Shown: positions 1 to 49,966 of the stretch, piece after piece
How positions within the stretch are numbered: the first letter of the stretch is position 1
Layout: each line of letters opens with the position of its first letter
IMG/VR virus record: IMGVR_UViG_3300002835_000289
Location: 1-49,966 of that record
Reading direction: 5' to 3' (one strand)
DNA: 49,966 nt
Origin: a virus
Made by a program: the position numbers and the translations under genes
The notes under the pieces: generated by a model
What the model was told of the DNA's origin: nothing
What the model saw: only the letters and a program-made list of their open reading frames with translations
Databases searched by the model: none

Positions 1-74
1 ATAAAATCGACTTGTGAATCATCTTCAATGCTATCCGTAATGTCAAGCATATAAATAGGGATTTCAGTATTCAT
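1..74 (-). CDS. XkdF-type prohead protease, 5' end only (copy A)
   Basis: The first 24 codons of a gene that runs off the left edge. They encode MNTEIPIYMLDITDS and continue identically to the complete gene at 32414-33007, which carries the XkdF-like protease domain. The start ATG at 74 corresponds to 33007 after adding 32933. It shows that unit A continues past the window edge with the same gene order (tape measure, then protease). Confidence 0.8.
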   Translation of the reverse strand, partial: MNTEIPIYMLDITDSIEDDSQVDF

Positions 75-261
75 GTTTATAAATAGCTTTTATTTAAAAG
101 TTTATCATTTAATCAAATCTTGCTCTGTTTTCAATCTCCTGCATCCTGCTCTGACTATTGGTAATATCTGTTTCAACAACATACGCCCTGACTATCGTAT
201 CCCCTGATGCACGATCAACACCACCGCCACCTCCGCCACCTAAATCTGGAGTGTCCATTTG
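1..261. repeat. Identical 261-base copy of 32934-33194
   Basis: Every base from 1 to 261 matches 32934-33194; the first mismatch is at 262 (g against a). It covers the start of the protease gene, the intergenic gap and the 3' end of the tape-measure gene. Beyond it the two copies remain homologous but differ by scattered substitutions. This identity is where a chimeric assembly or a recombination junction would most easily form. Confidence 0.95.
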
Positions 262-2388
262 GTTAATCGTAGGGATAGAACCCATAGAACCAACACCACC
301 ACCAGGAGAAGGTATATCAATGAATCCCGGCTCTGATGATCCGCCAGGTACGGGAGGAGTTTTTACCGCTAAAATAGATTTTACATTTTTAAATCCAGCA
401 ACAACTGCTGCTGCCGCCGCCGCAATACCTAAAGGAACACCGACAACTGGAATTTTTGCTAATGATGCAAAAGCCGCAGTTGCAGACATATATGTATCTA
501 TTGTGGTTGAAACAACTGCTGCCGCCTTTCCTGCAATCGTATGCTCACCAACTGCCTTAGCTACGTTCTTTAAGGTGCTGCTAATTTTCCCAGCATTTTC
601 GGCTCTGGATGCAGCTTCTTTTTTACTGAGTTCAATTCTGCCATCCGTTAATTCCTTTTCAGTTTTGCTATATGCAATACTATCAATTTTACCCTCCTTA
701 AATAATTTTCTGTTTAATGCTAAAGCATCATCTACGCCTTTTTTTCTGGCTGCAAAAGTTAGGCTTTCATTATTAGTAATATCTTTAAACCTTTCAAACT
801 CCTTATCGTTAGCCTCCTTTAGAAATTTACTATCAATCGCTGCAACTTCTGCACCATATTTACTCCTTAACGCCGCAATTAATAACCCTTTTTGCTGCTC
901 GGTATAATCTGCATTGCTAAGGATTTTTTTAGTTTCCTCAAGCATTTTTTCATCTAAGGCTGCAATTTCTTTTTCTTTGCCTTCCTTAAATGCAGCAATA
1001 CGAGCATCTGATAAAGTAGCTTGTAAATCCTCTTCGAACTTTTTATCCTTCTTTGCTTGATCTTCTTTTATTTTGTTATCAATTGCATTAACTTCTAACT
1101 GATAAGTCGCTTCACTTGCTTTTTTTAACTCATTCTTAGTTTTTATGTCAATCTTTAAAGCATCAATTTCAGAGATCCTCGCATTATTATTTATCTCCGC
1201 CTGTTTTTTTGCCTTATCATCCTCTGAAGTAATTTCAGCTAATGCCTTTTGATTCTGCAAATCAAGCAACATTTTATCAGCACTCTTTTTATCTTCAATA
1301 GCTTGTTTATTAGCCTCATCCCTTTTCTTCTTTGCTTCCTCTGCTGCTTTTTTATCCTCCTCCGCACTCTTTTTATTAAATTCCGCACTTAAAACTAATT
1401 GCTGAACTTTTAAATCCCTAAACTTTTTCTGCTCTTCTTCCGATAATGTCCCTTTTACCTTACTCGCATTTCTCAGATCATTCAGTTCATTTTCATTTCT
1501 TTGTTTACTTAACTCATAAATCTCTTTTTCAGAACCGCCTTGCGCCTTTAAAACTTTAATTCTGTTTTCAATGTCCTCATTTGCACGTTTATTTGCGACC
1601 GATAATTTATCAAGATTCCTTTCCGCCTCGCTTGTGACTCCAATAAAGTCAGTAAACTGCTCAACTAAATTACCAACACCTTTAGCCAAAGTTCCCAGCG
1701 GACTGCTCATAATCCACTTGCTGATTTTATCAAAGTTTTGAATAACCAAACCCAGCGCAACAACTAAAGCACCAATACCAGTCGCTATAATTGCACCTTT
1801 TAAAATATTGAATCCAACGCTGGTCTGAACAGTTGCAATACCGAAGGCTTTCTGAATTGTTACCGCCGTTTGGGTTGCTGCATTATTTAAAGTCTGGAAG
1901 GTTGTTGTGCTTTTAATTACTGCACCCAACTGTTTAAATGAATCTACACTTTCACCAACTGACTGCAATCCTTGCGACAATGCCATTGCCGCATTTACTT
2001 TTAATAAAGCAGCTTCAACATTCTTATTTTCTTTACCAAATAAAGCCATCCCGCCCTGCAGCGCAGCGAATCCACCAGCAACTCCAGCCAATGAGGAAGC
2101 AACCGCCTTGAATTTAGCATCCGGATTGAATGCATCGGTTAAGGCTTTAGCATCGCCGATTCTATCTTTTAGATCCGCTGCACGCTTGGCCGCATTAATT
2201 GCCTCTTTAGATGTTGCACCAAACTTATCAGAAAGCAATCCAACATCTGCCTGAGCCTCTTTTAATTGGGTTCTTAATGACTTGACCGATTTATCGGTTT
2301 GATCAAAAGCATCGTCTAATTTCTTGACTTGTTCCGTTGCTTGATTGGCATCGGTTGTGATTTTTATTCCAATTATTTCCTCAGCCAT
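109..2388 (-). CDS. Tail tape-measure protein (copy A)
   Basis: 759 residues. The N-terminal 80 residues and a long Lys/Glu/Ala-rich stretch (about 255-620) are coiled-coil-like. Hydrophobic helices lie near 95-120, 190-215 and 640-690, and the C-terminus has a Gly-rich linker before a short conserved tail ending NRARFD. Length, coiled coil and hydrophobic patches are typical of tape-measure proteins, which set tail length and pass through the tail tube during ejection. It overlaps the upstream tail gene by one base and is followed by the protease gene. Compared with copy B it is one residue shorter in the Gly-rich region, and roughly residues 480-610 are strongly diverged while both flanks are near identical. 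Confidence 0.88.
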   Translation of the reverse strand: MAEEIIGIKITTDANQATEQVKKLDDAFDQTDKSVKSLRTQLKEAQADVGLLSDKFGATSKEAINAAKRAADLKDRIGDAKALTDAFNPDAKFKAVASSLAGVAGGFAALQGGMALFGKENKNVEAALLKVNAAMALSQGLQSVGESVDSFKQLGAVIKSTTTFQTLNNAATQTAVTIQKAFGIATVQTSVGFNILKGAIIATGIGALVVALGLVIQNFDKISKWIMSSPLGTLAKGVGNLVEQFTDFIGVTSEAERNLDKLSVANKRANEDIENRIKVLKAQGGSEKEIYELSKQRNENELNDLRNASKVKGTLSEEEQKKFRDLKVQQLVLSAEFNKKSAEEDKKAAEEAKKKRDEANKQAIEDKKSADKMLLDLQNQKALAEITSEDDKAKKQAEINNNARISEIDALKIDIKTKNELKKASEATYQLEVNAIDNKIKEDQAKKDKKFEEDLQATLSDARIAAFKEGKEKEIAALDEKMLEETKKILSNADYTEQQKGLLIAALRSKYGAEVAAIDSKFLKEANDKEFERFKDITNNESLTFAARKKGVDDALALNRKLFKEGKIDSIAYSKTEKELTDGRIELSKKEAASRAENAGKISSTLKNVAKAVGEHTIAGKAAAVVSTTIDTYMSATAAFASLAKIPVVGVPLGIAAAAAAVVAGFKNVKSILAVKTPPVPGGSSEPGFIDIPSPGGGVGSMGSIPTINQMDTPDLGGGGGGGVDRASGDTIVRAYVVETDITNSQSRMQEIENRARFD

Positions 2389-4466
2389 TAGTCTGTATTT
2401 ATCACTTTTAATAATTCAACTTGTGTAGTCCGGTACGATGTCGGATCGTAGGAACTTATTTTATTTAGCCTAAATAATACACCATTAATCCAAATGTATT
2501 TACTGAAATCTAAATTGTAAATATCAACTGCCGTTAAATAAACCCGGCATGTCAATAACTTAGATTCCATATCCGTAATCTCTAAGATATAAGGCTTATG
2601 ATAGGTATTAAATAGATTATTTGTCGGGTAAGTTGTTGCAGGAAATTCAAGTTCCTTTGGTACTCCGAAATTAATATCAATCGTCGGCGTTACCGGATCA
2701 TTCAAATGACCAGCATAGCCGTAAGTAGTCAATGAAGCTAAATTACTCCCCGCCCCATTCACTCCGCTTTTAATATGCCATTGATGCGCAATACTTAATT
2801 TTTTAGCCATTAATATCCGAATAACAGAATCCATCGGATCCTCTTGCGTATTATAATTTGACAATTTATAAATCGCTGAAAAATATTTGTCAAGATGACC
2901 ATGCGAAGTAGGCTGCACTAATACTGTTGGTGCAAAAATTATATTAGTCCCTGCCGTATCCTTTACAAAATCAAACTCTGAATCATAAATAAAATCTCCA
3001 TAACTCTGCACGTACTTTTTTTTATAATTTTCATTGTAATAATCAATGTCATCCGTATATCGGTAAGCATAGTATCTGGCATTTAATTGCGACATCGGTT
3101 TAATTGACATGGCCGAACCAGTATCAATCTTTTGCGACCAGTCTAAACTATTAGTGACCGATGATGAATAAAAGTCTATGTAAGGCGAAATATTGATCTG
3201 CTTTTCGTTTATATTGTCCTGAAAAACATACAAATTAAACATCTTGCAGATTGACAAAAAGAAGTCTTTTTGAAATATTCCTTTTGGTAAATTCTCATTA
3301 ATTGATATCACACCATTATAAGCCACATCAACTATCTGGGAAGTGATCTGAGCAAGGTTAATGTTTGCGCTTGATATTGTTACTATGTAAGTATTGGCAG
3401 CGACTGGAACGCTTATTTCAATCCGTACTGTGTTTGTATTTAAAATGTCACCAGTAAAATCAAAAGTAAACGTAAAAGGATTATTTGCCGAAAACGTATT
3501 TTGCGTAAACGCCTGAACTGCAACCCCAGCAATATACAAAGTTGCAGTAATTGAGGAAGCCGCATCCGTTTGATAAACTCCAGTAATCGAAGCAATTGTT
3601 CTGACTGTTTTTGTTCCATCTGTGTAAGTAAAAATACTTTTTCCTGCATTTTCGGTAACATCCAATAAAACAGTAGTATCAAAAGAAAGATTTGCACTCC
3701 TTGCGGTTGGTGTATTGCTATTGAGCAAGACTTGGGAGATTGTTTTTGTGCCTAAAATAAACCGATCATTCGTACCTCTGATTCCCTGACTATTATTCGG
3801 GATAATTAAAGTCTTAAAAAATGCAGTATTAAAGAAATCACAATTTAAAGTATAGGTTGTTCCTTCAAATATTTTTTCGATATACTCCTTAACATACAAG
3901 GCCGGGCGAAAAGCTGAAACGCTGAAATCATCTTTATTGCTTGAAACATTCCCATAATCAATCAACGGATAATAATATCCAGATCCATTGACTGTATCCC
4001 AGCTATCTTCGATTTCTGTTACGTTATATGTATGGTTATACTCGCTGAAATCTAAATCCTCCAATCTCCTATTCCCTAACTCTGTAATAAATCCTCCTAA
4101 CTCTCCGAATACTGCGCATTGATATTCTGTGATTCCCTTATCAGTTACTATCTCAAGAATCCTGATCACGCCTTTAAAAATTTGAATCCTATCAATGTAA
4201 ACCTCACACTTTGCCGCCTGAGATGCAGTAAAATTTGTGTTTACGTTCGGTAAGTCCATATTATGCTCATGAGCCATATTGATTTCAAAAGCAAACCCGA
4301 AAATCTGATTGTTTCTGGCAGTCGCTGGTATTGAAATAGTCCTGCTAAAGGAAGTATTTTTGCTTCCAAAATCCTTGACATCATCCACCGAATACGTAAA
4401 GTCCGTTGAAATGTCATTCAACAAATCAATCAAATTATCCTCAATATAGATTTCAGTTCTTATCAT
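2388..4466 (-). CDS. Large tail structural protein (copy A)
   Basis: 692 residues, rich in beta-strand-like sequence, Asn, Thr and Tyr; no membrane segment. The N-terminus (MIRTEIYIEDNLIDLL, then a GSKNTSFSRT motif) looks like an uncharacterised tail protein family of Bacteroidota phages, but I cannot name a fold. Position between a 404-residue tail protein and the tape measure suggests a tail tip, baseplate or distal tail role. It overlaps the upstream gene by 4 bases and the tape measure by 1 base, consistent with translational coupling. Copy B at 35324-37402 has the same length. Confidence 0.6.
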   Translation of the reverse strand: MIRTEIYIEDNLIDLLNDISTDFTYSVDDVKDFGSKNTSFSRTISIPATARNNQIFGFAFEINMAHEHNMDLPNVNTNFTASQAAKCEVYIDRIQIFKGVIRILEIVTDKGITEYQCAVFGELGGFITELGNRRLEDLDFSEYNHTYNVTEIEDSWDTVNGSGYYYPLIDYGNVSSNKDDFSVSAFRPALYVKEYIEKIFEGTTYTLNCDFFNTAFFKTLIIPNNSQGIRGTNDRFILGTKTISQVLLNSNTPTARSANLSFDTTVLLDVTENAGKSIFTYTDGTKTVRTIASITGVYQTDAASSITATLYIAGVAVQAFTQNTFSANNPFTFTFDFTGDILNTNTVRIEISVPVAANTYIVTISSANINLAQITSQIVDVAYNGVISINENLPKGIFQKDFFLSICKMFNLYVFQDNINEKQINISPYIDFYSSSVTNSLDWSQKIDTGSAMSIKPMSQLNARYYAYRYTDDIDYYNENYKKKYVQSYGDFIYDSEFDFVKDTAGTNIIFAPTVLVQPTSHGHLDKYFSAIYKLSNYNTQEDPMDSVIRILMAKKLSIAHQWHIKSGVNGAGSNLASLTTYGYAGHLNDPVTPTIDINFGVPKELEFPATTYPTNNLFNTYHKPYILEITDMESKLLTCRVYLTAVDIYNLDFSKYIWINGVLFRLNKISSYDPTSYRTTQVELLKVINTD

Positions 4467-5677
4467 CTGAATTGACTATTTAAGTATTTGCCTATTTCAA
4501 CCTCTAAATCAAAATTGAAAAGCTTATCAGCAACCTTGTACTTGTACTGGTAATTGGTAGTCCTAATCGTGACTGGGAAAAATGCACCTTGCACTTCCAT
4601 ATAAACAATCGGCGAAGCTACCAACTGAGCAAGCCAAGCATAATCCTGATCATTCACCCAGTCGCTTGTTAACATGTAATAATCGCTATGTTGAATTGCA
4701 AAGTTTGAAGTAGTTTCATTGTACTTGTTGAAAGCATCAATATTTGTCATCTGACCGCCCGATAATTTGTATGGATTCCTTCGGTATGAACTGCGCTGAA
4801 ATTCTGACCTACGTTTATTTACCAAACGGAAAGCCATGGTATCATAACCACCTAATCGGTTCAGAAAATGCAGATTATATTGTCGGTATTTCGGATTGCA
4901 AACCTGCTTAAACTTTAATACTCTGGTAACTGCCGCACCTAATGTAATGTAAACATTGTAGCCAAAAGTATTCTCTGTGATAACTGTCGATCCTATAAAA
5001 GCATTGATTGCTGCAGCTTGAAAATTAAATAAGTTGAACTGCCCGGTCATGGTAATATCTCCGCTTACTGCAGTACCTAATGTTCCGTTTTCATTTGTCG
5101 GTTGCACCCATAGCTTATACGCGCCAGATGTGATCTTTAAAAACGTGATAAAAAACTGATCGCCATATTCAATAGGGATTTCTGCATTATCCCGATCAGA
5201 TAACCAGTCATCTGTATAGTTTTCAATTAGTAAATTATCATAGTAATTTGATAAGACTAAAGGTATGTCCCCATTCTCCGTAAATATATCCCCAAATAAA
5301 GGCGCATAATAATTGTAGGCTGAAAAATTACCCGAAGCCAGATTTGCAATAACTGCACCGCTGACCTCCTCGCCAATGCGGATCTGATAATCAACTTTGA
5401 TCTTATCATTTGATGCCATCAAAACAGTTGAACCTGAAGGCTCAAAATAATTAGTAACGTATGACCTTACAACTTGCGAAGCATTGAACACTCCATAGCT
5501 GCCATCTGCCGAAGGTGACGGAAATATTTTATTCCTGCTAACTTGTGAACCATTAATGTAAAGATCGTACACGAATTTAAAATTTGTAGTTCCTACATTT
5601 GTTGAAGAAGCCACAAACCAAAGATCCTCGTGCATACTTGGGAAAGTTGCTGGTTGACTATTTAATGTTATTGCCAT
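4463..5677 (-). CDS. Tail structural protein (copy A)
   Basis: 404 residues starting MAITLNSQPATFPSM. Beta-rich with several aromatic and Asn-rich stretches and no membrane segment or enzymatic motif. It lies in the tail cluster between a 240-residue protein and the 692-residue tail protein, with overlaps of 20 and 4 bases. Its copy at 37399-38613 is the same length and has only scattered conservative substitutions. I infer a structural tail or baseplate component; the exact role is not visible from sequence. Confidence 0.55.
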   Translation of the reverse strand: MAITLNSQPATFPSMHEDLWFVASSTNVGTTNFKFVYDLYINGSQVSRNKIFPSPSADGSYGVFNASQVVRSYVTNYFEPSGSTVLMASNDKIKVDYQIRIGEEVSGAVIANLASGNFSAYNYYAPLFGDIFTENGDIPLVLSNYYDNLLIENYTDDWLSDRDNAEIPIEYGDQFFITFLKITSGAYKLWVQPTNENGTLGTAVSGDITMTGQFNLFNFQAAAINAFIGSTVITENTFGYNVYITLGAAVTRVLKFKQVCNPKYRQYNLHFLNRLGGYDTMAFRLVNKRRSEFQRSSYRRNPYKLSGGQMTNIDAFNKYNETTSNFAIQHSDYYMLTSDWVNDQDYAWLAQLVASPIVYMEVQGAFFPVTIRTTNYQYKYKVADKLFNFDLEVEIGKYLNSQFR

Positions 5678-6380
5678 TTTCTATTTTATTACCAATTTGC
5701 CTAATTTGAAGCTGAACATCGCCACCAAAAGCGGTTGCCATCGCTGTGAAAAAATCCTTATTAAATACTGTCTTGATTGCATTATCAAAATATGATGTTG
5801 TTTTTAATCCATCTCTTTTAATAGCCGAAGCAGTCGCATAGGCTAAAGCCTTTAATGAATCTGCTTTATTTACTATCTGTTTTAGCTTTTTATTTTTTCT
5901 TTGCGTCTTGCTTAAATTCTTTTTTTGCGTTTCAGATGTTGTTTTGGCTTTCCCTAATTTGTACCATTGAAGTATTGAATTAGCCATTTTTGCATTTGGG
6001 AACGGAGTTTTGTAAGCATAAGGTGAATCAGATGCAACTCTTTTTGGTCTTGCGTTTACACCTCCAACCCCTCGCACTCCCTTGTTTACAAATTTGTAAT
6101 AAACCGATGCAGGATTATCCTTGTCATAACCAAGATACATCTCATAATCGTTTCCAAACTTTCGGACTTTCGGAACTGTTAAATCGCCAATCTTGCCCGA
6201 AGCAATCGAACCGCTTTTGCTTAGATTCTTTTGTACCTCATCATTGAACTCCTTACCATAAAACATGAGAATCTGTTCAGCAACTGGGTATTCAGTCGGA
6301 TCAATTAGATCAAACTTATCCCCGATAGTTGTTAAAAATCTATCTCGTAAGGCTTGCGCTTGTGCTTTTGCTTCACTCAT
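5658..6380 (-). CDS. Putative tail completion or neck protein (copy A)
   Basis: 240 residues, mostly alpha-helical at the ends, basic in the middle (several Lys-rich runs around 150-175). The segment near residues 75-115 (YLGYDKDNPASVYYKFVNKG) resembles small neck or tail-completion proteins, but the similarity is only an impression. It lies downstream of the terminase and tail chaperone and overlaps the next tail gene by 20 bases. Copy B (38594-39316) differs at about three residues. Confidence 0.45.
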   Translation of the reverse strand: MSEAKAQAQALRDRFLTTIGDKFDLIDPTEYPVAEQILMFYGKEFNDEVQKNLSKSGSIASGKIGDLTVPKVRKFGNDYEMYLGYDKDNPASVYYKFVNKGVRGVGGVNARPKRVASDSPYAYKTPFPNAKMANSILQWYKLGKAKTTSETQKKNLSKTQRKNKKLKQIVNKADSLKALAYATASAIKRDGLKTTSYFDNAIKTVFNKDFFTAMATAFGGDVQLQIRQIGNKIENGNNIK

Positions 6381-6416
6381 AAATATAAATAGCCAAATAC
6401 CTTTTTAATATCTAAC

Positions 6417-6441
6417 AAAAAAAGCGACTATCTCAGCCGCT
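6417..6441 (-). terminator. Intrinsic terminator after tail chaperone (copy A)
   Basis: On the minus strand AGCGGCT, a five-base loop and AGTCGCT form a 7-bp stem with one G-T pair, followed directly by seven T. The stop codon TAG of the upstream frame lies within the stem-loop. The same structure is kept in copy B at 39353-39377 with one loop base changed. Confidence 0.7.
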
Positions 6442-6682
6442 TGCTCTGTTCTAAATCATACGCATTTTTTGATTTTAAATAAGCCATCACATTTAAGGCT
6501 TCAATAGTTTTTAAGTCAAATGCTTCCGAATTTGTAATATTTTCGTGATCGGCAATAAGTTTAACGGTATAATGCCATCCATAGATTCGCATAAAAGCTG
6601 CTGCACCGAATCCGCTTGCTCCTCTGTCATCCCCGCCTTCATCACTTCCTGCTTCATATAATCCTGCGAAACCTCTATCCAA
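6428..6682 (-). CDS. Minus-one-frame extension of the tail chaperone (copy A)
   Basis: Reading frame shifted by -1 against the 224-residue gene and overlapping its 3' part; it then continues 83 bases past that gene's stop to its own stop inside the terminator. The frame is open from a T9 run (minus strand of 6699-6707), so slippage there would give a fused protein of about 252 residues, as with lambda G and GT. The unique tail (from MRIYGWHYT at 6592) has almost the same sequence in copy B, which supports coding. An independent start at the TTG at 6682 or the ATG at 6592 remains possible. Confidence 0.5.
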   Translation of the reverse strand: MDRGFAGLYEAGSDEGGDDRGASGFGAAAFMRIYGWHYTVKLIADHENITNSEAFDLKTIEALNVMAYLKSKNAYDLEQSKRLR

Positions 6683-7185
6683 TTTCTGTAGACTTGATAA
6701 AAAAAAACCAACGAATGATATACGTCAATGAAATTCGCTTCCTGCATGTCGTGGGAATACACCTCATGCTTACTTGCATCATACTTTTCATCCTTCCATT
6801 TACCCAGCCAATTCTTTTTTTGCGGAATAATCATTGAGGCCGCAATCTTGTGAAGGTTTGCAACTGTATCCTGACTGAAAACCTTGCTTTCAATGTACCG
6901 GGCAAAAGGCATGTTCTTGATGTCGTAATTAATCCGGTACTGCTTTCCGTTAACCTTAATGTAATTAACTGCGCTGCCCTCAATCGGATCATCCAGAAAT
7001 TGCAAATCTTTACGCAACTCTTTTAAGTCCTGAATCCCTAAGCTATCAATCTGATGCTCAGTCAATCCAGTTACAATAGTTAATAGCTTGACTTCCTTAT
7101 CAAGTTCTGTCCAGTCCTTATCAGGATTTTGTAAAATAGGCATGATCTGCTGATACTGCCATAATGTTAATTGATTCCATTTCAT
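6511..7185 (-). CDS. Probable tail assembly chaperone (copy A)
   Basis: 224 residues. The N-terminus (MKWNQLTLWQYQQIMPIL) followed by a helical region around IVTGLTEHQIDSLG resembles tail-assembly chaperones of other siphophages, which bind the tape measure during tail assembly. Codons 160-163 (VFFY) are encoded by a T9 run that is a good minus-one slippery site, and the -1 frame stays open to 6428. It lies 2 bases downstream of the large terminase. The distance of about 4 kb to the tape measure is greater than usual, so the call rests mainly on the frameshift architecture and the N-terminal pattern. Confidence 0.5.
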   Translation of the reverse strand: MKWNQLTLWQYQQIMPILQNPDKDWTELDKEVKLLTIVTGLTEHQIDSLGIQDLKELRKDLQFLDDPIEGSAVNYIKVNGKQYRINYDIKNMPFARYIESKVFSQDTVANLHKIAASMIIPQKKNWLGKWKDEKYDASKHEVYSHDMQEANFIDVYHSLVFFYQVYRNWIEVSQDYMKQEVMKAGMTEEQADSVQQLLCESMDGIIPLNLLPITKILQIRKHLT

Positions 7186-7187
7186 AA

Positions 7188-8339
7188 TTAAGCAAAGGCA
7201 TAACGCCCTGATCCTCTTTTAAAATTAAAATTCTGCCAAGATAAAGCTAAAGCAACTACGCAGTCATCATGAAAACCCGAAGGTGCGGAATATCTTACTC
7301 CATTAGCAGTAAATTGGTACTCAAAAATATCTAATTCATCCACAATCACGCCATCTGGATAACCTATTTTGCGTTGCTGGATTGCCTGAGCAAGTCCTTC
7401 CATTAATTGCTGCTTTGATTGACTGGTAAACTTCAAGCCTTCAATATTTATTCCCTCTCTCATTAAGTCTTCAAGTATTGGATCACCTACTCCGGTGCTA
7501 TCTACCAATATCGGTGCTGGAGGCAAACGCTTAATATTCTCTTTAGTGTTATGCCAGTCCATTTGAAAGCGATCAAAATAAGCCACATTCCCATTTGCAT
7601 CCAATCCAATGATGACAGTAAAATCCACAGACTTTGCTAAGTCAATCCCATAACTTACTATCGGCTGCCCTGATATTGGCTTGATGCAATTCCTAATAAA
7701 TGCACTACCAAAAGGGTTCGCACTATTTTCAGAAGGATTCGCCAAATACTCCTGCTCAAATACAACGGCAGGAAGCTGCAGTTTTGCATCCTCAATCTCT
7801 CTGATATTAATATAAGGGTTATCATAGGTTGTAAATTTAAAGCTGCTCCAGTCCGTTTCACCACCCTTCATGAACAAAGAATAAAAATAGTTCTTACCTC
7901 TGGGCGTAGATAAGAAAACTGCTTTCCCCTGGTAATCTGTCAAAGTTGGTCGAATACTATTTTGCCAACCGCTTTTTAGATCAGGAATAAATGCTGATTC
8001 ATCCACGATCACTAAATGAAATTTGCGCCCTCTTAAATTGTCCAGCCTCTCACCAGTGTAGAACTCAATACTGCCATTATTCGGACAATAAATTTTAAGA
8101 TCAGAAATATTGTTTTTAAAAGGTAAAGCCGATGTAAGTCTTTCAAAAAAAACCTTTGCAAGTTTATAAGTCGGCGTTATGTATGCAACCTGACCGCCTT
8201 TTATTGCTTCTTTAATTCCCATGATCTGGGATAATTCAGACTTACCAAACCTTCTGCCGCACATGACAACAATAAAACGAGCATTGCACTCTAATATCTG
8301 TTGCTGATTGATATGTGGTTTTGGCAGTTCTAACCTCAT
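7188..8339 (-). CDS. terL: Terminase large subunit (copy A)
   Basis: 383 residues. The ATPase domain shows Walker A CGRRFGKS (27-34), Walker B VIVDES (110-115) and the coupling motif FLSTPRG (142-148). The RuvC-like nuclease domain has acidic residues in YGIDLAKS (Asp233), ILVDSTG (Asp280) and FHDD (Asp358, Asp359). The enzyme cuts concatemeric DNA and pumps it into the prohead. It overlaps the small subunit by 4 bases. Copy B differs at about six positions, none in a catalytic motif, so both are expected to be functional. Confidence 0.96.
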   Translation of the reverse strand: MRLELPKPHINQQQILECNARFIVVMCGRRFGKSELSQIMGIKEAIKGGQVAYITPTYKLAKVFFERLTSALPFKNNISDLKIYCPNNGSIEFYTGERLDNLRGRKFHLVIVDESAFIPDLKSGWQNSIRPTLTDYQGKAVFLSTPRGKNYFYSLFMKGGETDWSSFKFTTYDNPYINIREIEDAKLQLPAVVFEQEYLANPSENSANPFGSAFIRNCIKPISGQPIVSYGIDLAKSVDFTVIIGLDANGNVAYFDRFQMDWHNTKENIKRLPPAPILVDSTGVGDPILEDLMREGINIEGLKFTSQSKQQLMEGLAQAIQQRKIGYPDGVIVDELDIFEYQFTANGVRYSAPSGFHDDCVVALALSWQNFNFKRGSGRYAFA

Positions 8340-8698
8340 AAAATAGTTTTACCCTCTACAAATACAACTTCAATCTTTGAATCCTGCTGAATCTCTACCT
8401 GCTCTCTTGGCTTTCCGTAAACTCTGGTAAGTAACGTATCTAAACTATAAAGACTGCCATTTTTTAAACTCTTATTCATCGCATTAGCAATCGTCTTTTC
8501 TAAGATCGTAGCATCCACGTGATCATAAACGCCTTTCAATTCTTCAATAGTCATTGACATCATAACCTGAATTGTATCATTGATCTCGCCCAGTCTATAA
8601 CCCTGCTCTTTAAGTAAGGTTACATACTTGCGATCCTTACCTTTTGGGTTTCCTGACTGACCTTTTTTCCAAGGTGTTAAGTTTTGTAAATTTGCCAT
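8336..8698 (-). CDS. terS: Terminase small subunit (copy A)
   Basis: 120 residues starting MANLQNLTPWKKGQSGNPKG; the GQSGNPKG segment is the hallmark of the DUF5681 N-terminus found in many phage and Bacteroidota terminase-associated proteins. The rest is helical with a basic stretch (TRVYGKPREQ). It directly precedes and overlaps the large subunit by 4 bases, the normal position for the DNA-recognition subunit. Copy B differs at six of 120 residues. Confidence 0.78.
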   Translation of the reverse strand: MANLQNLTPWKKGQSGNPKGKDRKYVTLLKEQGYRLGEINDTIQVMMSMTIEELKGVYDHVDATILEKTIANAMNKSLKNGSLYSLDTLLTRVYGKPREQVEIQQDSKIEVVFVEGKTIL

Positions 8699-8703
8699 CT
8701 TCT

Positions 8704-8904
8704 TTATCTTTTTTTATTGCCTATAACTTGGCAAGAAATCTCTTTTGCTGCCGTTAATTTATTATCCCAAAACATATTGCAGTTTCCATCTTTAATTGGT
8801 ACAGCACTAAACCAATATTGCCAATTTGACCTTTCTGCGGTAAACCGATAGCAATCATGTTTCATATCGCATCCGAACCCAGAACACATTGTAATATCTG
8901 CCAT
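8704..8904 (-). CDS. Small Cys-rich phage protein, only in copy A
   Basis: 66 residues with Cys at MCSGFGCDMKHDC, then aromatic residues and NCNMFW. This resembles an uncharacterised small phage protein family that begins MADITMC and carries the CPxK-xxCYR type pattern; metal binding is plausible. It is inserted between the glycosyltransferase and the terminase small subunit; the same position in copy B (41634-41640) has nothing. It is therefore a recent gain or loss. Confidence 0.7.
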   Translation of the reverse strand: MADITMCSGFGCDMKHDCYRFTAERSNWQYWFSAVPIKDGNCNMFWDNKLTAAKEISCQVIGNKKR

Positions 8905-9438
8905 TTAATTTAAAAAATTATAAACCGATAAAACTTTAGGAATATATAAATGTTGTTTTGCATTTTTAAAACATTCACTTGCAAAAATCCCATCTGCATC
9001 GTATCTGTTTAATATCCATCTTGATTTTATACATTCAATAGATGTTATAAAATTATGGCTATCAATAAAATTTGGTTTAATTTCTATGCCTTCAAGTCTT
9101 AATGAACCATCCTTGTTCGCTTGTTTAAAAGAAATAAAATCTGCATCCTTTTCTTTTATCTCATCCCATAATGTTGGTTGAATAATTGTGTCATCGTCAT
9201 TAAAATAAACATGCCCATCTGTAATTAAATCCAGAGCAAGGTTTCTTTGAGCATTGCCAGATATGCTACCTATCACCTTAACAGAATAAGGTTCACAAAT
9301 ATCAGGAATATTATCCGGGATTGCATCTCCATCAAAAACAACAATCCATCTATAAGCATAAGTAGGTAAATTAATGCTCTCAGCAATTAGATGTAAATTC
9401 TGAGGTCTTGAACAAGGCGTTATAATATTTAAGAACAT
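8905..9438 (-). CDS. GT-A-fold glycosyltransferase-like protein (copy A)
   Basis: 177 residues. N-terminal MFLNIITPCSRPQNL is the opening strand of family-2-like glycosyltransferases, AQRNLALD matches the usual GxxxARN-type region, and YFNDDD gives a metal-binding DxD-like motif near residue 77-79. Short for the family and ends soon after the acceptor region. It is one of four sugar or methyl-transfer genes between the sigma-like factor and the terminase. It could glycosylate virion proteins, modified DNA bases or a host glycan; the sequence does not decide. Confidence 0.75.
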   Translation of the reverse strand: MFLNIITPCSRPQNLHLIAESINLPTYAYRWIVVFDGDAIPDNIPDICEPYSVKVIGSISGNAQRNLALDLITDGHVYFNDDDTIIQPTLWDEIKEKDADFISFKQANKDGSLRLEGIEIKPNFIDSHNFITSIECIKSRWILNRYDADGIFASECFKNAKQHLYIPKVLSVYNFLN

Positions 9439-10079
9439 GGTTTATTATTTCTATGTAACACAAGTAATTTATCATTATCCCAGCCTTTGGAATTTTTTAA
9501 ATTATGGTTTGCAAATATGAATGTTGAAGAAGCAAAATAATCAGATAAATGATCTATTGAATGAACATAATCTGCTTCATTTGCATTTATAAAAATATCC
9601 TCAATTATTAAAATACCTCCCGGCTTTAAATGTTTATAGGCTTCATTTATAAATCTTATTTGATCTTCAAATTCATGGGTTGAATCCTCTATTAATACAT
9701 CAAAATTACTGCCAGAAATAGTTAGTCCTTCATTAATTGAGTGAACATCTTTAACATTCATTTTAATATAAGTACAATCAATATTGTCATTAATTGCTTT
9801 CTCTATTCTTGAAGTAAACCACTCAAACCCGTATAGCTTAGCATTTGGGAAAAAATCCCTCCAGCTAAGCATAGAATTATTATCTAAAATCCCCAACTCC
9901 CCAAGTTTAATATCTTTATACCTCATGTTTGAAAACAAAAGGTTGTAAATAGATGTATAGGCATGTTTATGCAAACCAGCATCAGTATTATAAGGCGATT
10001 TATCCGTTGGGTATTTAACCCCGAGATCACACAATTCAGTTCTTGAATTAGTCGAATCTATTGTTATACTATTAAACAT
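9429..10079 (-). CDS. SAM-dependent methyltransferase, class I (copy A)
   Basis: 216 residues from MFNSITIDSTNS. The segment VGVK-like ELGILDNNSMLSWRDFF, then YGFEW, and FDVLIEDSTHEFEDQ plus LKPGGILIIEDI follow the order of Rossmann-fold methyltransferases of the O-methyltransferase or macrocin type. I chose the ATG at 10079, which overlaps the stop of the upstream gene (ATGTTTAA); an upstream ATG at 10106 would add nine residues that lie over the neighbour's coding end. It probably works with the flanking glycosyltransferases. Confidence 0.72.
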   Translation of the reverse strand: MFNSITIDSTNSRTELCDLGVKYPTDKSPYNTDAGLHKHAYTSIYNLLFSNMRYKDIKLGELGILDNNSMLSWRDFFPNAKLYGFEWFTSRIEKAINDNIDCTYIKMNVKDVHSINEGLTISGSNFDVLIEDSTHEFEDQIRFINEAYKHLKPGGILIIEDIFINANEADYVHSIDHLSDYFASSTFIFANHNLKNSKGWDNDKLLVLHRNNKPCS

Positions 10080-10710
10080 ACCTTGTGCCATAATCCGTAT
10101 GCGCATGCTTGCATTTTAAATCGTAATTATTATAATATTTAAACTCGTTTATCGCATCTATACAAATCAAAGCATCTGGAAATGCTTGTAAATAATCTTC
10201 TTGCCATCTGAAAGGATATTTCTCAATCATACTTCTTTTGTAAATTGTGCAACCGCTTAAAACATGATTGGTGTATTGTATGCCTTTGAGTTTATAATCG
10301 TGAAATCCCTCATAGTATAACGCACCAACCGCCCCAGTATCTAATGGCATTGTTTCAATGTTTTCTAAAAGTATATCTATTGTTCCCTCCGGAATAATCA
10401 CATCACTCTCTACTATTAAAAAGTATTTGTAATTAGACTTTAAAAAAATATCCCGCAAGTACAAAACTGATTCTGCAACTTTTCTGTGAAATTTTGTTTC
10501 TGCAGGATGATCCGGTATGTCCAAATTTATAATGTTGCAATTAATAATATTTTGCAAATCCCTTACATATTGACCGTTATCATTTGTGTTATCAACAACA
10601 TAGATATGATCGGTGCTAATATTTTTTTGCAATGCATTAAAGAATTCAATATCACAATATCGTTTAACTTTGTTTGTGTAAACGGCTACAAATACATTTG
10701 ATTTATCCAT
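10072..10710 (-). CDS. Glycosyltransferase, GT-A type (copy A)
   Basis: 212 residues starting MDKSNVFVAVYTNKVKRYCD. IYVVDNTNDNG, then FLIVESDVIIPEG with an ExD motif near 112-114, fit a GT-A nucleotide-sugar transferase; GAVGALYYEGFHD and the conserved SGCTIYKR segment come later. A longer frame opens at 10746, but copy B lacks that extension, so the start at 10710 is preferred; it overlaps the preceding stop as TAATGG. Member of the glycan module. Confidence 0.7.
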   Translation of the reverse strand: MDKSNVFVAVYTNKVKRYCDIEFFNALQKNISTDHIYVVDNTNDNGQYVRDLQNIINCNIINLDIPDHPAETKFHRKVAESVLYLRDIFLKSNYKYFLIVESDVIIPEGTIDILLENIETMPLDTGAVGALYYEGFHDYKLKGIQYTNHVLSGCTIYKRSMIEKYPFRWQEDYLQAFPDALICIDAINEFKYYNNYDLKCKHAHTDYGTRYV

Positions 10711-11120
10711 TATTTGTCTATTTCTGCAAGTTTTCTCTTTGCCCAAGCAACGCCCTCATCGCCTCCCCAAGCTAACCACATTAAAGCGCCGCAATCTGTT
10801 TTTGGATCACCCTTTGAATTTTCCCTATGCCTTTCAAAACTTGACATTCTGGCGATCGTTTCTCTGCTGATGTTTTCGCCTTTAGCAATCTGGTTTGCCC
10901 TTGTCCAGCCGACTAAAGTTCCGCATCCTTTATCGTTTTCTTTCTTGATATTTAACGCTCTCCTTGCATTTGCTTTGGCCGCCTCTGGGTAATCATTATA
11001 ACTATCAACCATTGAAACTCTAATCGCTGCCCAAACTGACTGCGCTTTTTCCTCTGTGTCAAAGATACATGCACCAGATCCAATCCGATACATTCCATTA
11101 CTGCATTTAATTACTGGCAT
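10710..11120 (-). CDS. Phage protein with GWTRANQ/GGDEG signature (copy A)
   Basis: 136 residues: an N-terminal piece (MPVIKCSNGMYRIGSGACIF), a helical YPEAAKANARRAL segment, then TLVGWTRANQIAKGENISR and LMWLAWGGDEGVAWA. The second half is a domain I recognise in many phage and prophage proteins, sometimes beside or fused to head-morphogenesis proteins, without known function. It lies inside the glycan module and is kept in both copies (43438-43869). Confidence 0.6.
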   Translation of the reverse strand: MPVIKCSNGMYRIGSGACIFDTEEKAQSVWAAIRVSMVDSYNDYPEAAKANARRALNIKKENDKGCGTLVGWTRANQIAKGENISRETIARMSSFERHRENSKGDPKTDCGALMWLAWGGDEGVAWAKRKLAEIDK

Positions 11121-12105
11121 ATAATTTATGATAAATAGCGTAACGCTTTTTATTTACTTCGTGAAGATTAAAATGAAGATTGCAGTAATCATACAGATTA
11201 TTTCCGTATTCAATCCTCGCATCCTGATCAAGAGTTAATAATCGAATCCATTTATACCAATCCTTTTGACTATTCACATAACAGACCGGCATATCTTTAT
11301 ACGGATGCACGTTGCTCACAATAGCTGGATTCTTCTTTGACGCAGTTTCCAAAACCTTTAGATTTGATTTCATTGTATTGAATCTATTATCTACCAACGG
11401 AATTAGACTTATATCGGAATCACAATAAGCTGCCATGTATTCAGTAACCTGATTGTAATTGTAGATTGTCGCATTCAGTTTCAATCCATTTGTGAACGCT
11501 GAAATCATTCCATCCCAAATATGTTTTTCGCCCTCGTTATATCCAGCTATCACAGTCCTGACCGGAAAGTTTATACGCTTCATTGGGTTTTTTAGAATGT
11601 TTATATCCTTGCCATGTGTACCAGAACCCGACCAGAATAACCGCACCAGATCCGAAGGCTTTTTATCTAAAATGAACTGTTCCTTCCCAAAAGGAATTGC
11701 ATTTGGTAATATCTCTACGTTTGGATTAATCTTGTATATCTCAATCGCTAATCTTTCATGAGTGCAAGTGCAGAGATCAGCAATCCTAATATAGTCTATT
11801 ATTTGTTCAGTTACTTTATTGGCTTTGTAGCTTTCATAAAGAATATGCGAAGGATCTAAATGCCAGAAGTCGTCATTGTCAACAACCAATTTAAAACCAT
11901 GCTTTGTTCGCCAAGCATCCATCTGATCAGGCGTTATGTTTTGAAGCATCCGATTCATAACCACGATGTCATAATTGCCCTCAAATGTTTCATCGCTAAT
12001 TGTATCAGTCATCATGCAGTAATCCTTCTGCATATTCACAATCGGCATCATTATCCGATGATAACCAACTCCGCTGGTCTTTGTTGTAATTGCAAGTATT
12101 CTCAT
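11107..12105 (-). CDS. GT-B-type glycosyltransferase (copy A)
   Basis: 332 residues. MRILAITTKTSGVGYHRIMMP is a typical N-terminal donor-independent Rossmann start of GT-B enzymes; VEILPNAIPFG and RLFWSGSGTHGKD mark the linker and C-terminal nucleotide-sugar-binding domain, and SDISLIPLVDN with KSNLKVLE resembles the usual E-containing C-terminal motif. Cytosolic, no signal peptide. Starts 4 bases inside the neighbouring gene and overlaps the next by 14. In copy B (334 residues) the last few residues differ. Confidence 0.82.
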   Translation of the reverse strand: MRILAITTKTSGVGYHRIMMPIVNMQKDYCMMTDTISDETFEGNYDIVVMNRMLQNITPDQMDAWRTKHGFKLVVDNDDFWHLDPSHILYESYKANKVTEQIIDYIRIADLCTCTHERLAIEIYKINPNVEILPNAIPFGKEQFILDKKPSDLVRLFWSGSGTHGKDINILKNPMKRINFPVRTVIAGYNEGEKHIWDGMISAFTNGLKLNATIYNYNQVTEYMAAYCDSDISLIPLVDNRFNTMKSNLKVLETASKKNPAIVSNVHPYKDMPVCYVNSQKDWYKWIRLLTLDQDARIEYGNNLYDYCNLHFNLHEVNKKRYAIYHKLYASN

Positions 12106-12332
12106 TGCTTCTCAAACCATTTATACAATCTCATGATCATATCGTACTTACAATTTCCGCACCAAACAGAAAGGATAAAATGAGGATCCAGATATAATCT
12201 GTAAATATGCTCATACATTTGTAGCACCGACAAATCTAAATTCCTGATATAGCCATTCTTTGCACATTCATAATTGCTTTCATTAGCGATCAGCCAATCC
12301 CGATGCTCTTGTTTTATTTCCATAAACCCCAC
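12102..12332 (-). CDS. Small conserved protein of the glycan module (copy A)
   Basis: 76 residues, aromatic-rich, with NYECAKNGYIRNLDLS and WCGNCKYDMIMRLYKWF. Two Cys close together (CGNC) may bind metal. I do not recognise the family. It is sandwiched with overlaps between a small membrane protein and the GT-B enzyme and is conserved in copy B (44857-45087). Confidence 0.6.
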   Translation of the reverse strand: MGFMEIKQEHRDWLIANESNYECAKNGYIRNLDLSVLQMYEHIYRLYLDPHFILSVWCGNCKYDMIMRLYKWFEKQ

Positions 12333-12553
12333 ATTAATTTTGTTACAATCGGCGCACAGAACCCAGCTATAAAAATCGTGCTTGTAATTTCTTGAATCAA
12401 TTCAGGTGCATAGTAATGTAATGCTGAAAGCCACGCTGCCAGACAACTTCCACAATTGAAAGGCTTGAAATTGATTTTCCATCTAATGTGAAAGTTATGG
12501 ATTTCCGTAAAAAATAGCGATGCACAGATAGCGGTTATAATAGATAAAATCAT
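12314..12553 (-). CDS. Small membrane protein with GSCLAAWLS motif (copy A)
   Basis: 79 residues. Two hydrophobic helices (about 2-18 and 58-76) flank a conserved KPFNCGSCLAAWLSALHYY segment that looks half-buried. Position immediately after the sigma-like factor is conserved in both copies. It could be an accessory inner-membrane protein; a holin role is possible but unsupported, because the endolysin lies elsewhere. Confidence 0.6.
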   Translation of the reverse strand: MILSIITAICASLFFTEIHNFHIRWKINFKPFNCGSCLAAWLSALHYYAPELIQEITSTIFIAGFCAPIVTKLMWGLWK

Positions 12554-13044
12554 TTTTTGATGTTCTTTTTAATCTCGGCTTTAGTCTTATTGATTGATCT
12601 GACAATCGACATATAAGGGATCCCGGTCTTTCGGCTTAACTCTTTCGCATTCTTTTTAAAATCTAAGGCGTATAACTTGAACAGTTCCCGATTATACCAA
12701 TGAAGATTTTGTAAATGTAATTCTATTTTTTGATAAGATTCTTCTGGATCCGATTCAACGCTTTGAACCTCCTGATCATTGTCCAGCAATTCTGTATAGT
12801 TTCTGTAATTCTTAAAAAAATTGCTTCGGTCACTTTTGATCATGTTTAGCATAATCCTGACCATGTAATATTTTAATTCATTCCTTTGGTATAATCCGAT
12901 TAACTTCTCCTCCTCCATTTCACATAGGACCAAAAAAACTTCAGATTTTAAGTCCGCTTGAAGCTCGACTGGCTGCATCTTTTCAAATGCCTCATTGACT
13001 GATTTTGATTCCCAAAATTCAGCTATGATCTTATCCCTGGACAT
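12550..13044 (-). CDS. Sigma-70-like factor, late-gene regulator (copy A)
   Basis: 164 residues. LKSEVFLVLCEMEEEKL and the helix KYYMVRIMLNMIKSDRSNFF resemble sigma region 2; after an acidic linker (DNDQEVQSVESDPEE) the C-terminus NAKELSRKTGIPYMSIVRSINK is a region-4-like helix-turn-helix. It is the first gene behind a conserved promoter and heads the long late operon, so it probably directs RNA polymerase to late genes or reinforces its own operon. Only three residues differ from copy B. Confidence 0.72.
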   Translation of the reverse strand: MSRDKIIAEFWESKSVNEAFEKMQPVELQADLKSEVFLVLCEMEEEKLIGLYQRNELKYYMVRIMLNMIKSDRSNFFKNYRNYTELLDNDQEVQSVESDPEESYQKIELHLQNLHWYNRELFKLYALDFKKNAKELSRKTGIPYMSIVRSINKTKAEIKKNIKK

Positions 13045-13070
13045 TTATTTTTTTCACTGCATTTTCATTG

Positions 13071-13103
13071 CAAAGTTATCCATTTAATCCTCAAAGTTAC
13101 AAA
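13071..13103 (-). promoter_or_regulatory. Promoter of the late operon (copy A)
   Basis: On the minus strand TTTG (13103-13100), 21 bases, TAACTTTG (13078-13071) matches the Bacteroidota promoter consensus. Transcription would start near 13064, giving a leader of about 20 bases before the sigma-like gene. A second TAACTTTG box lies at 13092-13099. The homology between copies A and B ends at the distal TTTG. Confidence 0.65.
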
Positions 13104-13328
13104 TTATTTAAACAACCTAATCAAATGCTGAATATCTTCCATTGTGGACGCGTTAGTTCCTTGCCAATCATCACCTATCTTGATGTCAACTGTGCAATCT
13201 CCATAAACCTCTAATTCAAATAGTTCCTCGTATAATCGGTATTCATTAAATAAAATACCTTCATCTGTGTAAGATACATCTTTGAAGCCCATCTCAAGTA
13301 AGGCTTGTACTGTAATTGGTGTGTTCAT
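13104..13328 (-). CDS. Small hypothetical protein, only in unit A
   Basis: 74 residues, acidic (FKDVSYTDEGILFNEYRLYE), with no motif I recognise. It overlaps the preceding gene by 4 bases. Its 3' end touches the late promoter, and the gene is absent from unit B, where the preceding gene runs straight into the promoter. Confidence 0.6.
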   Translation of the reverse strand: MNTPITVQALLEMGFKDVSYTDEGILFNEYRLYEELFELEVYGDCTVDIKIGDDWQGTNASTMEDIQHLIRLFK

Positions 13329-13519
13329 AGTTTTCTAAGTTTTGTATAGTCTGGATTAAATTCACAATCATTCAAAGTATCTATCCGTTGTTTGATGCAG
13401 CGGATGAATAGGTCGCGGCGATTGTCGGGGATTTTTGCAAGGGTAAAAATCTCTCCAATTTCTAATTTTTCAACTAAATCCCATGCTTTTACTAAATCTT
13501 TGTCTAAAATTAACTCCAT
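13325..13519 (-). CDS. Small protein with RRDLFIRCIKQRIDTL core (unit A)
   Basis: 64 residues; the core RRDLFIRCIKQRIDTLNDCE is identical to the 70-residue protein at 45839-46051 while the N-terminal half is strongly diverged. Helical, basic in the core; a nucleic-acid or replication-protein partner is possible but not shown. One of the few early-region genes shared by both units; it lies next to the repeat cluster. Confidence 0.6.
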   Translation of the reverse strand: MELILDKDLVKAWDLVEKLEIGEIFTLAKIPDNRRDLFIRCIKQRIDTLNDCEFNPDYTKLRKL

Positions 13520-13540
13520 TTTTTATCATTTTTAGGGTTA

Positions 13541-13816
13541 AACCTTACTACTTTTCGCAAAAGGTAGTAAGGTTGAAATTTTAAAAAGTGCCTTTAAACC
13601 TATGTAAAGGCAAAAGGTAGTAGGGTAGTAGGTAGTAAGGTGTAGTTTTATACTTACAAATAATTACATACACTATATACATTATCTGTTTCATATATTA
13701 TATAAAATATAGTTACTACCTTACTACCTTACTACTTTTCAGCCTTTAAGCATATTGAAACCACGATAGTAGGGTTAACGCGAAAAAAATCAACCTTACT
13801 ACCTTACTACCTTAAA
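13541..13816. repeat. Iteron-like CCTTACTAC cluster, candidate replication origin
   Basis: The 292-base gap contains many copies of CCTTACTAC or its complement GTAGTAAGG: 13543-13551, 13559-13574 (inverted, forming a hairpin with the first, loop CGC), 13612-13640 (three overlapping units), 13711-13740 (three units, opposite orientation) and 13791-13811 (two units). A very AT-rich stretch of about 70 bases (13643-13710) lies between the two large opposing blocks. Iterons around an AT-rich core beside the primase gene are typical of a replication origin. The last unit runs up to the primase stop codon. Confidence 0.6.
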
Positions 13817-15812
13817 AAACATCATCTTGGTAGCTATTATTTACTGTTTGGTTGGTATTTACTGTCGCAACTTCCCAAACATATACCGGAATGTTATTTA
13901 TTTTTTTCATTCTCCTTTGGAAACCTAAAGATTTCATCCTTAGTCCAATCATGACTGGAGACAAGGTTACCTGGGATCTAACTTTAATGTAACTCAGTAT
14001 CTCAGTTGATGAAAAGAACTCACTATTTTGTGGACTTGTTGGTAGTTCAAACCACTTTAAAATCATGTCTTCTTCTTGCGATACGGCTTTAAATTCTCCG
14101 GTACTATCATTAAGCAGCTTAATTTCATCGCTTGTTAAATTGTGGTTGTATCCAGAATTATATAAGTGATACATTTCCATAAATAAGGCAGTCTTATCAA
14201 TAGAATTATAAAGCGCATGATCAATACTCAGAACTCTTACTGGCAGAATCCTTCTATTACCAGTAGGATCGCTTAATAAGCCTTCAATGTTAGTTGTACC
14301 GCAAAGCATAGCTAATCGGTTTAAATCGACTGAGACAACGCCATACGGCTCACGTATCGAAAATGTCTGGCTTGATGTCAATCGGTTTAGCATTTTAGCC
14401 TCAGCTTTAGATTTTCCGCCCATTTCATCGTCCATAATGATTAGCTTCTTGGTCATTAGAATATCACTATCCTTTCCCTGATCTAACTTGTCTTCTGCAT
14501 AGTAGGCTTTCAGCTGATCAGGCAGCAAACGCCTAAACCATTCTGTTTTACCGGTGTTTTGACCTCCGACTAATACCAGCACCAAAGGAGAATGTTTTCC
14601 GTTTATTGAAGCCATTAAAGAAGTTAGCCATTTTTTTATAAATAGATCATGATTCTCAGTATCGGTTTGGATTGACTTTATCAGTTTGTCAATACTTCCA
14701 GTTCCTTTAATTTTCATGTTCTTTAATAGAAAATCATGAAACGGATTATAGTCGGTTGTAAACTCTGAGAATATCACGCTTTTTACAAGTTCCTTTGTAG
14801 CCTTTGGAATAAAGGTTTTGCAATTAAGGAATACAGAATTTATATCAATGTCATTAAGCGGAACTGAATCAATCTCAATATTTCTGGAAATTGTATTCCG
14901 TTTCATATTGTAATTTTTACCGATAAAATTCTTCAGCTGGTTTACAATATTATTTTCATCAATCGCCTGGACTTCGATATTTTCCTTTTTAGCAAGGTTG
15001 TAAATAAAATCAATCGGAACTGTTGGATCCTTTTTTGTCCTTAGTAAATGACTGTATTTTTCATCCGCTTTCCTCTGGTTGTACTCTGGGTTTAATTGAC
15101 TAAGCGAGTGAAAATAATCTCGGCCATTTTCGCCAAACTTACCAGCGAGTGCAAATCCAATATTTACCCAGTCCCCATAGTCATTAGTCACATCAATCTT
15201 TTTAGATACAATATTCTTGATTATATCGGAAAACTCTGAATCAACAAAAACATAGCTTTTGTTTTTATCCTTACTTTTTGGATAAGCCTTTACAGATACA
15301 ATTTGCGCTTCCTTGTTGATGTATAAATCCGGATCGTAACTGACAAATCTGGCCCGACTTATATCCTTGCATTTTTCATCAACCTCAATGATATTGTACT
15401 TTTCGTATAGGTACTTGCTGAGATAGTTAAAACTTTCTAAATGCAGTTTAGGATTAATCTTTGCAATGGCACAAAGTCCAGCACCGCCGCAAGAAACAAA
15501 AACCGCGTAGAAATTATTGTCACAACAAATCTGCTCTCTGACATGATTTAGATCTGTAAGTCCATCAATATCTATGGCAATGTAACCAGAGTGTTGTGTC
15601 AATGAATCTGCATTTCGTTCTTTAAATAGTCCGGAAATAGTTACATAGGGCAGTGATTTTTTATTAATATCGGTTTTGTTATTACGATAATTTAAAACCT
15701 GATCCTGCCAAAATCCTTCTTTAACCTTCTCTAAAAAGTCGGAGAATGTAAGGCTCATTCCTTTTTTGGTATGGCTTACATTGTTGAAATAAGAAATAGT
15801 TGGATCTGTCAT
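13812..15812 (-). CDS. VirE/BT4734-type primase-helicase
   Basis: 666 residues. The N-terminal 190 residues form a BT4734-N primase-like domain, with IAIDIDG (Asp81, Asp83) and SRARFVSYD as catalytic-type motifs. A PriCT-2-like segment follows (about 200-270, DYGDWVNIGFAL). The C-terminal VirE helicase domain has Walker A GGQNTGKT (416-423), Walker B LIIMDDE (457-463) and a sensor Asn in LCGTTN. It probably primes and unwinds unit A DNA, perhaps loading at the adjacent repeat cluster. It overlaps the zinc-ribbon gene by 4 bases. Unit B has an unrelated primase-helicase. Confidence 0.9.
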   Translation of the reverse strand: MTDPTISYFNNVSHTKKGMSLTFSDFLEKVKEGFWQDQVLNYRNNKTDINKKSLPYVTISGLFKERNADSLTQHSGYIAIDIDGLTDLNHVREQICCDNNFYAVFVSCGGAGLCAIAKINPKLHLESFNYLSKYLYEKYNIIEVDEKCKDISRARFVSYDPDLYINKEAQIVSVKAYPKSKDKNKSYVFVDSEFSDIIKNIVSKKIDVTNDYGDWVNIGFALAGKFGENGRDYFHSLSQLNPEYNQRKADEKYSHLLRTKKDPTVPIDFIYNLAKKENIEVQAIDENNIVNQLKNFIGKNYNMKRNTISRNIEIDSVPLNDIDINSVFLNCKTFIPKATKELVKSVIFSEFTTDYNPFHDFLLKNMKIKGTGSIDKLIKSIQTDTENHDLFIKKWLTSLMASINGKHSPLVLVLVGGQNTGKTEWFRRLLPDQLKAYYAEDKLDQGKDSDILMTKKLIIMDDEMGGKSKAEAKMLNRLTSSQTFSIREPYGVVSVDLNRLAMLCGTTNIEGLLSDPTGNRRILPVRVLSIDHALYNSIDKTALFMEMYHLYNSGYNHNLTSDEIKLLNDSTGEFKAVSQEEDMILKWFELPTSPQNSEFFSSTEILSYIKVRSQVTLSPVMIGLRMKSLGFQRRMKKINNIPVYVWEVATVNTNQTVNNSYQDDVF

Positions 15813-16084
15813 ACTGTTTTGATATGAGAGTCAATAGCTTGTTTTAATTTTGGCTTAATCCCTGGGGCCTGAGATAACCAAATTAAATACCTAACCTCCT
15901 CATCGCTTGTCATTGATGATAATTCTCGGTCTTTGTATTTCCCGAAATAAAGAGTAATTGGTTTGCCTTGTGGTAAATGCTTTATATAATTTGCGCATCC
16001 ATTGCAATAAGCCGAAATATGCGGCCCGGCTTGGCGTTCAGTAAAGTCATTTACTAATCCGCATTTTTGACATATTATGTCCAT
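15809..16084 (-). CDS. Zinc-ribbon protein with DUF3820-like tail
   Basis: 91 residues from MDIICQKCG. Cys pairs in CQKCG and CNGCAN suggest a zinc ribbon; the second half TLYFGKYKDRELSSM with YLIWLSQAP resembles the FGKYKG...YLxWL pattern of DUF3820 and of exonuclease-associated modules. An in-frame start at 16144 would run through the leader hairpin, so ATG 16084 is chosen. Translationally coupled to the primase (ATGA-type overlap), so a replication accessory is likely. Confidence 0.65.
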   Translation of the reverse strand: MDIICQKCGLVNDFTERQAGPHISAYCNGCANYIKHLPQGKPITLYFGKYKDRELSSMTSDEEVRYLIWLSQAPGIKPKLKQAIDSHIKTV

Positions 16085-16160
16085 AAAAATAAAAAGCCTG
16101 ATAATATAAGGGTTATTATTCAGGCATCTAAATATAAAAATCAACTATAAAAGTCCCTTA
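16085..16160 (-). promoter_or_regulatory. Hairpin leader before the zinc-ribbon and primase genes
   Basis: On the minus strand an inverted repeat (plus-strand 16096-16125, arms GCCTGATAATA and TATTATTCAGGC) is followed by TTTTTATTTTTATG, the ATG being the start of the next gene. It looks like an intrinsic terminator or attenuator. The loop TAAGGG (plus 16107-16112) is complementary to CCCTTA at 16155-16160 upstream. The same layout occurs before the annealing protein at 19418. Confidence 0.5.
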
Positions 16161-16194
16161 ACTCTTTCACAGTTCGTTTAATTCTAATTGCAAT

Positions 16195-16638
16195 TTACAA
16201 ATTATTTATATATTCCTCAAACTTTCTTTTCGCCTGATCAAAGCCTTCCGCAAAGCAAACCGACCAGCCTAAAGTTCTGAGATACTGGTGCATCTCCGCT
16301 TGTTCCTGCACATGCTTTTGTGATGATAGACTGCCATCCTTTAAGAAAGTCCCAGAGTCCAGGCGTTTCATCTCAATCATCAATCCGCAGTAATTGCCAA
16401 CCTTATGATAAATCTGAATATCGGGCCATGCCCTCCAAGGATCAATGATCAGTTTAATGTTTTGCATCTGTGGCGATAGCTTCCCGGCTGACTGAATATC
16501 TGAACGAAAACGAACATCGGGATGTTGCAGCTTTAACCATTTACAAAACGCTAACTGGGCCGACCACTCATGCTGAATCTTTGGCTTGTATGCTTTGTGG
16601 GATTTGTATTGGGATAGGGGATCGGTGTAGTCTATCAT
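16195..16638 (-). CDS. VRR-NUC-like endonuclease
   Basis: 147 residues. FCKWLKLQHPDVRFRSD, WPDIQIYHKVGNYCGLMIEMKR and the following KDGSLSSQKHVQEQAEM give the PD-(D/E)xK pattern (Asp in WPD, Glu and Lys in IEMKR) of VRR-NUC and related phage nucleases. Such enzymes process branched replication intermediates. It is followed by a hairpin and preceded by the methyltransferase with a 2-base gap. Unit B carries a shorter VRR-NUC protein of different sequence. Confidence 0.78.
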   Translation of the reverse strand: MIDYTDPLSQYKSHKAYKPKIQHEWSAQLAFCKWLKLQHPDVRFRSDIQSAGKLSPQMQNIKLIIDPWRAWPDIQIYHKVGNYCGLMIEMKRLDSGTFLKDGSLSSQKHVQEQAEMHQYLRTLGWSVCFAEGFDQAKRKFEEYINNL

Positions 16639-16640
16639 AA

Positions 16641-17414
16641 TTAAAAATTTGTTTCAATGGCTTTAAATATTTGATATGGTATTTCTGGAATTACGGCATT
16701 TCCGAATCCATGTATAAGTTCTTTATCCAGTTCTTTGGAAAACCCATCATCCATTCGTACATTTTCATAGCTTGAATTGCTGTTAAACCGTTTAAGTGGA
16801 ATTGATATAGGGATTTGTCTTGGTGACCGTTCCGATAATACTTTTTGTAAGATTCCACCTTGCTCAATAATATTTTTCCATCGCTTGACGCGGGAGTAGG
16901 CCACTCCGTAAATTCTTTCTCTGCGGTGCGGAAATCCGAATTGGGTAGCATAAAACAATCTCCATTCACAATCATACCCGAGCTTGTAAAGGTCGCAAAG
17001 GACAACTTCGAATCCTCTACTAAGGAGCATTGGGCTGTTTTCAAAGACAATGATTCCAGGTCTAATTTCCCCAACCAAACGCGCATATTCTTTCCATAAC
17101 CCCGACCTTTGGCCTTTGATACTCTTTGCCCCCCCCCCTTTCTTTGATTGATTGGCAATTGATAAGTCTTGACATGGAAATCCTCCTGAAAGAATGTCAA
17201 TTGATGATTTATATTTTTTTCCATTAAATTTTTGTATATCTCCATAACTATCAGTATTAGGAAAATTTCTTTTTAATATTTCTTGTTTGCCCGGTATCCA
17301 TTCACAATGAAAAACATTATTCCATCCCATCCATTCAGCTGCTAAATCAAATCCGCCTATACCAGAAAATAGCGAACCATGATTTAATATTTTCTTTTGT
17401 CCTGAGTTTGCCAT
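16641..17414 (-). CDS. C5 cytosine DNA methyltransferase
   Basis: 257 residues with the family motifs in order: SLFSGIGGFDLA (I, about 14-25), GGFPCQDLS with catalytic Cys81 (IV), FENSPMLL (VI; the usual ENV is ENS here), FGFPHRRERIYGVA (VIII) and GFGNAVIPEIPYQIF (X). It methylates cytosine in a sequence-specific site, presumably to protect phage DNA from host restriction. The target recognition region is short. A G10 tract encodes Gly93-Gly95, and a second long frame overlaps residues 57-241. The start overlaps the 77-residue gene by 31 bases. Confidence 0.92.
   Translation of the reverse strand: MANSGQKKILNHGSLFSGIGGFDLAAEWMGWNNVFHCEWIPGKQEILKRNFPNTDSYGDIQKFNGKKYKSSIDILSGGFPCQDLSIANQSKKGGGAKSIKGQRSGLWKEYARLVGEIRPGIIVFENSPMLLSRGFEVVLCDLYKLGYDCEWRLFYATQFGFPHRRERIYGVAYSRVKRWKNIIEQGGILQKVLSERSPRQIPISIPLKRFNSNSSYENVRMDDGFSKELDKELIHGFGNAVIPEIPYQIFKAIETNF
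16691..17245 (-). CDS. Overlapping +1 frame inside the methyltransferase gene
   Basis: 184 codons without a stop, +1 relative to the methyltransferase and entirely inside it. Its translation carries the signature of a phage protein family often annotated separately or as methylase-related: QLTFFQEDFHVKTY, SLSLKTAQCSL, SSGMIVNGDCFMLP, EWPTPASSDGK and EWMMGFPKNWI. These motifs lie exactly over the methyltransferase motifs PCQ, ENS, the segment before FGFPHRRER, the AYSR region and the DDGF region. Either this is a real overprinted gene or the family itself is a frame-shadow of methyltransferase genes; the sequence alone does not decide. Confidence 0.35.
   Translation of the reverse strand: MEIYKNLMEKNINHQLTFFQEDFHVKTYQLPINQRKGGGQRVSKAKGRGYGKNMRVWLGKLDLESLSLKTAQCSLVEDSKLSFATFTSSGMIVNGDCFMLPNSDFRTAEKEFTEWPTPASSDGKILLSKVESYKKYYRNGHQDKSLYQFHLNGLTAIQAMKMYEWMMGFPKNWIKNLYMDSEMP
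17129..17138 (-). repeat. G10 tract in the C5 methyltransferase gene
   Basis: Ten consecutive C on the plus strand (G on the coding strand), exceptional in AT-rich DNA. It lies 11 codons after the catalytic Cys. With ten G the frame is intact; loss of one G would carry translation from the methyltransferase into the overlapping +1 frame. Confidence 0.85.
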
Positions 17415-17617
17415 TCTTTTTGCATTTGTTTTACACGTTCTTCAATCTCTGCCCTTTGCTCTGGGTACTTTTTCCAAAAGAATCGTTCACGTTCTAAGCG
17501 ATAAGCGCGTAAGGCATCAGGTTCTCGGTAAGGCTTCGGCTTTGCTTTATAGCTTTGTACCTTACCAAGTTCCTGCGCATCGCCTTGGCCATTGGTTTTA
17601 ATCAGTTTTTTTGCCAT
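17384..17617 (-). CDS. Small basic hypothetical protein
   Basis: 77 residues, strongly basic and helical (ALRAYRLERERFFWKKYPEQRAEIEERVKQM). No family recognised. It lies between the tiny conserved ORF and the methyltransferase, overlapping both. It has no counterpart in unit B, where the tiny ORF runs directly into the adenine or N4-cytosine methylase. Confidence 0.6.
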   Translation of the reverse strand: MAKKLIKTNGQGDAQELGKVQSYKAKPKPYREPDALRAYRLERERFFWKKYPEQRAEIEERVKQMQKEWQTQDKRKY

Positions 17618-17720
17618 AATAACTTAGCAAAGCATCATAAATATCATCAATACTATATTTCATTAATGATCTCCTTCTAAAAAAGTCCAATAATATTTTT
17701 TGGTGTTTGTGGTTAAACAT
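17598..17720 (-). CDS. Tiny conserved ORF downstream of the HTH gene (unit A)
   Basis: 40 codons beginning MFNHKHQKILLDFFRRRSL and continuing MKYSIDDIYDALLSYYGKK. Unit B has a 38-codon counterpart at 46721-46837 (MFNHLHHRILMDFFRKRSL, MKYKIEDICEAIMSYYEKC) at the same place. Substitutions that keep the protein pattern in otherwise diverged DNA argue for coding. It overlaps the stop of the HTH gene (ATGTTTAA) and the start of the next gene. Function unknown. Confidence 0.6.
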   Translation of the reverse strand: MFNHKHQKILLDFFRRRSLMKYSIDDIYDALLSYYGKKTD

Positions 17721-17967
17721 TAGATTGTAGAGTTAAAATTATCGGGTTATCTATTTTTTTATAAAACCAGTACTTAGTCATCCAGTCGGCAATAGTCGGC
17801 ATTGGAAAATTTAGGTTTTTGGCGGCAAGTACCGGAGGCAAATTATTTCCTATGCAATATTCTAATGCTAAACCTATGGCTTTTTTTGAGTGACGATTGC
17901 CATATCGTTTACCCCTGCCTTCAATATTTAAAGGCAGGGGGGATTGGTTAGAAAGGCAAATCATCAT
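17713..17967 (-). CDS. HTH DNA-binding protein (unit A)
   Basis: 84 residues from the ATG at 17967. GRGKRYGNRHSKKAIGLALEYC is followed by NNLPPVLAAKNLNFPMPTIADWMTKYWFYKK, a helix-turn-helix-like segment (AAKNLNFPMPTIADWM). The longer open frame to 18054 overlaps the SSB gene and is not supported by the unit B homologue (46830-47075, 81 residues). Probably an early regulator or a DNA-recognition partner of the neighbouring methylase. Confidence 0.62.
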   Translation of the reverse strand: MMICLSNQSPLPLNIEGRGKRYGNRHSKKAIGLALEYCIGNNLPPVLAAKNLNFPMPTIADWMTKYWFYKKIDNPIILTLQSNV

Positions 17968-18241
17968 CTTTTGCGTTTGATTTCTGCGCTGGTGCAGCTT
18001 TACCGCCATCAGGCAGTTTTGCATTACCGAAATATACCTTATCATCGGCCGCATCCTTTTTGGAGTTTAGCTGAAATGATAGGATATTACCGTATTGATC
18101 TGGTTCATCATTCATCCAGACTGCGATGTTTGCGTAAACTTTTCCGTTTTTTTCGGACTTGTTAAATGCGGAGTGTCCTGCTTTGAAAGCATCTGCGAGA
18201 TCGGTCAAGCATATTGACCCATGCATTGGTTTGTTTGCCAT
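17948..18241 (-). CDS. ssb: Single-stranded DNA-binding protein-like
   Basis: 97 residues. Core beta-rich segment (GKVYANIAVWMNDEPDQYGNILSFQLNS) followed by a Lys/Ala linker and the C-terminal tail DDDLPF, the hallmark of bacterial-type SSB tails that bind partner proteins. It lies in a recombination cluster with an annealing protein and a YqaJ exonuclease, which supports a role on ssDNA. It starts one base beyond the exonuclease stop. Confidence 0.75.
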   Translation of the reverse strand: MANKPMHGSICLTDLADAFKAGHSAFNKSEKNGKVYANIAVWMNDEPDQYGNILSFQLNSKKDAADDKVYFGNAKLPDGGKAAPAQKSNAKDDDLPF

Positions 18242-18897
18242 TAGATTGAGTTTAAAATTGAGTTTAAATATTCAGTTGATTGTTGTATTTTCTTTTCGGC
18301 TTGTTCAATGTCAGCGAACAAATTTGCACGTTCTAAACGAATACGTTTGAATTGATACTTGCCGGGATATTCTGGATGATAGGATACGAAATCGAACCAC
18401 TCGCGCCCGGTTATTATCATGTAACCAATAATCTGCCAGTAACATTCCTTGTAATCATCTTTTAAATCAGTTGTAAGCGAGTGAACCAAATGCGCAGTAA
18501 TTGTATAAGGGCATTTAATTTCAATGCCTCCATCGTCATCTATCAGGCCATCAGGCGAACCGCCGAAGTTATCACCATGCGGAATGTATCCCGATTGGGT
18601 TACCTTTGTCTGAAATACTTCCTCATAAATACCAATAGCGATAGGTTCATGCATTACGCCCCAATCTGTGTACTTGCTTGTGAAATCTTCTTTGGCTGGT
18701 TTGCCGGTTAATTTCTCTGCAATGCACTCCATCACATAAGTAATTGCGCCATCCGATAATTTGCCAGCTTCCTTATCGGCTTTTGCTTTCGGTTCGGTCA
18801 TTAGTCTGTGCAGTTGACTGCAAGAGAACCGCCCCATCCTGGACTTAAGCCATTCTGGGGTGCGCTGGTTTTCGTTTTGTTGTCCGGTGATAATCAT
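18241..18897 (-). CDS. YqaJ/lambda-exo-type exonuclease
   Basis: 218 residues. RTPEWLKSRMGRFSCSQLHRLM, DWGVMHEPIAIGIYEE and FGGSPDGLIDDDGGIEIKCP with Asp (SPDG) and Glu-x-Lys (IEIK) make the PD-(D/E)xK active site of the YqaJ/lambda exonuclease family. It resects double-stranded ends to give ssDNA for the annealing protein encoded directly upstream (4-base overlap). This two-gene recombination pair is common in phages. Confidence 0.9.
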   Translation of the reverse strand: MIITGQQNENQRTPEWLKSRMGRFSCSQLHRLMTEPKAKADKEAGKLSDGAITYVMECIAEKLTGKPAKEDFTSKYTDWGVMHEPIAIGIYEEVFQTKVTQSGYIPHGDNFGGSPDGLIDDDGGIEIKCPYTITAHLVHSLTTDLKDDYKECYWQIIGYMIITGREWFDFVSYHPEYPGKYQFKRIRLERANLFADIEQAEKKIQQSTEYLNSILNSI

Positions 18898-19418
18898 GAT
18901 TGTGAGGCTTTAATGTCATCCATTGGTACATCCTTAGAGTACATTCCGTTAAACTCAACTTCAGATCCGCCATCGGTAAAGATTTTACCAAGTTTTGAAG
19001 CTGCATTTTTTAAGGCCAAACTTTCGGCAGCCGGTGCATTTTTCTGAATTGCGTCTTGAATAATGTTTTCAATCTGCATCGGCGTAGATCCTGACTTTAA
19101 CTGTATTGGCCAAGCACCAACGCCGTCCACATTCCGGGTGCGCCCGGTGATGGGATTAATTACAGATAACGTTCCAAATACTAAAACAGAATTAGCCATA
19201 ATTTGAACATTTTTAATTGCCCAATCGTAATCCTGAAAAATAGTGATTAGACTATTCTTTACCCGATCAATAGGCTGGTAGGTAATACCTTTGTGAACGG
19301 ATAACCACGATTGAGGCGGTGTACTGCTCAGTAAGGTGTTTAAACTATCCATTTTTACGGATAGTCCCAAATCTTTGACTATTGCAGGGAGATTTGGTTT
19401 TTTGTTTTCTGTACTCAT
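18894..19418 (-). CDS. Rad52/Sak-like single-strand annealing protein
   Basis: 174 residues. QSWLSVHKGITYQPIDRVKNSL and YDWAIKNVQIMANSVLVFGTLS resemble the core of Rad52/Sak-type annealing proteins, and ESLALKNAASKLGKIFTD is the typical helix near the end of that fold. Neighbouring YqaJ exonuclease and SSB make a complete phage recombination set. Its leader carries a strong hairpin with possible pseudoknot pairing. RecT- or ERF-type assignment is less likely from the motif order. Confidence 0.68.
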   Translation of the reverse strand: MSTENKKPNLPAIVKDLGLSVKMDSLNTLLSSTPPQSWLSVHKGITYQPIDRVKNSLITIFQDYDWAIKNVQIMANSVLVFGTLSVINPITGRTRNVDGVGAWPIQLKSGSTPMQIENIIQDAIQKNAPAAESLALKNAASKLGKIFTDGGSEVEFNGMYSKDVPMDDIKASQS

Positions 19419-19507
19419 AAAAATAAAAATGCCTTATTGTGGGTTTGGACTGGAAGATCCGCCCCCATAATAAGGCTCTTAAGATGTTTTTAATACCGCT
19501 TCCAGTC
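19419..19507 (-). promoter_or_regulatory. Hairpin/pseudoknot leader of the recombination operon
   Basis: On the minus strand GCCTTATTATGGGGG pairs with CCCACAATAAGGC (plus 19431-19476) and is followed by ATTTTTATTTTTATG at the start codon. The loop (plus 19448-19456, GACTGGAAG) is perfectly complementary over 9 bases to plus 19499-19507 (CTTCCAGTC), upstream in the transcript. Two mutually dependent pairings suggest an attenuator or a structured regulatory RNA. Confidence 0.5.
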
Positions 19508-19530
19508 GGTTTATCTAAATTAAAAAAATA

Positions 19531-19662
19531 TTATCTTACTTCCAAATAAAATCTGACAAATATTTCAGCGACAAAAAACAAAGCAAGTAACAACATCGAA
19601 AACATGACTGCCCAAAACAAAACGTCCTTATTTGGTTCTGGATCTTCGTGGAAGTGCATCAT
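19531..19662 (-). CDS. Small membrane protein
   Basis: 43 codons: a short acidic start (MMHFHEDPEPNKD) followed by one hydrophobic helix (VLFWAVMFSMLLLALFFVAE). ATGA overlap with the stop of the upstream gene supports coupling. Function unknown; it sits just before the structured leader of the annealing gene. Confidence 0.55.
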   Translation of the reverse strand: MMHFHEDPEPNKDVLFWAVMFSMLLLALFFVAEIFVRFYLEVR

Positions 19663-19850
19663 GTTATTGAAATTTTACGGATGATTTTACCCCACATTCG
19701 CATTTTTATAATTTCGTTCTGAATATAAAAATGCCATTGATTAAATTGGTCGGAGTGTATCTCCCTAGTCTTGTGAACCGGCATGCCATCCTTCCAAGTG
19801 ATACGCTCACCACTTGGAAGGGTTGTTGTTTTGATTAATAATGTTTTCAT
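19659..19850 (-). CDS. Small hypothetical protein
   Basis: 63 residues (MKTLLIKTTTLPSGERITWK start), no recognised family. Overlaps of 4 bases on both sides place it firmly in the early operon of unit A. Confidence 0.55.
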   Translation of the reverse strand: MKTLLIKTTTLPSGERITWKDGMPVHKTREIHSDQFNQWHFYIQNEIIKMRMWGKIIRKISIT

Positions 19851-20065
19851 TTTTCGTTGAATAAGTTTATAATTTCGGTAATTCCTGAATTTTTAAGATT
19901 CAGATACAATGCCAAAGAGCCGACAGTTCCGTAGCGTAAATCTAAAATAGAACTTTCTTGCTTAAGTTCCTCAATGATTGCTGGAATAGCACTTGAATAA
20001 AACTTAGCTTTATGTTGTAATAAAGCCTTGTACTCAGGCTTCAATCTTTCAAATAGATTATTCAT
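19847..20065 (-). CDS. Small helical hypothetical protein
   Basis: 72 residues from MNNLFERLKPEYK. Predicted helical with no known motif. A much longer open frame extends to 20332 but lies over the zinc-finger gene and has an unnatural composition, so the start at 20065 overlapping the previous stop is used. Confidence 0.58.
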   Translation of the reverse strand: MNNLFERLKPEYKALLQHKAKFYSSAIPAIIEELKQESSILDLRYGTVGSLALYLNLKNSGITEIINLFNEK

Positions 20066-20339
20066 TTTCTTCGTCCCTCCTTCTGTCGTACTTTTCATGT
20101 TCGTGGTTGCTTTCGATTTCAATCTCTCCTTCGCCTTTACATTCATCGCAAGTATCTGTATAAATATTGCAAGTCTTAAGGCACTCCTGGCAGACTTCAT
20201 CAATAACTTGAACATCGCAGCATTTAGAAAATTCAATCTTACCTGAGCCATAGCAACATTCACAGTCCTTAATGCTAATGTTTTCGTTTCTGTCAAATTG
20301 CGCCTCGTGCAATCTTTCATAGTATTCGTCAAAGTTCAT
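20058..20339 (-). CDS. DnaJ-type zinc-finger protein
   Basis: 93 residues. Cys motifs CECCYGSGK, CCDVQVIDEVCQEC and CDECKGEGE resemble the CxxCxGxG repeats of the DnaJ central domain. No J-domain. Phage early zinc-finger proteins of this sort often act as small regulators or partners of host factors, but the role is not visible. ATGA overlap with the membrane peptide upstream. Confidence 0.65.
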   Translation of the reverse strand: MNFDEYYERLHEAQFDRNENISIKDCECCYGSGKIEFSKCCDVQVIDEVCQECLKTCNIYTDTCDECKGEGEIEIESNHEHEKYDRRRDEENE

Positions 20340-20425
20340 TTTAGTTTGTTAGTTAAATAGTCACATAATCCAGCTAATCCAATCAGGAGAGCTGCCATAA
20401 TAATAAAAAAGATGAAAATTTCCAT
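20336..20425 (-). CDS. 29-residue membrane peptide
   Basis: Starts MEIFIFFIIMAALLIG and ends in a short polar tail; one clear transmembrane helix. Its TGA overlaps the next ATG (ATGA). First gene of the leftward early operon, about 25 bases from a TATATTTG box. Such tiny early membrane peptides may alter host membrane or immunity, which is only a guess. Confidence 0.5.
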   Translation of the reverse strand: MEIFIFFIIMAALLIGLAGLCDYLTNKLK

Positions 20426-20449
20426 AATCGTTTTGTGTTTTGGTATGGC

Positions 20450-20457
20450 CAAATATA
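20450..20457 (-). promoter_or_regulatory. Leftward early promoter, -7 box
   Basis: TATATTTG on the minus strand (plus CAAATATA) fits the TAnnTTTG consensus of Bacteroidota; no good TTTG at -33. It is the only such box found upstream of the early operon that begins at 20425. Confidence 0.45.
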
Positions 20458-20526
20458 AAGTTAATATTTGTAATTAAAAATTATTTTAATATTTTTTTTA
20501 TTTATTTTAATTCTAATAAAATTTAT

Positions 20527-20534
20527 TATATTTG
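20527..20534 (+). promoter_or_regulatory. Rightward promoter of the regulator gene, -7 box
   Basis: TATATTTG 17 bases before the ATG at 20551, so the leader would be only about 10 bases. The -33 region is not convincing. Together with the box at 20450 it makes a divergent control region of about 85 bases that a ribbon-helix-helix repressor could cover. Confidence 0.5.
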
Positions 20535-20550
20535 TAGAAATAAAAAACAC

Positions 20551-20703
20551 ATGACAGAAAAACTAAAATCAATTCCGGTCTACTTGACCGATGAAAAGCG
20601 AGCCGCTTTAAAAACTATTAGCAAAAGTAAACGCATTGCCCAGACTCGATTAATCGAGCAGGAGATTGACAAATTATTAAAAAGAGAGGGGTTTAAATTA
20701 TGA
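20551..20703 (+). CDS. Ribbon-helix-helix regulator
   Basis: 50 residues (MTEKLKSIPVYLTDEKRAAL, then helix-turn-helix-like KSKRIAQTRLIEQEIDKLLK). Short strand followed by two helices is the CopG/Arc/MetJ pattern. Lies at the divergent promoter region, so it probably represses its own and the leftward early promoter. The frame is open further upstream, but the promoter overlaps that part. Confidence 0.68.
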   Translation: MTEKLKSIPVYLTDEKRAALKTISKSKRIAQTRLIEQEIDKLLKREGFKL

Positions 20704-20804
20704 AACAGTTACAAACACAAGAGGTTTTTAAATGGATTATTGCAGCTGCAGTATTATCCTACATCATTTTTGCAATTATTAAAGCATTTGAAAATTTATT
20801 ATGA
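20700..20804 (+). CDS. 34-residue membrane peptide
   Basis: MKQLQTQEVFKW followed by the hydrophobic helix IIAAAVLSYIIFAIIKAF. Starts in the stop of the regulator (ATGA) and ends in the start of the next gene. Function unknown. Confidence 0.5.
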   Translation: MKQLQTQEVFKWIIAAAVLSYIIFAIIKAFENLL

Positions 20805-21028
20805 AACAGACAGCAGTAGAATGGTTTTTTAATGAATTACAAAGAATGCAATACTTTATAGGTAATGATATGGTAGAAGCATATAACCAAGCCAAAGAAA
20901 TGGAAAAGCAACAGATGTTTGAATACATTAAAAATAATTATTGTATAGGAAATAAAAGTTTAGAATTTCATAGATTAGAATTTGAACAATACTACAACAA
21001 AACATTTAAAGAAATAGAAAAATCATGA
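20801..21028 (+). CDS. Conserved small phage protein
   Basis: 75 residues: MKQTAVEWFFNELQRMQYFI followed by helices with AYNQAKEMEKQQMFEYIKN. Resembles small helical proteins widespread in Bacteroidota phages and genomes; no known function. ATGA-coupled to both neighbours. Confidence 0.6.
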   Translation: MKQTAVEWFFNELQRMQYFIGNDMVEAYNQAKEMEKQQMFEYIKNNYCIGNKSLEFHRLEFEQYYNKTFKEIEKS

Positions 21029-21384
21029 AAAAATTTATCCTAATTACAATAAGCTTTGCCTTATTAACACAAATAACACACGCATCAGAGGTGTTTTACA
21101 TGATTAGTAAGAAGACAGATTTGGATTACATAATTAGCTGGATCTTCGCATTTAGTTTGGAATGTTCCATCTTGATATTTACGTTGATTGGCAAAAGAAA
21201 TACCGCAGTATTTTTCGCGCTAATATCATGGACGATTAATTTGCTGTATTATTGGTTTGATTTTGGCTTTACCCAGAATTTTGTTGCTATGAATGTAATA
21301 TCATTAATTATCCCCATAACTATATTATTTTACTCAGAAACGATTGAAACTGATAAACGTAAAAAGATATTTAAAAAGAAATAA
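21025..21384 (+). CDS. Multi-pass membrane protein
   Basis: 119 residues: a signal-like first helix (FILITISFALLTQ), then helices near 35-58, 62-80 and 85-105, and a basic tail. Three or four transmembrane segments. It may be a lysogenic-conversion or superinfection-exclusion protein, as suggested only by position in the accessory block. Confidence 0.55.
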   Translation: MKKFILITISFALLTQITHASEVFYMISKKTDLDYIISWIFAFSLECSILIFTLIGKRNTAVFFALISWTINLLYYWFDFGFTQNFVAMNVISLIIPITILFYSETIETDKRKKIFKKK

Positions 21385-21387
21385 CTA

Positions 21388-21501
21388 ATGATCCTCACCG
21401 CCTTCATATTCATCACTCTAACAATTTACATAACCCTCTTTGTTTTGGTTTGGGGGTGTAGGTTGGTTTGGGGGTTAGTGGTTGCAGTTTTCAAACAATA
21501 A
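21388..21501 (+). CDS. 37-residue membrane peptide
   Basis: MILTAFIFITLTIYITLFVL followed by VWGCRLVWGLVVAVFKQ; nearly entirely hydrophobic. It starts 3 bases after the previous stop. No family recognised. Confidence 0.42.
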   Translation: MILTAFIFITLTIYITLFVLVWGCRLVWGLVVAVFKQ

Positions 21502-21539
21502 AACTTCTGGGCGGAGTTATAAAACCCACAAAAAGTAAA

Positions 21540-21752
21540 ATGAATGATTTCCTTTCAAGGCTTTCAGATGAGAAAAGCCAATTAGACGAAAAGATTGCCA
21601 AATTAGAGGCTTTATCAAAAAGCGATGCTTTCAACGGCATCGACAATGTTCAACGTGGTTTGCTTAAAATCCAATTGAACGCAATGGCTACTTACAGCCA
21701 AATTTTAGATGAACGCTTATGGAGGCTTTCATCTTATGAAAGCGTAAGTTAA
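21540..21752 (+). CDS. Small coiled-coil protein
   Basis: 70 residues: MNDFLSRLSDEKSQLDEKIA and a following helix LLKIQLNAMATYSQILDERL. Two long helices resemble a helical-hairpin family common in Bacteroidota phages and genomes. A longer frame opens at 21468; the internal ATG follows an A-rich leader and gives the natural protein start. Flanked by GGAGTTAT (21513) and ATAACTCC (21803), an inverted pair. Confidence 0.55.
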   Translation: MNDFLSRLSDEKSQLDEKIAKLEALSKSDAFNGIDNVQRGLLKIQLNAMATYSQILDERLWRLSSYESVS

Positions 21753-21802
21753 TTTTTTTGTGGTTCGTAGGATGCTCGGTGTCGGGTGTCCTACGGTTGC
21801 CA

Positions 21803-21838
21803 ATAACTCCCCACTAACCGAAAGTTTATTTCGCATTA
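21803..21838. repeat. Cassette-end repeat, first copy
   Basis: ATAACTCC followed by CTAACCGAAA (21814) and TTTCGCATTA (21829). The 25 bases 21814-21838 match 22608-22632 with two mismatches. Contains a small GAAA/TTTC hairpin. Confidence 0.6.
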
Positions 21839-21877
21839 CAAATTAGTTTGGAAATTAATTAAATCAAAATAAATAAA

Positions 21878-22165
21878 ATGAGAAGCTATAAAAAAGAATT
21901 AGAATTAATCGCCAACGATTTGTTAAATCAAAACGCTGATGCAAAAGGTGATGAGAATAAGCCAAATTATTCCAAAAGAGATTTTATGAACGCTACAATT
22001 ATTTTTCAAACCGCATTGATGGATAAGATGTATGACAATCAAGATTACGATAAAATGGATATTGATAATAGAATGAAGATGGCTGAAAGTTGTGGTTTTG
22101 CATTGAGAAATTTAATCCATACCTATACTGGCTTAGATACCCATAAGATTGAGGAGTTTATTTAG
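21878..22165 (+). CDS. Hypothetical protein of the accessory block
   Basis: 95 residues: MRSYKKELELIANDLLNQNA, then FMNATIIFQTALMDKMYDNQ and RMKMAESCGFALRNLIHTYTG. Mostly helical, acidic. I do not recognise the family. It lies between the two cassette-end repeats. Confidence 0.55.
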   Translation: MRSYKKELELIANDLLNQNADAKGDENKPNYSKRDFMNATIIFQTALMDKMYDNQDYDKMDIDNRMKMAESCGFALRNLIHTYTGLDTHKIEEFI

Positions 22166-22309
22166 GGTTTCCCTAACGTTTGGTGGCTTGGCGAAGTGCC
22201 GCCTTGCAGAATGTTTAATTATAGTACAAAGGCTTGTGGCGGTATTTTGCCAAACTACTGTTATAAGCCGTTTTTTATTGGTTTGGTGTAACAATTTAAT
22301 TCAAAAACA

Positions 22310-22588
22310 ATGTCAAAAAAAATCTTTAAGTATCAATTAGAAACAACGGATATTCAACAAGTAGAAATGCCACAAGGTGCGGAAATACTATGTATCCAAA
22401 CACAAAATGAAACGCCTTGTATTTGGGCTTTAGTAGAACCAAATGCAACTGTAACAAAACGAGCTTTTGAAATATTTGGAACTGGTCATAATGTGCCTGA
22501 AAATGGAAACAGAAAACACATTGGCACATTTCAATTAAATGGTGGCAGTTTAGTGTTTCATTGCTTCGAGTTGTTTGGTCTGTCCTAA
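22310..22588 (+). CDS. DUF7352-like small protein
   Basis: 92 residues: VEMPQGAEILCIQTQNETPCIWALVEP, then IFGTGHNVPENG and HIGTFQLNGGSLVFHCFEL. This matches the small beta-rich family found in many phages and plasmids, function unknown. The 22166-22309 stretch before it holds no gene but contains GTTATAAGCC at 22260, inverted as GGCTTATAAC right after the gene at 22592. Confidence 0.62.
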   Translation: MSKKIFKYQLETTDIQQVEMPQGAEILCIQTQNETPCIWALVEPNATVTKRAFEIFGTGHNVPENGNRKHIGTFQLNGGSLVFHCFELFGLS

Positions 22589-22591
22589 AAT

Positions 22592-22632
22592 GGCTTATAA
22601 CTAATTGCTAACCGAAACTTTGTTTCGCATTA
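22592..22632. repeat. Cassette-end repeat, second copy
   Basis: GGCTTATAAC (22592-22601) is the exact inverse of GTTATAAGCC at 22260-22269 on the other side of the gene. It is followed by CTAACCGAAA (22608) and TTTCGCATTA (22623), a near-exact copy of 21814-21838. The 22633-22704 stretch holds only an AAAAACACTTAT direct repeat (22694 and 22714). Confidence 0.6.
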
Positions 22633-22704
22633 TATCTTATAGCAAATAAAACACATCATTTTTGCAATTTTATATTTGATTGCATCTAATATGAAAAACA
22701 CTTA

Positions 22705-22940
22705 TTATTTGTTAAAAACACTTATAAAATCATGCTTATTTATCCAGCGGTTATAGCCATCAGAGCAGTCAATTACTTTGTGATCTCCATAGCCGTTTGG
22801 TATTTCTTCCACTTCAAAGACTTCTCCTTCAAGACCATCATACCAACTGTTTTTTCTGCCTACCTTAATTTTAACACTAATTCCCGAAGTTTTTTTTTAA
22901 TCAAATCTAATTCAGATTCCTTAATCTTTTTCAATTCCAT
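22705..22940 (-). pseudogene. Small gene split at an A9 tract
   Basis: Read from ATG 22940 the frame MELKKIKESELDLIKKK ends early, but one base back at the A9 run (coding strand of plus 22890-22898) it continues as KVGRKNSWYDGLEGEVFEVE and CSDGYNRWINKHDFISVFNK to a TAA at 22705. The downstream frame has a stop just before the A run and no own start. So it is a frameshifted gene, a minus-one slippage site or a sequencing error. It follows the metallophosphoesterase. Confidence 0.55.
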
Positions 22941-22962
22941 CAATTCACCTATCGTATAGACT

Positions 22963-23841
22963 TTATATTCGTTGGTCGGTTTTATAAGCCTTTGCATAAA
23001 TCTTTATAAAATCCGTATTTTTATTTTCGTCTGTTATTCTGGCAGGATCTAATTCTATCCAATAACCACCTAAAGGTTTGGGAGGTGCGCCACGTTCTAC
23101 ATGCCACCCTTCATTACCATCATTGTATTCATCTTTATAGGTTGATGTTTGAATGTGCAGTACCTCTTTAAGATTTGTTTTAAAATTGTTTGATAGAGTT
23201 TCAACTTGAATAGTCATGTCCCATAAGTCGTGAATATGTTGCATCCAAATGCAGTCTGCCCCATCAATCATAGCATCAAATCTCTGATGTGAGATAGCCC
23301 CTTTGGTCACGATACCACCACCACCCGAACCATGAAAGTATTTCATTTTATAGCTTTTTATTCTATGGTTATCATTGTATTTGAATACTATCCAACCACC
23401 ATATCCTCCAGTATGAATATTAGATCCGGTTTTAAAATTCAACTCGGTCACTACCCTAAGCAAGGGGTCATGCTCGTTTCTTTTAATGAAGTTAGTTTCA
23501 TGATTGCCATAACCCACAACTGCTATATGATGAGCATAAGGAGTAAGAAAATTTACAATATCTTCAACAATCAAGTCAACATATTGGCCTGAATTATACT
23601 CTGGCCTAATATCTTTTTTTGTTGATCGAGGATCCCATTTGCCTCCCATTAAACAAAGAAGATCACCCCCTAACAAAATAATCGCATTTCGATCTAAAGC
23701 TTGATCCAAATGCGATTTTAAAAGTTTTCTGTTGCAATGTTTATTGTCGAAGTGAGCGTCGCTAATTAACAGTACATCTCTTTTACCAGATAGGTTAATA
23801 AGATGAACATTTCTCTGTATTCTCCTTACATCTTGATTCAT
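22963..23841 (-). CDS. Calcineurin-like metallophosphoesterase
   Basis: About 292 residues from MNQDVRRIQ (an upstream start at 23898 would overlap the holin candidate by 47 bases). Motifs: LLISDAHFD (DxH), IILLGGDLL (GD), VVGYGNHETNF (GNHE), YFHGSG and MQHIHDLWD (final His pair). These are the metal ligands of the family. Phage enzymes of this type act on nucleic acids or nucleotide signals; which substrate is not visible. It is the last gene of the leftward late block after the lysis genes. Confidence 0.82.
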   Translation of the reverse strand: MNQDVRRIQRNVHLINLSGKRDVLLISDAHFDNKHCNRKLLKSHLDQALDRNAIILLGGDLLCLMGGKWDPRSTKKDIRPEYNSGQYVDLIVEDIVNFLTPYAHHIAVVGYGNHETNFIKRNEHDPLLRVVTELNFKTGSNIHTGGYGGWIVFKYNDNHRIKSYKMKYFHGSGGGGIVTKGAISHQRFDAMIDGADCIWMQHIHDLWDMTIQVETLSNNFKTNLKEVLHIQTSTYKDEYNDGNEGWHVERGAPPKPLGGYWIELDPARITDENKNTDFIKIYAKAYKTDQRI

Positions 23842-23851
23842 TTTATTTAAA

Positions 23852-24073
23852 TCAAATATGATTTCGGTTTTGAACCGCAGTTTTTGAAACCACGCCACAA
23901 ACTAAGCCAATAATCAATAGCTTTTCACCTATTGCATAAAATTGAGATAGTTCTGGGATAGCCATTAATCCTGCTCCAATCGCACCGAGAGTAATTCCGA
24001 AATAAATTAGTTTTTTAAAGTAGGAAGGAGTTTCTAAAACAAGCCTTCTTAATGTTTCCTTTGTGAAATTCAT
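23852..24073 (-). CDS. Holin candidate
   Basis: 73 residues with a basic/polar N-terminus (MNFTKETLRRLVLETPSYF) and two hydrophobic segments (about 22-40 and 50-64) separated by a short loop, then a polar tail. Two helices and position directly after the M15 peptidase fit a class II holin. Confidence 0.5.
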   Translation of the reverse strand: MNFTKETLRRLVLETPSYFKKLIYFGITLGAIGAGLMAIPELSQFYAIGEKLLIIGLVCGVVSKTAVQNRNHI

Positions 24074-24094
24074 GATTTATAGTTTAATTGTTTG

Positions 24095-24475
24095 TTACCA
24101 ACGTGCTTCAGTACCGCGACAATCATAATGCACAAAGCTGGGATAAACACCCACGCCGCCTTGCATCATTTTACCTTCTTTGATTAAATCCTTAATAATT
24201 TTAGCTAACTCATTCGGTGTGTACTTTGATGTCACCAAATCTGCCGCCTTTGCCAACTTATGCTGGCTTTTCGGACTGCCACCAATAGAGGCATTATAAG
24301 CCTCTGTACGATACGCAGAATTTAAAGTGATAGGAATATCAATAAAGTCCCTAAGTACTTGTAGCTGGTCAGCTAATAGCCTCACATTTGCTTCTAATGC
24401 TTCGGGGACTTTACTTCCATCCTTGCACTTAAACTCGCGGATGTGAAAGTTAGTAGTTAATTGTCCTGCACTCAC
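24095..24475 (-). CDS. Peptidase M15A endolysin
   Basis: 126 residues. NFHIREFKCKDGS is the start of the phage M15A family; SAYRTEAYNASIGGSPKSQH gives His72, the AADLV stretch gives Asp79, and FVHYDCRG gives His116 and Asp118, the usual zinc ligands and catalytic residues. Cuts stem-peptide cross-links in peptidoglycan. No signal peptide, so a holin is needed. Overlaps the upstream small gene by 4 bases. Confidence 0.85.
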   Translation of the reverse strand: MSAGQLTTNFHIREFKCKDGSKVPEALEANVRLLADQLQVLRDFIDIPITLNSAYRTEAYNASIGGSPKSQHKLAKAADLVTSKYTPNELAKIIKDLIKEGKMMQGGVGVYPSFVHYDCRGTEARW

Positions 24476-24654
24476 TTTTTCTTGCTTAAGATGTTCTCAA
24501 CAATCCCAATAATGAAGTCAATAATCTTGCGTTCCAACTTTGGAAAAACCACCTTTAAAACCCATCCCAAAACTCCTGGAACTGCTTTCTTAATTTCAGG
24601 CATGAGGTTTACTTTTACCTCGTTTTCGATAAATTCAATTTCTTCTGCTTTCAT
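24472..24654 (-). CDS. Amphipathic small protein of the lysis cluster
   Basis: 60 residues: helical, with VPGVLGWVLKVVFPKLERKI and a C-terminal KKK. One amphipathic or membrane-associated helix. ATGA-linked to neighbours. May assist lysis as a holin-like or antiholin-like protein; not established. Confidence 0.5.
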   Translation of the reverse strand: MKAEEIEFIENEVKVNLMPEIKKAVPGVLGWVLKVVFPKLERKIIDFIIGIVENILSKKK

Positions 24655-24818
24655 TTTATTTTATTGGTTGCTTTAATGTAATACCTAATGGCAAAAATTC
24701 CACTGATTATAGCGACCAGAGAAGCCAATAAAGTCACTATCGGTTGCACATTTGCAATACTTAGCATTGCGCCTGATACGGAAACTACGGTCGCCAAATC
24801 GGCGTTATTATTTGTCAT
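24651..24818 (-). CDS. Small membrane protein of the lysis cluster
   Basis: 55 residues: MTNNNADLATVVSVSGAML, then a hydrophobic helix (IVTLLASLVAIISGIFAIRYY) and basic end. Overlaps the 57-residue gene (ATGACAAATAA) and the next gene (ATGA). Could be a holin or a small tail-associated protein. Confidence 0.55.
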   Translation of the reverse strand: MTNNNADLATVVSVSGAMLSIANVQPIVTLLASLVAIISGIFAIRYYIKATNKIK

Positions 24819-24981
24819 CTTTAATCTGAGGTTGTAATTGTTTAACTAATTCTGCAGCTACTGCTTTCACTTGAATGTGCGGTGCAGTTGATTCCTCAAT
24901 GACTGCCAATACTGCATTCCATTCAATCGCAGTTAATTGTACTGTTAACTTTTTCGATTCGGGTTGTACTTCTTCTTTCAT
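24808..24981 (-). CDS. Small acidic protein after the tail fibre
   Basis: 57 residues: MKEEVQPESKKLTVQLTAIE, then helix EWNAVLAVIEES and VAAELVKQLQPQ. Helical, no membrane segment. It lies 48 bases after the fibre gene stop, behind two similar stretches (TTGACAGAAAAACAACCC and TTGACAAAAAATCAACCC on the minus strand). Function unknown. Confidence 0.55.
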   Translation of the reverse strand: MKEEVQPESKKLTVQLTAIEWNAVLAVIEESTAPHIQVKAVAAELVKQLQPQIKDDK

Positions 24982-25029
24982 AGGGTTGATTTTTTGTCAA
25001 ATATGCTTAATTATTGGGTTGTTTTTCTG

Positions 25030-26892
25030 TCAAGGCTTATCCTCTAAAACTTTAATACGTGCTTCTAATTCCTGAATAGCCTGAATAGCTAATGATAATA
25101 ATGCTCTGTCTGATAGTCCGTAAGACTTCTCACCATCTATTATTTTTGGAACAAATTCTCCTTCATTATTATAACTTCCTTGCGTGGGTGCAAATTCCTC
25201 ACCTAATGCAGAATGAACTTGGTCTGCTAATAACCCAAATTGTTTTACACTTTCTGCATTTTTACCATAACCACTATTAGTATTATAATTCCAATAAACC
25301 GGCTTTGGTATTTCTGAAATAGCTTCAGATGCCGAACCTATATACTCACCTTCAATATCTTTAGCTTTACTATCAGAAACAACACTCAAAACCCCTGCCG
25401 TAGCTTGAACTGCGCCAGTACCTAAACCATTAATAGTAACTACTCCAGATGTATCAATTTGTAATCTTGATGCATTTGCAGTACCTAAATAAAGATTCGA
25501 AGCATCAGCAGATATGTATTGATTTGATATGGAATTAAATGCTAATGATTTATTATAAGGCAATATTACATCGCCAGTAAACGTAGCTACTCCAGCTGAT
25601 GAAATAGTCAATCTTCTATTATTACCGCCCGTTGCAACAACAAAATCAGCTTCACTTCTAAATATAAAATCACTTGCATTTGCGCCAGTTAATATACCAG
25701 TACCATTACCAATATAACCAACCAATGTAGAAGTATTGTAATACCACTCTGTATACATTGTAGTTGCAGAAGTAGATTTTAATATTAATGGAGTTATTGA
25801 TGCGGTAAACGTAGCACTTGTACCACTTAAGCCTCCAAAGAAAGTAATATTAGCACTACCACCAGCACCAAAAACAGCAACTTGTGTACCACTATTTGCA
25901 TTGATACTTAATCCTGCACTTGTTGCAGCTTTTACTTGCGGCGTAATTAAAATACCACTAAAAGTTGCATTACCAGTTGATCTCGTGATTGTGAAAGGCG
26001 TATCAATCAATGCACCAGCATCTGAGTATCTTCTGATAAAGAAATCAGCACCAACGTTAGATCCTGATTCTGTTCCGCTTACCTCTAAGTTTATTCGATT
26101 GGAATTATCTGAACGAAAACTTAAACTTTTTGCAACAGATACGTTTGCATCCAAGTTTGCAATTAGCGCAGTTGCGCCACCATCTAAATGTAGCTTTGTA
26201 GTTGGATTTGCAATCCCGATTCCAAACTCACCAGTTTGCAGTAGGGTAATTAATTCTGCAGAATTTGCCTCGCTAAAAATTCTAAACCTATGATCAGACT
26301 GCACATTACCAACCGACCATTTATTTGTCCCTGCACTTGCGAATCCTAAAAATCCGTTGTTTGTTGATGTTCCGTTTATCCTTCCAATAATCCCAGATCC
26401 GAAAACATCAAGCGGCGTAGTTGGCGCATTAGTTCCGATTCCTAACCTATTGTTAGTGTCATCATAAAACAAGTTAGCATTGTCCTGAATTAATGCACCC
26501 GAAGCACCGATAAATGGCACAGATCCCAAAGTTAATGCAGTTGTGATTGTTAAGGTTGCAATCGAACCAACTAAAGTAATTGTACCATCAAATCCATTTG
26601 CATCACTAAATACTAAGGAGTTTATAATGTTTGGCGATAATTCAACATAAGCACTACCATTCCAACGATATAATACGTTGGTATCTAAAGCTATGTAAAT
26701 CGTATCCGCAACGCCAACCAAAGGAAAAGCCGCAAGATTTGCGTATTCCTCAACAGTTCCGGTAAATAAAGAAGCCATTTGTGATAGCGTAATCTTTTTA
26801 CTTATGCCGGTCGTCGGATCTCCTATTATTGTCAAGTCATCCAGCGCTGGAGATAATTCAGTTGCTAATTGGTTTATTTTTTTCGATTCCAT
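25030..26892 (-). CDS. Tail fibre or spike with S74 chaperone domain
   Basis: 620 residues. Repetitive beta-rich body with many short Gly/Thr/Ser units (ATFSG, ATFTG, NNRLTISSAG) and repeated RLGIGT-like and FGIGIAN segments. The C-terminal 110 residues are a peptidase S74 intramolecular chaperone: SDSKAKDIEGEY, FGLLADQVHSAL and SDRALLSLAIQAIQELE ending in a coiled coil. Self-cleavage at the Ser region releases the domain after trimerisation. It is the last virion gene of the operon and the likely host receptor binder. Confidence 0.82.
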   Translation of the reverse strand: MESKKINQLATELSPALDDLTIIGDPTTGISKKITLSQMASLFTGTVEEYANLAAFPLVGVADTIYIALDTNVLYRWNGSAYVELSPNIINSLVFSDANGFDGTITLVGSIATLTITTALTLGSVPFIGASGALIQDNANLFYDDTNNRLGIGTNAPTTPLDVFGSGIIGRINGTSTNNGFLGFASAGTNKWSVGNVQSDHRFRIFSEANSAELITLLQTGEFGIGIANPTTKLHLDGGATALIANLDANVSVAKSLSFRSDNSNRINLEVSGTESGSNVGADFFIRRYSDAGALIDTPFTITRSTGNATFSGILITPQVKAATSAGLSINANSGTQVAVFGAGGSANITFFGGLSGTSATFTASITPLILKSTSATTMYTEWYYNTSTLVGYIGNGTGILTGANASDFIFRSEADFVVATGGNNRRLTISSAGVATFTGDVILPYNKSLAFNSISNQYISADASNLYLGTANASRLQIDTSGVVTINGLGTGAVQATAGVLSVVSDSKAKDIEGEYIGSASEAISEIPKPVYWNYNTNSGYGKNAESVKQFGLLADQVHSALGEEFAPTQGSYNNEGEFVPKIIDGEKSYGLSDRALLSLAIQAIQELEARIKVLEDKP

Positions 26893-27341
26893 TAAAATTG
26901 ATAATTAGAAGGTACTTGACATCTATCATTTAAAAACGGCACAGTTAAGGTAGTATCTAACTTAACACCAGCTAATAAATCGGGATCACTTTCTGTAAAA
27001 AAACTTAAAGGCATATTTTGCGAAGGCGTCCAGGTTACGATTGAATAATCCTCTGGGTATCTCAACTGTGCAACAATATCCCCGGATACTTGTGTCATGT
27101 CGGATAAAACTTCCGTTTCGTTTGTTTCTTCCATCAGCATCCGATCCATAAAGTAAAGACTAAATGAATATGCTATTTCTTTAGGCCCTACTGTTGCACC
27201 AGTCAAAGTAAAAAACATAGCAGGGTAAGTGACCTCACCATTGCTTAACCTTTCCCACACATCACCGAAATAAACAAAATTAATTTGTTCGTGATCGTTT
27301 CCCAGTTTGGTTAACTCTTTTACTATCTGATTTAACGTCAT
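26892..27341 (-). CDS. Putative tail terminator or neck protein
   Basis: 149 residues: MTLNQIVKELTKLGNDHEQI, FGDVWERLSNGEVTYPAMFF, and a beta-rich second half (YSFSLYFMDRM). Size, alpha/beta layout and place between connector and tail fibre fit a tail-terminator-like protein, but no signature motif is visible. Confidence 0.45.
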   Translation of the reverse strand: MTLNQIVKELTKLGNDHEQINFVYFGDVWERLSNGEVTYPAMFFTLTGATVGPKEIAYSFSLYFMDRMLMEETNETEVLSDMTQVSGDIVAQLRYPEDYSIVTWTPSQNMPLSFFTESDPDLLAGVKLDTTLTVPFLNDRCQVPSNYQF

Positions 27342-27408
27342 TTTTTTTAGATTTTTCTAAATAAACTTTTAGCTTATTTTGATTTTTGAAATTTACTTCC
27401 TTGCTCAT
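27280..27408 (-). CDS. Possible small basic ORF between structural genes
   Basis: 42 codons (MSKEVNFKNQNKLKVYLEKS) starting immediately after the stop of the connector gene and running 62 bases over the start of the next gene. Strongly basic. Position of its ATG directly after TAA is suggestive, but the overlap and short length leave it doubtful. Confidence 0.3.
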   Translation of the reverse strand: MSKEVNFKNQNKLKVYLEKSKKNDVKSDSKRVNQTGKRSRTN

Positions 27409-28008
27409 TTAACAACATCCTATATTTCCCTGATATTTTTCTGAAAAAGTTTTGCGCCGTTTATGATCGTCCGTATAGTCATCATTGCAGCAAGCATCTC
27501 CCAGATACATGCTGACTGTATAACCTTCATTATCAGGTTTGATTGAATCAATTCCTGAACCAAAATTTAGATAATTAGGATACAAAGCATTATTCTGCTT
27601 TAGGTATTTAATCAATCTTTGCTTATAAAATTCCGCCCTTGCTTTATATCTATTTGCAACATCAATCATGTCTTGCATTGAAGGAGATTCCTGATTTTCG
27701 CCAGTCTTGCGTAAAAGTCCTTTATTGTAAAACTGAAATGATAAACCCTGCGGCAATTCAGACATCACAAAGTAAATAAGACAATCAACTATGTAGTCAT
27801 CCAGTAAAGTTGTTTGAAGCTGCGTATAAGTAGCTGCCTCGACCGCAGTTTGTAATTCGTTGTATAAAGCCGAACCCAACGCCGGGAGAATATACATGTC
27901 CTGAGCAGTCTTAATCTCAGGCAGTACCAATTTCTCGTCTACGTTTGCATGTAACCCAGTTCTATCTTTGATTGATTGAACGGAAATAAATAATGTATTC
28001 TTGCTCAT
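27409..28008 (-). CDS. Head-tail connector-like protein
   Basis: 199 residues: helical, with KTAQDMYILPALGSALYNEL, LLDDYIVDCLIYFVMSELP and RYKARAEFYKQRLIKYLKQ. The layout resembles the DUF6712-type connector of Bacteroidota phages that follows the portal. Ends NIGCC. It overlaps the portal by 4 bases. Confidence 0.55.
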   Translation of the reverse strand: MSKNTLFISVQSIKDRTGLHANVDEKLVLPEIKTAQDMYILPALGSALYNELQTAVEAATYTQLQTTLLDDYIVDCLIYFVMSELPQGLSFQFYNKGLLRKTGENQESPSMQDMIDVANRYKARAEFYKQRLIKYLKQNNALYPNYLNFGSGIDSIKPDNEGYTVSMYLGDACCNDDYTDDHKRRKTFSEKYQGNIGCC

Positions 28009-29783
28009 CTTCTTGTTACTATATTAGATACCCATTGATGTCTGCAACTTGGACTGTGCTTCTCGGTTCCTGGTTCTGTATACCAACCGCCCCGACGATC
28101 CCATACAGAATACCCTAATCTTGCGCTTAGGCTTTCAATCTCTGAACGTGAATACATCTTATCGGCTTCCAACAAAGCCACACAAAACGGCCTGCTTGTT
28201 TTCTTATCCCGGTTATTAAATCCTTTTTTCCATTCGTAAGAATATCTTATTAAAATCTCTTTTGTTTGCGGCTTGACCTTCATCAAAATATCTGCCAGCG
28301 GCTCTGTTAATATATGCTCTGTGATCGTGTTTTGATCAATGCCCTCTCCGATAACATACTCATTCACTTGCACGTATCCGTTATCAACAAGCGATTTAAT
28401 CACCAAATTAATCGTATCAACGCTTTGATCTAAGGTTGTTGCTAATACCTCTGGAGTAATGCGCTTATCTTTAGACATTAAGTCCAAAACATTCGCTTGT
28501 AACTGATTTACTTCTGCAAACATTTGATTCTCTGAATCATCGTCAAACCTTTCCTTTTGCTTCCAAATATTGAAACCTTCCTTTGCTTCGCCAAACTCAA
28601 AAAATGCGCTGAAATCGTCTGAAAATTGCGCTGGTTGCACTACTGGCTCATACTTTGAAATATCAATTCCAGCCTTTTCTAATAACCATTCTTTAGGTGC
28701 AATGTCTTTAAGTAAATTTTCGCTGAAGTCAAAACCGATCGGTTCAGTCGGGATGATGCTTAAATCAGGTTCTTCAATGCCACGATATTTAAATAGCATA
28801 TTGAAAACACTTTCTAAGTGCATCTGCTTACTATTTACATAAGTATTTTTAAAAATCTCGTAGCCATCTCGCATCTCTGAACGTGAACCCAACTTCCCAG
28901 CCTCGGCAATACCAAAAATGGAAGGAGTTGTGATCTGATGACCGCTGAAAATATTAGTTTGAATCAATGAATCTACTCTGCCGAAATCTTCCTTAGTAAT
29001 ATCCGAAGTCCCAAGATCATCAACGATTGGCTTTCTTGCGCTATCGTTTACGAACGCTAAAATGAATTTCTTACCATCAGATCCCGAAAATCTGTTTGTG
29101 AACCTTTTTTCAATGTTACGCTTTTCCTCATCTGAAGGCTCTCCGTTTGGTAAAGTAATTAGTTTACTTGCAGAGAATCCAGTCTGAGCATTTCCCAAAA
29201 CGTGCTTAGAGATTTCAATGTCTGATTCAATATAATTAAGCGCACCGAAGTAACCCGGCAATGAATAAAAACCCATGTTTGGGCGATATTCCTTGACATA
29301 AAGGATTTGTTTTCCTTTTGGAATAGCTGGATTAAATGCTGGATAAACTTGCGGCTTTTCAAGACGATCAGTCCATTCCTCTTTGTACCAGAATTGTGTA
29401 TTGTCCTTGTTAGTTCTGATTTTGGTATAATCGCAATGCCAAATCTCTGATAACTGCCCGGTAGCTGAAAAGATAATTTCTAAATAATAACCGCCGAATA
29501 ATTCCGCATCCAAAGAAACCTTTCGGGTTAAATCATTAAGGCTTTCCATCCGATTGACTTTCTCAATAAATGGCTCTGCTGCTTCGCTACCTTTCCAGCC
29601 ATTTGCTGAAATATAATGCACCTTGCTTTTTATGATAGCATTATGCTTGGCAGACTTATTGAAAAGGTCAACTAAATAATTCGGGTAATCGTTACGATCT
29701 CCGTATTGAATATAACCTTCGCCTTTCTTTTCTTTAAATTCTGGTTGCCTTGCCTCCGCAAATGTGACTACTCTTAGATCCAT
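28005..29783 (-). CDS. Portal protein
   Basis: 592 residues. The first 330 residues (YPNYLVDLFNKSAKHNAIIK, DAELFGGYYLEIIF, ILYVKEYRPNMGFYSLPGYF, NAQTGFSASKLITLPNG, SIFGIAEAGKLGSRSEMRDG) follow the order of HK97-type portals of Bacteroidota phages. The rest (after about 400) is a basic extension. The dodecameric portal anchors the terminase and tail. Unusually it lies behind the capsid gene. One base separates it from the 124-residue gene. Confidence 0.82.
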   Translation of the reverse strand: MDLRVVTFAEARQPEFKEKKGEGYIQYGDRNDYPNYLVDLFNKSAKHNAIIKSKVHYISANGWKGSEAAEPFIEKVNRMESLNDLTRKVSLDAELFGGYYLEIIFSATGQLSEIWHCDYTKIRTNKDNTQFWYKEEWTDRLEKPQVYPAFNPAIPKGKQILYVKEYRPNMGFYSLPGYFGALNYIESDIEISKHVLGNAQTGFSASKLITLPNGEPSDEEKRNIEKRFTNRFSGSDGKKFILAFVNDSARKPIVDDLGTSDITKEDFGRVDSLIQTNIFSGHQITTPSIFGIAEAGKLGSRSEMRDGYEIFKNTYVNSKQMHLESVFNMLFKYRGIEEPDLSIIPTEPIGFDFSENLLKDIAPKEWLLEKAGIDISKYEPVVQPAQFSDDFSAFFEFGEAKEGFNIWKQKERFDDDSENQMFAEVNQLQANVLDLMSKDKRITPEVLATTLDQSVDTINLVIKSLVDNGYVQVNEYVIGEGIDQNTITEHILTEPLADILMKVKPQTKEILIRYSYEWKKGFNNRDKKTSRPFCVALLEADKMYSRSEIESLSARLGYSVWDRRGGWYTEPGTEKHSPSCRHQWVSNIVTRR

Positions 29784-30158
29784 TTATTGTCTGATTTTGT
29801 AAGTATCTGTTGTTGTATATTCTGTGAACTCAAAAGCAGTTCCGACTAATTCCATAATCCCTGATTCAAGCATATTTAATCCGGCAGGGTTTAGGTTGCT
29901 TGTGCTTGCTTGCTCATAAATTTGATAATCATATTGACCATTTAAAGCATTCGCAAAATTAGTATTTGTAACAAAGCTAAACTCATTGTACCGATCCTTG
30001 TAAACGCTTAAATCGGTATTGTTTAACCTCACAAATTTAATCTCTGTATTTGCGCTTCTATTTGTGAACACAAATAAGTAATTCGGGTTAGTCAATAACT
30101 GTTTTTCAGTTAATGTCAATATGACTAAATGTGTTTGTCCTTTGGTTAACCTGATCAT
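29784..30158 (-). CDS. Structural protein of unknown role
   Basis: 124 residues beginning MIRLTKGQTHLVILTLTEKQ, with NYLFVFTNRSANTEIKFVRL. Beta-rich. Located just before the portal and after a terminator. It resembles small proteins next to the tube protein in Bacteroidota phages; no function can be assigned. Confidence 0.45.
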   Translation of the reverse strand: MIRLTKGQTHLVILTLTEKQLLTNPNYLFVFTNRSANTEIKFVRLNNTDLSVYKDRYNEFSFVTNTNFANALNGQYDYQIYEQASTSNLNPAGLNMLESGIMELVGTAFEFTEYTTTDTYKIRQ

Positions 30159-30196
30159 ATAACACTAAATAGCAAAGTGATGTAAATTTTACAAAA

Positions 30197-30228
30197 TAAA
30201 AAAACCGCTGACCATTACGATCAGCGGC
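30197..30228 (-). terminator. Intrinsic terminator after tube-protein gene
   Basis: On the minus strand CCGCTGA, a nine-base loop and TCAGCGG followed by seven T (plus A at 30198-30204). It would set the level of the downstream portal genes. Confidence 0.72.
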
Positions 30229-30251
30229 TCACCTAAACCTACTATGAAAAA

Positions 30252-30773
30252 TTATACTCCTGGAGTTTCTAAAGCATTGTAAACAGTTGAAGTTACGCTT
30301 GGTGCTAATGCTGGTTCAGAACCAGTAAAAGTCAAAGTAAATCCGCTTCTATCTCCTTGTGCAGTTCCGGTTGAAGCTGCATTTGCAGTCATATCAATAC
30401 CTCTGGTTTTACCTAAGTACCAATATATTCCGTTGCTATCTTTTGCAACCGCGACCAAAGAATTTTGCGCTAATAAAAGCAACTCATTCCTTGTATTCGT
30501 TTGTAGCTTATTTAAAATGATCTGCAATTCTTGACCATAGAAAACAGTTCCGTTTGCAACAGAAGCAGTCATTGTCTGGTTAAACATTGAAGTGTCTTTC
30601 ACTAAAGCATACTTCCAAAAACGCTTACCAGCAGCCTTAGTCAAAGCAGTTATTACACCACTCGCTTCGGTTGTTGTTGTTACGTTTGCGGCTTCTGTGA
30701 AATATACTTCGACAATACCGCCTAAGCTATCTCTACAATCTAAGCTATATCCTTGTGTTAATGCGCATGGCAT
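30252..30773 (-). CDS. Putative major tail tube protein
   Basis: 173 residues: MPCALTQGYSLDCRDSLGGI, GKRFWKYALVKDTSMF, GQELQIILNKLQTNTRNELL, LGKTRGIDMTA, GFTLTFTGSEPA. This pattern is shared with an abundant virion protein family of Bacteroidota siphophages. Its own terminators on both sides suggest high-level expression of a major structural protein. Tube is favoured over capsid decoration, without proof. Confidence 0.5.
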   Translation of the reverse strand: MPCALTQGYSLDCRDSLGGIVEVYFTEAANVTTTTEASGVITALTKAAGKRFWKYALVKDTSMFNQTMTASVANGTVFYGQELQIILNKLQTNTRNELLLLAQNSLVAVAKDSNGIYWYLGKTRGIDMTANAASTGTAQGDRSGFTLTFTGSEPALAPSVTSTVYNALETPGV

Positions 30774-30794
30774 AATATTGAAATTTAAATTTAA

Positions 30795-30820
30795 AAAATT
30801 AGAGGGTTTTTACACCCTCG
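30795..30820 (-). terminator. Intrinsic terminator after the major capsid gene
   Basis: On the minus strand GAGGGT, a six-base loop and ACCCTC are followed by TAATTTTTT. It lies 5 bases after the capsid stop codon, as often found for highly expressed capsid genes. Confidence 0.7.
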
Positions 30821-30824
30821 TTAA

Positions 30825-31787
30825 TTATGATAAAATGAACTTTACGATCTCATCTGGGAAAGCTACGTTTGTACCCATTTTGAACTCAGATACAAAACGA
30901 ACCTGATCTGCTTCTTTTGCGTAGAAGATTTCAAACTTATCTTCTTCGTTTAGCAAGTCCGTTCCTAAGAACAAGTTGCTAAGTCTCAAAGCATAAATCT
31001 TATTCGTTCCGTTCAATCCTGCCAAAGCAATAACCTTGATCGGAGTTCCTGGCAATACAAATTCAGAATCAGCCTTTCCATCAAAAGAATAGTTAAACAT
31101 GTTAGCATTTTTCAACGCTATTGTGTACGTCCTAAAAACATCTTGACCGCAGAATATTGTCATGTCATCGGCAGCTACTACCTGAGCAGGAATTGCCTTG
31201 TAAACACCATCAAATATTGAAACTACGTTTGTAGCAATGATTCCAGTTGCAGCACTAATTGGCGCAGTTGCAATATAAGTTGCAGAGTTTGCAGCTACCG
31301 GCCCAGATGCAGCACCGATCAATTTAACTAACCCATCAAACTTGTTAAGGTTTACGTTCACTGAATCAGTATCTCCCTGCCATAATGCAGTTTCCAACTG
31401 AGAAGCGATTGTCTTTGCTTTCTTATCAGCAAACTCTTGCTCAAATGGAATAGAATCATACATTGAACCAGTAGGCAATGCCTTCTGTAAATACTTAGAT
31501 TCTAAGTCTTTTGGACAAAGTGCCTCATTTACTTTTATCTTACCAACTGTCACAGTTCTCTGAGTGAAAGTTGTTGAACCTGAAGCAGTAAATCCGCAGC
31601 TACCACCAGCTTGGAATATTGCGTCTGTGTCCATTATATTGATTGTCTCCGCGCTTTTCACGCCAATCATTACGTTTCCTGCGCTCTTAATTAAAGCGGC
31701 AGTTTTTGCGCCTAAAACTGAATCCGTTACCAGTAAGGCTTCGTTTTGCTCGGTATAAGCGGCTAAGGTTGATACGTCAAATGCCAT
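30825..31787 (-). CDS. Major capsid protein
   Basis: 320 residues: MAFDVSTLAAYTEQNEALLV, CPKDLESKYLQKALPTGS, FEQEFADKKAKTIASQLETA, DGVYKAIPAQVVAADDMTIF, FGTDLLNEEDKFEIFYAKEA, KMGTNVAFPDEI. This matches the HK97-fold capsid family of Bacteroidota phages. It lies between the scaffold-like gene and a terminator. No cleaved delta domain is obvious, so scaffolding is provided separately. Confidence 0.82.
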   Translation of the reverse strand: MAFDVSTLAAYTEQNEALLVTDSVLGAKTAALIKSAGNVMIGVKSAETINIMDTDAIFQAGGSCGFTASGSTTFTQRTVTVGKIKVNEALCPKDLESKYLQKALPTGSMYDSIPFEQEFADKKAKTIASQLETALWQGDTDSVNVNLNKFDGLVKLIGAASGPVAANSATYIATAPISAATGIIATNVVSIFDGVYKAIPAQVVAADDMTIFCGQDVFRTYTIALKNANMFNYSFDGKADSEFVLPGTPIKVIALAGLNGTNKIYALRLSNLFLGTDLLNEEDKFEIFYAKEADQVRFVSEFKMGTNVAFPDEIVKFILS

Positions 31788-31799
31788 CGTTTTTTATTT

Positions 31800-32378
31800 T
31801 TATTTGTTTAAAATTGCGTCTCTATACTTGTTTATTCTTTGTTCTTTTATACTGTTTGTTTTTACAAATTCAGTAAAGCTATTTGGTTTTTTAATTGGAT
31901 CTTCTGTCGGAGTTTGTGAAATTGATTCAATCAAATCAGCTACTTGTTGAAATCCCTGCTTTACCTTGTTTTCAAGTTCAGCAATCTTTGCATCATTTGC
32001 CTTGATTAATTCTGCAATCACCTCATTAAATGCCTTAGCCATTTCTTCCTCTTTCTTCTTATCGTAACCAGCCTCAACATCAACCTCTGGACTTGCTTCA
32101 ACTACTTTAGTTTCGATTGCGGTAATCATACCATTTTCATCTAAAGTGATTTCCGTTCCATCCATTAATTCATGATCTCCAACCGGTGCAGGGTTACCTT
32201 CAAGCGTTACCAATCCGCCAATCTCTAAAGCTGAAATCTCAACCTTAGTGCCGTCCATTAAAGAATATTCAGCCATCTCAACCTTAGTTTCTTCAACCTT
32301 AGTATCTTCGGCTTCAACTGGCAAAATGTTGTCATCAAACAAAGCCTTTATTTTTAAAATTGCTTCTTGTGCGTTCAT
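31800..32378 (-). CDS. Scaffolding-like protein
   Basis: 192 residues, very acidic, with two LMDGT segments (YSLMDGTKVEISALEIGG and DHELMDGTEITLDENG), then a long helix rich in Glu and Lys (KKKEEEMAKAFNEVIAELIK and ending KRINKY-like). Such acidic coiled-coil proteins next to the capsid gene are scaffolds. The LMDGT repeat is also seen in scaffold-like proteins of Bacteroidota phages. It precedes the capsid gene by 12 bases. Confidence 0.65.
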   Translation of the reverse strand: MNAQEAILKIKALFDDNILPVEAEDTKVEETKVEMAEYSLMDGTKVEISALEIGGLVTLEGNPAPVGDHELMDGTEITLDENGMITAIETKVVEASPEVDVEAGYDKKKEEEMAKAFNEVIAELIKANDAKIAELENKVKQGFQQVADLIESISQTPTEDPIKKPNSFTEFVKTNSIKEQRINKYRDAILNK

Positions 32379-32413
32379 ACTTTTTATTTAAATAGTTAAA
32401 AATTGATTCTTTA

Positions 32414-33007
32414 TCACTTAACTTCTGATAATATTTTCTTGATTGCATCCATTAATGATGCGGCTTGATTTACCTCCTTTGGTTTATAACTGAATAACCC
32501 CTCAACGCTGAAACCCATTATCTCTCCGCTTTTTACTTTTGCCCATGCTTCATCATTTTCGACAATCATAGAACCGAACCAACTCCCTTCTGGCGCATCT
32601 TCAAAACCTTTCATCGGCATAATACCTCTGGAAGAATCTGATATAAAACTTTCAAATAAAGTAACGCCCTCAAATTGTTGATTGGAATTGTGCATTAAAT
32701 TCACGTTGCTTTGGAATCCTTTTTTGAAAAATTTCTGCACAATCTTGATAATAGTGCTCGCACTAAAAGCCACGTAATAATCACCATAAGTATTATCAGA
32801 TCTAAAAATAGGCGTATCAGCCAACATAATAGCCCCAGAAATAATGCGGCGGTCTTCATTAGTGACTTCAAATTTTTGTGTTTTGTTAAATGCATTCCAA
32901 TTTCTTTGTATTGCGGGGCGATCTACCAATGCGATAAAATCGACTTGTGAATCATCTTCAATGCTATCCGTAATGTCAAGCATATAAATAGGGATTTCAG
33001 TATTCAT
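32414..33007 (-). CDS. XkdF-type prohead protease
   Basis: 197 residues. VDFIALVDRPAIQRNW, VAFSASTIIKIVQKFFKKGF, VNLMHNSNQQFEGVTLFESF, MPMKGFEDAPEGSWFGSMIV and KSGEIMGFSVEGLF follow the phage XkdF protease domain (His in MHN, Ser in SVEG region as typical serine-protease positions). It matures the prohead before packaging. It is 34 bases before the scaffold gene and follows the tape measure. Its first 24 codons are repeated identically at the left edge of the window. Confidence 0.78.
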   Translation of the reverse strand: MNTEIPIYMLDITDSIEDDSQVDFIALVDRPAIQRNWNAFNKTQKFEVTNEDRRIISGAIMLADTPIFRSDNTYGDYYVAFSASTIIKIVQKFFKKGFQSNVNLMHNSNQQFEGVTLFESFISDSSRGIMPMKGFEDAPEGSWFGSMIVENDEAWAKVKSGEIMGFSVEGLFSYKPKEVNQAASLMDAIKKILSEVK

Positions 33008-33041
33008 GTTTATAAATAGCTTTTATTTAAAAGTTTATCAT

Positions 33042-35324
33042 TTAATCAAATCTTGCTCTGTTTTCAATCTCCTGCATCCTGCTCTGACTATTGGTAATAT
33101 CTGTTTCAACAACATACGCCCTGACTATCGTATCCCCTGATGCACGATCAACACCACCGCCACCTCCGCCACCTAAATCTGGAGTGTCCATTTGATTAAT
33201 TGTAGGTATTGAACCCATCGAACCAACACCACCACCAGCAGGAGAAGGTATATCAATGAATCCCGGCTCTGATGATCCGCCAGGAACTGGAGGAGTTTTT
33301 ACCGCTAAAATAGATTTTACATTTTTGAATCCAGCAACAACTGCTGCTGCCGCCGCCGCAATACCTAAAGGAACACCGACAACTGGTATTTTTGCTAATG
33401 ATGCAAATGCCGCAGTTGCAGACATATATGTGTCTATTGTTGTTGAAACAACCGCTGCCGCCTTTCCTGCAATCGTATGCTCACCAACTGCTTTAGCTAC
33501 GTTCTTTAAGGTGCTGCTTATTTTCTGTGCATTCTCCGCTCTGGATGCTGCTTCTTTTTTACTAAGTTCAATTCTCGCTTCAGATAATTTTTTTTCAGTA
33601 TTATTATATTCTTCTCCACTTATTTTGCCCTCGTCGTACAATCTTTTATTTAAAGCACCTGCATTATCAAGACCTTTTTTCCTTTCCTTAAATGTTAAAT
33701 TTTCATTATTAACTATTGTGTTAAATTTATCAAACTCTTTATCGTTAGCCTCCTTTAAAAATTTGCTATCAATCGCCGCAACTTCTGCACCATTTTTGTT
33801 TTTTAACGCCGCAATTAATATGCCTTTTTGTTTTTCGGTATAATCTGCATTGTTAAGTATTTTATTAGTTTCCTCAAGCATTTTTTCATTTAAGGCTGCA
33901 ATTTCTTTTTCTTTGCCTTCCTTAAATGCAGCAATACGAGCATCTGATAAAGTAGCTTGTAAATCCTCTTCGAACTTTTTATCCTTCTTTGCTTGATCTT
34001 CTTTTATTTTGTTATCAATTGCATTAACTTCTAACTGATAAGTCGCTTCACTTGCTTTTTTTAACTCATTCTTAGTTTTTATGTCAATCTTTAAAGCATC
34101 AATTTCAGAGATCCTTGCATTATTATTTATCTCCGCTTGTTTTTTTGCCTTATCATCCTCTGAAGTAATTTCAGCTAATGCCTTTTGATTCTGCAAATCA
34201 AGCAACATTTTATCAGCACTCTTTTTATCTTCAATAGCTTGTTTGTTCGCTTCATCCCTTTTCTTCTTTGCTTCCTCTGCTGCTTTTTTATCTTCCTCCG
34301 CACTTTTCTTATTAAATTCCGCACTTAAAACTAATTGCTGAACTTTTAAATCCCTAAACTTTTTCTGTTCTTCTTCCGTTAATGTCCCTTTTACCTTACT
34401 TGCATTTCTCAGATCATTTAGTTCATTTTCATTTCTTTGTTTACTTAACTCATAAATCTCTTTTTCAGAACCGCCCTGCGCTTTTAAAACTTTGATTCTG
34501 TTTTCAATGTCTTCATTTGCGCGTTTATTTGCAGCTGATAACTTGTCCAGATTCCTTTCCGCCTCGCTTGTGACTCCAATAAAGTCAGTAAATTGCGTAA
34601 CCAAATTACCGACGCCTTTTGCTAAGTCGCCAAGCGGGCTGTTCTTTATCCAGCTGCTAATTTTGTCAAAGTTATTAATCACTAATCCCAAAGCAACAAC
34701 TAATGCACCGATACCAGTCGCTATAATCGCACCCTTTAAAATATTGAATCCAACGCTGGTCTGAACAGTTGCAATACCGAAGGCTTTCTGAATTGTTACC
34801 GCCGTTTGCGTTGCTGCATTGTTTAAAGTCTGGAAGGTTGTAGTGCTTTTAATTACTGCACCCAACTGTTTGAATGAATCAATGCTTTCACCAACTGACT
34901 GCAATCCCTGAGATAATGCCATTGCGGCATTTACTTTTAATAAAGCAGCTTCAACATTCTTATTTTCTTTACCAAATAAAGCCATCCCGCCCTGCAGCGC
35001 AGCGAACCCACCAGCAACACCAGCCAATGAGGAAGCCACCGCCTTGAATTTAGCATCCGGATTAAATGCATCGGTCAACGCTTTAGCATCTCCAATCCTA
35101 TCTTTTAGATCCGCTGCACGCTTGGCCGCATTAATTGCCTCTTTAGATGTTGCACCAAACTTATCAGAAAGCAATCCAACATCTGCCTGCGCCTCCTTTA
35201 ATTGGGTTCTTAATGACTTTACCGATTTGTCGGTTTGATCAAAAGCATCGTCTAATTTCTTGACTTGTTCCGTTGCTTGCCCGGCATCGGTTGTAATTTT
35301 TATACCTATTATTTCCTCTGCCAT
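33042..35324 (-). CDS. Tail tape-measure protein (copy B)
   Basis: 760 residues. Same architecture as copy A: coiled coils, three hydrophobic regions and a Gly-rich linker with one extra residue. Relative to A the segment around residues 480-610 is replaced (LNEKMLEETNKILNNADYTE to NNTEKKLSEARIEL), with near-identical sequence on both sides, and a short stretch near 225-255 also differs (SSWIKNSPLGDLAKG). These differences suggest a swapped block rather than steady drift. It would set tail length and interact with the chaperone. Confidence 0.88.
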   Translation of the reverse strand: MAEEIIGIKITTDAGQATEQVKKLDDAFDQTDKSVKSLRTQLKEAQADVGLLSDKFGATSKEAINAAKRAADLKDRIGDAKALTDAFNPDAKFKAVASSLAGVAGGFAALQGGMALFGKENKNVEAALLKVNAAMALSQGLQSVGESIDSFKQLGAVIKSTTTFQTLNNAATQTAVTIQKAFGIATVQTSVGFNILKGAIIATGIGALVVALGLVINNFDKISSWIKNSPLGDLAKGVGNLVTQFTDFIGVTSEAERNLDKLSAANKRANEDIENRIKVLKAQGGSEKEIYELSKQRNENELNDLRNASKVKGTLTEEEQKKFRDLKVQQLVLSAEFNKKSAEEDKKAAEEAKKKRDEANKQAIEDKKSADKMLLDLQNQKALAEITSEDDKAKKQAEINNNARISEIDALKIDIKTKNELKKASEATYQLEVNAIDNKIKEDQAKKDKKFEEDLQATLSDARIAAFKEGKEKEIAALNEKMLEETNKILNNADYTEKQKGILIAALKNKNGAEVAAIDSKFLKEANDKEFDKFNTIVNNENLTFKERKKGLDNAGALNKRLYDEGKISGEEYNNTEKKLSEARIELSKKEAASRAENAQKISSTLKNVAKAVGEHTIAGKAAAVVSTTIDTYMSATAAFASLAKIPVVGVPLGIAAAAAAVVAGFKNVKSILAVKTPPVPGGSSEPGFIDIPSPAGGGVGSMGSIPTINQMDTPDLGGGGGGGVDRASGDTIVRAYVVETDITNSQSRMQEIENRARFD

Positions 35325-37402
35325 CAGTCTGTGTTTATAACTTTTAATAATTCAACTTGTGTAGTCCGGTACGATGTCGGATCGTAGGAACTTATTTTAT
35401 TAAGCCTAAATAATACGCCATTAATCCAAATGTATTTGCTGAAATCTAAATTGTAAATATCAACTGCCGTCAAATAAACCCGGCATGTCAATAGTTTGGA
35501 TTCCATATCCGTAATCTCTAAGATATAAGGCTTATGATAGGTATTAAATAGATTATTTGTCGGGTAAGTTGTTGCAGGAAATTCAAGTTCCTTTGGTACT
35601 CCGAAATTAATATCAATACTCGGCGTTACCGGATCATTCAAATGACCAGCATAGCCGTAAGTAGTCAATGAAGCTAAATTACTCCCCGCCCCATTCACGC
35701 CACTTTTAATATGCCATTGATGCGCAATACTTAATTTTTTAGCCATTAATATCCGAATGACTGAATCCATCGGATCTTCTTGAGTATTGTAATTTGACAA
35801 TTTATAAATTGCTGAAAAATATTTGTCAAGATGACCATGCGTAGTTGGTTGCAACAATACTGTTGGTGCAAAAATTATATTAGTCCCTGACGTATCCTTT
35901 ACAAAATCAAATTCTGAATCATAAATAAAGTCTCCATAACTCTGCACGTACTTCTTTTTATAGTTTTCGTTGTAATAATCAATATCATCCGTATATCTGT
36001 AAGCATAGTATCGGGCGTTTAATTGCGACATCGGTTTAATTGACATCGCCGAACCAGTATCAATCTTTTGCGACCAGTCTAAACTATTAGTCACCGATGA
36101 TGAATAGAAATCAATGTAAGGTGAAATATTGATTTGTTTTTCGTTTATATTGTCCTGAAAAACGTACAAATTAAACATCTTGCAGATTGACAAAAAGAAA
36201 TCTTTCTGAAATATTCCTTTAGGTAAATTCTCATTGATTGATATTACTCCATTATACGCCACATCAACAATCTGGGAAGTGATCTGAGCAAGGTTAATGT
36301 TTGCGCTTGAGATTGTTACTATGTAAGTATTCGCAGCGACTGGAACGCTTAATTCAATTCTGACTGTGTTTGTATTTAAAATGTCACCAGTAAAATCAAA
36401 AGTAAACGTAAAAGGATTATTTGCCGAAAACGTATTTTGAGTGAACGCCTGAACTGCAACCCCACCAATATACAAAGTTGCAGTAATTGAGGAAGCCGCA
36501 TCCGTTTGATAAACTCCAGTAATCGAAGCAATTGTTCTGACTGTTTTTGTCGTACCTGTATAAGTGAAAATACTTTTTCCTGCATTTTCGGTAACATCCA
36601 ATAAAACAGTAGTATCAAAAGGCAAGTCTGCACTCCTTGCAGTTGGTGTATTGCTATTGAGCAAGACTTGCGAGATTGTTTTCGTGCCTAAAATAAAACG
36701 ATCATTCGTACCTCTGATTCCCTGACTATTATTCGGGATTATTAAAGTTTTGAAAAATGCAGTATCAAAGAAATCACAATTCAACGTATAGCTTGTGCCT
36801 TCAAATATCTTTTCGATGTACTCCTTAACATACAAGGCCGGGCGAAAAGCTGAAACGCTAAAATCATCTTTATTAGCTGAAACATTTCCATAATCAATCA
36901 ACGGATAATAATATCCAGATCCGTTAACTACATCCCAACTGTCTTCAATTTCAGTTACATTGTAGGTATGGTTGTACTGACTAAAATCTAAATCCTCTAA
37001 TCTTCTATTCCCTAACTCTGTAATAAATCCGCCTAACTCTCCGAATACTGCGCATTGATATTCTGTGATTCCCTTATCAGTTACTATCTCAAGAATCCTA
37101 ATCACGCCCTTGAAAATTTGAATCCTATCAATGTAAACCTCACACTTTGCGGCTTGGGATGCAGTAAAATTCGTGTTTACGTTTGGCAAATCCATGTTAT
37201 GTTCTTGAGCCATATTGATCTCAAAAGCAAAACCGAAAATCTGATTGTTTCTGGCAGTCGCTGGTATTGAAATAGTCCTGCTAAATGAAGTATTTTTGCT
37301 TCCGAAATCCTTGACATCATCAACTGAATAACTAAAGTCCGTTGAAATGTCCTTCAACAAATCAATCAAATTATCCTCAATATAGATTTCAGTCCTTATC
37401 AT
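35324..37402 (-). CDS. Large tail structural protein (copy B)
   Basis: 692 residues, same length as copy A and mostly conservative scattered substitutions (for example NDISTDFTYS versus KDISTDFSYS near the N-terminus). Same one-base overlap with the tape measure and 4-base overlap with the upstream gene. Role inferred only from position in the tail cluster. Confidence 0.6.
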   Translation of the reverse strand: MIRTEIYIEDNLIDLLKDISTDFSYSVDDVKDFGSKNTSFSRTISIPATARNNQIFGFAFEINMAQEHNMDLPNVNTNFTASQAAKCEVYIDRIQIFKGVIRILEIVTDKGITEYQCAVFGELGGFITELGNRRLEDLDFSQYNHTYNVTEIEDSWDVVNGSGYYYPLIDYGNVSANKDDFSVSAFRPALYVKEYIEKIFEGTSYTLNCDFFDTAFFKTLIIPNNSQGIRGTNDRFILGTKTISQVLLNSNTPTARSADLPFDTTVLLDVTENAGKSIFTYTGTTKTVRTIASITGVYQTDAASSITATLYIGGVAVQAFTQNTFSANNPFTFTFDFTGDILNTNTVRIELSVPVAANTYIVTISSANINLAQITSQIVDVAYNGVISINENLPKGIFQKDFFLSICKMFNLYVFQDNINEKQINISPYIDFYSSSVTNSLDWSQKIDTGSAMSIKPMSQLNARYYAYRYTDDIDYYNENYKKKYVQSYGDFIYDSEFDFVKDTSGTNIIFAPTVLLQPTTHGHLDKYFSAIYKLSNYNTQEDPMDSVIRILMAKKLSIAHQWHIKSGVNGAGSNLASLTTYGYAGHLNDPVTPSIDINFGVPKELEFPATTYPTNNLFNTYHKPYILEITDMESKLLTCRVYLTAVDIYNLDFSKYIWINGVLFRLNKISSYDPTSYRTTQVELLKVINTD

Positions 37403-38613
37403 CTGAATTGACTATTTAAGTATTTGCCTATTTCAACCTCTAAATCAAAATTGAATAGCTTATCAGCAACCTTGTATTTATACTGGTAATTTGTATTCCT
37501 AATCGTGACCGGGAAGAATGCACCTTGCACTTCCATATAAACAATCGGCGAAGCTACCAACTGAGCAAGCCATGCATAGTCCTGATCATTCACCCAGTCG
37601 CTTGTAAGCATGTAATAATCGGTATGCTGAATTGCAAAGTTTGAAGTAGTTTCATTGTACTTGTTGAAAGCATCAATATTTGTCATCTGACCGCCCGATA
37701 ATTTGTATGGATTTCTCCGGTATGAACTTCTTTGAAATTCTGACCTACGTTTATTTACCAAACGGAAAGCCATTGTATCGTAACCACCTAATCGGTTTAG
37801 GAAGTGAAGATTGTACTGCCGGTATTTCGGATTGCAAACCTGCTTAAACTTTAATACTCTGGTAACTGCCGCACCTAATGTGATGTAAACATTGTAACCA
37901 AAGGTATTCTCTGTTATAACTGTCGAACCTATAAAAGAATTGATTGCCGCAGCTTGGAAATTAAATAAGTTGAACTGCCCGGTCATGGTAATATCTCCGC
38001 TTACTGCAGTACCTAATGTTCCGTTTTCATTTGTCGGTTGCACCCATAGCTTATAAGCTCCAGATGTGATCTTTAAAAACGTGATAAAAAATTGATCGCC
38101 GTATTCAATAGGTATTTCTGAATTATCCCGATCTGATAACCAGTCATCTGTATAGTTTTCAATTAGTAAATTATCATAGTAATTTGATAAGACTAAAGGA
38201 ATGTCCCCATTCTCTGTAAATATATCCCCAAATAACGGCGCATAATAATTGTAGGCTGAAAAATTACCGGATGCTAAATTTGCAATAACTGCACCGCTCA
38301 CTTCCTCTCCTATCCTGACCTGATAATTAACTTTTATCTTATCATTTGATGCCATTAAAACAGTTGTCCCCGAAGGCTCGAAATAATTAGTCACGTATGA
38401 TCTGACAACTTGCGAAGCATTGAAAACTCCATAGCTGCCATCTGCCGAAGGTGAAGGATATATTTTATTCCTGCTTACTTGCGCACCATTGATGTAAAGA
38501 TCATACACAAATTTAAAATTCGTAGTTCCTACATTTGTTGAAGAAGCCACAAACCAAAGATCCTCATGCATACTTGGGAAAGTTGCTGGTTGACTATTTA
38601 ATGTTATTGCCAT
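37399..38613 (-). CDS. Tail structural protein (copy B)
   Basis: 404 residues, about nine substitutions against copy A (for example GSQVSRNKIF to GAQVSRNKIY). Beta-rich, no membrane or enzyme motif. Same overlaps on both sides. Confidence 0.55.
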   Translation of the reverse strand: MAITLNSQPATFPSMHEDLWFVASSTNVGTTNFKFVYDLYINGAQVSRNKIYPSPSADGSYGVFNASQVVRSYVTNYFEPSGTTVLMASNDKIKVNYQVRIGEEVSGAVIANLASGNFSAYNYYAPLFGDIFTENGDIPLVLSNYYDNLLIENYTDDWLSDRDNSEIPIEYGDQFFITFLKITSGAYKLWVQPTNENGTLGTAVSGDITMTGQFNLFNFQAAAINSFIGSTVITENTFGYNVYITLGAAVTRVLKFKQVCNPKYRQYNLHFLNRLGGYDTMAFRLVNKRRSEFQRSSYRRNPYKLSGGQMTNIDAFNKYNETTSNFAIQHTDYYMLTSDWVNDQDYAWLAQLVASPIVYMEVQGAFFPVTIRNTNYQYKYKVADKLFNFDLEVEIGKYLNSQFR

Positions 38614-39316
38614 TTTCTAATTTATTTCCAATTTGCCTAATTTGAAGCTGAACATCCCCACCAAAAGCAGTAGCCATCGCTGTGAAAAAATCCTTATTAA
38701 ATACTGTCTTGATTGCATTATCAAAATATGATGTTGTTTTTAATCCATCCCTTTTAATAGCCGAAGCAGTTGCATACGCTAAAGCCTTTAAGGAATCTGC
38801 TTTATTTACTATCTGTTTGAGCTTTTTATTTTTCCTTTGCGTCTTGCTTAAATTCTTTTTTTGTGTTTCAGATGTTGTTTTGGCTTTCCCTAACTTATAC
38901 CATTGCAAAATAGAATTAGCCATTTTTGCATTTGGGAACGGAGTTTTGTAAGCATAAGGTGAATCCGATGCAACCCTTTTTGGTCTTGCGTTTACACCTC
39001 CAACCCCTCGCACTCCCTTGTTTACAAATTTGTAATAAACTGATGCAGGATTATCCTTATCATAACCCAGATACATCTCATAATCGTTTCCAAACTTTCG
39101 AACCTTTGGAACTGTTAAATCTCCAATCTTACCTGAAGCAATCGAACCGCTTTTGCTTAGATTCTTTTGAACTTCATCATTGAACTCTCTGCCGTAAAAA
39201 ATGAGTATCTGTTCAGCAACTGGGTATTCTGTTGGATCAATTAGATCAAACTTATCGCCGATAGTTGTTAAAAATCTATCTCGCAAGGCTTGCGCTTGTG
39301 CTTTTGCTTCACTCAT
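38594..39316 (-). CDS. Putative tail completion or neck protein (copy B)
   Basis: 240 residues, about three substitutions versus copy A (LMFYGKEF to LIFYGREF; KIENG to KLENG). Basic, helical. Overlaps the next gene by 20 bases. Confidence 0.45.
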   Translation of the reverse strand: MSEAKAQAQALRDRFLTTIGDKFDLIDPTEYPVAEQILIFYGREFNDEVQKNLSKSGSIASGKIGDLTVPKVRKFGNDYEMYLGYDKDNPASVYYKFVNKGVRGVGGVNARPKRVASDSPYAYKTPFPNAKMANSILQWYKLGKAKTTSETQKKNLSKTQRKNKKLKQIVNKADSLKALAYATASAIKRDGLKTTSYFDNAIKTVFNKDFFTAMATAFGGDVQLQIRQIGNKLENGNNIK

Positions 39317-39352
39317 AAATATAAATAGCCAAATACCTTTTTAATATCTAAC

Positions 39353-39377
39353 AAAAAAAGCGACTATCTTAGCCGCT
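39353..39377 (-). terminator. Intrinsic terminator after tail chaperone (copy B)
   Basis: AGCGGCT and AGTCGCT stem with loop AAGAT and seven T on the minus strand. Stem bases are the same as in copy A; one loop base changed, the pattern expected if the structure is kept. Confidence 0.7.
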
Positions 39378-39618
39378 TGCTTTGTTCTAAATCATACGCA
39401 TTTTTTGATTTTAAATAAGCCATCACATTTAAGGCTTCAATAGTTTTTAAGTCAAATGCTTCCGAATTTGTAATATTTTCGTGATCGGCAATAAGTTTAG
39501 TGGTATAATGCCATCCATAGATTCGCATAAAAGCTGCTGCACCGTATCCGCTTGTTGCTCGGTCATCCCCGCCTTCATCACTTCCTGCTTCATATAATCC
39601 TGCGAAACCTCTATCCAA
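39364..39618 (-). CDS. Minus-one-frame extension of the tail chaperone (copy B)
   Basis: As in copy A: -1 frame open from a T9 run (coding strand of plus 39635-39643) to its stop in the terminator. The linker part differs slightly (DRATSGYGAAAF versus DRGASGFGAAAF) while the unique tail is almost unchanged. Retention of both frame and slippery run in two diverged copies supports a programmed frameshift. Confidence 0.5.
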   Translation of the reverse strand: MDRGFAGLYEAGSDEGGDDRATSGYGAAAFMRIYGWHYTTKLIADHENITNSEAFDLKTIEALNVMAYLKSKNAYDLEQSKRLR

Positions 39619-40121
39619 TTTCTGTAGACTTGATAAAAAAAAACCAACGAATGATATACGTCAATGAAATTCGCTTCCTGCATGTCCTGGGAATATTCCT
39701 CATGCTTGCTTGCATCATACTTTTCATCCTTCCATTTACCCATCCAATTCTTTTTTTGCGGAATAATCATTGAAGCTGCAATCTTGTGCAGATTTGCAAC
39801 AGTATCTTTGCTGAAAACCTTGCTTTCAATGTACCGCGCAAAAGGCATGTTCTTGATGTCGTAATTAATTCGGTACTGCTTTCCGTTAACCTTAATGTAA
39901 TTAACTGCGCTTCCCTCAATCGGCTCATCCAGAAATTGCAAATCTTTACGCAACTCCTTTAAGTCCTGAATCCCTAAGCTATCAATCTGATGCTCAGTCA
40001 ATCCAGTTATAATAGTCAATAGCTTGACTTCCTTATCAAGTTCTGTCCAGTCCTTATCAGGATTTTGTAAAATAGGCATGATCTGTTGATACTGCCAAAG
40101 TGTTAATTGATTCCATTTCAT
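39447..40121 (-). CDS. Probable tail assembly chaperone (copy B)
   Basis: 224 residues with about eight substitutions against copy A (LDDPI to LDEPI, FSQDT to FSKDT, NWLGK to NWMGK). Starts 2 bases after the large terminase stop. Contains the T9 run at codons 160-163. Confidence 0.5.
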   Translation of the reverse strand: MKWNQLTLWQYQQIMPILQNPDKDWTELDKEVKLLTIITGLTEHQIDSLGIQDLKELRKDLQFLDEPIEGSAVNYIKVNGKQYRINYDIKNMPFARYIESKVFSKDTVANLHKIAASMIIPQKKNWMGKWKDEKYDASKHEEYSQDMQEANFIDVYHSLVFFYQVYRNWIEVSQDYMKQEVMKAGMTEQQADTVQQLLCESMDGIIPLNLLPITKILQIRKHLT

Positions 40122-40123
40122 AA

Positions 40124-41275
40124 TTAAGCAAAGGCATAACGCCCCGATCCTCGTTTAAAATTAAAATTCTGCCAAGATAAAGCTAAAGCAACTACGCAGT
40201 CATCATGAAATCCCGAAGGTGCTGAATACCGAACGCCATTAGCAGTAAATTGATACTCAAAAATATCTAATTCATCCACAATCACGCCATCTGGATAACC
40301 TATCCTGCGCTGCTGGATTGCCTGAGCAAGTCCCTCCATTAATTGCTGCTTTGATTGACTGGTAAATTTCAAGCCTTCAATATTAATTCCTTCCCGCATT
40401 AAGTCTTCGAGTATTGGATCACCTACTCCGGTGCTATCTACCAATATCGGTGCTGGAGGTAAACGCTTTATATTCTCTTTAGTGTTATGCCAGTCCATTT
40501 GAAAGCGATCAAAATATGCTACATTTCCATTGTCATCCAGTCCGATTATTACTGTAAAATCCACAGACTTTGCTAAGTCAATCCCATAACTTACTATCGG
40601 TTGCGCTGAAATCGGCTTAATGCAATTCCTGATAAATGCACTACCGAAAGGATTCGCACTATTTTCGGAAGGATTCGCCAAATACTCCTGCTCAAATACA
40701 ACGGCAGGAAGTTGTAATTTTGCATCCTCAATCTCTCTGATATTAATATAGGGGTTGTCATACGTTGTAAATTTAAAGCTGCTCCAGTCCGTTTCTCCAC
40801 CCTTCATGAACAAAGAATAAAAATAGTTCTTACCTCTGGGAGTAGATAAGAAAACCGCTTTCCCCTGGTAATCTGTCAAAGTTGGTCGAATACTATTCTG
40901 CCATCCGCTTTTAAGATCAGGAATAAATGCTGATTCATCCACGATCACTAAATGAAATTTTCGACCTCTTAAATTGTCCAGCCTCTCACCAGTATAAAAC
41001 TCAATACTGCCATTATTCGGGCAATAGATTTTAAGATCAGAAATATTGTTTTTAAAAGGTAAAGCCGATGTTAACTTTTCAAAAAATACTTTCGCCAGCT
41101 TATAAGTCGGGGTGATGTATGCAACCTGACCACCTTTTATTGCTTCTTTAATTCCTATAATCTGGGATAGTTCAGACTTGCCAAACCTTCTGCCGCACAT
41201 TACAACAATAAAACGAGCATCACACTCTAATATCTGTTGCTGGTTTATATGTGGTTTTGGCAGTTCTAACCTCAT
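40124..41275 (-). CDS. terL: Terminase large subunit (copy B)
   Basis: 383 residues with all catalytic motifs intact (CGRRFGKS, VIVDES, FLSTPRG, nuclease aspartates in GIDLAKS, ILVDSTG, FHDD). About six substitutions against copy A. Two complete terminases within one 50-kb stretch is not expected for a single phage genome. Confidence 0.96.
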   Translation of the reverse strand: MRLELPKPHINQQQILECDARFIVVMCGRRFGKSELSQIIGIKEAIKGGQVAYITPTYKLAKVFFEKLTSALPFKNNISDLKIYCPNNGSIEFYTGERLDNLRGRKFHLVIVDESAFIPDLKSGWQNSIRPTLTDYQGKAVFLSTPRGKNYFYSLFMKGGETDWSSFKFTTYDNPYINIREIEDAKLQLPAVVFEQEYLANPSENSANPFGSAFIRNCIKPISAQPIVSYGIDLAKSVDFTVIIGLDDNGNVAYFDRFQMDWHNTKENIKRLPPAPILVDSTGVGDPILEDLMREGINIEGLKFTSQSKQQLMEGLAQAIQQRRIGYPDGVIVDELDIFEYQFTANGVRYSAPSGFHDDCVVALALSWQNFNFKRGSGRYAFA

Positions 41276-41634
41276 AAAATAGTTTTACCCTCTACAAATA
41301 CAACTTCAATCTTTGAATCCTGCTGAATCTCTACCTGCTCTCTTGGCTTTCCGTAAACTCTGGTTAGTAACGTATCCATACTGTAAAGACTGCCTTTGCT
41401 AAGGCTCTTATTCATCGCATTAGCTATCGTTTTTTCTAAGATCGTAGCATCCACATGATCATAAACTTCTTTCAATTCCTTAATAGTCATTGACATCATA
41501 ACCTGAATTGTATCATTGATCTCGCCAAGTCTATACCCCTGATCTTTGAGTAAGGTTACATACTTGCGATCCTTACCTTTTGGATTTCCTGACTGACCTT
41601 TTTTCCATGGAGTTAAGTTTTGTAAATTTGCCAT
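41272..41634 (-). CDS. terS: Terminase small subunit (copy B)
   Basis: 120 residues with the GQSGNPKG N-terminus; six substitutions versus copy A (for example LKEQG to LKDQG, KSLKNGSLYSL to KSLSKGSLYSM). Overlaps the large subunit by 4 bases. Confidence 0.78.
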   Translation of the reverse strand: MANLQNLTPWKKGQSGNPKGKDRKYVTLLKDQGYRLGEINDTIQVMMSMTIKELKEVYDHVDATILEKTIANAMNKSLSKGSLYSMDTLLTRVYGKPREQVEIQQDSKIEVVFVEGKTIL

Positions 41635-41639
41635 TACTG

Positions 41640-42173
41640 TTAATTTAAAAAATTATATACTGATAAAACTTTAGGAATATATAAATGTTGTTTTGCATTT
41701 TTAAAACATTCACTTGCAAAAATCCCATCCGCATCGTATCTATCCAATACCCATCTTGATTTTATACATTCAATAGATGTTATAAAATTATGAGAATCAA
41801 TAAAATTTGGTTTAATTTCTATTCCTTCAAGTCTTAATGAACCATTCTTATTAGCTTGTTTAAAAGAAATAAAATCTGCATCCTTTTCTTTTATCTCATC
41901 CCATAATGTTGGTTGAATAATTGTGTCATCGTCATTAAAATAAACATGCCCATCTGTAATTAAATCAAGCGCAAGGTTTCTTTGAGCATTGCCAGATATA
42001 CTACCTATCACCTTGACAGAATAAGGTTCACAAATATCAGGAATATGGTCAGGAATTGCATCTCCATCAAAAACAACAATCCATCTATAAGCATAAGTAG
42101 GTAAATTAATGCTCTCAGCAATTAGATGTAAATTCTGAGGTCTTGAACAAGGCGTTATAATATTTAAAAACAT
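41640..42173 (-). CDS. GT-A-fold glycosyltransferase-like protein (copy B)
   Basis: 177 residues. Four substitutions versus copy A (PDNIP to PDHIP, NKDGS to NKNGS, RWILNR to RWVLDR). YFNDDD and AQRNLALD motifs kept. Directly precedes the small terminase because the Cys-rich gene of copy A is absent here. Confidence 0.75.
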   Translation of the reverse strand: MFLNIITPCSRPQNLHLIAESINLPTYAYRWIVVFDGDAIPDHIPDICEPYSVKVIGSISGNAQRNLALDLITDGHVYFNDDDTIIQPTLWDEIKEKDADFISFKQANKNGSLRLEGIEIKPNFIDSHNFITSIECIKSRWVLDRYDADGIFASECFKNAKQHLYIPKVLSVYNFLN

Positions 42174-42814
42174 GGTTTATCGTTTCTATGTAATACAAGT
42201 AATTTATCATTATTCCATCCTGCAGAATTTTTTAAATTATGATTTGCAAATATGAATGTTGAAGAAGCAAAATAATCAGATAAATGCTCTATTGAATGAA
42301 CATAATCTGCTTCATTTGCATTTATAAAAATATCCTCAATTATTAAAATACCTCCCGGCTTTAAATGCTTATAGGCTTCATTTATAAATCTTATTTGATC
42401 TTCAAATTCATGCGTTGAATCTTCTATTAATATATCAAAATTACTGCCAGAAATAGTTAGTCCTTCAGTAATTGAGTTAACATCTTTTACATTCATTTTA
42501 ATGTAAGTACAATCAATATTGTCATTATTTGCTTTCTCTATTCTTGAATCAAACCACTCAAAACCGTATAGCTTAGCATTCGGAAAAAACTCCCTCCAGC
42601 TATGCATAGAATGATTGTCTAAGATCCCCAACTCCCCAACTTTAATATCCTTATATCTCATGTTTGAAAACAAAAGGTTATAAATAGATGTATAGGCATG
42701 TTTATGCAAACCTGCATCAGTATTATAAGGCGATTTATCCGTTGGATATTTAACCCCCAGATCACACAATTCAGTTCTTGAATTAGTCGAATCTATTGTT
42801 ATACTGTTAAACAT
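42164..42814 (-). CDS. SAM-dependent methyltransferase, class I (copy B)
   Basis: 216 residues from MFNSITIDS. Same Rossmann-type motifs as copy A (ELGILDNHSM, YGFEW, LIEDSTHEFEDQ, LKPGGILIIEDI). Start 42814 overlaps the previous stop; the longer frame to 42841 differs between copies and is unlikely. Confidence 0.72.
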   Translation of the reverse strand: MFNSITIDSTNSRTELCDLGVKYPTDKSPYNTDAGLHKHAYTSIYNLLFSNMRYKDIKVGELGILDNHSMHSWREFFPNAKLYGFEWFDSRIEKANNDNIDCTYIKMNVKDVNSITEGLTISGSNFDILIEDSTHEFEDQIRFINEAYKHLKPGGILIIEDIFINANEADYVHSIEHLSDYFASSTFIFANHNLKNSAGWNNDKLLVLHRNDKPCF

Positions 42815-43445
42815 ACCTTGTTCCATAATCTGTATGTGCATGTTTGCATATTAATTCATGATTATTATAATATTTAAACTCGTTTATCGCATCTATACAA
42901 ATCAACGCATCTGGAAATGCTTGTAAATAATCTTCTTGCCATCTGAAAGGATATTTTTCAATCATAGTTCTTTTGTAAATTGTGCAACCGCTTAAAACAT
43001 GATTGGTGTATTGTATGCCTTTGAGTTTATAATCGTGGAATCCCTCATAATATAAAGCACCAACCGCGCCACAATCTAATGGCATTGTTTCAATGTTTTC
43101 TAAAAGTATATCTATTGTTCCCTCCGGAATAATCACGTCACTCTCTACTATTAAAAAATATTCGTAATTAGACTTTAAAAAAATATCCCGCAAGTACAAA
43201 ACTGACTCTGCAACTTTTCTGTGAAATTTTGTTTCTGCAGGATGATCCGGTATGTCCAAATTTACAATGTTGCAGTTAATAATATTTTGCAAATCCCTTA
43301 CATATTGACCGTTATCATTTGTGTTATCAACAACATAGATATGATCGGTGCTAATATTTTTTTGCAATGCATTAAAAAATTCAATATCACAATATCGTTT
43401 AACTTTATTGGTATAAACGGCTACAAATACATTTGATTTATCCAT
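42807..43445 (-). CDS. Glycosyltransferase, GT-A type (copy B)
   Basis: 212 residues, MDKSNVFVAVYTNKVKRYCD start with no upstream extension, which decided the start for copy A. FLIVESDVIIPEG and SGCTIYKR motifs are present. Confidence 0.7.
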   Translation of the reverse strand: MDKSNVFVAVYTNKVKRYCDIEFFNALQKNISTDHIYVVDNTNDNGQYVRDLQNIINCNIVNLDIPDHPAETKFHRKVAESVLYLRDIFLKSNYEYFLIVESDVIIPEGTIDILLENIETMPLDCGAVGALYYEGFHDYKLKGIQYTNHVLSGCTIYKRTMIEKYPFRWQEDYLQAFPDALICIDAINEFKYYNNHELICKHAHTDYGTRYV

Positions 43446-43869
43446 TATTTGTCTGCTTTTGGGTGTCTATTTCTGCAAGTTTTCTCTTTGCCCAAGCAAC
43501 GCCCTCATCGCCTCCCCAAGCTAACCACATTAATGCGCCGCAATCTGTTTTTGGATCTCCCTTTGAATTTTCCCGATGCCTTTCAAAACTTGACATTCTG
43601 GCGATTGTTTCTCTGCTTATGTTTTCGCCTTTAGCTATTTGGTTCGCCCTTGTCCATCCTACTAAAGTTCCGCAATTCTTATCGTTTTCCTTCTTGATAT
43701 TTAATGCTCTCCGCGCATTGGCTTTCGCCGCCTCTGGGTAATCATTATAACTATCAACCATAGCGACACGAATAGCTGCCCAAACTGATTGTGCTTTTTC
43801 TTCGGTGATAAAGATACATGCACCGGATCCGATCCGATACATTCCGTTACTGCATTTAATTACTGGCAT
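43438..43869 (-). CDS. Phage protein with GWTRANQ/GGDEG signature (copy B)
   Basis: 143 residues; the last residues (TQKQTNNG) extend seven beyond copy A, so this gene overlaps the next start by 8 bases. Core motifs LVGWTRANQIAKGENISR and LMWLAWGGDEGVAWA are unchanged. Confidence 0.6.
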   Translation of the reverse strand: MPVIKCSNGMYRIGSGACIFITEEKAQSVWAAIRVAMVDSYNDYPEAAKANARRALNIKKENDKNCGTLVGWTRANQIAKGENISRETIARMSSFERHRENSKGDPKTDCGALMWLAWGGDEGVAWAKRKLAEIDTQKQTNNG

Positions 43870-44860
43870 TTCCTATTAGTTTTTTATAAATAGCGTAACG
43901 CTTTTTATTTACTTCCTGAAGATTAAAATGAAGATTGCAGTAATCATACAGATTATTTCCGTATTCAATTCTCGCATCCTGATCAAGAGTTAATAATCGA
44001 ATCCATTTATACCAATCCTTTTGAGAATTCACATAACAGACCGGCAAATCTTTATACGGATGAACGTTGGTCACAATAGCTGGATTCTTTTTAGATGCAG
44101 TTTCCAAAACCTTGAGATTTGATTTCATCATGTTGAATCTATTATCTACCAACGGAATCAGACTTATATCGGAATCACAATAAGCTGCCATGTATTCAGT
44201 AACCTGATTGTAATTGTAGATTGTCGGATTAAGTTTCAATCCATTGGTAAACGCTGAAATCATTCCATCCCAAATATGTTTTTCGCCCTCATTGTAACCT
44301 GCTATCACAGTCCTGACAGGAAAGTTAATCCGCTTCATTGGGTTTTTTAGAATGTTTATATCCTTGCCATGTGTTCCAGAACCCGACCAGAATAACCGCA
44401 CCAGATCAGAAGGCTTTTTATCTAAAATGAATTGTTCCTTCCCAAAGGGAATCGCATTAGGCAATATCTCTACGTTTGGATTAATCTTAAATATCTCATC
44501 AGCTAATCGTTCATGAGTGCAAGTGCAGAGATCAGCAATCCTAATCCATTCTATTATTTGTTCAGTTACTTTATTCCCTTTGTAGCTTTCATAAAGAATA
44601 TGCGAAGGATCTAAATGCCAGAAGTCGTCATTATCAACTACCAATTTAAAACCATGCTTTGTTCGCCAAGCATCCATCTGATCAGGCGTTATGTTTTGAA
44701 GCATCCGATTCATAACCACGATGTCATAATTGCCCTCAAAGGTTTCATCGCTAATTGTATCAGTCATCATGCAGTAATCCTTCTGCATATTTACAATCGG
44801 CATCATTATCCGATGATAACCAACTCCGCTGCTCTTTGTTGTAATTGCAAGTATTCTCAT
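43856..44860 (-). CDS. GT-B-type glycosyltransferase (copy B)
   Basis: 334 residues. Differs from copy A at scattered positions (TKTSGVG to TKSSGVG, KANKVTEQIIDYI to KGNKVTEQIIEWI) and at the end (KLIGNASN). Motifs VEILPNAIPFG and WSGSGTHGKD intact. Confidence 0.82.
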   Translation of the reverse strand: MRILAITTKSSGVGYHRIMMPIVNMQKDYCMMTDTISDETFEGNYDIVVMNRMLQNITPDQMDAWRTKHGFKLVVDNDDFWHLDPSHILYESYKGNKVTEQIIEWIRIADLCTCTHERLADEIFKINPNVEILPNAIPFGKEQFILDKKPSDLVRLFWSGSGTHGKDINILKNPMKRINFPVRTVIAGYNEGEKHIWDGMISAFTNGLKLNPTIYNYNQVTEYMAAYCDSDISLIPLVDNRFNMMKSNLKVLETASKKNPAIVTNVHPYKDLPVCYVNSQKDWYKWIRLLTLDQDARIEYGNNLYDYCNLHFNLQEVNKKRYAIYKKLIGNASN

Positions 44861-45087
44861 TGCTTCTCAAACCATTTATACAATCTCATGATCATGTCAT
44901 ACTTACAGTTCCCGCACCAAACGGAAAGCAGGAAATTAGGATCAAGGTATAATCTGTAAATATGCTCATACATTTGCAGTACAGACAAGTCTAAATTTCT
45001 GATATACCCATTCTTTGCACATTCATAATTGCTCTGATTAGCAATCAGCCAATCCCGGTGTTCTTGTTTCATTTCCATAAACTCCAA
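44857..45087 (-). CDS. Small conserved protein of the glycan module (copy B)
   Basis: 76 residues; NYECAKNGYIRNLDLS and WCGNCKYDMIMRLYKWF as in copy A. Overlaps both neighbours. Confidence 0.6.
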   Translation of the reverse strand: MEFMEMKQEHRDWLIANQSNYECAKNGYIRNLDLSVLQMYEHIYRLYLDPNFLLSVWCGNCKYDMIMRLYKWFEKQ

Positions 45088-45308
45088 ATTAATTTGGTTA
45101 CAATCGGCGCACAGAAGCCAGAAATAAAAATCGTGCTGGTAATTTCTTGTATCAATTCAGGTGCATAGTAATGTAATGGTGAAAGCCAGGCTGCCAGACA
45201 ACTTCCACAATTGAAAGGCTTGAAATTGATTTTCCATCTATGATGAAAATGATGTATTTCCGTAAAAAATAGCGATGCACAGATTGCAGTTATAATTGAT
45301 AAAATCAT
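45069..45308 (-). CDS. Small membrane protein with GSCLAAWLS motif (copy B)
   Basis: 79 residues; two hydrophobic helices and KPFNCGSCLAAWLS as in copy A, with a handful of substitutions (FHIRWK to FHHRWK). Confidence 0.6.
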   Translation of the reverse strand: MILSIITAICASLFFTEIHHFHHRWKINFKPFNCGSCLAAWLSPLHYYAPELIQEITSTIFISGFCAPIVTKLIWSLWK

Positions 45309-45799
45309 TTTTTAATATTCTTTTTAATCTCGGCTTTGGTCTTATTGATTGATCTAACAATTGACATATAAGGGATGCCGGTCTTTCGGCTTAATTCTTT
45401 CGCATTCTTTTTAAAATCTAAAGCGTATAATTTGAATAGTTCCCGATTATACCAATGAAGGTTTTGTAAATGTAATTCTATTTTTTGATATGATTCCTCT
45501 GGATCCGATTCTACGCTTTGAACTTCCTGATCATTCTCCAGCAATTCCGTATAGTTTCTGTAATTCTTAAAAAAATTACTTCGGTCGCTTTTGATCATGT
45601 TCAGCATAATTCGAACCATGTAATACTTTAGTTCGTTTCTTTGATACAAGCCGATTAACTTCTCCTCTTCCATTTCACAGAGTACCAGAAAAACCTCAGC
45701 TTTTAAGTCCGCTTGAAGTTCTACAGGTTGCATCTTTTCAAATGCCTCATTGACTGCTTTTGATTCCCAAAATTCAGCTATGATCTTATCCCTTGACAT
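45305..45799 (-). CDS. Sigma-70-like factor, late-gene regulator (copy B)
   Basis: 164 residues; only three substitutions from copy A (SKSV to SKAV, LKSEV to LKAEV, LLDNDQ to LLENDQ). It has the same promoter and leads the B late operon. Confidence 0.72.
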   Translation of the reverse strand: MSRDKIIAEFWESKAVNEAFEKMQPVELQADLKAEVFLVLCEMEEEKLIGLYQRNELKYYMVRIMLNMIKSDRSNFFKNYRNYTELLENDQEVQSVESDPEESYQKIELHLQNLHWYNRELFKLYALDFKKNAKELSRKTGIPYMSIVRSINKTKAEIKKNIKK

Positions 45800-45825
45800 T
45801 TGATTTTTTCACTGCATTTTCATTG

Positions 45826-45858
45826 CAAAGGTATCCATTTAATCCTCAAAGTTACAAA
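45826..45858 (-). promoter_or_regulatory. Promoter of the late operon (copy B)
   Basis: On the minus strand TTTG (45858-45855), 21 bases, TACCTTTG (45833-45826). The spacing is identical to copy A although the -7 box differs by two bases in the unconstrained nn positions, which supports a functional promoter. Confidence 0.68.
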
Positions 45859-46051
45859 AATCTGATAACTTCCTAATTTTTGTATAATCCCCATTAAACT
45901 CGCAATCATTCAAAGTATCTATCCGTTGTTTGATGCAGCGGATGAATAGATCGCGGCGTTCTTCTAAAATGTTGTTTATACTAATTATTTCTCCTTGCTT
46001 CATATTATCAGCTATCAGAAAAGCCTTTGCTAAATCTTTGTCAGGTATCAT
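45839..46051 (-). CDS. Small protein with RRDLFIRCIKQRIDTL core (unit B)
   Basis: 70 residues, with the C-terminal end (SDFCNFED) encoded over the promoter sequence. In unit A the inserted 74-codon gene displaces that end. N-terminal half unlike that of unit A. Confidence 0.6.
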   Translation of the reverse strand: MIPDKDLAKAFLIADNMKQGEIISINNILEERRDLFIRCIKQRIDTLNDCEFNGDYTKIRKLSDFCNFED

Positions 46052-46069
46052 AATTTATATTTATTGCCA

Positions 46070-46727
46070 TTAGAATAGTTTTGTTTGTGCCATGTGATTA
46101 TTAATCCTTTTCATAGCTGCATCAAAATACTCTTTATCTAATTCACAAGCGGTTAAATCAAATCCGTAATCGTGACAAGCTATGGCTATGCTTCCAGAAC
46201 CTAAATGAGTGTCTAAGATTTTATCAACGGGTTTGGCGTATTTGTCAAGAATCCATTTATATAATTGAATAGGCTTTTCTGTTGGATGTATTCTTTTTTG
46301 TTTATCTTTCATATTTGGTTGCAACATACCGCTCCATAAATAACGAACTATTTTAGCAGGTTTATCAAAACTACTCCAAGCAAGTTCACAATCTGCAAAA
46401 TCATTTGAATATTTATCTTCTGTTTTTTTATCCCATACAATATAACTTTTTGTTAATTTTAAATCAAAATAATTCCCCCCCCCATATAACTTGATTTTTT
46501 GATACACGAAATAATTCATTAAAATATTCTTTTTTTGGTGTTTCACAATCCCAATTACCAACAGAAGAATAATCTTTTCTTTTTGCTACACCTCCTTTTG
46601 TGTTTTGTGTATAGTTCATTTTATGAATCTCTATCCCATACGGCGGATCAACAATAGCCAAATCAAAATACTTATCGGGATAACGTGCCATTAATGCCAT
46701 GTTATCTTCGTTTGTTATTGTCAGCAT
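46070..46727 (-). pseudogene. N6A/N4C DNA methyltransferase, frameshifted at a G9 tract
   Basis: Beta-class methylase in two frames. From ATG 46727: NMALMARYPDKYFDLAIVDPPYG (motif IV, DPPY at 27-30), continuing to NQVIWGGELF and a stop. After the G9 tract the other frame runs YFDLKLTKSYIVWDKKTE, HPTEKPIQLYKWIL (motif X) and DTHLGSGSIAIAC (motif I) to 46070. With G8 (or G11) the reading would be IWGGNYFDLKL, the normal family sequence of about 219 residues. So the gene is off in this version, by phase variation, mutation or sequencing error. Presumably modifies phage DNA against restriction. Confidence 0.8.
46475..46483 (-). repeat. G9 tract splitting the methylase gene
   Basis: Nine C on the plus strand (G in the coding strand), the exact point where the methylase frame breaks. 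One G fewer restores the family-typical WGGNYFD. Confidence 0.88.
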
Positions 46728-46837
46728 TTTTCATAGTAAGACATAATCGCCTCACAAATATCTTCAATCTTATACTTCATCAATGATCTTTTTCTAAAAA
46801 AGTCCATCAATATTCGGTGGTGTAGGTGGTTAAACAT
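46721..46837 (-). CDS. Tiny conserved ORF downstream of the HTH gene (unit B)
   Basis: 38 codons: MFNHLHHRILMDFFRKRSL then MKYKIEDICEAIMSYYEKC. Homologous to the 40-codon ORF at 17598-17720. It overlaps the HTH stop and its TGA overlaps the methylase ATG (ATGCTGA), suggesting coupling to the methylase. Confidence 0.6.
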   Translation of the reverse strand: MFNHLHHRILMDFFRKRSLMKYKIEDICEAIMSYYEKC

Positions 46838-47075
46838 TGGATTGTAGTGTTAAAATTATCGGGTTATCTATTTTTTTGTAAAACCAGTATTTTGACATCC
46901 AATCAGCAACTGTTGCCATTGGTAAATTCAGCAATCTGCCAGCTTCGGTCGGAGGTATATTATTACCAATGCAATACTCTAATGCTAAACCTATGGCTTT
47001 TTTTTCATGCCTATTGCCGTATCGTTTACCCCTGCCAGAGATGTTCAATGGTAATACTTCAGTTTCGCAATTCAT
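46830..47075 (-). CDS. HTH DNA-binding protein (unit B)
   Basis: 81 residues. GRGKRYGNRHEKKAIGLALEYC shared with unit A, then NNIPPTEAGRLLNLPMATVADWMSKYWF, where AGRLLNLPMATVADWM is HTH-like. Its conservation across otherwise unrelated early regions suggests a role needed by both units. Confidence 0.62.
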   Translation of the reverse strand: MNCETEVLPLNISGRGKRYGNRHEKKAIGLALEYCIGNNIPPTEAGRLLNLPMATVADWMSKYWFYKKIDNPIILTLQSNV

Positions 47076-47295
47076 ATACTTTAAATCCTTTACTTTTTAA
47101 TTCCTCTATTCTAAACTTTTGCAACTCTGATAATTTTCCTGTCTCTGTCTTAACCTCAATAAATTGAAAGTCATTATCTTTAAATGCAACGAGATCAGGT
47201 ATGCCATTTTTATTGGTTTTGATTAATTTTATTACGTACCACCCCTGATCCTCTAATCGCTTGATAATCTTGCTTTGTACCTGTTGTTCTTTCAT
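47059..47295 (-). CDS. VRR-NUC endonuclease (unit B)
   Basis: 78 residues: MKEQQVQSKIIKRLEDQGWY, NKNGIPDLVAFKDNDFQFIEVKTETGKLSE. Asp in IPD, Glu-x-Lys in IEVK and the later Gln-Lys pair complete the PD-(D/E)xK site. Minimal stand-alone VRR-NUC domain. It overlaps the helicase by 86 bases and the HTH gene by 17. Confidence 0.88.
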   Translation of the reverse strand: MKEQQVQSKIIKRLEDQGWYVIKLIKTNKNGIPDLVAFKDNDFQFIEVKTETGKLSELQKFRIEELKSKGFKVYELRN

Positions 47296-48517
47296 AGTGC
47301 GCTAATGTGAAATTTTTCTTTTTTTGAATAAGTTTATAAATCTTGGACTCCATACCTCTTTCAGCAAAAACCCAGTAGACATAATTTTCTGTTCTGTCTT
47401 TGGTTGTCATTCTATCACGTGCCTGCCAGTAGGTAACTGCTGAAAAATCAATCTCAGCCATGACCAAATAATCTGCTTTGCTTAGATTAATTCCTTCCCT
47501 GCCTGATACAAACTGCAACGCAATCCATTTATCAGTTGTATTAAACTCTTCCAAATCAGTTGTAAGTCTATCACCAATAACATTCTTTAGGTTCTGTAAT
47601 TGAGCGACATACTTATAAAATATTGCTATTTTATCATCCTTAAATTTGTTCAAAATAAACCTTGCCTTAGTATCATCCAAAATAATAGATGTCCCATCTT
47701 CAAGCTTAACAGTTCCGCTTGTAAGCTGGTGTTCTTTCTGCATGAGTTTGACTCCTGTATCTGCTAAAATTATACCTTTTGATCCAGTTACTACAAAATC
47801 GCGCTTTAATTTTTTAATAATCTCATAGGTTCTGTCCTGCATCTTTACGGTTAATACTATTTCATTTACCTTGCTGACAAATCCTGATTCTTTTTGTGTA
47901 AACCGTAAAGTAAATGCATTCATGTCTGCCATAATTCGGACAGAATCCGCATCGTTATAATCAGCTACAACGGCATAGCCCAGGTTCCTTTGCTTGACCT
48001 GAACGTATTCTTTTGCCCATTGATAGAAGTTTTTATAATTTTTGTAGGGACTATTGCTTGAAAGCTGAAGCTGGTGATAGATTTGTGAGAATGATTCCGG
48101 CGTGCTTGTTCCTGTCATAAGGATGCAGGGTATATTTGCAAATCGTTTAACCATAATTTTTTGGTTAGTTCCCGGCTTGGGGAACGCTCCGTACTGGTGC
48201 GCTTCATCATAAATCACAACATCAAAATTATTGCTTTCAATCTTATGGATTGATTCCTTATTGATTATTTTAATATCAAAAGTATATCCAAAATTATAAT
48301 AGTCTGACTGTATAGACTTAAATGCCTTAATCTTAGTAATAAACAAAACAGAACTGGCACCAAATTTTTTGCAAGTTTCTAAGGCTATAAGAGTCTTTCC
48401 GCATCGAACCTCGATTGAAAAGTAAACCATTCTGTTTTGACTCAATATCGTGCAGGCTTTATCTGATAAATCCTGCTGATAATCTCGCAGTTTAAAAAGG
48501 GATTGGCTCATCATCAA
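47210..48517 (-). CDS. DEAD/SNF2-type helicase
   Basis: 435 residues. LRDYQQDLSDKA is the Q-like N-terminal motif, FSIEVRCGKTLIALE contains the Walker A GKT, VVIYDEAHQYG is the DEAH box, CILMTGTSTPES is motif III, and RDRMTTKDRTENYVYWV near the end carries the arginine-finger-type motif VI. It may remodel or unwind replication intermediates with the VRR-NUC. Overlaps the primase by 26 bases. Confidence 0.85.
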   Translation of the reverse strand: MMMSQSLFKLRDYQQDLSDKACTILSQNRMVYFSIEVRCGKTLIALETCKKFGASSVLFITKIKAFKSIQSDYYNFGYTFDIKIINKESIHKIESNNFDVVIYDEAHQYGAFPKPGTNQKIMVKRFANIPCILMTGTSTPESFSQIYHQLQLSSNSPYKNYKNFYQWAKEYVQVKQRNLGYAVVADYNDADSVRIMADMNAFTLRFTQKESGFVSKVNEIVLTVKMQDRTYEIIKKLKRDFVVTGSKGIILADTGVKLMQKEHQLTSGTVKLEDGTSIILDDTKARFILNKFKDDKIAIFYKYVAQLQNLKNVIGDRLTTDLEEFNTTDKWIALQFVSGREGINLSKADYLVMAEIDFSAVTYWQARDRMTTKDRTENYVYWVFAERGMESKIYKLIQKKKNFTLAHYERTTGTKQDYQAIRGSGVVRNKINQNQ

Positions 48518-49964
48518 CCTCCTTTCCTATGCTAAACCATTTCATTCCATTTGAGTTGCCATCATTATAATCAAAATCTGCAAAGGTACAATATTTCTGT
48601 ATCCAGATATTAAATTTCTTGCGAGTTAGCCACTTCTTAAAGTCTTGGTACTCATCAATAAAATTATTGAAATAGGTGACCTTATCATGCCTTGTGTTTA
48701 ATGCCACATTTTCGGTATCCCTAACCCATTCATAGAACTCCATCGAAGTTTCAGCAATAAATTTCCTAAGTTTAATATTTTTTGCATCTTGTTTGATTAA
48801 TCCATTATTGAGATATAATTGTAAGCATAAGACCATGTAATTGTCAAAGCGTTCAAACTCTGATAAATCCCAGTCATCAAAAAGTTGTTTATTAAACTCA
48901 TCATAAGGGGTTAACTTCCTGCCATAGTATTGTGATATTTCAATCTCATGCCTACGTCTATCGTGACTGTTACCCTCTCCTTTTATCGCATAGTTTGTGC
49001 TAATCATCATCTTGGGACTGTCCTCAACCTTAATTTTTATGGCATCCTTATTCTTACGTTCTAATGTCATGCCTTCAGTAACGATGCTAAATTTGCTCTC
49101 AAAGTCGAAGTTCTTCTTAACATCATCAAAGACTAATATTTGCGTTTCAGGGTTTACGGTTTGATATGGGAACGATTTCTTATCATCAAAGGTCTTGCCA
49201 TCCAAAATTGACACACGCCTGATCTGCCGGAGTCCTTGAACAAGTAACCCTTTGCCGGTTCCCCCTTCTGGATTTTCGCTTATAACCTCATCATTTAAGA
49301 TTATAGCCTTATTATTCATTTTATTCTTGTAAGTCGATAAAAGGTATCCAATAGTACATTCAATAGGCATTGGGTTTGAGTTTGATATATTATTTACAAA
49401 AACCTTATAATCATTCTCAATATCATCGCTCTTTGCAAAGTCACGCTGTATAATCTGTGATTCCCATACATACCCATTAACATCAATGTAATCAATAAGT
49501 TTGGCAGTTGATTTAGTAACCTCTAAAATACCGTTCTTAAAAGCAATAAATGATTTATCCTTTAAGTCTTTTAATAGCATTAAATCAATGGTATTGAGCA
49601 TGAGCAAATAATTCTCACTAAAAAGAGTCATGTAATTAGCACAAAATCCCCAAACATTATGCTCTCCGTTTTTAAGAAGGTAGTCTAAAACAAAATCCTT
49701 AATCTTTTCTATGGATGTTTCAGAGACCTTATTGCTTTCGATTTTCACCCAGGTAGGCTTTTGGGTTTCATTTGGAAAGTATTTTTTAAATCCATTACGC
49801 TCTAAGAATAATTTATATTTAAAAGCATCAATCTTAATTTTATCATTACCGGACTTATCCTTTTCAAAATACCAAAAATCTTCAATGTCTGCAACCTCTT
49901 TGATTTGGTTATAAATATCCTCATCAATATTATGCTTTGTTAAAACCTCTTTTTTACCATTTTT
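48492..49964 (-). CDS. DUF5906-type primase-helicase, 5' end missing
   Basis: At least 491 residues; the frame is open through the right edge of the window (KNGKKEVLTKHNIDED at the start), so the GTG at 49748 is not the real beginning. The helicase part has Walker A EGGTGKGLLVQGL, Walker B ILVFDDVKK and ISTNYAIKGEGNSHDRRRHE as sensor/arginine region typical of the DUF5906/D5-like family. It is unrelated in sequence to the VirE-type primase of unit A and probably does the same job. Confidence 0.82.
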   Translation of the reverse strand, partial: KNGKKEVLTKHNIDEDIYNQIKEVADIEDFWYFEKDKSGNDKIKIDAFKYKLFLERNGFKKYFPNETQKPTWVKIESNKVSETSIEKIKDFVLDYLLKNGEHNVWGFCANYMTLFSENYLLMLNTIDLMLLKDLKDKSFIAFKNGILEVTKSTAKLIDYIDVNGYVWESQIIQRDFAKSDDIENDYKVFVNNISNSNPMPIECTIGYLLSTYKNKMNNKAIILNDEVISENPEGGTGKGLLVQGLRQIRRVSILDGKTFDDKKSFPYQTVNPETQILVFDDVKKNFDFESKFSIVTEGMTLERKNKDAIKIKVEDSPKMMISTNYAIKGEGNSHDRRRHEIEISQYYGRKLTPYDEFNKQLFDDWDLSEFERFDNYMVLCLQLYLNNGLIKQDAKNIKLRKFIAETSMEFYEWVRDTENVALNTRHDKVTYFNNFIDEYQDFKKWLTRKKFNIWIQKYCTFADFDYNDGNSNGMKWFSIGKEVDDEPIPF

Positions 49965-49966
49965 TA

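Follow-up and report, generated by a model that had tools for sequence, protein, structure and literature searches.

The whole stretch of DNA analysed here (49,966 b, referred to as the window) is an entire IMG/VR virus record, classed as linear, and comparison of its sequence with related records indicates that it is very probably a chimera produced in assembly from two sister tailed phages that occur together, designated A and B. The record runs once fully around the circle of phage A, continues for 202 b more of A and then passes into phage B. Phage B exists as a single unit, and other records run continuously from A to A and from B to B. The original prediction had described two copies of the late operon in tandem, which is misleading, as bases 1-32933 hold one circular phage A, after which phage B follows. 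The double late operon is most likely an assembly artefact and not a real feature, which disposes of a spurious 50-kb phage with a double late operon.

Nearly all genes of the window lie on the minus strand. The window is assigned to the tailed phages because PHROGs gave matches to a terminase, tape measure, portal, head protease, endolysin and replication proteins. Its features are as follows, with G001 denoting a single-unit record of phage B.

1-32933: phage A, complete circular map of 32,933 b, whose opening point lies in the head-protease/tape-measure region
32934-33135: continuation of A beyond its own starting point, identical to 1-202, with A alleles at 33008, 33120 and 33135
33136-33194: 59-b stretch common to A and B, exact and present once in each, located in the 3′-terminal part of the tape-measure gene; putative chimeric junction
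33136-49966: about half of sister phage B, 100 % identical to G001 over 33136-34017 and 34160-49966
109-13044, minus strand: A copy of the tape measure, tail, terminase and glycan genes and a candidate sigma gene
33042-45799, minus strand: B copy of the tape measure, tail, terminase and glycan genes and a candidate sigma gene
22963-33007, minus strand: lysis, tail-fibre and head module of A; the B copy lies past the record end (G001 about 21494-31400)
13812-19418, minus strand: replication module of A (primase/helicase, C5 methyltransferase, exonuclease), mostly without a DNA match in B
46070-49966, minus strand: part of the replication module of B (N6 methyltransferase, helicase, phrog_28855 primase-like), truncated by the record end

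The predicted repeat is present in the record. Self-blastn of the window aligned 1-13103 with 32934-45858 at about 93 % DNA identity, in two blocks (1-8698 with 32934-41634 at 93.4 %, and 8889-13103 with 41620-45858 at 93.2 %), and the offset at the start of the repeat is exactly 32933. The longest shared stretch is an exact match of 261 b (1-261 and 32934-33194), which abuts base 1 of the record. The terminase copies are 98.4 % identical, in line with the 1-2 % protein divergence predicted, and the other proteins of the repeat are 92.4-98.8 % identical, so that the larger differences expected elsewhere are only mildly apparent within the repeat and truly hold for the replication modules. Differences within the repeat genes fall mostly at third codon positions, and both copies thus look functional and long diverged rather than products of sequencing noise. 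Beyond 13103 only short matches were found (13332-13420 with 45870-45958, and 17632-17919 with 46749-47036 at 82 %), and the copies separate after about 13.4 kb, with replication modules that have for the most part no relation to each other. The sister phages combine late genes that are 93 % alike with mostly unrelated replication modules (13420-19520 against about 11800-18200 of G001). The N6-adenine methyltransferase of B (46070-46727 of the window) is split into two overlapping frames, the same in G001, and is likely a frameshifted gene.

The repeat is also only part of a late operon. It holds the terminase, tail and glycan genes and the candidate sigma factor, without the head genes, so the “whole late operon” is not duplicated, and neither PHROGs nor Pfam supports the sigma-factor label. 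The head and lysis module (22963-33007) is single in the window, as had been predicted, and the second head module simply lies beyond the end of the record. A late module truly duplicated inside a single larger phage genome would account for the presence of a repeat, but this is barely credible, because the spacing of the copies equals one unit genome, the diverged second copy is that of another phage, base by base, and the records G001 and L004 described below already contradict it; this reading was rejected. The observation that one unit is about the size of a complete genome holds for this spacing and for the known single-unit record of B.

Phage B is represented separately by G001 (IMGVR_UViG_3300044613_001005), a single unit of 32,434 b. 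From 33136 onward the window is 100 % identical to this record, save for 142 b outside the ends of G001, and upstream of 33136 the identity falls to about 93-94 %. G001 is thus like the B half of the window and unlike the window as a whole, being a single unit with its own head, lysis, tail-fibre and replication genes. The 142 b between its ends are present in the window and are bridged by a second record, L102, which makes B a circle of about 32,576 b. Three IMG/VR records (G001, L101 and L102) are continuous from B to B across the position of the switch.

For phage A, the sequence of 1-202 returns at 32934-33135 and carries A alleles there at three sites that are unlike B; this is the record continuing beyond its own start. 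Record L004, from a different metagenome (3300042514), crosses the same wrap, from 31734-32933 into 1-297, over 1,497 b with zero mismatches. Further pieces match A over 12415-20386 (L104, 100 %), 23318-30452 (L141, 100 %), 27214-31860 (L221, 99.9 %) and 2751-4456 (L004, 99.9 %). The suggested search for single circular 33-kb genomes succeeded for B in the form of G001; for A, searches with its primase, tail fibre and portal gave pieces only and no unit-length record of A alone. No near-identical A-type record was found for 298-2750, 4457-12414 and 20387-23317, and the second and third of these intervals are assigned to A by contig continuity only. Over 298-2750, L004 is 95.6 % identical to A and 92 % to B, and this 2.45-kb patch in the tape-measure region probably reflects natural exchange between these phages. 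The region 20300-23000 had been proposed as a possible junction, but it is broadly collinear with phage B and bears no sign of one, and a second break there was rejected.

The switch itself is narrowly bounded. A alleles end at 33135 and B alleles begin at 33195, and the 59 b between them (33136-33194) are identical in the two phages; over the 261-b stretch, A and B are alike at 258 of 261 bases, the final 59 being identical. The join thus falls inside a stretch common to both phages, and each phage exists separately and is continuous over it (B in G001, L101 and L102; A in L004). A scan of IMG/VR with a 51-b core returned four other records, of which three are continuous from B to B and one, L004, from A to A, and the A-B combination is absent from all other IMG/VR records holding this core. 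Both genomes occur in one sample, as metagenome 3300020571 holds a piece of A (L104) and a piece of B (L101), each 100 % identical. Walking once around the A circle, 202 b further and then along B yields a sequence with no difference from the window, a test that is independent only for the B part less 142 b, since the A part and those 142 b of B are derived from the window. The assembly chimera of two sister phages, the first of the options listed in the original prediction, is strongly supported by the single-unit B, the A-A continuity in independent records and the short common junction. Having gone round A, the assembler would have re-entered the stretch over which A and B are almost the same and taken the B branch out of it, leaving the circle of A unclosed. 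Real virions would each contain a single unit bearing a single late operon.

The exact overlap of A and B at the switch, with B taken from G001, is 59 b, which is shorter than a k-mer of 127, so that a local variant of B, a true A-B recombinant or a smaller k would be needed for the crossing. None of these turns the 50-kb tandem into one molecule. It is possible, though doubtful, that the junction reads were supplied by a real recombinant phage with the head side of A, the tail side of B and a crossover in the 3′-terminal part of the tape-measure gene. The A alleles at 33120 and 33135 precede the B alleles at 33195 with only 59 common bases between, and L004, which is identical to A save over 298-2750, suggests that exchange inside the tape-measure gene does happen; against this, no other IMG/VR record with the core carries the A-B combination. 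Such a recombinant would be a variant of the chimera reading, as the contig would still be composite, and the likelihoods given to the two are not meant to add up to a whole.

Hundreds of IMG/VR stretches are related to the window. Apart from G010, 18 further relatives of 30 kb or more were recovered, and all measure 30.2-34.7 kb, which is the size of a single unit. Thirteen records were searched for the terminase; eleven of them (31.4-33.7 kb) gave one match each, and no match was found in G021 (28.1 kb) or G027 (30.3 kb). Terminal or near-terminal repeats of 55-127 b were seen in 9 of the 16 relatives checked; end repeats of k-mer length have been described by the authors of CheckV and are a sign of a circle broken by the assembler (PMC8116208). 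Record G010 (IMGVR_UViG_3300043436_001856, 63,203 b) contains two units, about 89 % alike, head to tail, and its first 127 b (1-127) recur exactly at 31281-31407, 127 being a k-mer length. G021 runs from the end of the second unit of G010 back into the start of that unit at 100 % identity. Two circles with a common graph node would be expected to give such a figure-eight pattern, and the sequences suggest that G010 is likely another chimera of two sister phages. G010 is like the window in holding two diverged, head-to-tail units from this phage family, with the second unit self-closed in another record, and unlike it in having two nearly full units and in the exact repeat of its first 127 b.

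The existence of a second double record, together with the homologous recombination that could in principle join sister phages, might suggest a true mixed A/B concatemer or heterodimer, formed in a co-infected cell and frequent enough to be assembled. This is very improbable, as in both the window and G010 the second unit is found elsewhere at 100 % identity, closed or nearly closed on itself, the contig starts fall in the repeat, that of G010 being exactly a k-mer length, and rare intermediates would not be expected to dominate an assembly. Independent records holding both copies in one lineage, as expected of a genuine tandem, were not found among these relatives: those of unit length that were checked carry one terminase, and G010 resolves into two phages. 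Of the predicted options, a true tandem molecule, prophages in tandem and duplication of the late module are unsupported: apart from the window no record joins A to B at this position, no integrase was found, and the single near relative from a genome collection is a contig of unit length.

The 15-mer frequencies of the window (1.14) and G010 (1.16) are presumably too low for the warning given by CheckV, and k-mer duplication checks can miss such chimeras because the units differ by 7-11 %. The telltale signs are instead a length greater than one unit, a first base that falls within the longest internal repeat, and relatives of single-unit size. Whole genomes repeated within IMG/VR contigs have been regarded as probable artefacts by the authors of CheckV, who named chimeras of closely related viruses as currently undetected by CheckV (PMC8116208). 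Chen et al. (PMC7111523) describe chimeric joins and contigs that were concatenated artificially, and repeat-driven chimeric phage contigs are described for Phables (PMC10563150). The contigs in these reports resemble the window in having more than one genome copy per contig, k-mer-length end repeats and strain branching in the assembly graph. The window differs from them in that its copies are 93 % alike instead of identical and in its low 15-mer frequency.

No named phage matched the first 13.1 kb of the window at the DNA level, and against 1,212 records of named phages the terminase matched below 60 % identity only. The match of the tail protein among named phages is an Elizabethkingia phage, at only 23.5 % across one third of the protein. 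Among genome contigs, near relatives were found only in one Chitinophagaceae MAG (UBA8137), in which two contigs (L099 and L100) carry different relatives of the window terminase, one of them being of unit length (32,926 b). A Chitinophagaceae host is a lead, by binning only. Two prophages in tandem in a host chromosome would match the gene order, but can be given next to no weight: no integrase was found among the scanned proteins of the window and phage B, in agreement with the original prediction, Rfam and tRNA scans of the window gave no match, no host genes were recognised in it, and the only near relatives on genome contigs are those of this MAG, with its unit-length contig.

The tail-fibre-like protein (25030-26892) has a conserved first part of roughly 300-380 residues in many records, and the rest is variable. 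The A and B proteins are 57 % identical overall, with tail-fibre matches in the C-terminal half of the B protein, and the variation looks like swapping of a putative receptor-binding part.
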